Shown here: positions 1 to 39,997 of the stretch, one piece after another
Numbering within the stretch: position 1 is the first letter of the stretch
How the letters are laid out: each line of letters begins with the position of its first letter
Source: Pseudodesulfovibrio sp.
Lineage (GTDB): Bacteria > Desulfobacterota > Desulfovibrionia > Desulfovibrionales > Desulfovibrionaceae
Direction: 5' to 3'
Assembly: GCA_016342345.1 (NCBI GenBank)
Contig: JAEINO010000031.1
Location: 1-39,997 of the forward strand
DNA: 39,997 nucleotides
Notes under the pieces: generated by a model
Told to the model about the DNA's origin: nothing
Databases searched by the model: none
What the model saw: only the letters and a program-made list of their open reading frames with translations
Translations under genes and position numbers: made by a program

Positions 1-287
1 ATTTGTCCGATGACGGGTGCTGTGTTTCAGCCTAGCGTTTGGATGTGAAAGTCTGCCGTTTGGAAATGAACGGCAAAGAAGTGCTAAGTGTTTTAGCGCG
101 TTAGCGCTAGATTATGCGTTCATCAGTTCGGACTTCGTCACGAACTTATGACGCGCGTGAATGCGTTTTACCTCCTTCTGGTTACAGAATTATCCGGTGG
201 ATATGCCCAACCATATGACGCCGCAAAACCTTCGCGCAAGCTCCGGCGGTAGGATATCTTCACCCCCCGCCTTTTTTTCGCGAGCGT

Positions 288-372
288 GACGCAAGCAGCC
301 GCCGGGGCAAGGCCAAGCCCTTCGGGCGCCCGCCGAGCCGGGCGGCCTTGCCCCGACGACTTTGCTTGCGTC
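288..372. repeat. Long imperfect palindrome in GC-rich non-coding DNA
   Basis: Two nested stems are visible. The outer arm GACGCAAGC (288-296) pairs with GCTTGCGTC (364-372). The inner arm CGGGGCAAGGCC (303-314) pairs with GGCCTTGCCCCG (344-355). The inner loop is itself GC-rich. No T-run follows, so it is not a standard terminator. It lies in the 583-base leader before the NTPase gene, where I see no convincing gene; overlapping minus-strand frames at 168-381 are low-complexity readings through this palindrome. It could be an intergenic repeat family or part of a mobile-element transfer region. The structure is certain, the role is unknown. Confidence 0.6.
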
Positions 373-583
373 GTCATTCACGCAGGCGACGGCGAGAGGG
401 ATGGCGGGATCGACTCTGGCTCAAGGGATATGAGCAAAAATTAAGAATTAAAGTAACAGAATCCTTTCCTGTCGGGTCATAAAGGGAAATGGGAGGGGGA
501 ACTCAGGATGAGGACGGAGGGCACAGGCTGGCAGCTTGCGGGAAAGTGAAGTAGGATACGTCAGAAACTACCAGGGAAATTCA

Positions 584-1972
584 ATGAATAAAGCCGTTAA
601 TCTTCACAGGACGTTCAGTACCTTTTCGGAGGCGGATGAATATGATCATGATTCCGTCAGGGATTGGAGTGGATTTCCCGCCGATGGCAAGCCTTGGGAG
701 GAAATGCTTAAGAGCGAGCGGGTCGTTATTCTGGCTGAGGCCGGTGCCGGCAAGACGTATGAGATGCTGACGACGGCCTGCCGGTTAAAGAAAGAAGGTA
801 GGGCTGCCTTTTTTATGGAACTGGCCGAGTTGGCTGAGTCCAGTCCTAGGGAAATATTGTCTCCAGAGGATGAAGCTTTGTTCGCGTCATGGCTGGAGTC
901 GGGTGAGGAAGGTTGGTTTTTCCTCGCTTCGGTAGATGAGTCCAGGTTGGGCGATCCCCGGAACTTCAAGAAAGCGCTCCGTAGGCTGGGTCAATCCATT
1001 CAACCGCACTTGGCGCGAACTCATATCTTCACCTCCAGCCGGGTCAGCGATTGGCAGGCGAATTTTGATCGGGAACAGGTTGCTTCGGTGTTGCCGATGC
1101 CTGTCCACCAGACTGGTACTGGGGATGAAGCTTCGGATCAAAAACCGAGAGGGGATGAGGGGAAGCCTGCGGACGCCATTCTTGTGGTCAAACTCGATGA
1201 ACTCTCCAGGGTACAAATGCGGCAATTTGCCGAAGCCCAAGGGGATATCGACGTATCCGCATTCATGGCATCACTGGAGCAGGCGGACGCAGCCAAGTAT
1301 GCGGAACGCCCATTGGACCTGACGGAAATTATCGAATATTGGCGTGAGCACGGACGGGTCGGAAGCCATGCTGAGATGATCGCATTCGATATAAAAACCA
1401 AGCTCGATGAAACCAAAGTCGATAGGCGTCTGGAGCAGCCGCTGTCTGCTGGGAAGGCTCTTGAGGGCGCGGTTGTTTTGGCAGCCGGGTTGACCTTTGC
1501 CAAGGTCAGCTCGATCCTTTTGCCTGACTCTGCTCCCGCGCCGGAACGCCAACATAATGCCTTTCGCCCTGAAGACATCCTTGTGGACTGGGACGCGGGA
1601 CAAATCCAGGCCTTGCTGACAAGGCCTATATTCGATGACGCGATATATGGGCGTGTGCGGTTCCGCCATCGATCCGTGCGTGAATACCTGTCGGCACGGT
1701 GGTTGTGGAACCTTCTCCAGAATGGGAGAAATCGGCGCTCCGTTGAAAGGCTCCTGTTCACCACTAGGTATGGGCTTGAATTGGCCGTTCCCTATATGCA
1801 GCCGGTGGCGGCTTGGCTCGCCCTCTGGGACGAACGGGTCGGGAAACGGTTGTTGGCCGTTGCGCCGGAAGTACTGATCAACTACGGGGACCCCTCCCAG
1901 TTGCCGGTGTCATTTCGTGAGGCCATGCTTCGCAGGATAATCACCATGTACGACGAGGAGCGCACCGGATAA
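584..1972 (+). CDS. NACHT/STAND-like P-loop NTPase, probably C-terminally truncated
   Basis: 462 residues from the ATG at 584, which has AGGG eight bases upstream; a TTG at 536 would add 16 residues. Walker A is EAGAGKT at residues 52-58, a Walker B-like FFLASVDE lies at 112-119, and a sensor-like SSR sits at 151-153. A later FRHRSVREYLSARW segment resembles the helical region that follows the NTPase core in large prokaryotic NACHT/STAND proteins. Such proteins usually run well beyond 800 residues, with a long C-terminal sensor or repeat region. Here the frame stops soon after the NTPase-associated part and no continuation follows in any frame. It is therefore probably a 5' remnant, or a short adaptor form. 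Many relatives are anti-phage proteins, but a defence role here is only inference. Confidence 0.6.
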   Translation: MNKAVNLHRTFSTFSEADEYDHDSVRDWSGFPADGKPWEEMLKSERVVILAEAGAGKTYEMLTTACRLKKEGRAAFFMELAELAESSPREILSPEDEALFASWLESGEEGWFFLASVDESRLGDPRNFKKALRRLGQSIQPHLARTHIFTSSRVSDWQANFDREQVASVLPMPVHQTGTGDEASDQKPRGDEGKPADAILVVKLDELSRVQMRQFAEAQGDIDVSAFMASLEQADAAKYAERPLDLTEIIEYWREHGRVGSHAEMIAFDIKTKLDETKVDRRLEQPLSAGKALEGAVVLAAGLTFAKVSSILLPDSAPAPERQHNAFRPEDILVDWDAGQIQALLTRPIFDDAIYGRVRFRHRSVREYLSARWLWNLLQNGRNRRSVERLLFTTRYGLELAVPYMQPVAAWLALWDERVGKRLLAVAPEVLINYGDPSQLPVSFREAMLRRIITMYDEERTG

Positions 1973-2065
1973 TGCGTCAAGCGCGACCTTGGCTTTGAAC
2001 TCTGCTGAAAAACGTCTTCTCTTGGACATTGTTGGAAGTCCTCCTCGTCGTTGGACTCCACCTTA

Positions 2066-2293
2066 ATGACCTGTCTAGAAAACCGCTACCACCTCTCAGA
2101 TAGCAGCTTCTTGAAAGACTCTCCTTTATCGTCTTCGAATTCATATGTAATTGTGACTGTGCGTCTTTTAGACTCCCAGACCGCCATTGCAATTGTAGCC
2201 AAAATCCCTATGATCGCTGTGGCAATTCCGACCGTCCTGTTATTGTTTAATAAAACAATTGACAGGAAAAGGAAAATGCCAGAAGAGGGCTGA
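2066..2293 (+). CDS. Possible small membrane protein (75 aa), unrecognised
   Basis: A short frame starts at ATG 2066 (a TTG at 2051 is an alternative). It has one hydrophobic stretch around residues 38-61 followed by a basic tail (KTIDRKRK). I see no clear Shine-Dalgarno sequence and recognise no family. It lies in the gap between the truncated NTPase and the convergent glycan cluster. It could be a real single-span protein, the tail of a decayed membrane gene, or chance. The remaining sequence to 2453 holds nothing I can identify. Confidence 0.2.
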   Translation: MTCLENRYHLSDSSFLKDSPLSSSNSYVIVTVRLLDSQTAIAIVAKIPMIAVAIPTVLLLFNKTIDRKRKMPEEG

Positions 2294-2453
2294 TCCGTGT
2301 TAGTGATTTAAGTATGTTAAGCGGTTAACTCGTTTATGAGACGTACCACACGCATGAGGTTCAAGGCGCTTTGTGGTCAGCGTTGTGTCTGAAATCTTCA
2401 AAGTGGTCCTTGTAAAGGGCGGTTTTTGTTAGCTATGTCTACCCCGTAGATTG

Positions 2454-4640
2454 TTACGAAAGAAGCAGGGAATCCCAGAGGTTCGAGTATATGGTTTGTA
2501 GCAGTATAATATCTTCCGGCTTCATATTGCCATGATCAAGCAACACATCCCTGAGGATTTCCTGAACTTTGGGCACGGGTGTGCATATCAGTGCTTTTTC
2601 CGCGTTGGTGGTACTTATGGCAGCGGGGTGAACAACAGGGATATCAAGATTTAGGCTGCTGGCAGTTTTGTAACTGTCACCGATGGCCGCAACGGACATC
2701 TTTTTATTCATGAATCCTTTGTAAATGGCCAGACCAAATTCTCCAGCGGGCAAAATGGACCACTGGGTCTTCTTGCCATATTTGGTCGCCAAATGGTCGG
2801 CAATAGTTTCTCCGAAAAATTCTATGTCCTCTTTGCATGTGAAGTCAAAGATAGCCCCTTCCTCTTCGACGGCATGTTTGAGCCACTGTTTGCCTTTTTG
2901 GAGTGTTATATTCAGGATGTTATCGGCTGGTATACCCCGCTCAACAAGATACTTTTTAACCTTTTGTGGTTGATGTAATCCCCCGAGAAATAGCATGTCA
3001 TCGGGTGTAACATCTATCAAATCGATTTTTGGGATAGATGCGTTCAGTTCGGTTCCCTTGCCTACAATGCGCATATTATCCGGGGCGACCCCCAATTCGG
3101 TCGCGACGAATAATAACGCCTTCATATAGTTCACTCCCCCCATAACCGCCACTCTTTTTCCTGTAAGCATTGCCTGACGAATTTTTGGGAATATTTCCTC
3201 TTCCTTGAGGAAACAAAGGTAAATATTGACCATATTCATTGTCACGCAATGCTTGCAAACATGCGCCTTGACACTGCCCCGCACAACTTGAATCGGGGCA
3301 CCACAATTGTGGCAATTTGTCGTACCGTTTTTTAAGTCGTATCCCTTGGACTGCAAAGGAATAGCCACGTGGGTTTCAAGGTCAAAACGACATTTATGAT
3401 AGGCTTCCCACCAATCTTTCATGGGATAATCGGTCACATTAGGATATAGAGGCCCAAAATAAGTTGTTTCCCAGTTTTCGTTGAAGATGGAATTGCAATA
3501 TGCTTTTTCATCCTTGATGAGACCTTCTTTGATGGCTTTGTCATATACTTGCGTTCCAGGGTAGATACATAAAGGAGAAATGCTCGGTGCAATAACGCCC
3601 TTGCGATTAACATAATCAATGGTTTTGATGAGCGCTTCGGGGGAATCTCCCATGTTTCCGCTCATAAGGCCGGCGATGATGTCGATGCCACACTCCTGCG
3701 CACTTGAAATAAAGTTGTCGATCTGTTCTTCGCTTGTGTTTTTGCCCATTCCTTTCAGTGCATCGTCGTCAAATGACTCAAGTCCGATGAAGACATATCG
3801 CGCATTGGCTTCTGCCATCATGGGCAGCAATTTTGTGTCAAAGTCTACCCGCATGCTGCATACCCAGGGCAACCCGATTCCGGTAGCCTTGTACCCTTCG
3901 CAAAACGCTTTGACGTCGTCGTAGCGACTGTAAAAGACCTCAGACCGGAACGCAAAAAAACTGAAATCGTACTTCTCGTATGCTTCCTGCATTTCCTGAA
4001 GCACACTTTCCACAGGGCGGACACGGACGCCACGGATTCCGGGAAGGCAAAATGAACACTTTCCCACGCATCCCATGCCTGTGACGATTGGATAGCTGTT
4101 CGCCCACAGGTTGCGGGGCATATCTGTGGAAATATAGTGTTCCATGTCAATGTCACCCCAGTGAGGAGTGAAATTGTCTAGCGAAGGAATTTTCCTTTTG
4201 GGTGTACTGACAAGGTGGTTGTTTTCATCACGATACATGATGCTTTTTATTTGTGAGAAATCATCTGCTCCTGATTGGATCGCGTTCACGAGTTCCGGCA
4301 TGGTGCCTTCAGCTTCGCCAACAACCACGTAGTCTGCTAGCAGTTGCTCCAGAAGGTGCTTAGGAGAGTAACTAATTCTTCCGCCAAGAATGGTTGTCAA
4401 TTCGGGTGCTATGGACTTAGCGAGATTGAGCACCTCAGATACTTTGTTGAAATCAAGCACAAGTCCGGTGGTAGCAACCCCCCAAAATTTGTCAGAGAGA
4501 AGGCGTTCCTCCAGATCTTCACGCACATGCATGTCGTGAAATTCATAGGCAATTTGGGCTCGGCGAAGCGTTGGGAATACGTACGCAGCGGAAAGAGGAA
4601 AATAGCCGTAGTCAGGGGATACAAAAAGGAGTTTTTTCAT
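2454..4640 (-). CDS. B12-binding-type radical SAM protein with zinc-ribbon and extra C-terminal domain
   Basis: 728 residues, starting MKKLLFVSPDYGY. The N-terminal 150 residues resemble a cobalamin-binding Rossmann domain. The base-off motif DxHxxG is degenerate: DMH is at 36-38 but the glycine is replaced. The radical SAM 4Fe-4S motif is GCVGKCSFC, with C191, C195 and C198 (CX3CX2C). A CxxC...CxxC zinc-ribbon-like set follows (C443, C446, C462, C465). The last 250 residues form a separate Rossmann-like region (VAVMGG near 500), which is not part of ordinary family members. It is the last gene of the minus-strand glycan cluster, 27 bases after the CMP-sugar-synthetase-like gene. It probably modifies a sugar or sugar-lipid; the substrate cannot be read from the sequence. 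Confidence 0.75.
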   Translation of the reverse strand: MKKLLFVSPDYGYFPLSAAYVFPTLRRAQIAYEFHDMHVREDLEERLLSDKFWGVATTGLVLDFNKVSEVLNLAKSIAPELTTILGGRISYSPKHLLEQLLADYVVVGEAEGTMPELVNAIQSGADDFSQIKSIMYRDENNHLVSTPKRKIPSLDNFTPHWGDIDMEHYISTDMPRNLWANSYPIVTGMGCVGKCSFCLPGIRGVRVRPVESVLQEMQEAYEKYDFSFFAFRSEVFYSRYDDVKAFCEGYKATGIGLPWVCSMRVDFDTKLLPMMAEANARYVFIGLESFDDDALKGMGKNTSEEQIDNFISSAQECGIDIIAGLMSGNMGDSPEALIKTIDYVNRKGVIAPSISPLCIYPGTQVYDKAIKEGLIKDEKAYCNSIFNENWETTYFGPLYPNVTDYPMKDWWEAYHKCRFDLETHVAIPLQSKGYDLKNGTTNCHNCGAPIQVVRGSVKAHVCKHCVTMNMVNIYLCFLKEEEIFPKIRQAMLTGKRVAVMGGVNYMKALLFVATELGVAPDNMRIVGKGTELNASIPKIDLIDVTPDDMLFLGGLHQPQKVKKYLVERGIPADNILNITLQKGKQWLKHAVEEEGAIFDFTCKEDIEFFGETIADHLATKYGKKTQWSILPAGEFGLAIYKGFMNKKMSVAAIGDSYKTASSLNLDIPVVHPAAISTTNAEKALICTPVPKVQEILRDVLLDHGNMKPEDIILLQTIYSNLWDSLLLS

Positions 4641-4667
4641 ATTGTTTTTCTGCCTGATAAAAAATTG

Positions 4668-6341
4668 CTAAAAGTCGGCTGTTTTTGTCGCGCTGTACGC
4701 TTCGATTATATTGACAATAGATGTTAGGGGAGTGGCCTCATGCGCATCAATTTGTATATGTGTCGTAAAATGGGCACCCTCATCAGCCTGCGTCCCAAAT
4801 CCGGCGAGAAGCTGGGACTCCACGTAGGTGTCTTCGATTTTTTGACGGAACCCTTGATAATTGTCCATGATCCCAAATACATCTTCACCGTTCATTTCAA
4901 GTATCCACTGAGGTGGGTGATCAGCCTTTCGTAGCGTTGTGCAGAAGGCTTTAGTATCTTTGTCTATCGCCTCCATAATTCGTGTAATGGATTCTGGCTT
5001 GAGGCATCCTCCGTATCCGTTGAGATAGACGATTCCCGTTGGGTTGGAAACATTGTCTTTTATATCTTGCATGGCATGTCGCGTGAGTGCGCCATTGCGT
5101 TTCAATATAGTTTTTCGCTCAATTTGTGGCAATCCAAAAGAGTTCGCAACGAGTCCAGCTATGAGGCTTGTTCCACAAACTATGTATCGACCTGCGATGT
5201 CGTTGTCTGCGAGTGTTTTCAGCAGATTTGTGAATACCGGGACATTGTTTATGGCAAACTCATCTTTGTTGTCAGGGTAGTGAAGGAGGATGACGGGACC
5301 ATTCTCACAACTTGGTAAGCACAAATTTCTTTGTGCAAGATGTGCTTCGCAGCGTTCGATTGTCACAACAGTGTCGACCTTGTTCTGATGAATTTTTCGA
5401 CACAGGGAGAGTTCGTGCGGGGTGTTGATGTCGTATGCGTGTTTTTTGTTCAAGGGATACAGCATGGTCTTAAATTCCACGGGATAGGCTTTGCGGTAAG
5501 TTGTGGAGATATAGTGGCCATTAGGCTTGCGTGAAAAAATTGAAAAAGCTCCGCTGCGTGCATAGAGCTGCCCAGCCTTTCGTTTGGCTACGCGGTTGGC
5601 GTTGCCTTTATTCAGGCGGTAAAACGCATCCCAATTCATCTCAGTGGGCGTGACACTCACCAGCGAAGTGTAGTCCGAAGCGACGAATTGTTCATAGGCT
5701 TTATCCAGTTCGGTGACGGGCCATAGAGGATGTGGTGGGGTAATGATGGCAAGATAGTCAAACCAGTAGCCTTCCATCAATTCCAACCAAGAAGTCGCCA
5801 GTAGCCTCACATCCGAAAGGTCGCTGAAGTCACCAGCCAACTGGGGGGGGCGGGTGTACAAGGTCTCTGCTCCGGCTTCGTGCGCGGCCTGCATGATCTC
5901 TTCGCAATCTGTGTCCACGATGATACGAGTTATGTAACGGCTTTTTTGGAGCTTGGTTACGGCATGCTTGAGAAGAGAGGTTCCGTTCAGCTTGGCGAGA
6001 TTTTTTTTGGGGATGCCCTTAGAGTTGCCCCGTGCCGGGATTAAAGCTGGGACGATTGCGTTTTCGTCGTAATCGTTCGATTGAAAACGGCGGTCCCCCC
6101 AGAAATACAACTGGCGCAGGGTAAGGTGGAGAGAGCTAATGTCGAGAAGCACCTGTTTGTCCAATCCCAAATGCTTCATCGCCAAAAATGCAGCTGATTC
6201 CTTGCCTCGGCAAAACATGGTGTATGCGCAAAGCAGCTCCAGCGGAGTGGCTGCAGGGGCAAAAGCCGTAAGAAACGGGTGTCCATTGCGGGCTGCAACG
6301 CACTCTTCAAGTATTGTTTTCATTTCGATAGAGTTAAGCAT
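4668..6341 (-). CDS. Multidomain NeuA-like acylneuraminate cytidylyltransferase
   Basis: 557 residues from ATG 6341, which has AAGGG upstream; a TTG at 6380 inside the preceding gene is possible but weaker. Residues 1-95 form a short helical region of unknown function. The nucleotidyltransferase signature ALIPARGNSKGIPKKNL spans 99-115 and is close to the canonical CMP-sugar synthetase motif. DINTP near 350 matches the end of that fold. The last 200 residues look like a second, diverged nucleotidyltransferase-like or sugar-handling domain. NeuA-type enzymes activate sialic-, legionaminic- or pseudaminic-type nonulosonates with CTP and are usually about 230 residues, so this is a fusion. An eight-base C tract interrupts the coding strand at 5843-5850. 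No nonulosonate synthase gene is present in the window. Confidence 0.7.
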   Translation of the reverse strand: MLNSIEMKTILEECVAARNGHPFLTAFAPAATPLELLCAYTMFCRGKESAAFLAMKHLGLDKQVLLDISSLHLTLRQLYFWGDRRFQSNDYDENAIVPALIPARGNSKGIPKKNLAKLNGTSLLKHAVTKLQKSRYITRIIVDTDCEEIMQAAHEAGAETLYTRPPQLAGDFSDLSDVRLLATSWLELMEGYWFDYLAIITPPHPLWPVTELDKAYEQFVASDYTSLVSVTPTEMNWDAFYRLNKGNANRVAKRKAGQLYARSGAFSIFSRKPNGHYISTTYRKAYPVEFKTMLYPLNKKHAYDINTPHELSLCRKIHQNKVDTVVTIERCEAHLAQRNLCLPSCENGPVILLHYPDNKDEFAINNVPVFTNLLKTLADNDIAGRYIVCGTSLIAGLVANSFGLPQIERKTILKRNGALTRHAMQDIKDNVSNPTGIVYLNGYGGCLKPESITRIMEAIDKDTKAFCTTLRKADHPPQWILEMNGEDVFGIMDNYQGFRQKIEDTYVESQLLAGFGTQADEGAHFTTHIQIDAHEATPLTSIVNIIEAYSATKTADF

Positions 6342-6358
6342 CTTGGTGGTCAATTCCC

Positions 6359-8524
6359 TTATTGAAGTAGTGATCGACAAACGTTCAGGCTGATTTTCCC
6401 TGCCAGCCTATAGCACGCTGCTGCCCGTTTGTAATTTTTGCAGTCGTAATAGTAATAGTCGCCCTGTTCATTGACAAAAAGGGCTTGAACCTTTTGGCGA
6501 ACATGGACTTGTTTGACCCGAATCTTTGGGTCTAAAGTGGCGGGCATTTTTTTCCGTAGCACCCTGCACGCATTGGCCAGGTATTGACGTTTGGACGCCA
6601 TATGCAGATTCGTGATCTGGCCTTCGCCACTGGTCGTCTTTGAAGGCCTGAGGAAGTGCTCGGCAGTCACTTCCGAAACGTGGTATGGCGTGGTTCTCAT
6701 GGCCAATCTTCGCCACATGTCAAAATCGATGAGCACTTTGAGTTTTTCATCCATGCCACCCACGGCTTCAAATAACGCGCGAGTATGGACCACCGTGATG
6801 CCCGGGATGCAGTTGGTTTCCAGCAGGTCGGCAAAAGTGATCTGTGGGCTTTGAACCGGCAGTCTGGATGTCACCTTGTGGGTATCCCCACATGTCTCTT
6901 TTGTGGTGTTCACGGTGTCCGAATACGTCATGTCGACCCCAGGCAGATTGCATAGCATGAACATGGCCCGTTCCAAATGATGTGGGTACCAGACGTCGTC
7001 ATCGTCGAGGTAGGCGATATACTCCCCGGAGGAGAGTGAAAAAGCAGTGTTCACGGCTTTGCCTTTAAATCCATGTCCATTTGTATGGTGAATGATCCGT
7101 TCATCGTTAAAATTTTCGATGATGTCAGAAACGTCTTCACCTCCGTCGTTGACGACGATCAGTTCCCAGTTCTGATAATCCTGTGCAATAACGGAGCGGA
7201 TGGCATCTCCCAGAGTACGCCTTCGATTGTAGGTCGGCATGAGCACTGACACCTTTCCGCTTGGCATGGAAATGGTTTGTGCCGGTGGCTTTTGTTCTGT
7301 CAGCTTGAGCAAAGCAGATTCAAGGATGTCGAGATCCTCTTGGGACAAGGCCTCATTGAGGGAGGGCAGCGTCAAAGTTGGCGTTTGGATAGAAAGTGTG
7401 TCCGAAAGATCGGGAGGCCAGATGACGAGTTGATATTGTGCAATTCTTTTTTCGCCAACATCACGAAACTGGTCCATGTTAGACAGCCACAAGACCGTGC
7501 GGGAGTATGGTTTGGGGAGATAGTGCTGCGTGTCTGGCATTACGATGGTGACGTCCTGCTCGAGGTCGTCAAGGCCCCAGTCCGGGGTGGCATGAATCTC
7601 TGCTTTGTGCCCCATGCGACTCAGACCACGGGCGAGCGTTTCAGCATTTAAGGCGACGGTAGACAATGTTGCGCGTTTGTCTATGGTGGGTGTCTTGATG
7701 GCAACGGTGAGCGGAGACTGCGCGATTCGTCTCTCAGATTCTATGAAATCGTAATTGAAGTCATCCTGCATGAGCTTATTGTGCCAGCGACGCAGGGTGC
7801 GATGGGTGTTGGGTTGGCAGTAATCCATGCGACCATCGGACTGACTTTCGAAATGAGTTATTACACTGTCGGGGCGGTAGACAGATTTTTTGCCGGACTG
7901 CTCGTAACGCAGGCAGAGGTCCACATCTTCATGGCCGTTGATATATTCTTCATCGAAACCACCTAGATCAAGGAATTCTTTTTTTCTGAAAGCCATGCAG
8001 GCTCCAGTGACGATGCGGAAGGAGCGCCGTTCGCAGACACGCGGGTCATCAAAATCAGCCCCGAGAAAGATATGGTAGGGGATATGCTTGCGATCTATGC
8101 AGACCCCGGCGTGCTGGATGGCGCCGTCCGGGTATAGAAGGCGAGAGCCGACCACGCCGGTTTCAGGATGTGTTGCAAGCTCCTCCAGAAGCGGCGTTAG
8201 CCAGTTTTCATGAACGATAGTATCGTTGTTAAGCAGGATGACAACATTACTCCGGGCTGCCTCAACGCCCTGATTACAAGCTCGTGCGAATCCTTCATTC
8301 CTGTCATTGACCAGCACAGTTACAAGGGAACTTTCGATGTTTTTGACGGTCTCCAGAAATGAAGGCGTTTCGTCTGAGGAAGCATTGTCTACGAAGATTA
8401 TTTCATATTTGATGCCTATCGTGCTGGTTCTTATGGAATTCCAGCATGTTCTGGTAAGGCTCGCGCGGTTGTAAAGCGGGATGACGATACTTGCCTGAAT
8501 GGTGTCGCTGCCAGGAATACTCAT
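6359..8524 (-). CDS. Double-headed GT2 family glycosyltransferase
   Basis: 721 residues from ATG 8524, which overlaps the stop of the methyltransferase gene as ATGA. There are two GT-A domains. The first opens with SIVIPLYNR and has VDNASSD and LLNNDT. The second begins near residue 415 with VSVLMPTYNR and has VNDGGED and a YLDDDD acidic cluster. A middle segment of about 130 residues shows no motif I recognise. Two catalytic heads in one chain suggest that it adds two sugars in turn, as in some O-antigen, capsule and flagellin-glycan systems. The acceptor is unknown. Its neighbours point to a surface glycan. Confidence 0.85.
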   Translation of the reverse strand: MSIPGSDTIQASIVIPLYNRASLTRTCWNSIRTSTIGIKYEIIFVDNASSDETPSFLETVKNIESSLVTVLVNDRNEGFARACNQGVEAARSNVVILLNNDTIVHENWLTPLLEELATHPETGVVGSRLLYPDGAIQHAGVCIDRKHIPYHIFLGADFDDPRVCERRSFRIVTGACMAFRKKEFLDLGGFDEEYINGHEDVDLCLRYEQSGKKSVYRPDSVITHFESQSDGRMDYCQPNTHRTLRRWHNKLMQDDFNYDFIESERRIAQSPLTVAIKTPTIDKRATLSTVALNAETLARGLSRMGHKAEIHATPDWGLDDLEQDVTIVMPDTQHYLPKPYSRTVLWLSNMDQFRDVGEKRIAQYQLVIWPPDLSDTLSIQTPTLTLPSLNEALSQEDLDILESALLKLTEQKPPAQTISMPSGKVSVLMPTYNRRRTLGDAIRSVIAQDYQNWELIVVNDGGEDVSDIIENFNDERIIHHTNGHGFKGKAVNTAFSLSSGEYIAYLDDDDVWYPHHLERAMFMLCNLPGVDMTYSDTVNTTKETCGDTHKVTSRLPVQSPQITFADLLETNCIPGITVVHTRALFEAVGGMDEKLKVLIDFDMWRRLAMRTTPYHVSEVTAEHFLRPSKTTSGEGQITNLHMASKRQYLANACRVLRKKMPATLDPKIRVKQVHVRQKVQALFVNEQGDYYYYDCKNYKRAAACYRLAGKISLNVCRSLLQ

Positions 8525-9375
8525 GACTTGAACGCCTCCCATACGATTTCATCACTGTGGAGTCCGTATGTCTTAATTTCATCTGGGGTAATGATGTCAT
8601 GGCAGATATGTGTGCGAACCGTAAATCCGGATTGTTCCAAACGATCCTTAAAGTCGGTCCCATACTGACGAACATGGTCCTCCTGCCCGAAGAGTTTGAG
8701 GAGATCTTGCGGGGGCGCCTTCTCTGGGGCTTCCTCCGTTACGGCCAGAGAGAGGTCTATGGGAATCTGCAGGAGCGCGGAGCCTTGCGGTTTCAGTATT
8801 CGATATATTTCACGCATGGCACGAAGGTCGTCCTTTATATGTTCGAGCACATGGTTGGCCATGAAAATGTCGATGGAGTCGGTTCCAAATGGCATTTCGC
8901 ATAAGTCGCCACGGATGTCTGCGTCGGTAAAGAGGTCCATGGTGTAGTATCGGTCTTCGAAGAGTTGCCGGAGAATTGTGCTCAGGCTTTGCTCGGGGGC
9001 AACATGGATCATGGAAGCCTCCTTTGTATTAAGATGCAATAAGCGCTTGAGGATGAGACAAAGGGAGCGGTGTCGTTCCAATGATTCACAGGCAGGGCAG
9101 CAAGCATTAGGTCGAAATGACGGTCCGCCGGGAAGAAAGAACGGAAAGGAGTTGTTACAACACGGGCAGGATTTGAAGCCGGTGGGGGTGGCCGCTGGTT
9201 TCATTTTAAGAAAACTGTCCCGCAGCAGCAAGCGCGCTTTGTAGTCATCGGGCACATCGATGATGCGGCGGGATAAAATTTCACGAGCCTGTGTTATCTG
9301 CCCTTTATCCATGAGGACGGCAATGGCCTCAATCGAAAATTGCTGCGAGATTTCTGTGATAGTTTTTGGGGACAT
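8521..9375 (-). CDS. SAM-dependent methyltransferase with N-terminal zinc-ribbon-like region
   Basis: 284 residues. A helical N-terminus (1-55) is followed by a cysteine-rich stretch with paired CxxC motifs (SCPCCN and CCPACE, about 68-95), likely a zinc site. The C-terminal part is a Methyltransf_11-type domain with MDLF for the SAM-binding strand and the characteristic NHVLEHIKDDLRAMREIYRILKP-like segment. Class I methyltransferases of this sort in glycan clusters often O- or N-methylate a sugar. It begins two bases before the end of the GT8 gene spacing and overlaps the next gene by ATGA, so it is translationally coupled in the operon. The substrate is unknown. Confidence 0.75.
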   Translation of the reverse strand: MSPKTITEISQQFSIEAIAVLMDKGQITQAREILSRRIIDVPDDYKARLLLRDSFLKMKPAATPTGFKSCPCCNNSFPFFLPGGPSFRPNACCPACESLERHRSLCLILKRLLHLNTKEASMIHVAPEQSLSTILRQLFEDRYYTMDLFTDADIRGDLCEMPFGTDSIDIFMANHVLEHIKDDLRAMREIYRILKPQGSALLQIPIDLSLAVTEEAPEKAPPQDLLKLFGQEDHVRQYGTDFKDRLEQSGFTVRTHICHDIITPDEIKTYGLHSDEIVWEAFKS

Positions 9376-9377
9376 AC

Positions 9378-10241
9378 TTATTTGCTACGCTCTTTGATTA
9401 CCGAGTCGATGTATTCGTCGATGAGTCCGGCCTTGGCGCATGCTTTTTGCCACACCTTGCAACTGGGGCTCGCCTTGTCCGGCTTGGGGCCGGTGTAATG
9501 AACGATGTCTGGATTGTTGATGGCATCCCAGATCGCTTCTTTATCATAGTTGCGTAAATGGACATTGAAGTATCTGCCGCGGTCAATGTCTTGGTGCAGT
9601 TTGTGGTTTACGCAGAAGTTGAGTGGGAGGTAGGCAACCTGTTCATAGAAAACGGCATTGAGACAGTCTTGATCATGGTGCCGCAATTGCCCCTGATATT
9701 TCTGGGCTACTTTGGATATTTTGCCGAGCAAGTCGAATTCGCGGCACGCATCAAGGTTCATCAAGAGGTTGCCTGAGGCAAAATATTTTGTGTCGAAGTC
9801 ATAGTCGGCGGTGAAGTATGAGGGGTGATCAAATTGGACGACGCCGAGGAACTTGTCACCGAGGTCCATGTCGTAATACTTGCCGAGATCTCCAAAAAAG
9901 AGCACGTCCGCATCGCTGTACAGTATCTTGGAATATTCTGGAATAAGAGAAGGGATCGCAAGTCTGTAGTAATATGAAAAGGAGCCGTTCTTAGGGTCAA
10001 AGCCGTTGTTGGTGAACAGATTGTTGTCGATTGGACGGTATATGAGATTGCATGAATTCGCATAGGGCGCGGCAATGGCCTTAAGAGATACTATATCCTC
10101 TTGAGTCAGATCATCGGCTATGACGTAGACGTCATAATGCGTTTCAGTGTTCGCAGAGCGCAGTAGTGAGTCCAGGGCAACCTTGAGAAGCAGCAGGAAA
10201 TTTCTGTTCAGGCAAAAGGCCAAGGGGATTTTTCTTGTCAT
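9378..10241 (-). CDS. GT8 family glycosyltransferase
   Basis: 287 residues, starting MTRKIPLAFCLNRNF. The retaining GT8 signature is clear: a DxD motif within ILYSDADVLFF (D110, A111, D112), preceded by YYYRLAIPSLIPE and followed by a nucleotide-sugar-binding region. A late IVHYTGPKPDK matches the conserved HxxGxxKP motif of this family. GT8 members include the LPS glucosyl/galactosyltransferases and glycogenin-like enzymes, and typically transfer glucose or galactose. It sits two bases from the methyltransferase gene and six from the pyruvyltransferase gene. Confidence 0.85.
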   Translation of the reverse strand: MTRKIPLAFCLNRNFLLLLKVALDSLLRSANTETHYDVYVIADDLTQEDIVSLKAIAAPYANSCNLIYRPIDNNLFTNNGFDPKNGSFSYYYRLAIPSLIPEYSKILYSDADVLFFGDLGKYYDMDLGDKFLGVVQFDHPSYFTADYDFDTKYFASGNLLMNLDACREFDLLGKISKVAQKYQGQLRHHDQDCLNAVFYEQVAYLPLNFCVNHKLHQDIDRGRYFNVHLRNYDKEAIWDAINNPDIVHYTGPKPDKASPSCKVWQKACAKAGLIDEYIDSVIKERSK

Positions 10242-10247
10242 GTCGGC

Positions 10248-11165
10248 TTACCTCAGTATTGTCCTGACGGAGTTGATGGCGACGCTGTAATCCTTTGAGA
10301 AAGATTGTACTTCTTCTGCAAGCTGTTCAATTCGTTCACCATACACCCGTTCTGAGGACATACAGGGAGTGACGCTGGACAATCCATTCAGCGCATCGAT
10401 CAACTCTTGCTGCAGGGCTGCGTTGGTCGGAATGTCCAGAGTGTTTTCGTTTTCCATGCGGATGGTTGAGAGGGTGTCCATCTCCATGGATTGCGCATAA
10501 TCGCGCCATTTGACCGTCTGTACGACAGGGTTGGCTTCATGAGTCTTCAGGCGCAATCGAATCCACGGTACGCGGTAGATATCGGCCGCGATGCAACCGT
10601 GCATTGCTCCGGCAATGACCAGCTCGGATTGCTGAATCTCCCGTAGGATTGTGTCGACATCAGCGTAGGGCTGAATAATATTGATGCCCGTTTCCTCAGC
10701 GATTTTGGCGTAGTCCAGAGAGAAAGCGTGGTGAAAGTATGGCATGAATGATATCTTGTGCTTTTTGTGCATGGCGCAGATTGTCGCATGCTCTTTCATC
10801 AGCGGGAGTAGATAAGCGGCGTCGGCGATGTTCTTGGCACCGGTCTGTTGCGAAGATATGGGGCCTCGAACAAAACGAAAATCCAATGTCTCGGGATTAT
10901 AATCCAGACTGTGTTCGCGGACGCCTGAACCGAAAACAACCGCTTTGTTCATAACCGGCTCGACGGTGCCAACCGTGACCGGATCAGCCTTTTCACTGCG
11001 GAACCGTTCAAAATACGCGGGGTGCAGAATGGACCCGACTCCCATGAAGTAGGTTTGTGGCTCGGCAGCCTTGAAATCGTCGTTCATGAACAGACTTTCA
11101 AAGATATACCAATTGAGTTCGTCACCAAAATTCGGAGGGTGGCCTTTGAAGTATAAAAGATTCAT
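10248..11165 (-). CDS. Polysaccharide pyruvyl transferase family protein
   Basis: 305 residues. The N-terminal NFGDELNWYI segment and the later VIAGAMHGCIAADIYRVPW segment match the polysaccharide pyruvyl transferase family (GT-B-like fold). Members add a ketal-linked pyruvate to a sugar of a surface polysaccharide, using phosphoenolpyruvate. The length is normal for the family. It lies four bases downstream of the large GT4 gene in the same orientation. It gives an acidic substituent to the presumed glycan. Some family members have other acceptors, so the substrate is open. Confidence 0.8.
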   Translation of the reverse strand: MNLLYFKGHPPNFGDELNWYIFESLFMNDDFKAAEPQTYFMGVGSILHPAYFERFRSEKADPVTVGTVEPVMNKAVVFGSGVREHSLDYNPETLDFRFVRGPISSQQTGAKNIADAAYLLPLMKEHATICAMHKKHKISFMPYFHHAFSLDYAKIAEETGINIIQPYADVDTILREIQQSELVIAGAMHGCIAADIYRVPWIRLRLKTHEANPVVQTVKWRDYAQSMEMDTLSTIRMENENTLDIPTNAALQQELIDALNGLSSVTPCMSSERVYGERIEQLAEEVQSFSKDYSVAINSVRTILR

Positions 11166-11169
11166 ATTG

Positions 11170-13518
11170 CTACCCCTGAGTGAGTGTTTTTTTGAGATCG
11201 TTGATGCTTTTCGTCATCAACCTGTTGTTTTTGGCCTGAAGAGCGTCGAGTAGTTTTCTCTTTGAAGTCTTACCCCGAACAATATCGCCAATCTTCTGCA
11301 AGAAACCGTGGTAACCGTCATACGTAACAGCACATTGTTGGAGACCCCAATTGTCGGCTAACAGGTTGTCCAAGATGGGCACGACGTTGTAACCGAGACT
11401 GAGGTTGAGACTGCCGGTTATTTTATCGTGTAGATATTCTTTGGAATAGGTGTTGTTCATGTTAATCAAAAAAAGCAGGTAATCACTTTTTCGCACTAGG
11501 GAGAAAAGCTGTTTGAAAGGAAGCTCCCCGTGCAGGCGGATGTTGGATTCCAGTCCGTATCGGCGGATGTTGGTTTCGTATTTTTGCCTCCAGTCGCCAG
11601 ATGGGGTGTAGTCCCCGCCAATTATGTCTACGCGGTATTGTGCGTCCAACCCTGCTTCATTCAGCAGGATACATGCATCGATGATTTGATTGTAGTCTCT
11701 TCGTTGATCACCGACACCGCCGACGGAGACAAAACGTATGATGTCGGAATCGTTATTCCCTCCTGTGGAAGCTCCATAAAAGAATGAGGGGCATAGCAGT
11801 GGCGTGTCGTAAATTTCGCTTGCCTTTTCACTAAGGGTGAAAAGGTTTGTCCGTGGAATGTATGGATGGTTCACTGTGGTGCAATCAAACTTGCTTCTAT
11901 GGTGAACGTAGGCATATCGATCAGTGGGAGTGAGGTTTTTCCAGTGTGGCGAATCCATCAAGCCGTCATCCAGCCAGTATTCAAAGAGCGTGTTAAAGAA
12001 AATAGCGCGATGGTTTGCTTTGTTGAGTGCCGAGATGCAGTCGCCAACAGTCTCCGGGTTCAACACATAGAAAAAGGCGACATCAATGCCTTTTACGTCT
12101 GTCAGTGTTTCAAGTATATCCCTGCTGTCACGAAGTTCGCTACGCAGTATGAAATCCACGCCAAGCCCAACAGCGCCGAACTGTTTAACCAGTGAATGAA
12201 AAGTCTCCTGGTGAGAATGCGTTGGTTCAATGATCGCAACACGGTTTATCCGATCCGTGCCGGTCATGATTTGGGTGAATTCAGGCAGTGACCTACATGG
12301 GTAGACTCCGGCTGCAAGAGATGATGGAATGGGATTCCCCGTATCAAAGCTTTCAGTAATCCTGAGCAGATTGTTTACGGTGTCATTCGTTGGTGACGAG
12401 AGGAACAAGTGGTCGAAAATGTTTGCGGACATGGTTTCCCAAAGTCGTTTTTCCGTATGTAGACGAGCGCATTTTTCAGCGAAGCCCAAGGGACTGTCAT
12501 CAACAAATGCGTGTAGACCGTCCTTGAAGGAATACCCCTCAGCCCCGATAGAGGTGGTTACTACAGGTAGGCCGCAGGATGCAGCGCTTCCTATTTTGCC
12601 TTTTATTCCGGCACCATAGGGCAGAGGAACAACCATGGCACGATGTCGGGCCATGTGCGGAGACAAATCTTTGACGAATCCTACAACCGTCACCGCAGGA
12701 TGGTTCAAGATCTCCACTGGAAGTTCGTCGGCATGCTTGCCTATGAGGTAAAGTCGTGCATCCGGTAGAAGCGCTTGTAGATTTGAATACACATTATTCA
12801 AGAACCATCGAATAGCATCAATGTTGTGCGGCACTCGATAGTTGCCGAGAAATACGAAGTCCTTTCGTTCTTCAAAAGGGGTGGTGGATGGTGCTGGTTT
12901 GTGAATATTGCTGATGACAAAAATGGGCGTGTTCACATTGAAGGCGCGCGCGATGTCCCGTGCTTCAGACAACCCGACGGACACAATGCCGTCAGCTTCC
13001 TTGTATGCTCTTGATTCTACCTCGAAAAAAGTGTTGGCAAGAGCCAAGTCTCCATCGTCGCCAGTTTTGGTATATTTTCTATAGTATTTTTTTGCGTGGT
13101 AATCCATTGTGTCCACGATGGCCTGGAGTTCAGGAGTAATTTTATGAATTTTTTGGATTGCATGAAATACGCTGGTAATCCAGTCGGTTCCCCACAGATT
13201 GGTGAACCACACTTGGCCCGGGCGGTGTTTGAAAACGGCACGGACAATGGCGTCACTGTTCCTTTCTATGAAATGAAATTCTATTCCGCCTGCGAATAGG
13301 TCCAGATAGCGCTGGTCGTCCTTTGTGGGAAGCCACCAATGGTAATGGATGATGTATCCAGCCTCGATTAGGCTGGATATCATTTCATAGACCCTCAGGT
13401 TTGCAGAACTGGCGTCAGGCCTTGGCAGGTAATCACTGAAAAAAGCCACGCATCGTTCGTTTGGCGTATGGATGATTTTTGAACGAATTGTTACTTCGGT
13501 TTTTTTTGAGAATCCCAT
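11170..13518 (-). CDS. Large bimodular GT4-type glycosyltransferase
   Basis: 782 residues from ATG 13518, chosen because AAGGA lies just upstream; an in-frame ATG at 13569 adds 17 residues that do not look like the family. The N-terminal 400 residues are a GT-B fold glycosyltransferase: a PRPDASSANLR entry segment, FLGNYRVPHN at the second lobe, and PLPYGAGIKGKIGSA with the GT4 donor-binding pattern. The C-terminal 380 residues look like a second GT-B-like unit (RFVSVGGVGDQRRDY, then a late YLHDKITGSLNLSLG). An A8 tract lies in codons 4-6. It heads the main block of the minus-strand operon. Donor and acceptor are unknown. Confidence 0.75.
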   Translation of the reverse strand: MGFSKKTEVTIRSKIIHTPNERCVAFFSDYLPRPDASSANLRVYEMISSLIEAGYIIHYHWWLPTKDDQRYLDLFAGGIEFHFIERNSDAIVRAVFKHRPGQVWFTNLWGTDWITSVFHAIQKIHKITPELQAIVDTMDYHAKKYYRKYTKTGDDGDLALANTFFEVESRAYKEADGIVSVGLSEARDIARAFNVNTPIFVISNIHKPAPSTTPFEERKDFVFLGNYRVPHNIDAIRWFLNNVYSNLQALLPDARLYLIGKHADELPVEILNHPAVTVVGFVKDLSPHMARHRAMVVPLPYGAGIKGKIGSAASCGLPVVTTSIGAEGYSFKDGLHAFVDDSPLGFAEKCARLHTEKRLWETMSANIFDHLFLSSPTNDTVNNLLRITESFDTGNPIPSSLAAGVYPCRSLPEFTQIMTGTDRINRVAIIEPTHSHQETFHSLVKQFGAVGLGVDFILRSELRDSRDILETLTDVKGIDVAFFYVLNPETVGDCISALNKANHRAIFFNTLFEYWLDDGLMDSPHWKNLTPTDRYAYVHHRSKFDCTTVNHPYIPRTNLFTLSEKASEIYDTPLLCPSFFYGASTGGNNDSDIIRFVSVGGVGDQRRDYNQIIDACILLNEAGLDAQYRVDIIGGDYTPSGDWRQKYETNIRRYGLESNIRLHGELPFKQLFSLVRKSDYLLFLINMNNTYSKEYLHDKITGSLNLSLGYNVVPILDNLLADNWGLQQCAVTYDGYHGFLQKIGDIVRGKTSKRKLLDALQAKNNRLMTKSINDLKKTLTQG

Positions 13519-13595
13519 GTTGTTTACATCCTTCTGGCGGCAGGTCGTTCCGTATTCTGTTCGAAACATGTCAGAGAGATGCCCTCCTCCAGAGC

Positions 13596-13790
13596 TTATG
13601 CAAAAAACGTTCTCATTGTTGTTTTTTTGGCGTAAAGCACCTTCGCGGGCGTTGAAAGTTGACTTTTTAGGTTCATCCCGTCCCGGCGGTACAAAGCTAC
13701 AGCGTATGTTTTCTTGTGGGTGTCAATACCGATCCAAACCTGTTGTCCTTGACTTGACTTAAGAAACTGGCTCAAGCTGCTCTTATTCAT
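13596..13790 (-). pseudogene. IS110-family transposase N-terminal remnant
   Basis: The frame starts at ATG 13790 behind a strong AGGAGG and reads VWIGIDTHKKTYAVALYRRDG, the start of the DEDD/RuvC-like domain of IS110-family recombinases, including the first catalytic Asp in GIDTHK. Intact proteins are about 320-400 residues; this one loses similarity after roughly 50 residues and stops at 64. The C-terminal serine-containing domain is absent. It sits between two glycosyltransferase genes, so an IS110 element once landed inside the glycan cluster and was later mostly deleted. Confidence 0.75.
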
Positions 13791-14175
13791 TGTGGCCTCC
13801 TGATTTCCCATTTTCCAAAGATTATTCGGAAATGGGGTCTAGGCCAACATGGTATTTACACCTGCCTTGCGGCAGCCTCTTTCGCAGAAGTGTCTTTTTT
13901 TGTTTGACGGAGTACAAAGGCGACCTGACTGTCGCTAACTTTGGACTTCTTCATCGGAAATTCATCTGATGGAGTATGTAAACTCATACGAAATTTTTCC
14001 GACTTTGTGTGATGTCATTTTCAAAGAGCAGGTCATTTTGGAGGCTTTGTGATTGTGTTGTTGACTGCGCCCTTATTGAATGATTTTTCTGTATAAACAA
14101 TGAGTTGCAATATGCGGTCTCCAGAGCAAATAAACGGCACGAGTCATGGATGTTATTTGAAAAAAACGCGTTCTG
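13791..14175 (-). other. Non-coding stretch upstream of the IS110 remnant
   Basis: No gene is visible in these 385 bases. On the transposase strand this is the leader side, where IS110-group elements carry their long non-coding left end. Small hairpins occur: CTGCC/GGCAG at 13862-13875 and GCGAC/GTCGC at 13920-13935. In intact IS110-group elements this end encodes the bridge RNA; whether any of that RNA survives here cannot be decided by eye. It also separates the GT2 gene at 14176-14979 from the rest of the operon. Confidence 0.3.
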
Positions 14176-14979
14176 CTAACGGTTATTATCTTCGTGCCAT
14201 CTTCTCGCTTTCAGGGTCAGCTTTTTCGAGTGGTTGAGCAGGGCGGTGAATCGCTCCTGAGAGTGCAGTCCCACTTCCCTGTTGTCATGGCTGCGGACGC
14301 TGTAGAGTGTCATGGGAATGTGTTGAAAGCGGGCACCATTCATGGCGAAGCGAAGGTAGCATTCGTGGTCGTCTGCCAAGGCAGTTTCGTCGTAAAAGCC
14401 GTGTCTTAGGTGGAGCGCACGTCGGTACAGGGTGGCCACGCCGCAGAGATACCAGTCGCAAAATGATTTTTGGAAGCTGTAATCAGGCAGCGTGAACTCG
14501 CGCAAAATGCGGTGCTGGTCATCAATGATGAACATGTCGCAATAGGTGAAATCGGCTTCGTCGTTGTCAAGAGGAATTGCCAGAGTGGAAAGCATCTGGG
14601 GGTGAGCGATGTCGTCAGAAACGATGAACGTACAGTACTCGCCTGTAGCTAGCTTGAATCCTTTGTTGTAACTTGCAGTCGACCCGAGGTTCTCTTTATT
14701 TTTTTCAAAGATGATTGTTCTATTTAAGCGATTGTAACGCTTGTGATAGACTCGTTTTATTTCATCCTTTTCTTCATTGTATCTGGATGCAAACGAGGCC
14801 TCTGCATTTTCAGTGCGTGAAATCCAGTTTGAAATTACTTCTGAGGAATTATCCTGTGAGTTGTCATCCACGATGATTATTTCAATGTCTGGATAGTCTT
14901 GAAAATATACAGAATCCAGGCACGCTTCAATATAGTTTGAATGGTTGTAGCTCGGAATGACAACTGATATTTTTTTCAT
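14176..14979 (-). CDS. GT2 family glycosyltransferase
   Basis: 267 residues with a canonical GT-A start, KKISVVIPSYNHSNYIEACL, then IIIVDDNSQDNS and the DxD-equivalent FIVSDDIAHP. Length is typical for a single-domain GT2 enzyme. It is the most upstream gene of the minus-strand cluster and is now separated from the rest by the IS110 remnant and its flank. It probably belonged to the same operon before that insertion. It adds one sugar to a lipid- or protein-linked glycan; the specificity is unknown. Confidence 0.85.
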   Translation of the reverse strand: MKKISVVIPSYNHSNYIEACLDSVYFQDYPDIEIIIVDDNSQDNSSEVISNWISRTENAEASFASRYNEEKDEIKRVYHKRYNRLNRTIIFEKNKENLGSTASYNKGFKLATGEYCTFIVSDDIAHPQMLSTLAIPLDNDEADFTYCDMFIIDDQHRILREFTLPDYSFQKSFCDWYLCGVATLYRRALHLRHGFYDETALADDHECYLRFAMNGARFQHIPMTLYSVRSHDNREVGLHSQERFTALLNHSKKLTLKARRWHEDNNR

Positions 14980-15112
14980 TTCTGATTCCTTACCAGCATT
15001 AGTCGGTTTCAGTGTCGGTCAAAGAACGTTACAAAAAATTTCTGCCTAAAGATCCCTTACCCTTTTACTTCAGCTCTCCCAATAGCGCAAGGCCTTTAGT
15101 CCGATGAGACCC

Positions 15113-15696
15113 CCCCCAGCTTTGCTGGGGGACCAGTAAAGTTTGACTTTTGCGGGAATAGTTTAAAGCCTCCCCTGGTGAGCTGCTCAGAGTGAGCACA
15201 GGAGAGGCTTTAAATGAAGTGCAATTCAAGCCTATGTCACACTCGGTGGGACTGCAAGTATCACATCGTTTGGATACCGAAATGTCGCCGTAAGATTTTG
15301 TTTGGTAGAATTCGGACGTACTTGGGAGAAATCTTCCATAAGCTGGCAAGACAGCGAGATAATGGAAGGGCATTTGTGCAAGGATCATGTGCATATATAC
15401 ATTGCCATACCGCCCAAGTATTCGGTGGCGCAAGTTGTTGGCTTTATGAAAGGGAAGAGTGCCATCCACATAGCCCGTGAAGTCCAAGGCCGGGCGCGAG
15501 GGTATTCCGGCCAGAGTTTTTGGGCACGTGGATACTTTGTTTCGACCGTTGGCAGAGACGAAAAAGTGATTCGCGAGTACATCCGCAAGCAAGAGCAGGA
15601 AGACAAGCGAATCGAACAACTGAAATTCCGCCTTTAGGCGGTTCTTAAAGCCGCTTTGAGCGGCTCACAAACTCAAGCCCCCGGCTTTGCCGGGGG
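15113..15696 (+). mobile_element. IS200/IS605-type insertion sequence with intact end hairpins
   Basis: The left-end hairpin is CCCCCAGC-TTT-GCTGGGGG at 15113-15131 and the right-end hairpin is CCCCCGGC-TTT-GCCGGGGG at 15678-15696. These are the subterminal structures that TnpA recognises as single strands. A 16-base inverted repeat (15162-15177 with 15199-15214, one mismatch) puts the ribosome-binding site and start codon of tnpA in a stem, as in IS200, where it limits outside transcription and translation. Two more hairpins (15628-15641 and 15650-15664) cover the end of the gene. True termini lie a few bases outside the hairpins. There is no tnpB. Confidence 0.8.
15214..15637 (+). pseudogene. 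tnpA: Frameshifted IS200-type TnpA transposase
   Basis: The first frame from ATG 15214 gives the family start (HTRWDCKYHIVWIPKCRRKIL ... YLGEIFHKLARQRD). From about 15355 the similarity moves into the next frame: EIMEGHLCKDHVHIYIAIPPKYSVAQ and on to the stop at 15637. The HUH metal motif (HVH) and the C-terminal catalytic tyrosine in REYIRKQ are both in the second frame. One insertion or a two-base deletion explains the break. TnpA is a Y1 HUH single-strand transposase of about 140 residues; this copy should be inactive unless the shift is a sequencing error. Confidence 0.8.
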
Positions 15697-15879
15697 TCAT
15701 GACTTCAAAGTTTTAACCGCCTTCTGTCCGAACGGATGCCAGAGAGGACGTCTGTGAAAGCCAAGCTGGACGGAATGTCGGAGTTGTTGCTGAACGAATA
15801 ATGCTGCGTCCATACCGTTACCATGATGTTTCTCTGAGGCTATCCTTCGTTGATAAATTCAACACGAGGGGATCCAAAG

Positions 15880-16269
15880 ATAAAAAATCACGAACCACAA
15901 GTTATTTACGCATACACGAGAGATGGCCCTGGAAGATGGGGTGATTATCAGCGCTGGCGAAGTCGGCGGTAGTTAGATTTCAAACTGGACATAGTGCTAT
16001 CCGCGCCATTGTATCACGGGTATGTCGTTCCACCGCAGGTGCTTGAGGAGCAGGGTCAGAGTTTGGAAGGCCGCTTGCGTGATGTACTGCATGTTTTCGC
16101 CCACGCCGCCTATGCTCGGTGGGACGGCAGTCGAGTCGAGTTTGATGTCGTATTCCAGATGAAGGCGGGCAGATACATGAGTTTCGAGAAGGTCAGGTGC
16201 ATCGCTGCTGTCGAGGGGGATAAAGACGGGAATCCTGCGATCACGATCTTTCTTCCTGAGGATGATTGA
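15880..16269 (+). pseudogene. Decayed DUF6573-like gene of plasmid/ICE type
   Basis: Three frames join into one recognisable protein. 15880 onward reads IKNHEPQVIYAYTR, with ATA where a start codon should be. After a shift near 15925 it continues MALEDGVIISAGEVGG. After a second break near 15975 it runs FKLDIVLSAPLYHGYVVPPQ to FLPEDD at 16269. This order (YxYTR-ALEDGV, then the VP-LxDVL segment, then an acidic PxITIFLPEDD end) matches my memory of the DUF6573 family, which is common on plasmids and integrative elements. Two frameshifts and a lost start make it a pseudogene. The last 91 codons remain open from ATG 15994. Confidence 0.55.
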
Positions 16270-16278
16270 TCATTTCGT

Positions 16279-17487
16279 CCGGTTAACCCGCCCACCCTAA
16301 CAATGGATAACCTCCTTTGATCTTGGACATTTCATTTGGTGGCTTGAAGAAGGTCTCCAGGTCCGTACGCTTGAATACGTTCAGTTGAAGCAGTTGAATC
16401 ATTTCCTGAAGAGACCAGCCTATCTTGGATTTGAACTTCAGGAACGCGATCAGTAAGTACATGATCATGACCACGTAGCTCTGCGTCAGCACTGCATTTT
16501 TCGACGTATCGACGAAACGTTTGATTTTAAGGTTCTGTTTGATCAGCCGAAAAAATATCTCTATCTGCCAGCGTTCCTTGTAGATTTCCGCTACAGTTCT
16601 GGCCTAAAGCGTGAAGTGGCTGGTTAGAAATACGTAATGTTTGCGGGTTTCGGGGTCGCGGTAGCCCACACGCCGAAGTTTGAGCGGCTTGCCGCGCTGC
16701 ATCACCTGGATGATCTGGTCCGATGTGACGCCTTGTTTTTTGTTAGCTGGCCTGCGTTTGAGCACCTTGTACGACATGTTTTTATTCTGTCTGGTGACGA
16801 AAAATACGCCCGCGTCCATGAGTGCCGCGAACCAGCGATAGCAAACGTAGCCCCGGTCAAATACGACAATGGAACCTTTGGGCAGCGTGAGTGCTCGAGC
16901 GACTTTGGATTCGTGCTGGCGCGCATCGGTAATTTTCAGGAAAGCCGGGATGTGTCCGTCGTGATCCAGTTAGACATGAAGCTTGATTCCGCCTCGATTT
17001 TTCCGAAATGAAGCCCAAGGAAACTGATCAAGGCAGAGCTTGACGGTCGAGGCATCAAGGCTGAACAATTTGTTTTTGAAGCGAAATTTGTGGACCGGAG
17101 AAACGGCCTGACATCGTTTGTAGACCGCACCGAATAAGGCCTGAAAGAATTCCGCTGGCCGCGTATTGTTGGCGCCGAGGTGGTAAAGTTTGCGAGCGTT
17201 CACAGCCAAATTGCGGAGTCCGTCACGCATGGAATGCCGGGCCGCCAAATAGATGAAGGAAAGGCAGACAAACTGATTCCAGCGGTTGAAAGTGCGAGTC
17301 TTGCGCGCAGTGGGATGCTCCCGCTCAGCTTGCGTAAAAACATGTCTCGGAATCAGGGATAGTAGTTGTGAGAGAATTGTGTTATAGTGAACCACGTCCA
17401 AATTCTCCTTTGTTATGCGTTGGTTAGACACCAATTTTACAACATAATTCTTGGAGATTTTGGACGTTTTTATTGAGAGCTAACCGG
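16279..17487 (-). mobile_element. IS4-type insertion sequence, inactive
   Basis: The element is bounded by inverted repeats: CCGGTTA at 16279-16285 and TAACCGG at 17481-17487, with one further matching base after a mismatch. The transposase stop codon TAA lies inside the left copy. I see no target-site duplication flanking the repeats. The element lies between the DUF6573 relic and the polyene cluster. Its transposase gene is interrupted by two stop codons. Confidence 0.7.
16283..17395 (-). pseudogene. IS4-family transposase with two in-frame stops
   Basis: The start is taken at GTG 17395 (VVHYNTILSQLLSLIPRH), with AAGGAG upstream. The N-terminal part matches the DUF4372 domain of IS4-type transposases. 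The DDE core follows: FSLDASTVK (first Asp), SIVVFDRGY (second Asp) and YKERWQIEIFFRLIKQN (catalytic Glu in the YREK-like motif). A TAA at 16970-16972, just after GGIKLHV, and a TAG at 16604-16606, just after SHFTL, interrupt an otherwise continuous frame, so no frameshift is needed. A full protein would be about 370 residues. Two separate nonsense changes show decay. Confidence 0.8.
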
Positions 17488-18119
17488 ATTCCATGGCGTC
17501 AGGCAAAAGGCGAAACCATCTGCTTTGAAGTAGAGGCCACCTTGGTCCTTTCGTTTATCTAATATCTCGGTCTCAGGTTTTCATCAATCAATCCTTCATG
17601 CGTGAAGGAATGATGTCTGATGAATGTTCCAGAAAACGGAGTGTAGAAGTGCCTTTTGGGTTTGAGGGGCGTTCTTTCAAAGTTGGCCACGGGCCATCCC
17701 CTTAACCCCGTCGACGGCGTAGTTCCGCCAGTTGGCGCTTTGATACCGCCATGGCGTGTCCGCTATGTGTCCGCTTTTTCCACGACGCCTTGTAAAACAG
17801 GACGACATTCCGCGCCTTCTGCACGGCATGCGACAGGGAGTTTCGAACAGGCTTGGCGGCGAATAAGTCCAATATTGTTATAAAGTTATAGTGTGATCCT
17901 GGCCGACAATCCCCAAGAATGGCATTCAAGAGGGCGTGTGATCGTATAATTCAACAAACCGACCATAAAACAGAACTTACGCCCGCCTAATCCGATCTGT
18001 GCAGAGCGTGCACTGCGTGCATCGAGTGCCTAACATCAACTATTTACAGATGCTATAACTGTGGATACGGACACAAAGAGGACACAGAAACGATGTCTCC
18101 GAATAGTATCTAAGTCTAT
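17488..18119. other. Intergenic region with no supported gene
   Basis: 632 bases between the IS4 element and the promoter of the polyene cluster. A minus-strand frame at 17702-17929 (75 aa, ending in an Arg-rich tail) has no recognisable family and no good ribosome-binding site. A nine-base direct repeat GTGTCCGCT occurs at 17756-17764 and 17767-17775, and related GGACAC words recur near 18069-18085. I cannot assign a function. The base composition falls sharply toward AT at the right end, where the promoter lies. Confidence 0.4.
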
Positions 18120-18148
18120 TTGACTAGATATATTGGATAAGATATTAT
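18120..18148 (+). promoter_or_regulatory. Sigma70-type promoter of the polyene cluster
   Basis: The -35 box TTGACT (18120-18125) and the -10 box TATTAT (18143-18148) are separated by exactly 17 bases; each matches five of six consensus positions. The region is very AT-rich. It leaves a leader of about 65 bases before the ketoreductase start at 18219. No other equally good promoter is visible before the gene. Confidence 0.6.
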
Positions 18149-18218
18149 TTTAAATTATTATTTATTATGAACACCAGTAACATACAATAATTCCTTTTAC
18201 ATTTTTTCGAGAATCAAT

Positions 18219-18941
18219 ATGACTCACATTGCTTTCATAACTGGAGCCAGCAAGGGAATTGGAGCGGCAACAGCTGTTCAATTGGCGAAAGATGGTTTTG
18301 ATATCTGGTTGAACTACCGTAGCGACACAGTCGGAGCTCAAGAAGTTGCGACTCAAATTGAAACGCTTGGGCGTCAATGCACCCTACTCAAATTCGATGT
18401 TGCAAATTCGAATGAAGTCGAGAATCATCTCACCCCCATGCTTGAAAAAGAAGTGCCTTTCGCGCTTGTCAACAATGCAGGATTCACGCGTGATGGACTT
18501 ATGATGCTGATGAGTTCCGAAGAATGGAACAGTGTTCTCCAGGTACATCTCAACGGTTTCTTTAATGTCACTAAACCAGTTGTCACCAGAATGCTGCGCA
18601 AACGACAAGGGCGCATCGTCAACATCGCTTCCACCTCAGGCGAGACAGGCGTCCCAGGACAAACCAACTACTCCGCGGCCAAGGCCGGACTCATTGGAGC
18701 AACCCGCTCTCTCGCTTTGGAAGTTGCCAAGAGAAACATATTGGTCAACGCAGTTGCTCCTGGATTTATTGAAACGGCAATGCTAGACGAACTCCCCATG
18801 GATGAGATCAAATCTACAATCCCACTTGGTCGTGCCGGGACCCCTGAAGAAGTAGCTGGAACCGTTTCTTTTCTCTGTTCTCCTTCGGCCAGTTACATCA
18901 CCGGGCAAACAATTTCAGTGAACGGTGGCATTTACACCTAG
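18219..18941 (+). CDS. fabG: 3-oxoacyl-ACP reductase (FabG/ApeQ-like)
   Basis: 240 residues, classical short-chain dehydrogenase. The NADPH-binding TGASKGIG is at 8-15 and NNAG at 85-88; the catalytic triad S138, Y151 and K155 sits at the same numbers as in E. coli FabG. It reduces the beta-keto group of ACP-bound chains after each extension. It is the first gene after the promoter and is followed 15 bases later by a ketosynthase. In aryl-polyene clusters the equivalent gene is the ApeQ ketoreductase. Housekeeping FabG cannot be excluded by sequence alone, but the neighbours make a dedicated polyene role likely. Confidence 0.92.
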
Positions 18942-18956
18942 CCACCCAAAATAAGA

Positions 18957-20171
18957 ATGTACAAAGTAGCAATTACAGGCATCGGAATCATATCCGTATT
19001 GGGAAACACGGTCGACACTGTGTCATCTTCGCTATACAAAGGGCAATCGGGCATTGTCATTGATGAAGACCGAGTTGAGTTGGGCTTCGAAAGTCCCCTC
19101 ACAGGAATCATCAACGACTTTGATCCGGCAACTCGACTTTCACGCAAACAAAGAAAAACCATGACCTACCATGCCATCCAGGCCCATGCAGCCACTTTGG
19201 ATGCATTAGAAATGTCTGGGTTACAACCCGAGGATTGGCAAAACGACCAAACTGGGTTGATATTTGGTTGCGACTCAAGCAGCATTGCTGCCATTGAGCA
19301 GGTTCGTATTCTCAAGGAAAAAGGCAACACTGGCCTCATCGGAAGCGGTGCTGTTTTTCGTTCTATGACATCAAATGTAACCATGAACCTCAATATGCTA
19401 CTCAAAACGCGTGGGGCCGCATGGTCAGTAAGTTCCGCGTGCTCAAGCGGAGGACATGCGATAGGGCAGGCATTTACCCTCATATCTACAGGCCAACAGG
19501 ATCGCGTAATATGCGGAGGCGCACAAGAAATCAATTGGGAATCCATGTGCAGTTTTGACGGACTTGGTGCTTTCACTTCCAACACAGATGCCCCCGCAAA
19601 AGCCTGTCGTCCATTTGATAAAAATCGTGATGGCCTTGTTCCTAGCGGCGGCGCGGCATCCATCGTATTGGAAAGGTATGATCACGCCAAAGCCAGGGGA
19701 GCCCATATTTTAGGAGAGGTCTGCGGTTATGGTTTTTCCTCCGATGGAGAACAGCTTTCCAATCCGAGCACAACGGGTCTATCCATTGCCGGCGCAAAGG
19801 CCTTGAAATGGGCAAAGATTGCCCCCAAGGACATAGATTATGTTTGCGCCCACGCGACAGCAACACCCGCCGGTGACAGTGCAGAAGCTGCCAATCTAAG
19901 AAACCTCTTCGAAGGATGTTCTCCTACCATCTCCTCAACCAAGTCAATGACTGGTCATGAACTGTGGATGTCTGGAGCAAGCCAAGTAGTATACTCTACG
20001 ATTATGGCCAGGGACGGCTTCATAGCACCAAACATCAACCTCGAAACTTTAACTCCGGAAGCTGAAGGGCTGCATATTACACCAACAACCATTGAACGCG
20101 CGCCCCGGTCCGTGCTGTGCAATTCTGCTGGATTCGGTGGTACAAATTCCTGTCTGGTCCTCAAATACTGA
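18957..20171 (+). CDS. Beta-ketoacyl-ACP synthase, FabB-like (KS 1)
   Basis: 404 residues with a full thiolase-fold ketosynthase. The Cys-His-His triad is intact: C162 in SSACSSGG, H299 in CAHATAT and H334 in MTGHE, with K329. These match the FabB positions (163, 298, 333). It condenses malonyl-ACP with a growing acyl chain. The HATATPAGD segment differs from the usual HGTGTxxND, a FabB-like trait. It follows the ketoreductase and overlaps the next gene by one base (TGATG). The best counterpart in aryl-polyene clusters is one of the FabB-type ketosynthases (ApeR or ApeO). Confidence 0.9.
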   Translation: MYKVAITGIGIISVLGNTVDTVSSSLYKGQSGIVIDEDRVELGFESPLTGIINDFDPATRLSRKQRKTMTYHAIQAHAATLDALEMSGLQPEDWQNDQTGLIFGCDSSSIAAIEQVRILKEKGNTGLIGSGAVFRSMTSNVTMNLNMLLKTRGAAWSVSSACSSGGHAIGQAFTLISTGQQDRVICGGAQEINWESMCSFDGLGAFTSNTDAPAKACRPFDKNRDGLVPSGGAASIVLERYDHAKARGAHILGEVCGYGFSSDGEQLSNPSTTGLSIAGAKALKWAKIAPKDIDYVCAHATATPAGDSAEAANLRNLFEGCSPTISSTKSMTGHELWMSGASQVVYSTIMARDGFIAPNINLETLTPEAEGLHITPTTIERAPRSVLCNSAGFGGTNSCLVLKY

Positions 20172-21658
20172 TGCCATCTTACGATCATATCGTTGTCGGA
20201 GGTGGAATATCAGGCATGACCACTGCCATGCTTCTTGCCAAGGATGGAGCACAAGTTGCGATCATTGAATCTTTTCCACTTCTTGCTCCAACAGTAAGAG
20301 GATTTCGTCGAAAAGGCGTGCTCTTTGATACAGGACTGCATTATGTCGGAGGCTTGGGTGATGGGCACCCTTTGGATGTCTACTTTAAACACCTTGGCAT
20401 TTCCAACCACATCAGAAAAAAAGCATACAACCCCTGTGGATTTGACCGTTTCCTTTTCGAGAAAAAAGCACTCAGCTACGACATCCCATGCGGCTTTGAC
20501 AAATTGACCAGCACGTTTACCAAGTGGTTCCCCAATGAAGGTAAATCCATAGAACGCTACTTTACAGCCATACAGCAAACGCTTGATGCGTCACCCTTTC
20601 TAAATTTCTCAATGGACTTCGATCTTGGAAGTGCTATTCACAGTGACACCACAACACTGGAAGATTTCCTTGCCGGCATTACTGAAAACGAAGAACTTAA
20701 AACCCTCCTATGCTATCAGAATCTTCTCTACGGTGTTCCTCCTACAGAAGCCCTCCTGATCACTCATGCTCTAGTCGCCGGGTCCTACTACATGTCCGCG
20801 CACACTATTGAAGGCGGAGGGAATGCTTTAGTCAAAGCCTATGAAAAAAGGTTGAAGGAACTGAATGTTGAGTGCTTCTGCGGAAACCGTGTGGAGTCAA
20901 TACTGATCAACGATGCCAAAGAGGTTGAAGGTGTCACCCTCAATACAGGAAAGAATCTTTCAACCAGATCATGTATTTGGACGGCTCACCCACATGGATT
21001 GATCAAAGCGACACCGGATTCGGCTTTCCGTCCTGCCTTCAAAAAACGTCTAGCGATCCTTGAAGATACGACCTCAGCCCTAATGTTATTCGGCATCTGT
21101 GAGGAACCCATAGAAAGCCTAAACGGCCGCAACATATTCCTTTGGCCCGGTGGGTCCTTCGACGACAACCTCAATGGACGCTCAAATCAAAACGAAAGCA
21201 TCATCTATCTGTCTTCAACCTATGATAAAAAATCAAAAAAGACGGCAATCACGGCAATAACGCCTCAGCCATATGGCCCCTATGCCCAATGGAAGGACTC
21301 AAAACGTGGCAACCGTCCCCCAGAATACGTAGAGCACAAGAAAAACGTTCTTGAAACGTTCAAACAAGAAATATTTCGGCGCGCCCCAGAACTTCAGGGC
21401 TCAATCGAGTTTATTGACGGCGCAACGCCTTTAACACTCAAAGACTATTGTGCAACGCCGACCGGCAGCCTCTACGGACTCAAACATTCCGTGAACCAAT
21501 TCAACCCGGCCCCGATCACAAAGGTGTCAGGCTTAACGATTGCAGGCCAAGGGATAGTAGCCCCAGGGATACTCGGGGCCATCGTCTCTGCATATCTTAC
21601 CTGTGGCATACTCATCGGGCATGACCACCTGCACAAAGAACTAAGGCAGCACGCATGA
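20171..21658 (+). CDS. FAD-dependent phytoene-desaturase/retinol-saturase-like oxidoreductase
   Basis: 495 residues from ATG 20171, which overlaps the preceding stop. It has an N-terminal Rossmann FAD site, VVGGGISG (GG at 10-12, G15, acidic E33), then the family's FDTGLHYVGG segment and the C-terminal AGQGIVAPGILGAIVSA FAD-capping motif. This is the CrtI/RetSat superfamily, which desaturates, isomerises or saturates conjugated polyene chains. No carotenoid synthesis genes (phytoene synthase, GGPP synthase) are nearby, so the substrate is more likely an ACP- or lipid-bound polyene from this cluster. Phytoene-desaturase-like genes also occur in the candidate ladderane clusters of anammox bacteria. 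It is not part of the standard aryl-polyene set. Confidence 0.85.
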   Translation: MPSYDHIVVGGGISGMTTAMLLAKDGAQVAIIESFPLLAPTVRGFRRKGVLFDTGLHYVGGLGDGHPLDVYFKHLGISNHIRKKAYNPCGFDRFLFEKKALSYDIPCGFDKLTSTFTKWFPNEGKSIERYFTAIQQTLDASPFLNFSMDFDLGSAIHSDTTTLEDFLAGITENEELKTLLCYQNLLYGVPPTEALLITHALVAGSYYMSAHTIEGGGNALVKAYEKRLKELNVECFCGNRVESILINDAKEVEGVTLNTGKNLSTRSCIWTAHPHGLIKATPDSAFRPAFKKRLAILEDTTSALMLFGICEEPIESLNGRNIFLWPGGSFDDNLNGRSNQNESIIYLSSTYDKKSKKTAITAITPQPYGPYAQWKDSKRGNRPPEYVEHKKNVLETFKQEIFRRAPELQGSIEFIDGATPLTLKDYCATPTGSLYGLKHSVNQFNPAPITKVSGLTIAGQGIVAPGILGAIVSAYLTCGILIGHDHLHKELRQHA

Positions 21659-22881
21659 AACGAGTTGTTATAACCGGTATGGGAGCAGTTTCTCCCTTTG
21701 GCACAGGAACAGACTCACTCATGAAGAGCCTAAGTGCTGGCGATAGTGGCATCCGGTCCATGGATGATTTTGCACAAATCACCGGACTTAAACCAACAAT
21801 TGCCGGTAAAGTCCCAGACTACAATGCAAAATCAATCCCCCGTAAATTTCGGCGCACAATGTCGCCAATGTCAATATTTGCCACTCTGGCCGCCCAAGAA
21901 GCCATTTCCCAAGCCGGACTCAACAAAGATATCCTTAGTGGAGGGACAACTGGACTATCTGTCAGTTCAACAGTTGGCAGCGTTCAGGCACTCCAGTCTT
22001 TCTTCACCACATTTTTGAATGGGTTCAGCATCGAGGAAATCAAAGCAACAGAGTTCTTCAAGATCATGAACCACAGTTGTGCGGCAAACCTTGCTCAGTG
22101 CTTTGAAATCACCGGCAGGGTCATGGCGCCGTCTGCGGCTTGCTCTACAGGATGCCAGACCATCGGACTGGCAGCAGAGGCCATTGCTATTGGAAAACAG
22201 GATATAATGCTTTGCGGTGGAGCCGACGAGCTACACCCTCTCACCGTTGGCACATTCGATATTATTCAAGCAGCTTCGACCGGTTACAATAAACAACCAA
22301 CGTCCACTCCCCGTCCGTTTGACCGCGACAGAGACGGAATTGTCTGTGCTGAAGGTGCTGGCATTCTTGTATTGGAATCTCTCGATTCAGCACAGGAACG
22401 GGGAGCTGATATTCTGGCAGAAATCATTGGTTTCTCTTCAACTGCAGATCCATCAAACCTTGCCAGCCCCAGTTCGGCTGCTATAGCCCGATGCATGCAA
22501 CTCGCACTCGACGACGCAGGCATTCCGCCTGAAGCAGTGCAATACGTCAATGCACATGCAACCGGCACCAAGTTGGGAGATGCGGCAGAAAATTCGGCCA
22601 TTGCGTCTCTCTTTGGGAGCAAGCCACTTGTCAGTAGCCTCAAAGGGCACCTTGGGCATACCATGGCTGCCAGTGGGGCACTTGAAACAATTGCCACAGT
22701 CTTAATGATGAATAATGGGCTTGTGGTTCCAACAAGAAATCTGATAAACATCGCACCGGACTGTATGGGAAGCAGGCACATCAGACAAATCGAACGCCAA
22801 CCAGTTTCAATGGCGCTAAAAAACAGCTTCGCCCTTGGCGGAATTAATACATCGATAATTCTCCGGAGAGATAATGACTGA
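21655..22881 (+). CDS. Beta-ketoacyl-ACP synthase, FabF-like (KS 2)
   Basis: 408 residues, starting inside the stop of the flavoprotein gene (ATGA). The triad is complete: C163 in SAACSTGC, H301 in NAHATGT and H335 in GHLGHT, with K330. The GTG-type motifs and overall length match FabF-like elongating ketosynthases. It is one of three catalytically complete ketosynthases in the cluster. Its stop overlaps the start of the ACP gene by eight bases, so the two are probably translated together and work together. Which extension step it performs cannot be read from the sequence. Confidence 0.92.
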   Translation: MKRVVITGMGAVSPFGTGTDSLMKSLSAGDSGIRSMDDFAQITGLKPTIAGKVPDYNAKSIPRKFRRTMSPMSIFATLAAQEAISQAGLNKDILSGGTTGLSVSSTVGSVQALQSFFTTFLNGFSIEEIKATEFFKIMNHSCAANLAQCFEITGRVMAPSAACSTGCQTIGLAAEAIAIGKQDIMLCGGADELHPLTVGTFDIIQAASTGYNKQPTSTPRPFDRDRDGIVCAEGAGILVLESLDSAQERGADILAEIIGFSSTADPSNLASPSSAAIARCMQLALDDAGIPPEAVQYVNAHATGTKLGDAAENSAIASLFGSKPLVSSLKGHLGHTMAASGALETIATVLMMNNGLVVPTRNLINIAPDCMGSRHIRQIERQPVSMALKNSFALGGINTSIILRRDND

Positions 22882-23146
22882 CCTAGAAGCAATACAACTT
22901 ACCAACGAACTACTTGCTGAAGAATTTGAACTCGAACTTGACCAAATGAAACCAGAGGCATTGTTCAAAGAAGACCTTGAACTCGACAGCCTTGATGCTG
23001 TTGATATGGTTATTGTTCTTGAACAGGCTTTCAATTTTAAAATCAAAAAAGATGAAGCCTTTAAGAAAATCCGCTCTTTGGGCAATCTCCATGATTTCGT
23101 TCTCGACAAAAAGAATGAGCACCCCACCGCTGTATCAAATACTTAA
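22874..23146 (+). CDS. Acyl carrier protein 1
   Basis: 90 residues, acidic, with the phosphopantetheine-attachment motif ELDSLDAVDMVI; the modified serine is S39. This carries the growing chain as a thioester. It lacks the long tail of a PKS fusion and is of ordinary type II size. It overlaps the end of the FabF-like gene by eight bases. A second ACP lies at 34578-34829, as in aryl-polyene clusters, which normally encode two (ApeE and ApeF types). No phosphopantetheinyl transferase is in the window. Confidence 0.92.
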   Translation: MTDLEAIQLTNELLAEEFELELDQMKPEALFKEDLELDSLDAVDMVIVLEQAFNFKIKKDEAFKKIRSLGNLHDFVLDKKNEHPTAVSNT

Positions 23147-23264
23147 AAAAACAAGCTCGCCTCACCCGGCATAAGAAATCGGCAAAAAAAAGAGTAGCCA
23201 ATAAAAAGCGACTTGGTCTATAACCCAAACTCTTTATAGCAAATCATTACCTGGGAGGCTTTTC

Positions 23265-23858
23265 ATGCAAAAATGTTTCAAGTTGTTATTCCTCATAGCC
23301 CTTATGACTCTCGCCGGTTGTGCCTCTGCATTGATGGCCAAAACCGAAGATGGGATGAAACCGTACAACCCAGACCCGGAAAAGGCCACCGTCGTCTTCA
23401 TGCGCCCATCTGCTTTTGGGGGTGCGATTCAGTCCTCTGTCTACCAGTACGACCAAACTGACCCAAAATTCATTGGCATCATTTCTACTAACTACAAGAT
23501 CGCTTACCAAGCAGAACCGGGGCAGCACACTTTCATGGTCGTCGGAGAAAATGCAGACTTTCTGGAAGCAGATCTCGCTGCCAACCACATATACTACGTG
23601 ACAGTTGAACCCCACTGGGGCGCTTTCAAAGCCCGTTTTTCCCTTGACCCGATTCCAGAATCGGAATTTGCCACCGAAGATTTCAAAGACGATTTAGCTG
23701 AATGTCATTTCGTCCAAAACACCCCAGCGTCCTTGCAGTGGTTCGGTGACAACAAGGCGGATATTATCGAGAAACACGACTATTTTTACACAAAATGGCA
23801 AGAAAAGCCTGCGGAAGAACGACACCGCCTCGCCAAAACAGACGGACGTCCACTCTAA
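23265..23858 (+). CDS. Outer-membrane lipoprotein, DUF2846-like
   Basis: 197 residues behind GGGAGG. The signal peptide ends in the lipobox LAGC, giving a lipid-modified Cys at 19. The body has FMRPSAFGGAIQSSVY and the PGQHTFMVVGENADF segment, which resemble DUF2846/carboxypeptidase-regulatory-like lipoproteins of unknown function. There is no Asp at +2 after the Cys, so it should go to the outer membrane. It is separated from the ACP gene by 118 non-coding bases and followed by a terminator hairpin. It is a cell-envelope partner of the lipid product at best by inference. Confidence 0.75.
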   Translation: MQKCFKLLFLIALMTLAGCASALMAKTEDGMKPYNPDPEKATVVFMRPSAFGGAIQSSVYQYDQTDPKFIGIISTNYKIAYQAEPGQHTFMVVGENADFLEADLAANHIYYVTVEPHWGAFKARFSLDPIPESEFATEDFKDDLAECHFVQNTPASLQWFGDNKADIIEKHDYFYTKWQEKPAEERHRLAKTDGRPL

Positions 23859-23866
23859 ACAGCCTT

Positions 23867-23891
23867 GGCCGGGACATCCCGGCCATTTTTA
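23867..23891 (+). terminator. Rho-independent terminator inside the polyene cluster
   Basis: A perfect seven-base-pair GC stem, GGCCGGG (23867-23873) and CCCGGCC (23878-23884), closes an ACAT loop and is followed by ATTTTTATTT. It lies between the DUF2846-like lipoprotein and the acyltransferase start at 23898. It would stop or reduce transcription from the upstream promoter, so the downstream genes either depend on read-through or on an internal promoter I cannot place. Confidence 0.7.
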
Positions 23892-23897
23892 TTTATT

Positions 23898-24638
23898 ATG
23901 AACACCCTACGCACCATATGGATCAACCTCGGTATCTACACAGGCACCGTTATTTGGACTATCACGGGGATTCTTGCTTCACCCTTTGTCTACGTACTGT
24001 TGCGAAGCACAAAAAAATACACTCACGCCAAAGCTGCTCGCAAACTGATATGGATATATGGCCGTGTCTGGATAAGAATGGTTTCCCTATTCACACCGAT
24101 TCACTTGCCCGAAGACGACATACCATCTCCTTGCGTACTTGTTGTCAATCACGCCTCTTTTTTTGATGTGTACTTCATAGGGGTTCTACCTCAGTGGAAT
24201 GTTTGTCTAGCGGTCCGCGACTGGCCTTTTAGCATCCCTTTCTTCAAACCCTTCATGCTTGCTGCAGGATACATCAACACTGAAAGCTCTGAACCGGGAC
24301 ATGTCATTGCACAATCCGTCAAGACTATTCAGGACGGCTGCACAATGATCTATTTCCCAGAGGGAACACGAAATTCGACCGGTAATTTAAGACGATTCTA
24401 TTCTGGTGCTTTTCACACTGCCCTTACAGCAAATGTTCCAGTCGTTCCTCTTTGTATTTCAGGTACAAACACACTTCTACCCAGGGGGGCGAAATGTATC
24501 CGACCTACAACAATAAAGACCCGCTTGCTTCCTCCCGTATATCCAGATAGATATCAGCGACTCGCTAATGGACATATCGCGATGCGAAAAGATGTCAAAA
24601 AAATCATGACTCAAGCTCTTCAGGAAATGGCTGTATAA
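23898..24638 (+). CDS. PlsC-type 1-acylglycerol-3-phosphate acyltransferase-like protein (ApeD-like)
   Basis: 246 residues from ATG 23898. An earlier TTG would lie inside the terminator stem, so I reject it. A hydrophobic N-terminus (about 8-35) anchors it in the inner membrane. The acyltransferase motif I is NHASFFD (H85, D90) and motif III is FPEGTR (153-158). PlsC-family enzymes transfer an acyl chain to a lysophospholipid-like acceptor. In aryl-polyene clusters the homologue (ApeD-type) is thought to move the polyene or a fatty acid to the lipid anchor. There is no clear Shine-Dalgarno, since the region is taken by the terminator tail. Confidence 0.87.
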   Translation: MNTLRTIWINLGIYTGTVIWTITGILASPFVYVLLRSTKKYTHAKAARKLIWIYGRVWIRMVSLFTPIHLPEDDIPSPCVLVVNHASFFDVYFIGVLPQWNVCLAVRDWPFSIPFFKPFMLAAGYINTESSEPGHVIAQSVKTIQDGCTMIYFPEGTRNSTGNLRRFYSGAFHTALTANVPVVPLCISGTNTLLPRGAKCIRPTTIKTRLLPPVYPDRYQRLANGHIAMRKDVKKIMTQALQEMAV

Positions 24639-24673
24639 AATTACCAAACTCAAACAAGGCGATGAGGATAAAA

Positions 24674-25075
24674 ATGACCAGACTAACAATGCTTCTCTTG
24701 GCACTCACAAGCATTCTCATGCTGGCAGCATGTCGAACTGCTCCAGTCTATAACGTCAACGACGCAGCGGTCCCATCTCCACAGAACAATCCTCTAACCA
24801 TGCCACAAATTGAAGAAGCAATCGTCAAAGCAGGCGCCGGACTGGGCTGGAATATGAGAGCAATCAAACCAGGACTTGTCGAAGCTACATTGAATATTCG
24901 TGCCCACCAGGCTGTTGTTAACATCACCTACAATCAAAAAGACTACAACATTGTTTACAAAAGCAGTAGCAATCTCAAATACAACGGCACCAAGATTCAC
25001 AGCAATTACAACGGATGGGTTAAAAACCTGAGTCAAGCGATCAACAACAATCTCGCAACAAAGCAGTACCAATAG
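24674..25075 (+). CDS. Small lipoprotein of unknown function
   Basis: 133 residues from ATG 24674, which has GAGG at the right distance; an ATG at 24662 is also possible. The signal peptide ends LAAC (Cys 20 in this numbering). The mature part has a short proline-rich linker, IEEAIVKAGAGLGWNM and a C-terminal NYNGWVKNLSQAINNNL. It resembles a family of small outer-membrane lipoproteins without known function that sit near lipid-export genes. It lies 35 bases after the acyltransferase and 50 before the radical SAM fusion. Confidence 0.7.
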   Translation: MTRLTMLLLALTSILMLAACRTAPVYNVNDAAVPSPQNNPLTMPQIEEAIVKAGAGLGWNMRAIKPGLVEATLNIRAHQAVVNITYNQKDYNIVYKSSSNLKYNGTKIHSNYNGWVKNLSQAINNNLATKQYQ

Positions 25076-25125
25076 ATACGTCGAAGAGGTGGAATACTTT
25101 CTACCGCTCTGCTTAAAGGAATAAA

Positions 25126-26601
25126 ATGTCTGGCAATAGATGCTGGGGTAGTCCTTTCACGGACACCGAGATCACGGATGCCAAAGATAATGGCAAGCTC
25201 CTGACCATGGAGCTTGAGTTAAGTCGAATCTGCAACCTCAAGTGCATATACTGCTACGCAGAATCCGGCAGCCAACTTGCCAACGAACTCTCGTTTGACG
25301 AAATTGTTAATGCTCTAGATCAAGGAGTAGAACTCGGCGTACGCAAAATCATCGTCCTCGGTGGAGGCGAACCCTTGGCATATCCGCGTATCATGGATGT
25401 ACTGCGCGCCATTCGCGAAAGGAACCTTGAAATCGAGCTCTTTACTAACGGAACCTTACTAACACAGGAAATCGTCGAAGAGCTCAAGAGACTGGAAGTC
25501 AATCCTGTCATCAAATTCAATAGCCTGCGCCCAGAAATTCAGGACCACCTCGCCGGTAAGGTTGGCGCCTTTGAATCCATACAAAAGGGACTAGAACTGT
25601 TACAAAAAGCAGGCTACCCTAACGACACCCTTTCCTTAGGGGCGCAAACAGTTATTTGCCAACCAAATTACGACGAATTACCCACGATGTGGCGTTGGCT
25701 ACGTTCCAAAGACATCATCCCCTATTTCGAGACTATCACTGAACAAGGTCGAGCCAAACAGCATGGAGATCTTGTTGTCACGCCCTCAAAACTGCAACAG
25801 CTATTCGACAAACTTTCCCAAATCGACCGAGATGAATTTGGTATAGAGTGGGAACCCAAACCTCCTGTCGCAGCCTTTACCTGTCAACGTCACCTCTATT
25901 CCTGCACCGTCACCTCACTCGGCGATATCATCCCCTGTCCCGGAGTTGACATCCCAGCCGGCAACATTCGACAAATGACGATAAAAGACATCATAGCCAA
26001 AAGTGATGTTTTCAAAAATCTTCGCAACATTCGTGAAACCATCAAGGGCAAATGCAAGGACTGCGACTTGAGCAATGAGTGCTACGGCTGTCGAGGTATG
26101 GCCTATCACCATACCGGTGACTATCTTGCCTCGGACCCGCTCTGTTGGCGCAACACACCAGTACAGACAATGCAGCTCCCACTACCAGCGTGTAAAGTCA
26201 TCCCGCACCGCGACTCCATGTTGCTCATAGATACACTTGTCACATCTATGCAGGGGCAAGGACGGGCTGAAACGACACGACCTGCCACATGCATTGCCTC
26301 AGAGGCTTCAAGTGTACTCACCCCCCTGATTTTTGTGGAACTCATAGCCCAAACATATGCCGCCGTTAAAGGATGGGAAATAGCCCAGGCAGGCAAGGAG
26401 TTCCCAATAGGCTACCTTGTCGGCGTACAAAAGTTTGAAATACTAAAACCAGCGCACGCTGGTGACAGGCTTGTCATCGATGTTTCCACTGTTGGGGAAT
26501 TTGAGGGTTTTGCCATCGTTGCAGGAACGATCTTAAACAAGGACGAAATCCTGGCTACAGGCAAAATAAAACTATGGGTTCCTCAAGGAGAAGGCGAGTA
26601 A
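25126..26601 (+). CDS. Radical SAM-SPASM enzyme fused to an ApeP-like hotdog dehydratase subunit
   Basis: 491 residues. The radical SAM motif is RICNLKCIYC (C36, C40, C43), followed by GGGEPL and a complete TIM-barrel-like region. Cysteines between 253 and 340 (FTCQ, CPG, CKDC, CYGC, LCW) form a SPASM/Twitch-like auxiliary Fe-S region. From about 351 to 491 the chain changes to a hotdog fold: PHRDSMLLID at 360-369 and FVELIAQTYAA at 403-413 match ApeP/FabA-like 3-hydroxyacyl-ACP dehydratase subunits, including the Glu at 405. No GHFP histidine is present in this half. The fusion is unusual; the standard aryl-polyene cluster has ApeP as a separate protein. A dehydratase coupled to radical chemistry on the same ACP-bound chain is an inference. 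Confidence 0.85.
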   Translation: MSGNRCWGSPFTDTEITDAKDNGKLLTMELELSRICNLKCIYCYAESGSQLANELSFDEIVNALDQGVELGVRKIIVLGGGEPLAYPRIMDVLRAIRERNLEIELFTNGTLLTQEIVEELKRLEVNPVIKFNSLRPEIQDHLAGKVGAFESIQKGLELLQKAGYPNDTLSLGAQTVICQPNYDELPTMWRWLRSKDIIPYFETITEQGRAKQHGDLVVTPSKLQQLFDKLSQIDRDEFGIEWEPKPPVAAFTCQRHLYSCTVTSLGDIIPCPGVDIPAGNIRQMTIKDIIAKSDVFKNLRNIRETIKGKCKDCDLSNECYGCRGMAYHHTGDYLASDPLCWRNTPVQTMQLPLPACKVIPHRDSMLLIDTLVTSMQGQGRAETTRPATCIASEASSVLTPLIFVELIAQTYAAVKGWEIAQAGKEFPIGYLVGVQKFEILKPAHAGDRLVIDVSTVGEFEGFAIVAGTILNKDEILATGKIKLWVPQGEGE

Positions 26602-27233
26602 TGAGATATGTAATTGCCATACTCTGCATTGCCCTTCCACTTATGGCTTGGGCTAATCAATCAAGTATGGAACCAAACAAACAGTTGCTGGTGGAGCTTC
26701 AACTCAAAGCAAAACAGATCCAGAGCATTTCCAGCCATTTTTCACAGGAAAAACACTTGGAGATGTTTGATGAAGTTCTCGTATCCAAGGGGCGTTTCGC
26801 ATTTCAAAAACCAGCGAGTCTACGCTGGGAATACCTAGAACCTTTTCGTGCAGGATTCCTACTCAATGACGGAACGGGAAAGGAATGGGATGAAGCCTCT
26901 GACAATGAACGAAATTTCACGTTGGAATCATCACCAGCCATGTCCATGGTCGCCAGTCAGATAATGGCATGGACGACGTTTGACATTGAATGGCTTGAAA
27001 GCCGGTACACAATACAGCTAACCGATACAACTCCAGTCACTCTTGAATTATGCCCCCGCGGCGATGCCGCCAAAGAATTCCTTAAATACCTTACCGTCAC
27101 CTTTTCTGCTGACAACCGCACCATCAGCTTGCTTGAACTCCATGAAACCGATGGAGATTTTACACGTATATCCTTCGACAATCCCAGAATCAACGACATC
27201 CTGGCAGAAAAAACCTTCACTGCGGTCCGATGA
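26601..27233 (+). CDS. LolA-like outer-membrane lipoprotein carrier (ApeL-like)
   Basis: 210 residues; ATG 26601 overlaps the stop of the previous gene (TAATG). A cleavable signal peptide (residues 1-18, ending MAWA) leads into a LolA fold with the QIQSISSHFSQEKHLEMFDE start, GRFAFQKPASLRWEY and a long beta-rich body. In aryl-polyene clusters the LolA-like protein (ApeL type) is part of the export route with the MMPL transporter and carries lipid across the periplasm. It overlaps the transporter gene by four bases. Confidence 0.85.
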   Translation: MRYVIAILCIALPLMAWANQSSMEPNKQLLVELQLKAKQIQSISSHFSQEKHLEMFDEVLVSKGRFAFQKPASLRWEYLEPFRAGFLLNDGTGKEWDEASDNERNFTLESSPAMSMVASQIMAWTTFDIEWLESRYTIQLTDTTPVTLELCPRGDAAKEFLKYLTVTFSADNRTISLLELHETDGDFTRISFDNPRINDILAEKTFTAVR

Positions 27234-29596
27234 ATCCCAGCCTTAGCATCCACCACGCATATGACTTTCTCAAAGACAAGAGACGAGTGCTATATTCTCT
27301 CAGTCTTATCCTCTTGTTTCTATGTCTCGTCACTTTTGCCAGATCTCCCATTCGAGCAGATATTCAAACGATGCTCCCTGAAGGCAAAGACGGTAGCTTG
27401 GCACGCGACTTTGAAATGCTATCTCATTCCAGCTTGACCAATAATATATTTATCTCAATACGGGCTAAAAGTAGTGCAAACCAAAAAGACCTGCTCGATG
27501 CTGCAGACTTGATGGCCAAAGAACTCTCTTCCCCGCATTTCAACATGATAGAGCCTGCCTCCGTACAACCGGTTAAGGTCATTGAATTCCTTTTGGACAA
27601 TGCACCAAACCTCATGAGTATAGATGACCTTGATCGTGTTGAGAAACTTCTGAAGCCAAACCAGATTCAAACCAAACTGGCTCATAATTATCGAGAATTA
27701 TCATCACCGCAAGGCATTGCCATGAAGTCGCTTATCCGTCGCGACCCACTTGGATTCCGCAACATACTTGCTCCCCGTCTCAAGACCTTTGAGGCATTGT
27801 CTGAAGCAACCATCGCAGAAGGGCATGTCTTCAGCAATGACCGAAAAGCCATTCTACTCACAGCCAAGTCTGATATAATGTTAACCGACGCAGATGGTTC
27901 AGCCCAATTGTTGACTCAATTCAACGAAGCCAAAAACAAACTCCCCACGACAATCGAAGCAGAATTGGTCAGTGGTCATGTTCACACGAATGCAAACGCC
28001 ACGACCATCAAACAGGACCTCCTAACTATATCCACAGTTGCTCTAGTGGCCCTGTCATTACTCTTCGTCCTGTATTTCCGTTCATTCCAAGCCATCGGAG
28101 TCTTCCTGGCCCCTCTCGTTGCCATGTGTGCGGCTCTCGGTGCATTAGCTGTCTTCAACGATTCGGTTTCAGCCATCGTCATTGGCTTCGGAGCAGTATT
28201 AATCGGAATATCAATTGATTTCGCCATGCATGTTTATTTCGCAATTGCACGCCACCCCGGTAATCCGGGTGAAGCAGCTCATGCCGTTTCAAGACCGATT
28301 CTCTTCTGTGGTTTGACATCCTGTGCCGCCTTTGGGGCTCTTTTCCTGTCCGGCATGCCCGGCATCAGACAACTCGCGCTGTTCTCCATCACAGGTCTGG
28401 TTGCATCGGCTATATTTTCGCTTCTGGTTCTTCCTCATTTGTGCAGGGGAGCCCGTATTGTGCATAAACAAAAACTCGGCAACAACTCGATTATCCAACA
28501 CCCAAAGTCCATGCTTGCTCTATGGGGCATCGTCATGGCTACCTGCCTCTGGTTTGGCTCCTCTGTCAGTATCGACCCTGACCTGAGAAGCATTGGATAT
28601 GTCCCCAAATCCGTTCAGGAAGCTGAACAGCGCTTTAACGAAACCTGGGGCAACATAAGGGAAAAAGCTGTCATCTTCGCTGAAGGAAAAAATCTTAGAG
28701 AAGCCCTCAGCAAGAACGAACGCACCAGAAGCGCGCTTGCCGCCAACCTCCCGAATGTCAAAGCGGTAAGCATGGCCCCATTAATCCCCTCATTAGAAAC
28801 CCAAGCCCGAAATCGTAAAGAATGGTCAGCCTTCTGGTCTCCAGAACGCCGACAGACAACAGTCGACCATATCCAAAATCAAGGGAAAGCCATAGGTTTC
28901 TCAAGGAAAGCATTCAAACCTTTTGAGCATTTTCTATCTGCCCAGCCTGAAGACATTGCTCCCGCGGAACTGGACAAAGCCAGCCTGGGTTTTCTGATTG
29001 ATATGTTCATGCCCAAATCCCAGTCTGGAAAAATCACCCTGGTGACATTCCTTCCCAGCTCAAAAGACATTCAAGAGTTCTTTTCACCCGAGATGGAACA
29101 CGAGCTTGGAGTTCGACTTATTTCAAATTCCAGATTCAAAGCATCGCTGGAAGAAGCGATGGACAACGACATTAAACACTTCATCTCCATTTCCGGACTG
29201 ACCGTTGGACTTCTTGTTTTCGCCCTTTTCCGAGATGTAAGACGCTCATGCCTAGCGCTTCTTCCGGCTACAACGGGTATTGCCATGGTGTTTGGCCTTC
29301 TCGGCCTTACCGGCACCTCTCTCAATCTGTTTCATATCACTGCTCTGCCCTTGATCATTGGCCTCGGAGCGGACTATGGAATATTCCTTGTAAACCGCGA
29401 GACTCAACTATCCAAACTAGCGACAATCGCTGCGGTTAAGGTGTCAGGTCTGACGACACTGGCAGGCTTCGGCGTCCTCGTCTTAGCGAAGCACCCGTCC
29501 CTTCACTCCTTAGGCATCACTGTCCTGGTTGGAGTCGGCGCAGCTTTGATTTCTGCTCTCTATATGATGCCACATCTCCTGAGGAGGCATCCATGA
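27230..29596 (+). CDS. MMPL/RND-type lipid exporter (ApeM-like)
   Basis: 788 residues, starting by ATGA overlap. One membrane segment (about 21-38) precedes a periplasmic domain to about 262, then a five-helix bundle (263-405); the same layout repeats in the second half. The proton-relay-type acidic sites are visible: GISID (D330) and GLGAD (about 715). The size and two-fold repeat fit MMPL proteins, and in aryl-polyene clusters this gene (ApeM type) exports the lipid to the outer membrane. It is coupled to the LolA-like carrier and the DUF3261 lipoprotein by overlapping start/stop codons. Confidence 0.9.
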   Translation: MNPSLSIHHAYDFLKDKRRVLYSLSLILLFLCLVTFARSPIRADIQTMLPEGKDGSLARDFEMLSHSSLTNNIFISIRAKSSANQKDLLDAADLMAKELSSPHFNMIEPASVQPVKVIEFLLDNAPNLMSIDDLDRVEKLLKPNQIQTKLAHNYRELSSPQGIAMKSLIRRDPLGFRNILAPRLKTFEALSEATIAEGHVFSNDRKAILLTAKSDIMLTDADGSAQLLTQFNEAKNKLPTTIEAELVSGHVHTNANATTIKQDLLTISTVALVALSLLFVLYFRSFQAIGVFLAPLVAMCAALGALAVFNDSVSAIVIGFGAVLIGISIDFAMHVYFAIARHPGNPGEAAHAVSRPILFCGLTSCAAFGALFLSGMPGIRQLALFSITGLVASAIFSLLVLPHLCRGARIVHKQKLGNNSIIQHPKSMLALWGIVMATCLWFGSSVSIDPDLRSIGYVPKSVQEAEQRFNETWGNIREKAVIFAEGKNLREALSKNERTRSALAANLPNVKAVSMAPLIPSLETQARNRKEWSAFWSPERRQTTVDHIQNQGKAIGFSRKAFKPFEHFLSAQPEDIAPAELDKASLGFLIDMFMPKSQSGKITLVTFLPSSKDIQEFFSPEMEHELGVRLISNSRFKASLEEAMDNDIKHFISISGLTVGLLVFALFRDVRRSCLALLPATTGIAMVFGLLGLTGTSLNLFHITALPLIIGLGADYGIFLVNRETQLSKLATIAAVKVSGLTTLAGFGVLVLAKHPSLHSLGITVLVGVGAALISALYMMPHLLRRHP

Positions 29597-30252
29597 AGCT
29601 CTCATCTCTCATAATTGCCCTCTTTATCCTGAGCGCATGCACGACAACAAACAACACGGCACCCAGTCCAGGCTCCCTTTGCTCGGCTGACAGCAACACT
29701 CTGGATTCACAATGGTACAACCAGAAACATACATACCGTCTCCGACATGGGGGCATTCTTCAATTAAGAGAGAAGACAATTCCCATCACAGGATTTATGG
29801 TACTCGACACCAATAGTACAACAGCCGATGTTGTCATCCTGGCTGGCTTAGGCATCAAGCTCGCAACCTTGAAGATTTCCCAAGATTCATACAAAATAGT
29901 CTACGCCAGTCCCGTTGCAAGACGCATCCCGCACTTCTTCGAACAATGTGCCTTTTCTATTCAACACACATTTTTAAAGGGCTTCCCAAAGGAGGAAAGC
30001 CCTTGTTCCATGGTTAACGGCATGCGTGAGTATGTCGAAGAAACCCTAGAGGGAACACTGCATTCCAGAATTGACCCTTTGTCTGATTCCATGACAGACA
30101 AAGTTCTTGAATCAAATAATAAAATCTGGACTGTACAGTATCAGGGAACAACAGATATCAATAACACCCGCTTTCCCGAGAAAGTCACGTTCAACCATAT
30201 CACTCGAAACTATACTGTCATCCTGCGACTCAAGAGCGCCGAAATACAATGA
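29593..30252 (+). CDS. DUF3261 lipoprotein (ApeN-like)
   Basis: 219 residues, coupled to the exporter gene by a four-base overlap. The lipobox is LSAC with lipid-modified Cys 16. The body, with LRHGGILQLREKTIPITGFMVLDT-like pattern and an LGIKLATLKIS stretch, fits the DUF3261 lipoproteins that accompany MMPL exporters in aryl-polyene clusters. It probably receives or positions the exported lipid at the outer membrane, in a LolB-like role; this is inference from context. Confidence 0.8.
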   Translation: MKLSSLIIALFILSACTTTNNTAPSPGSLCSADSNTLDSQWYNQKHTYRLRHGGILQLREKTIPITGFMVLDTNSTTADVVILAGLGIKLATLKISQDSYKIVYASPVARRIPHFFEQCAFSIQHTFLKGFPKEESPCSMVNGMREYVEETLEGTLHSRIDPLSDSMTDKVLESNNKIWTVQYQGTTDINNTRFPEKVTFNHITRNYTVILRLKSAEIQ

Positions 30253-30626
30253 GCATACTCGAAAATGCGATAATCGCTGCAGGAGCACAAATCCAGGTTA
30301 AAGGCGACGAATTCATGAAAGAATTCACCTTCGAAGCCGATTTCATCGGATTTGACGGCCATTTCCCAGACAACCCGATACTGCCTGCCGTCGTTCAGCT
30401 TATGGCTGGCACTGTTGCAACCGGAGAAGCCGTAGGAGAGCAACTTTTTGCGAACGGTGTAAGCCGAGCAAAGTTTCTCAAGCAGATCAGACCGGGAAAC
30501 CTTCTTCTGGTGAAGGGTACACTGACGGCAAAAGATGAAATCATCACTGCAGCGATTAAGATGTCAGTCGATGGGGAAATCGCATCGACATTTCAAATCA
30601 AGTTAACCCGCCAGGGGGAACAATGA
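30249..30626 (+). CDS. ApeI-like 3-hydroxyacyl-ACP dehydratase (hotdog)
   Basis: 125 residues, single hotdog domain. The active-site GHFPDNPILP holds the catalytic histidine H38. The position that carries the catalytic Glu or Asp in FabZ/FabA is occupied by Gln (AVVQLMAG), so by itself this subunit has only half of the usual dyad. It overlaps the DUF3261 gene (ATGA) and the thioesterase gene (ATGA). In characterised aryl-polyene systems ApeI is reported to work as a pair with ApeP; here the ApeP counterpart is the hotdog end of the radical SAM fusion. Confidence 0.87.
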   Translation: MSILENAIIAAGAQIQVKGDEFMKEFTFEADFIGFDGHFPDNPILPAVVQLMAGTVATGEAVGEQLFANGVSRAKFLKQIRPGNLLLVKGTLTAKDEIITAAIKMSVDGEIASTFQIKLTRQGEQ

Positions 30627-31081
30627 GAAAGCCCTACTTTAAAGGAATCGACGGTGCCCCTGAACCTTTGAGAGCCACTTTTAAACGTAAAGTACGTTTT
30701 GAAGAAGTAGATCCTCTTGGCATCGTATGGCACGGACGCTATCCCAGCTACTTTGAAGACGGAAGAGTCACACTCGGACATTTGAACGGCATCGGCTACC
30801 TGGATTTTAGGGAACAAAATGTAGCTGCGCCCATCAAACAGATGCACATGGATTACATTAAACCCCTCTATTACGGTGACACTGCTCATATCGAGGCCAT
30901 CCTTCACTGGAACGAAGCGGCACGGCTCAACTACGAATTTATCATACGCAACGACACCGGAGAAATAACCACTACCGGCTATACGGTGCAGCTTTTTATA
31001 GACAGTAACCAAGAACTGATGATGTTCTTGCCAGATTTCTACATGAACTTCCTTCAGCGCTGGAAAGCCGGAAAACTGTAA
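30623..31081 (+). CDS. 4HBT-family acyl-ACP/CoA thioesterase (ApeK-like)
   Basis: 152 residues. The 4-hydroxybenzoyl-CoA thioesterase motif EVDPLGIVWHGRYPSYFED is at 28-46 with the catalytic Asp at D30. It hydrolyses thioesters of acyl-ACP or acyl-CoA; in aryl-polyene clusters the equivalent (ApeK) is thought to remove stalled or mis-primed chains, or to release product. It is coupled by overlap to the dehydratase, and its stop directly abuts the next start. Confidence 0.87.
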   Translation: MRKPYFKGIDGAPEPLRATFKRKVRFEEVDPLGIVWHGRYPSYFEDGRVTLGHLNGIGYLDFREQNVAAPIKQMHMDYIKPLYYGDTAHIEAILHWNEAARLNYEFIIRNDTGEITTTGYTVQLFIDSNQELMMFLPDFYMNFLQRWKAGKL

Positions 31082-32467
31082 ATGGCTCGCATCCTACTCA
31101 TATCAACGAACACCACGACCGAACCGTATCCGGTATACCCGCTCGGGATGTCAGTGATCGCCTCTGCGCTAAACGCAGCAGGCCACACTGTCAGACAATT
31201 CGATTTCCTCATGGCCAAGTCCAGCCTTGAGTGCCTCGGGCAGGCGTTAATTGAGTTTCGTCCTGACATGACAGGAATTTCCCTGCGCAATATTGATAAT
31301 GTGGACTCTCTTTCATCAGACACAAACTGGTATCTCGGGAATGTAAAAGAAGTCACCGCCTTCCTGAAAGCACAGGAACAAACTGTCATAGTCGGCGGCC
31401 CTGGATTCTCCCTGATGCCTGATGACATACTTGATTTTCTCGGTGCCGACCACGGAGTGGTTGGGGAAGGCGAACGAAAAATAGTCAAACTCGTCTCCAT
31501 GATTGAATCCGGAGTCAAAACCCCAAAAATATTTAAAGCGGAATCGGGATTACAGTCGAAGGACATGCACACTCCACTTTGGGATCAGGCCCTCGTAGAT
31601 TTCTATTTAGAACAAAGCGGCATCGTGAACATACAGACCAAGCGAGGGTGCGAAAATAGATGCAACTATTGCTCATACCCTACCATCGAGGGAAGAGTCA
31701 TCAGGCCTAGAGATGCCGCAGAGGTTGCGGAAGAAATTGAAAAACTGCACAGAAAATTCAACGTTGAAACCATATTTTTTACCGACTCTGTTTTCAACGA
31801 CAGTCACGGACACTACCTTGAAGTTGCAGAACACCTTGCAAGACGGAATCTGCCTGTCCAGTGGAGTGCATTTTTTCAGCCGACCCTTATCAAAACAGCA
31901 GATCTCAAGCTCCTCAAACGTTCTGGTCTGCAGGCCATGGAAGTGGGAACAGATGCTTCTACCGATGCGACCCTTACAGCAATGGGAAAACCATTTCTAT
32001 TTGAGGACGTCATCCGCTTCAACAAAGCCTGCGTATCTGAACACATCCCTTGTGCCCACTTTGTCATATTCGGTGGTCTTGACGAAACCCCGAAGACTGT
32101 CCAACAGGGAATCAATAACCTGAATGAACTGGACAACTGTGTCGTTTTTCCCTTTTCCGGCATCAGACTGTATAAGGGGACCCCTCTTTACTCACACGCA
32201 AAGCGAGAGGGCATTATCTCACCAGACACATCACTCCTTAAACCACTATATTATTTTTCACCCCAAATTGATCCAGACGCCATGAATGAAGCTCTTATCA
32301 AGGGCTTTTCAGGAAGGAGAGACCGGATATTCCCTCCGTCCGACGGCCAGGACAGGATGAATGTATTGCGACGTTTCGGCTATCGAGGACTTTTATGGGA
32401 TACGCTTATCAAGTTTCCAGAAACCGAAAAGCAAGCTCAACCAATAAAGGACACGGTATGGGCATAA
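31082..32467 (+). CDS. B12-type radical SAM enzyme of lipid-biosynthesis context
   Basis: 461 residues. The N-terminal 150 residues have a cobalamin-binding-like Rossmann fold with VGGPGFSLMPDDIL, but the DxHxxG base-off motif is missing. The radical SAM motif is RGCENRCNYC (C190, C194, C197), followed by FFTDSVFND and VGTDAS, typical of this subgroup. Such enzymes methylate or otherwise functionalise unreactive carbons; related genes are often found beside fatty-acid-like or hopanoid lipid genes. No dedicated partner is visible except the flavoprotein and the second radical SAM gene in the same cluster. It overlaps the next gene by ten bases. The reaction and substrate are unknown. Confidence 0.8.
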   Translation: MARILLISTNTTTEPYPVYPLGMSVIASALNAAGHTVRQFDFLMAKSSLECLGQALIEFRPDMTGISLRNIDNVDSLSSDTNWYLGNVKEVTAFLKAQEQTVIVGGPGFSLMPDDILDFLGADHGVVGEGERKIVKLVSMIESGVKTPKIFKAESGLQSKDMHTPLWDQALVDFYLEQSGIVNIQTKRGCENRCNYCSYPTIEGRVIRPRDAAEVAEEIEKLHRKFNVETIFFTDSVFNDSHGHYLEVAEHLARRNLPVQWSAFFQPTLIKTADLKLLKRSGLQAMEVGTDASTDATLTAMGKPFLFEDVIRFNKACVSEHIPCAHFVIFGGLDETPKTVQQGINNLNELDNCVVFPFSGIRLYKGTPLYSHAKREGIISPDTSLLKPLYYFSPQIDPDAMNEALIKGFSGRRDRIFPPSDGQDRMNVLRRFGYRGLLWDTLIKFPETEKQAQPIKDTVWA

Positions 32468-33630
32468 AAAAAACAGACGCACTCATCGTAATACCCGTCT
32501 ACAATCACGGGACAACGCTTCGCCAGGTTGTCGAAGAGACTCTGGCCATTCATCCCGACGTCTTGGTCGTTGACGATGGAAGTACGGACTGCGGCACCGA
32601 CACCATAGCAGACCTTCCGGCACAGATTATCCGTCATGAAAACAATAAGGGTAAAGGGCAGGCAATACTGACCGCAGTGGCAGAAGCCAGAAGGCTCAAA
32701 AAAACCCACATTATTACTCTTGATGCAGATGCTCAGCACTTCCCTTCTGATATTCCTTCATTCAACGTGGCCATTGAAGCTGAACCACGGGCCATATTCA
32801 TTGGAGCGCGACGGTTTACAGTCCCCAACATACCTGCTTCTTCTAAATTTGGTCGCAGTTTTTCCAACTTCTGGCTCCGGGTCCAGACTGGCTTAAAAGT
32901 ATCCGATGTCCAGTGCGGTTTCCGCGCCTACCCAATCGCAATATTCGATGCCATCAAAACATCAGAGCGTCGATTTGCCTTTGAAATCGAAGTTCTGGTC
33001 AAGGCAGCATGGGCCGGATATCCGCTCATGGACGTGGACATAGATGTCTTTTACCCCACCCCCGAAGAAAGAATTTCACATTTCAGGGCTCTCAAGGACA
33101 ATGTGGAAATCTCACTTATGAATACTCGATTGACTGCACGGTCCTTCCTCCCGCTTCCTCACCGGCAATACACGGAAAATGAAGACGGCAAGGTAAGTCC
33201 GATTCATCCTCTTAAATCTCTTCGTATATTGCTGGAAAAAAACAAAACACCAAGTTCACTGGCCTTGGCTGGCACACTCGGCATGCTTCTCGGGACTCTT
33301 CCCTTGATAGGACTTCATTCACTATCAATTGTTATTATCCTTGGATACTTTCGGCTCAACAAGATCACAGGGCTGGCTGTCAGCCAACTTTGTATTCCAC
33401 CCTTCGTTCCGGCCTTATGCATCGAAGTGGGCTACTACATACGCCACGGACATTTTCTTACCGACATATCACTCCAGACACTCGGCTATGAAGCTCTCGA
33501 CAGAATTTGGGAATGGATGCTCGGCTCTCTGGTCCTCGGCCCAGTGCTGGGACTGAGCATAGGAATTGTGATTTATCTGATGGCCCTCGCTGTTAAAATA
33601 CGATTAAACCGCAAGGGAACCACTGCATAA
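32458..33630 (+). CDS. GT2 glycosyltransferase with C-terminal DUF2062 membrane domain
   Basis: 390 residues from ATG 32458, which has AAGG upstream; a longer start at 32395 lies inside the previous gene and is rejected. The GT2 domain shows VIPVYNHG, VVDDGSTD (D39-D44) and DADAQH (89-94). From about 265 on, the DUF2062 membrane region has several helices (LALAGTLGMLLG, LSIVIILGYF, ALCIEVGYYI and a final helix). In aryl-polyene clusters a single ApeJ protein combines glycosyltransferase and acyltransferase parts; here they are two adjacent genes. It would add a sugar to the polyene lipid at the membrane. Confidence 0.87.
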   Translation: MGIKKTDALIVIPVYNHGTTLRQVVEETLAIHPDVLVVDDGSTDCGTDTIADLPAQIIRHENNKGKGQAILTAVAEARRLKKTHIITLDADAQHFPSDIPSFNVAIEAEPRAIFIGARRFTVPNIPASSKFGRSFSNFWLRVQTGLKVSDVQCGFRAYPIAIFDAIKTSERRFAFEIEVLVKAAWAGYPLMDVDIDVFYPTPEERISHFRALKDNVEISLMNTRLTARSFLPLPHRQYTENEDGKVSPIHPLKSLRILLEKNKTPSSLALAGTLGMLLGTLPLIGLHSLSIVIILGYFRLNKITGLAVSQLCIPPFVPALCIEVGYYIRHGHFLTDISLQTLGYEALDRIWEWMLGSLVLGPVLGLSIGIVIYLMALAVKIRLNRKGTTA

Positions 33631-33650
33631 TCAATACAAAACTATTTCCA

Positions 33651-34574
33651 ATGAATATGAACAAAAAAAACAATACAGCATGGTCCAGCCGAAGCCTGGC
33701 CTCGGCATTTGCCCATAAAATATTCTACTATGCCATCAGGATAGCAGGACGGGGCATCGCCTATTTCATGCTTTTTTTTGTTGTGGGATTCTACACTTGT
33801 ATCCCAAAGATAAGAAATCGCTCCCGAGAATATCGAATCAAAAGATTTGGCGAACGCTCATTCCTAGGCGAGCTGACCGATTGCTTCAGACTACAAATGG
33901 AATTCGGCAAAATGCTTGTCGATCGCGCTGTAATGGGAATTCTTGGTGAATTCATCATGTCTGCGACTGAACAAGACAAACAAACAATGACTGACCTGAT
34001 TTCACAAGGGAGGGGGTTGATTCTTATCACTGGACATGTTGGGTGCTGGCAACTCGGCATGTCGGTCCTTGACTCGCTAGACGTTCCCAAAGCCGTGGTC
34101 ATGTACCGAGATGACTCTGACGTGGACAAGCATTACTTTGAACATAATAAAAAGACAAATGAACTCCCATTCACCATCATCGACCCACGCAGCCCCATGG
34201 GTGGCACCCTTGAAATGATGAATGTACTCAAGAAGGGCGGCATCCTCTGCATGATGGGCGATAGAAATTTTGGAAGCCCAAATGGAATCGTTGACGTTAA
34301 TTTCATGAATGGCAATATTAACGTTCCCATTAGCGCGTATAAGATCGCTTCCGCCATGGAAGTTCCCATTATTGCAACCTTCTCACACCGCACCGGAGCG
34401 GGCCAAGGACAAATTTGGATTTCAAGGTTAATTGATGTTCCCCAAAATCTAGGACGCAGCATGGATGCATACCGCCCTTACGCCCAACTGTTTGCTGACG
34501 GCTTGGACGAGTTCGTCGATGCGCACCCATTTCAATTCTACAACTTCTTCAACATGTGGAAAAACGCTGAGTAA
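33651..34574 (+). CDS. LpxL/HtrB-like acyltransferase (ApeJ acyltransferase half)
   Basis: 307 residues. An N-terminal membrane segment (about 34-52) leads into the LpxL/LpxM-type fold. The HX4(D/E) motif is present as GHVGCWQ, with H129 and Gln at 134 in place of the usual acidic residue. The later GDRNFGSPNG and VPIIATFSHRTG segments match the family. The enzyme transfers an acyl group, here probably the polyene or a fatty acid, to a glycosylated lipid. An A8 tract lies in codons 4-7. It follows the GT2-DUF2062 gene and precedes ACP 2 by three bases. Confidence 0.8.
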   Translation: MNMNKKNNTAWSSRSLASAFAHKIFYYAIRIAGRGIAYFMLFFVVGFYTCIPKIRNRSREYRIKRFGERSFLGELTDCFRLQMEFGKMLVDRAVMGILGEFIMSATEQDKQTMTDLISQGRGLILITGHVGCWQLGMSVLDSLDVPKAVVMYRDDSDVDKHYFEHNKKTNELPFTIIDPRSPMGGTLEMMNVLKKGGILCMMGDRNFGSPNGIVDVNFMNGNINVPISAYKIASAMEVPIIATFSHRTGAGQGQIWISRLIDVPQNLGRSMDAYRPYAQLFADGLDEFVDAHPFQFYNFFNMWKNAE

Positions 34575-34577
34575 TAT

Positions 34578-34829
34578 ATGAGCCTCAAAGATAAGATCAA
34601 AAAGACACTGGTACAGGAACTGGACCTCATCGACATCAACCCCAACGAAATCAATGATAAAGATCCTCTTTTCGGAGATGAAGGACTTGGCTTGGATTCT
34701 CTGGACGCAGTTGAGATAGTCGTCCTGGTGCAGAAGTTCTTTAACGCCGAAATCAAGGATATTGAAGAAGGGAAGATTGCACTTCAGTCGGTCAACTCGC
34801 TCGCCAAATTCATCGAGGAAAAGCAATAA
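34578..34829 (+). CDS. Acyl carrier protein 2
   Basis: 83 residues, with GLDSLDAVEIVVLV; the phosphopantetheine site is S41. It shares the short acidic four-helix layout of ACP 1 but is clearly a different sequence. Placed between the acyltransferase and the active ketosynthase of the KS/CLF pair, it is the likely carrier for the chain made by that pair, whereas ACP 1 sits with the other two ketosynthases. This division is inference from gene order. Confidence 0.92.
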   Translation: MSLKDKIKKTLVQELDLIDINPNEINDKDPLFGDEGLGLDSLDAVEIVVLVQKFFNAEIKDIEEGKIALQSVNSLAKFIEEKQ

Positions 34830-34831
34830 CC

Positions 34832-36025
34832 ATGTCGGATCTCGGGACTATAAACATCATCGGAGCCGCTTGCATATGTGCTGCCGGTGCAACTCTCGAC
34901 GACTGTATGGATTCAATGCTCGCAAAACGAGGTGCCCCTGTTGCACCTTCGCTATTCAAATGCGAGCTGACAGAAATCTACCCCGTTTTCGAAGTACCAA
35001 ACGAATTCATAAACAATTCCAGTCCTCATCTGACAAGAACCGCAAATCTGTTGAGAGCGACTGTCGACGATGCTTTTACAGGTTCCGGCATATCTCACAA
35101 AAACCTTGAAAGCCTCAAGGTCGGCGTATGTATCGGTACATCAGTCGGGGCGTCGCTCAGTTTTCTCGACTTCTACAGAACATGGAAACAGGGTAGGCAC
35201 CCAGAACTTGACCCTATTCATCGCTACCTGAAAAGCAATCCGGCAGACATCATCGTAAATCAATATGCACTGGACGGACCAAGCCAAACGGTCGTCAATG
35301 CCTGCACTTCAGGTACAGATGCTATTGGCATCGGCGCATCCTGGATACGGCACGGTCTCTGCGACATCGTCATTGCTGGCGGCACCGACGAACTCAGTGA
35401 AATATCATACAATGGATTCGCAAGCCTGAAAATCACCAGCCCGGAACCCTGTCGCCCTTTCGACAAGGACCGTAGCGGGCTCAACCTTGGCGAAGGAGCT
35501 GGAGTACTTCTGCTTGCGTCTGACAATGCTGTAGATAAACTTTCGCCCAGAATTCGGGGCAAGGTCCTCGGGTATGGCACTTTCGGCGATGCTCACCACC
35601 TAACCGCCCCACATCCAAAAGCGCGCGGACTAAAAATGGCTCTGAAAGCTGCATTTAAAAACACTACTCTTGGGTATGGAGATATTGACTTCATCAACGT
35701 TCATGGAACCGGCACTCCAACAAATGATCATGTGGAAGGACTCGCTCTGCAGGAGATATTCCCCACAACACCATATTCCGCCACCAAGGGATTCACCGGA
35801 CATACTCTCGGTGCGGCGGGAGCTATTGAAGCAGCATTCACCCTGGCGTGTATGGAGCGGGGAGAACTTCCCCCAAGCAAAGGATTTGCAGAAGTTGATC
35901 CCGGGATAGGCTGTAGGCCCATCGCCGAACGGACCCAAAAGTCATGCCGATATGCTCTCTCCCAATCCCTTGCCTTTGGAGGGAACAATTCCGTTCTCAT
36001 CCTTGAAGGAGGTGAAGGCATATGA
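34832..36025 (+). CDS. Beta-ketoacyl-ACP synthase of the KS/CLF pair (KS 3)
   Basis: 397 residues with a complete triad: C158 in VNACTSGT, H291 in NVHGTGTPTND and H324 in GFTGHT, with K319. It is the catalytic half of a heterodimeric condensing enzyme; the CLF gene directly follows with a four-base overlap (ATGA). In aryl-polyene clusters the equivalent pair is ApeO and ApeC. It starts two bases after the ACP 2 stop. The three complete ketosynthases plus one CLF suggest two condensation systems in the same cluster. Confidence 0.9.
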   Translation: MSDLGTINIIGAACICAAGATLDDCMDSMLAKRGAPVAPSLFKCELTEIYPVFEVPNEFINNSSPHLTRTANLLRATVDDAFTGSGISHKNLESLKVGVCIGTSVGASLSFLDFYRTWKQGRHPELDPIHRYLKSNPADIIVNQYALDGPSQTVVNACTSGTDAIGIGASWIRHGLCDIVIAGGTDELSEISYNGFASLKITSPEPCRPFDKDRSGLNLGEGAGVLLLASDNAVDKLSPRIRGKVLGYGTFGDAHHLTAPHPKARGLKMALKAAFKNTTLGYGDIDFINVHGTGTPTNDHVEGLALQEIFPTTPYSATKGFTGHTLGAAGAIEAAFTLACMERGELPPSKGFAEVDPGIGCRPIAERTQKSCRYALSQSLAFGGNNSVLILEGGEGI

Positions 36026-36894
36026 ACGTGACTATCAAGGGGATCGGCATCGCGGCACCATTCGGAGGAAAAGCCGAACTCAAGGCGACGGTTTTGGGTG
36101 AAATCCCTCCGAACGCCCCGCCGCTATACAAAACTACGACAGACAAGTTAAGCAAGTTCATTCCTGCTCGAAAACTCAGACGCATCGACCACTTCACTCG
36201 CATGGCGCTTCTGGCCGCATTCCGAGCGCTTGATGATGCCAACAAGGTGAAAGACCTCCCCCAGAATCTCGGTATTATTCTTTGCACCGGCTATGGTCCC
36301 TCTCAGACCACATTCGACTTTCTGGATTCGATCATCGATGATGGAGCCAAACTCGCTTCGCCCCTCGCCTTCTCCCATTCGGTGCACAACATCCCAACTG
36401 GTGTTCTTTCTCTACTATTGGGTGCGCCCTGCCCCCAGACAACCATCTGCCAGCTAACAAATCCCGTCATGACAGGCCTTCAGACAGCTGCGTTATGGCT
36501 GGCTGAAAAACGGGTCGAATCCGTACTCTTTGGTGCCGTAGATGAGACCACTCCCCTTTTGGAAGAAAATGCACACAGGCTCGCCATGGAAAAAGGACGT
36601 GAGATCAGCACTCCCGTCAGCGAAGGGGCTGTCTTCTTTCTCCTCAACAATCAAGAGCATGGGTACGCAACCATTGAAACGAATACGTCTCTTTCTGAAC
36701 TCAACAACATACCGCTTTTCAGCCACCGCGAACTCCCTAACGCATTGAACCTCGGAACTCTTTTCGGAGCTCTCCCGGTCACAGGAGCCTTCAACCTGGC
36801 CGCGGCTGCATTGTCCATAGAAGGAACAGATCGCAATGCTGGCTACAATGAAGGAAACACGTGGTTACAAGTCTCAGGTCGAACCCATGCATAA
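36022..36894 (+). CDS. Chain-length factor, cysteine-less ketosynthase (ApeC-like)
   Basis: 290 residues, much shorter than a full ketosynthase. The active-site cysteine position is Gln (Q144 in TICQLTNPVMTG, aligned by the distance to the following Gly), the classical CLF substitution. The C-terminal HGTGT and GHT histidine motifs are absent, because the second half of the fold is missing, as in the Ketoacyl-synt_2-type CLFs of aryl-polyene clusters. It controls chain length and supports the paired ketosynthase. It overlaps the ligase gene by eight bases. Confidence 0.87.
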   Translation: MNVTIKGIGIAAPFGGKAELKATVLGEIPPNAPPLYKTTTDKLSKFIPARKLRRIDHFTRMALLAAFRALDDANKVKDLPQNLGIILCTGYGPSQTTFDFLDSIIDDGAKLASPLAFSHSVHNIPTGVLSLLLGAPCPQTTICQLTNPVMTGLQTAALWLAEKRVESVLFGAVDETTPLLEENAHRLAMEKGREISTPVSEGAVFFLLNNQEHGYATIETNTSLSELNNIPLFSHRELPNALNLGTLFGALPVTGAFNLAAAALSIEGTDRNAGYNEGNTWLQVSGRTHA

Positions 36895-38056
36895 CTTTTT
36901 ATTGACCACCGATGACTTTCAAGAAATCCTTTCAAGCCTTCTTTTAGCCGAACTGCCATACGCAGCTCGAATGCAGTTCACTGAAGGGGCATCCCTGACG
37001 CCAGCCTTTGTGCCCACAACACAACTCCTCCCCAATCTTGCTGAGATATCCAGCAAGGTGAGCGCGATGTTTCATACCCCAACGCCTCACACGCTGGGAG
37101 CCTGTTCACTCCGTCAGTGGGCCGAAGCACTTCACGAAGATTGGGGAAACGAAAAGCAGGACATCACCTTCTTCACATCAGGAAGCACTGGAGAACCGAC
37201 CCCTGCAACACAAGCATTCGCAAATCATGAACAAGAAGTTACCGCGCTTGCAGAGATTTTTCATGAACGAAAACGTGTTGTCAGCTTCGTCCCAAGACAT
37301 CATATTTATGGATTTCTCTTCTCGATACTTCTTCCCAAAGCATTAGGTGTTGAAGTCAAATGGGCGGTTCCAATTCCCACACCGGGTTTAACCGAGAGTC
37401 TTCAGAAAGACGACCTTATCGTTGCCTTTCCACTCTTTTGGGAAAAACTCAAAGAAATGAAAATACAGTTCAGCAGAGATCTTTACGGTGTCACATCAAC
37501 CGGACCATGCCCTGCAGAAACCATCCATGCGCTCAAACAGAACGGCCTAAAACGAATCTATGAGATATACGGTTCATCAGAAACCGGTGGCGTAGGCTAC
37601 AGAAAAGACCCTACCTCCGGGTACACCTTACTCCCCTTCTGGGCACGGACAGATGATGAATCCTGCCTGCAAAGAACTAACTCCAATCATGGAAACCAAG
37701 AGTACGCACTTCAAGACATCTTGAATTGGAACGACGCCACAACCTTTACTCCCATGCGAAGGACCGACAATGCTGTCCAAGTGGCCGGAATAAACGTTTA
37801 CCCATCACACGTTCGAAAGATACTTCTTGAGCATCCGTCAATTGCCGATTGCGCCATCAGGTTAATGAGGCCTAAGGAAGGGACCAGACTAAAGGCACTG
37901 ATAATCCTCAACGACAAGGACAGTGACTTGACTCATCTTGAGTTCTCAATAAGAAAATGGGCCAAGAGTCGCCTCAGTCCATATGAACTTCCTGCCGCGT
38001 GGACTTTCAAAGACGAAATTTCAACCAACACACTCGGCAAAGCCCAAGACTGGTAA
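36887..38056 (+). CDS. AMP-dependent acyl-acid ligase (ApeH-like starter-activating enzyme)
   Basis: 389 residues from ATG 36887; a longer start at 36836 lies inside the CLF gene. The ATP-binding A3 motif is FFTSGSTGEPTPA, the A5 motif is YEIYGSSETGG, RRTDNAVQVAGINVYP gives A7-A8, and the C-terminal GK (STNTLGKAQDW) supplies the catalytic Lys. The usual Lys after GxP in A3 is Thr here. The length fits the short ligases of aryl-polyene clusters, which load an aryl acid starter (4-hydroxybenzoate-type) on an ACP. No gene that makes such a starter (ammonia lyase or chorismate lyase) is in the window. Confidence 0.85.
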   Translation: MHNFLLTTDDFQEILSSLLLAELPYAARMQFTEGASLTPAFVPTTQLLPNLAEISSKVSAMFHTPTPHTLGACSLRQWAEALHEDWGNEKQDITFFTSGSTGEPTPATQAFANHEQEVTALAEIFHERKRVVSFVPRHHIYGFLFSILLPKALGVEVKWAVPIPTPGLTESLQKDDLIVAFPLFWEKLKEMKIQFSRDLYGVTSTGPCPAETIHALKQNGLKRIYEIYGSSETGGVGYRKDPTSGYTLLPFWARTDDESCLQRTNSNHGNQEYALQDILNWNDATTFTPMRRTDNAVQVAGINVYPSHVRKILLEHPSIADCAIRLMRPKEGTRLKALIILNDKDSDLTHLEFSIRKWAKSRLSPYELPAAWTFKDEISTNTLGKAQDW

Positions 38057-38074
38057 GGTGAACACAGTTCTCAC

Positions 38075-38103
38075 TTTTCAAAACATAACATCTACAGTAT
38101 AAA
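38075..38103 (+). promoter_or_regulatory. Possible promoter of the small lipoprotein gene
   Basis: TTTTCA (38075-38080) and TATAAA (38098-38103) are 17 bases apart; the -35 is weak (4 of 6), the -10 is good. It lies in the 81-base gap between the ligase and the small lipoprotein. Confidence 0.3.
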
Positions 38104-38137
38104 GTTCATTATTCAGAAAAACTACGTGGAGGAATCT

Positions 38138-38311
38138 ATGTTCAAGAAAATAGCTATTTCGCTACTTGTGATTGCCCTTTCTATTTCTGCCTTTGGATGC
38201 GCTAAAATGGGTGAAGCTACCGGAAAAGCCATCAAGGAAGTAAAAGAAATGCCAGGAGAATTCCATGATGGATATAGCAAAGGGCGCAATTCAGAAGAGG
38301 ATAAGAATTAA
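38138..38311 (+). CDS. Small lipoprotein (57 aa)
   Basis: The ATG at 38138 has a good GGAGG upstream; an ATG at 38126 is less likely. The signal peptide ends AFGC, with a lipid-modified Cys at residue 21. The mature part is about 36 residues, charged, with no family I know, similar in layout to entericidin-type or other small envelope lipoproteins. It lies 81 bases after the ligase and may have its own promoter. Whether it belongs to the polyene system is not clear. Confidence 0.6.
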   Translation: MFKKIAISLLVIALSISAFGCAKMGEATGKAIKEVKEMPGEFHDGYSKGRNSEEDKN

Positions 38312-38327
38312 TTTTTAAGACAACGAA

Positions 38328-38372
38328 TTCGTAATCAGTAGGTCGTCAGTTCAATTCTGATTCCTGGCTCCA
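38328..38372 (+). tRNA. 3' half of tRNA-Thr(CGT), likely attachment-site remnant
   Basis: The sequence gives the anticodon loop TTCGTAA (anticodon CGT), the variable region, a complete T-arm (GTCAG-TTCAATT-CTGAT) and an acceptor strand ending TCCTGGC-T-CCA. The 5' half, including the D-arm and the other acceptor strand, is not present upstream: the anticodon stem fails to pair and the preceding bases belong to the lipoprotein gene end. A tRNA 3' fragment of this kind is the usual product of island integration at a tRNA gene. It is not a functional tRNA. Confidence 0.65.
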
Positions 38373-38506
38373 ACAATTGTAGGCAGTTACGCAAACGCGC
38401 AGATACTTTTTTTGGGGTTCATCCGGGCCGAAGGTACTTTTGACAAAATGAAAGGACATGGCGTCCAACCGATGAGAACACTACCAACCATCGAAAGGAG
38501 AACGCC

Positions 38507-38752
38507 ATGTCCACAAGCTTCATCTACCATGCCTTCGGACTGCAATGCCATGGCTACGTTCGTCAGGAGTTTGTAGCAGGCAATGTCACTCTATCCATTC
38601 GCGCAAAACAAAGACTTGTCTGCGGCCCTCAATGCAGCTCCCGTAACATTATCAAACGTGGTAATTCAGAACGATGGGTAAAGACTGTTCCAACAGGGCA
38701 CAAGCCAGTATGGCTGGTTGTTCCAGTTCAACGAATTGGTCGTCGTGATTGA
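38507..38752 (+). pseudogene. ISL3-family transposase N-terminal fragment
   Basis: 81 codons behind a strong AAGGAG. The start MSTSFIYHAFGLQCHGY, then a cysteine pair (CGPQCSS) and TVPTGHKPVWLVVPVQRIG match the zinc-finger N-terminus of ISL3-type transposases. The catalytic DDE domain is missing; full proteins are about 400 residues. The left end of the IS probably lies near 38410 (GGGGTTCATCCGGG). The 38753-38941 stretch behind it holds an inverted repeat built on CCCTTGCC/GGCAAGGG, but no gene. Confidence 0.75.
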
Positions 38753-38941
38753 GGGAAGGCTCACAAATCCTGTGGGGGGGGCTGACAGGCTCTTAAGAAA
38801 ATGCCCTTGCCTCGGCAAAAGTCTAAGGTTATCAGTCAGGAGGCAAGGCAAGGGAGACCAAGCTGACCCTCTTGAGAACAACCAGTGAATCTTGTCATAC
38901 TCCTTACCGAACAAACTCTTTATCAAAAGGCTCATTTCCTT

Positions 38942-39940
38942 GTGAAGCACCTCCAGCGAATCTTGCTCATCTCCATCGCGATAAGCATCTGCTTTGCCGG
39001 AGGATGCTGCGAAAATAAAAAGACCATGCCTGTTGCCGAACACGGCGTGCTCGATCTTTTCAGCTGGAACTCAACTCTGGATGGACCTGTCGCCCTCAAT
39101 GGCCAATGGGAATTCTATTGGGATCAATTGTTGACTCCCGAGGACTTCGCGGCTGCTAATAACGCCCAGAAAATGAGCGGCTTTCTGAATTTTCCCGGCT
39201 TCTGGAAGGGGTATGACCTTAATGGCCAGAGCCTGCCTCGCGAGGGGCAAGCGACATTTCGCCTGCGCATCCTGCCAAGTCCCGAAAATCGCCAACTAAC
39301 TTTGCGCTTTCTTTCAATTCCGGCCGCCTATCAGATTTGGGCCAACGGAACACTTGTCGCCACAAGTGGGGTGGTGGGAAGAAGCGATCAGACTGAAACG
39401 CCAGATCGTTCCCTGGTTCTGACCAAGATTACAAACGATGGATCGCCAATTGATCTGGTGATGCAGATTTCCAACCACTATTTTCACCTGGGCGGCGTGC
39501 AGACTCCAATCATGTTGGCTGCACCCGGTTCGTTGGAACAGGCTCATTTTCTCACGTGGAGTTGGGGACTGTTGTTTGTGGGCTGCATGCTGTCCATGGC
39601 ACTGTACCATTTTATTCTATACATTTTGAGAAATAAAGACATCTCAACATTGTATTTTGGGTTATACTGCGTTGTATCGACTGTATTATTTGTTATGATT
39701 GACTATTCCGACTGGTTGGCCCGATCGTATCTTCCAGATGCTGATTTTGTAACAATCAGCAAAATTGTACTCATCTGCTTTGCCTCCTCAGCTTCAATAA
39801 TATATCGATTTTACAGATCTTTATACACAAAAGAAGTTCCACGCTTCTTAATTTATCTTTGTGACATCCGAGGATTGATTTTTATTTTCATCGTCCTGTT
39901 TCTGCCCGGTAGAATTATTTATACATTGCTGTCCGGTTAG
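38942..39940 (+). pseudogene. 7TMR-DISM-type sensor, truncated by an IS end
   Basis: The start is taken as GTG 38942, giving a signal peptide with FAGGC; GTG 38885 is an alternative. About 190 residues of a beta-rich extracellular sensing domain (LNGQWEFYWDQLL, then LRFLSIPAAYQIWANG) resemble the DISM extracellular domain. Then four to five membrane helices of the 7TM unit are visible (LLFVGCMLSMALYHFILYIL, STLYFGLYCVVSTVLF and others). Whole proteins continue with the rest of the seven helices and a histidine kinase, cyclase or GGDEF output. Here the frame ends at LLSG, with the stop codon supplied by the IS terminus at 39933. The output domain is lost. Confidence 0.75.
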
Positions 39941-39997
39941 GCGACATAGCTCAGTAGCCTGTAATCGTTGTTGATGTCGTCATGGCGATCATCCGGT
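39933..39997 (-). mobile_element. End of an IS with CCGGTTA terminus and transposase C-terminus, cut by the window
   Basis: CCGGTTA at 39933-39939 has the same terminal seven bases as the IS4-type element at 16279. On the minus strand an open frame enters from the window end and reads PDDRHDDINNDYRLLSYVA, with its stop TAA exactly in the terminal TAACCGG, the same arrangement as in that element. The internal sequence differs, so it is another IS of the same type. It is inserted in the 7TM sensor gene. Confidence 0.5.

What the first reader, a model, noticed from the sequence alone, without database searches (positions are those of the whole stretch)
18219..38056. Aryl-polyene cluster merged with ladderane-type radical SAM and desaturase genes
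Twenty packed genes form a near-complete aryl-polyene type II PKS and export set: FabG, three complete KS, KS/CLF pair, two ACPs, AMP ligase, ApeI/ApeP-like hotdogs, thioesterase, LolA-like carrier, MMPL exporter, DUF3261 lipoprotein, GT2-DUF2062, PlsC and LpxL acyltransferases. Extra genes are a phytoene-desaturase-like flavoprotein and two radical SAM enzymes. Radical SAM, phytoene-desaturase-like and FabB/F genes were proposed for ladderane lipids in anammox bacteria. The combination suggests an undescribed polyene-derived lipid with radical or flavin tailoring. The gene content is seen; the product is inferred.
Basis: partly seen in the sequence, partly recalled or inferred. Interest (0 to 1): 0.85.

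Follow-up and report, generated by a model that had tools for sequence, protein, structure and literature searches.

The report
Aryl-polyene cluster with optional radical enzymes
A sulfate-reducing bacterium carries a flexirubin/aryl-polyene-type gene set for a membrane-bound polyene lipid, plus two radical enzymes that its relatives gain and lose independently, which may make the unknown role of a 'ladderane' enzyme family testable.

Summary
The gene content is real: 21 same-strand ORFs at 18219-38056. The core is aryl-polyene (APE) machinery: profiles of its genes match 16 of 18 proteins of the E. coli CFT073 APE locus (two weakly), and 18 of 22 window segments match a flexirubin-like Persicobacter cluster. 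The phytoene-desaturase-like flavoprotein is not a ladderane-type extra: it is in all 45 fetched family clusters whose contig reaches that stretch, including those without radical SAM genes, and in the flexirubin-like cluster. The true additions are two radical SAM enzymes; the B12 type is NCBIfam TIGR04072 ('rSAM_ladder_B12', 684 bits, cut-off 360). Of 288 family genomes, 62 have the core marker KS1: 13 with both enzymes, 11 with only the B12 type, 7 with only the SPASM type, 31 with neither. On a tree of 40 clusters they changed at least 5 and 9 times. They look like modular tailoring enzymes, not one ladderane pathway. Best reading: an outer-membrane polyene lipid modified by TIGR04072, most likely by methylation. 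Aryl starter and product are unproven. Related deltaproteobacterial clusters were reported in 2009 as fatty-acid clusters. New variant of a known kind.

The parts
18219..18941 (+). FabG-type ketoreductase (ApeQ / FlxB-like)
   Evidence: NCBIfam FlxB 308 bits (cut-off 340) and a FabG model 305 bits (cut-off 273); ApeQ 268.6 bits
18957..20171 (+). KS1, FabB/ApeR-type ketosynthase; matches the first KS of the Persicobacter flexirubin-like cluster
   Evidence: 552 bits
20171..21658 (+). CrtI/CrtD-like FAD oxidoreductase (longest ORF from 20117; likely start ATG 20171); core gene of this cluster type in the family
   Evidence: TIGR02733 85 bits, far below cut-off; best PDB match 4dgk, nearly full length; 45 of 45 uncut family clusters; Persicobacter 407 bits
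21655..22881 (+). KS2, FabF/ApeR-type ketosynthase
   Evidence: (ApeR 412.7 bits)
22874..23146 (+). ACP1 (ApeF-like), DSL serine motif
23265..23858 (+). putative lipoprotein, sporadic (5 of 48 clusters)
   Evidence: (no family)
23865..24638 (+). PlsC-type acyltransferase (ApeD-like)
   Evidence: 68.7 bits
24662..25075 (+). small lipoprotein, ApeA homologue
   Evidence: 128 bits to E. coli ApeA
25126..26601 (+). radical SAM/SPASM enzyme (aa 1-345) fused to ApeP-like hotdog dehydratase (aa 347-491)
   Evidence: in the family fused also in G625, separate ORFs in the others
26601..27233 (+). LolA-like carrier (ApeL); longest ORF from 26574
   Evidence: LolA2_flexi 114.8 bits (cut-off 125)
27230..29596 (+). 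MMPL/RND exporter (ApeM)
   Evidence: 180 bits; 447.7 bits
29593..30252 (+). LolB/DUF3261-like lipoprotein (ApeN-like, weak)
   Evidence: 13.9 bits
30249..30626 (+). ApeI-like hotdog dehydratase
   Evidence: (47.7 bits)
30623..31081 (+). 4HBT thioesterase (ApeK)
31082..32467 (+). cobalamin-binding radical SAM enzyme, TIGR04072
   Evidence: 684.4 bits, cut-off 360; CxxxCxxC C190/C194/C197; dN/dS 0.109
32458..33630 (+). GT2 glycosyltransferase with DUF2062 (matches ApeJ); longest ORF from 32395
   Evidence: (171.7 bits)
33651..34574 (+). LpxL-type acyltransferase (also matches ApeJ)
   Evidence: 92.3 bits; which part of ApeJ was not checked
34578..34829 (+). ACP2 (ApeE-like)
34832..36025 (+). 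KS3 (ApeO-like)
   Evidence: (269 bits)
36022..36894 (+). chain length factor (ApeC-like)
   Evidence: 19.4 bits; 86 bits
36887..38056 (+). AMP-forming acyl/aryl ligase (ApeH-like); longest ORF from 36836
   Evidence: TIGR02372 4-coumarate-CoA ligase 263.6 bits (cut-off 334.7); ApeH 96 bits

Best explanation
This is a flexirubin/APE-type cluster of a Pseudodesulfovibrio. Inferred from homology: the AMP ligase loads a starter acid (aromatic by analogy) onto an ACP; KS3/CLF, FabG and the ApeI/ApeP hotdog pair extend it with malonyl units and dehydrate each time without enoyl reduction, giving a conjugated polyene; the thioesterase releases it; PlsC, GT2 and LpxL join it to a lipid anchor; MMPL, LolA and the lipoproteins carry it to the outer membrane. 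The CrtI-like flavoprotein works in the core pathway on the polyene (isomerisation or redox of a double bond). Shown here: two radical SAM enzymes are optional additions tied to this cluster and gained or lost independently. Most likely TIGR04072 adds a methyl group to an sp2 carbon of the head or chain, as many cobalamin radical SAM enzymes do (recalled), and the SPASM enzyme makes a separate oxidative or C-C change on the carrier-bound chain.
For: Profiles of the cluster genes match 16 of 18 E. coli CFT073 APE proteins: 13 at 68 bits or more, ApeI at 47.7, ApeC (19.4) and ApeN (13.9) weakly; none for ApeB and ApeG. 18 of 22 window segments match the Persicobacter flexirubin-like cluster, which also has an aromatic ammonia-lyase and an AMP ligase (AMPL only 9 bits). 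FAD in 45 of 45 uncut family clusters, 21 of 21 among those found by the B12 bait. At the thresholds used, the radical SAM genes occur in the family only at these clusters: B12 24 of 24; SPASM 19 of 20 inside the fetched loci, the 20th (G581) 104 bases beyond the fetched end. Assortment 13/11/7/31; at least 5 and 9 changes. dN/dS 0.11 for both radical SAM segments. Best solved relative of TIGR04072 is 6wte, a tryptophan C2-methyltransferase. ApeB has no match among the ORFs of the fetched clusters.
Against: No aromatic starter source found in the genome: no chorismate lyase PF04345; the only PF00221 lyase sits in what I read as a histidine-use operon. So 'aryl' is by analogy. The methylation guess is not forced: the next NCBIfam family after TIGR04072 is BzaD (196 bits, cut-off 450) and the second solved relative is 6fd2, AprD4, of a family NCBIfam calls diol-dehydratase. 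Clusters without TIGR04072 do not have an ApeB-like methylase either, so replacement of ApeB is not shown. The two radical genes are correlated in raw counts (Fisher p 0.005), though the tree shows no coupling in its five independent pairs, too few to exclude it. Outside the family the flavoprotein is not constant: 13 of 25 TIGR04072 loci of at least 24 kb. No chemical data.
Confidence: 0.72

Rival explanations
1. A ladderane-like pathway: the flavoprotein and radical SAM enzymes turn the polyene into fused carbocycles.
For: The short name of TIGR04072 points to ladderane loci (its documentation was not seen). Rattray 2009 found radical SAM and phytoene-dehydrogenase genes in syntenic clusters of Kuenenia and Desulfotalea. 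Larger clusters elsewhere in the phylum add further radical SAM genes and a second KS3-like gene.
Against: The flavoprotein is present in clusters without either radical SAM gene; the two radical SAM genes are not visibly coupled; no ladderanes were found in Desulfotalea; Kuenenia genes gave none in E. coli and its two CrtI homologues made no lycopene.
Confidence: 0.08
2. Polyunsaturated fatty acid or hydrocarbon synthesis, as proposed for Desulfotalea: the ligase loads a fatty acid and no aryl group is involved.
For: No aryl starter source found in the genome; Desulfotalea makes C31:8 and C31:9 hydrocarbons.
Against: The ligase's best NCBIfam family is 4-coumarate-CoA ligase, below its cut-off, and it matches ApeH; two distant TIGR04072 loci (G348, G134) carry an ammonia-lyase similar to the Persicobacter one about 9 kb from TIGR04072 (whether it uses tyrosine or histidine was not tested); the APE-type envelope genes and the ApeA homologue are present.
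Confidence: 0.17
3. The radical SAM genes are passengers without a role in the lipid.
For: 31 of 62 KS1-positive family genomes have neither.
Against: In 288 family genomes, at the thresholds used, they occur only at this cluster, with dN/dS 0.11; TIGR04072 lies directly between TE and GT2 in 23 of 24 family clusters.
Confidence: 0.03

Closest known systems
Flexirubin-type cluster (Persicobacter plasmid pPP6; Chitinophaga flxA-Y)
   Same: Profiles of FabG, KS, ACPs, hotdog pair, TE, KS/CLF, LolA, LolB-like, DUF2062-GT2, MMPL, PlsC, LpxL, FAD oxidoreductase and (9 bits) the AMP ligase match the Persicobacter cluster
   Different: Persicobacter also has an ammonia-lyase, a class I methyltransferase, a polysaccharide deacetylase and a C45 peptidase for which no window profile was a counterpart; the window adds two radical SAM enzymes and an ApeA homologue. 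Chitinophaga was compared by its paper only
E. coli CFT073 aryl polyene locus (apeA-R)
   Same: 16 of 18 proteins matched
   Different: No ApeB or ApeG match; the window adds a second ApeR-type KS, the flavoprotein, the radical SAM genes and a sporadic lipoprotein; glycosyltransferase and acyltransferase of ApeJ are separate genes
'Ladderane' FASII clusters of Kuenenia and Desulfotalea (Rattray 2009)
   Same: By the paper: radical SAM, phytoene-dehydrogenase-like, several KS, ligase and membrane-protein genes
   Different: The window has one TIGR04072 and one SPASM gene; the larger set is not here. No sequence comparison with Kuenenia or Desulfotalea could be made
TIGR04072 (rSAM_ladder_B12)
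   Same: 684 bits, full length
   Different: None seen; I found no tested function for the family (no paper names it)

Membership tests
Aryl polyene (APE) gene cluster | Type II core: KS/CLF, KR, paired hotdog DHs, two ACPs, TE | tested here: met
   ApeC match weak (19.4 bits)
Aryl polyene (APE) gene cluster | Envelope set: LolA, MMPL, LolB-like, acyltransferases, GT2 | tested here: met
   ApeN weak (13.9 bits)
Aryl polyene (APE) gene cluster | Aromatic starter supply (UbiC, TAL or similar) | tested here: inconclusive
   No PF04345; single PF00221 in a hut-like operon; ligase is ApeH/4CL-like
Aryl polyene (APE) gene cluster | Product is an aryl polyene lipid of the cell envelope | not testable with these tools
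   needs chemistry
Flexirubin cluster | Tyrosine ammonia-lyase in the cluster | tested here: not met
   The Persicobacter lyase has no match (E 1e-3) in ORFs of the window or the family clusters
Flexirubin cluster | Dialkylresorcinol genes darA/darB | not tested
   not searched for
Flexirubin cluster | Shared FAD oxidoreductase and first KS of the Persicobacter cluster | tested here: met
   407 and 552 bits; that this is flexirubin FlxV/FlxC is inferred from gene order
Ladderane cluster | Radical SAM plus CrtI-like plus multiple KS genes together | tested here: met
Ladderane cluster | These genes behave as one linked pathway | tested here: not met
   CrtI-like gene constant in the family, radical genes vary separately
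Ladderane cluster | Host makes ladderane lipids | not testable with these tools
   no lipid data
TIGR04072 | Score above curated cut-off | tested here: met
   684.4 vs 360 bits
Radical SAM/SPASM | CxxxCxxC and SPASM cysteines | tested here: met
   C36/C40/C43 and seven further Cys invariant in 15 sequences; PF04055 and PF13186

The most novel reading that the evidence does not exclude
TIGR04072 carries out a radical C-C bond-forming step (ring formation) on a carrier-bound all-trans polyene, and the Desulfovibrionaceae clusters are the simplest living stage of a series that runs from plain aryl-polyene clusters, through one and then three radical SAM enzymes with a second KS, to the anammox ladderane pathway.
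Probability: 0.1. Interest if true: 0.92.

Novelty: new variant of a known kind. Interest (0 to 1): 0.5.

Why it matters
Ladderane biosynthesis was still called unresolved in 2023 (PMC9821293, passages), and radical SAM and CrtI-like genes have been its main suspects. This analysis shows that in this cluster type the CrtI-like gene is no ladderane marker, and that the 'ladderane' B12 enzyme family is a modular add-on to aryl-polyene machinery. Single-contig genomes of the window's own genus with the gene (G613, G631) and without it (G607) share the same core, which offers a direct way to find out what the enzyme does, if those strains are in culture.

Tried and rejected
Rejected: flavoprotein as ladderane marker. 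Rejected: radical SAM-hotdog fusion as a conserved bifunctional enzyme; in the family it is fused only in the window and in G625 (outside the family a shorter ORF in G232 also holds both), and the closest relative G620 has a stop and a frame change between the two. Not supported: B12 enzyme as plain substitute for ApeB. No plasmid relative of TIGR04072 at 1e-40. No structure prediction was run: sequence profiles already placed the folds, and the tool takes too few of my relatives for a deep alignment.

Limits: E-values are for databases of 18 and 22 proteins; read the bits. In one search the sporadic lipoprotein profile also reached E 0.002 (7.8 bits) on the protein that answers to the ApeP-like hotdog; I dropped it, so 18 and not 19 of 22. 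Of 38 KS1-positive, B12-negative family genomes I fetched 24 loci (17 of the 31 with neither radical gene); the other 14 count by search result only. All family clusters were found by the KS1 or the B12 bait; clusters without both would be missed. The tree leaves out 8 of 48 clusters with fewer than 11 of 15 genes; it is a quick tree of the cluster, with 7 of 37 inner branches open, not a species tree. In 'core genes' were counted without a chance control.
Full report
What is there. The window is contig 131 of a 4.15 Mb genome in 149 contigs. The only named relative found, with an 83% identical B12 radical SAM protein, is a 21,014-base contig of a Pseudodesulfovibrio MAG. Genome G620, of the window's own genus, has a contig of that same length with the same match, so the host is taken to be a Pseudodesulfovibrio. 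From 18219 to 38056 lie 21 ORFs on the + strand. The B12-binding radical SAM protein scores 684 bits against NCBIfam TIGR04072, 'rSAM_ladder_B12', cut-off 360. The other radical SAM protein is a SPASM type with CxxxCxxC and seven further invariant cysteines, fused in the window to an ApeP-like hotdog domain.

What the core is. I built profiles from the family clusters (39-46 of 48 for most genes; LolB-like 28, B12 24, SPASM 19, sporadic lipoprotein 5) and searched them against the 18 proteins of the E. coli CFT073 APE locus. Sixteen are matched: ApeA 128 bits, ApeD 69, ApeE 81, ApeF 70, ApeH 96, ApeI 48, ApeJ 172 (GT2) and 92 (LpxL), ApeK 88, ApeL 69, ApeM 180, ApeO 269, ApeP 69, ApeQ 269, ApeR 413, and weakly ApeC 19 and ApeN 14. 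ApeB (head-group methylase) and ApeG have no match. FAD, both radical SAM proteins and the sporadic lipoprotein have no E. coli counterpart. The hotdogs keep the residues seen in ApeP (His, Glu) and ApeI (GHF motif). In the PDB, KS3's third-best match is 6qsp_A (first 9s5h_B); the ApeI-like hotdog reaches 6qsr_A at E 1e-4 behind FabZ entries; the ApeP-like one has 6qsr_B as best match, but only at E 0.024; the CLF reaches 6qsp_B only at 0.54 and 7f28_A at 2e-6. That 6qsp and 6qsr are Ape proteins of Xenorhabdus is recalled.

The flavoprotein. Its profile matches phytoene desaturase 4dgk over nearly the full length. A protein search of plasmids found it in Persicobacter psychrovividus and Aureispira anguillae, both Bacteroidota. 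In Persicobacter it lies in a cluster with an aromatic amino acid ammonia-lyase, FabG, KS, CLF, LolA, DUF2062, an acyltransferase/MMPL protein and an AMP-binding protein. Of 22 window segments, 18 match that cluster, FAD at 407 bits and KS1 at 552, the ligase only at 9. The flexirubin paper (PMC3992019; passages and part 1 of 5 read) names FlxV as a possible reductase; by letter it falls between the exporter genes flxP-U and the ligase FlxY. The Persicobacter order suggests that the flavoprotein is FlxV; I infer this from order only. In Desulfovibrionaceae the gene is present in every fetched cluster whose contig reaches it: 45 of 45, with three more cut; of those found by the B12 bait 21 of 21. 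Outside the family it is not constant (13 of 25 long TIGR04072 loci).

The radical SAM genes. Three baits were searched in 288 family genomes: B12 enzyme at E 1e-100, 24; KS1 at E 1e-100, 62; SPASM enzyme at E 1e-60, 20. All 24 and all 20 are among the 62. Both: 13; B12 only: 11; SPASM only: 7; neither: 31. I fetched loci of all 24 B12-positive genomes (the window's own included) and of 24 of the 38 B12-negative genomes; in the latter a looser tblastn (1e-3) shows no B12 enzyme and the SPASM enzyme in 7 only. The rest of the cluster stays in nearly the same order whether or not the radical genes are there, with some loci rearranged or cut by contig ends. The B12 gene sits directly between TE and GT2 in 23 of 24; the SPASM gene sits before the ApeP-like hotdog, or between KS3 and the ligase in four genomes (G522, G526, G527, G530). 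On a tree of 15 core proteins from 40 clusters the B12 gene changed state at least 5 times and the SPASM gene at least 9; five independent pairs show no coupling, a number too small to exclude some. The raw counts are correlated (Fisher p 0.005), which kinship can produce. Against the closest relative dN/dS is 0.109 (B12), 0.110 (SPASM) and 0.132 (FAD), like the ketosynthases at 0.10-0.17.

Beyond the family. TIGR04072 exceeds its cut-off in 84 of 395 genomes of the phylum. Of the 83 outside the window's own genome I fetched 32 loci; 25 are at least 24 kb long, of which 21 hold 5 or more core genes, 15 hold 10 or more, and 13 the flavoprotein; four hold fewer than 5. Several maps (G380, G324, G285, G307, G095, G252) show a further KS3-like gene before TIGR04072 and a second B12-like match after it; a second CLF match before it appears in G307, G380 and G252. 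Opened gene by gene, G380, G324 and, in the own family, G424 have a long ORF just before TIGR04072, in G380 and G424 a radical SAM protein by its cysteines, and a B12-type one after it. NCBIfam was run on five G380 ORFs only: the first extra enzyme is nearest TIGR04013 (59 bits), the second HpnJ/BchE (197 and 188 bits), all far below cut-offs, and there is a polysaccharide-deacetylase-like gene. Two distant loci (G348, G134) carry an ammonia-lyase beside a weak thioesterase match, about 9 kb from TIGR04072. Rattray 2009 (PMC2649909; abstract, parts 2-4 of 7 and passages read) described deltaproteobacterial clusters syntenic with those of Kuenenia as fatty-acid clusters (the word 'aryl' does not occur) and found C31 polyenes but no ladderanes in Desulfotalea. 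A 2023 metagenome paper (PMC9902471, passages) reports 'ladderane' clusters in Desulfobacterota and other phyla with unknown function.

How it most likely works. By analogy with E. coli (PMC8253772, passages) and flexirubin: loading by the ligase, extension by KS3/CLF, reduction and paired dehydration, release, anchoring and export. The starter is not settled: no chorismate lyase, and the one ammonia-lyase of the genome lies beside genes that I read as imidazolonepropionase, urocanase and formimidoylglutamase (names by eye, not from a search). TIGR04072's best solved relative is a tryptophan C2-methyltransferase (6wte), the second 6fd2, an apramycin biosynthetic oxidoreductase (AprD4); its next NCBIfam family is BzaD (196 bits). 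Methylation of an sp2 carbon is therefore only my first guess (about 0.45 on its own), with ring formation and other radical chemistry open. The SPASM enzyme's nearest solved relative is SkfB (6efn) and its nearest NCBIfam model heme b synthase AhbD (150 bits, cut-off 500); its reaction is not predicted.

Novelty. Paper-library searches: ladderane with radical SAM and gene cluster (10 papers, among them Rattray 2009), aryl polyene with radical SAM (8 papers), TIGR04072 (none), arylpolyene with ladderane and Desulfovibrio (none), aryl polyene with Desulfovibrio, ladderane with arylpolyene and sulfate-reducing and ladderane with Desulfobacterota. By title and start of abstract none describes radical SAM genes as optional parts of an aryl-polyene cluster in Desulfovibrionaceae; most of these papers were not opened, and subscription journals are mostly missing from the library. 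The parts are known kinds; the modular series and the placing of TIGR04072 on an aryl-polyene core appear new.

Noticed in passing
window 16970-17434 (-): DUF4372 fragment, probably a transposase remnant (recalled), between the polysaccharide genes and the cluster.
   Followed up: no
window 2454-14979 (-): Glycosyltransferase, pyruvyltransferase-like and methyltransferase genes at 8521-14979, surface-polysaccharide type; about 2.5-4.6 kb gives a weak tblastn match to the B12 radical SAM protein (25%). ORFs below 8521 on this strand were not run against families.
   Followed up: no
L114 18061-19332, L115 687-2132 (G380) and like places in G324 and G424: TIGR04072 flanked by further radical SAM-type genes and a second KS3-like gene, larger than the window's set and nearer to the gene list published for Kuenenia.
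   Followed up: partly
G348 and G134 loci (L154/L155, L150/L151): Ammonia-lyase genes next to a weak thioesterase match about 9 kb from a TIGR04072 gene, as in flexirubin clusters.
   Followed up: partly
window 23265-23858 (+): Putative lipoprotein without any family at 0.01, found in only 5 of 48 related clusters.
   Followed up: no
window 25126-26601 (+): Radical SAM-hotdog fusion seen also in G625 but as two ORFs in the closest relative G620.
   Followed up: yes
window 38885-39940 (+): 7TMR-DISM sensor-type protein near the contig end.
   Followed up: no
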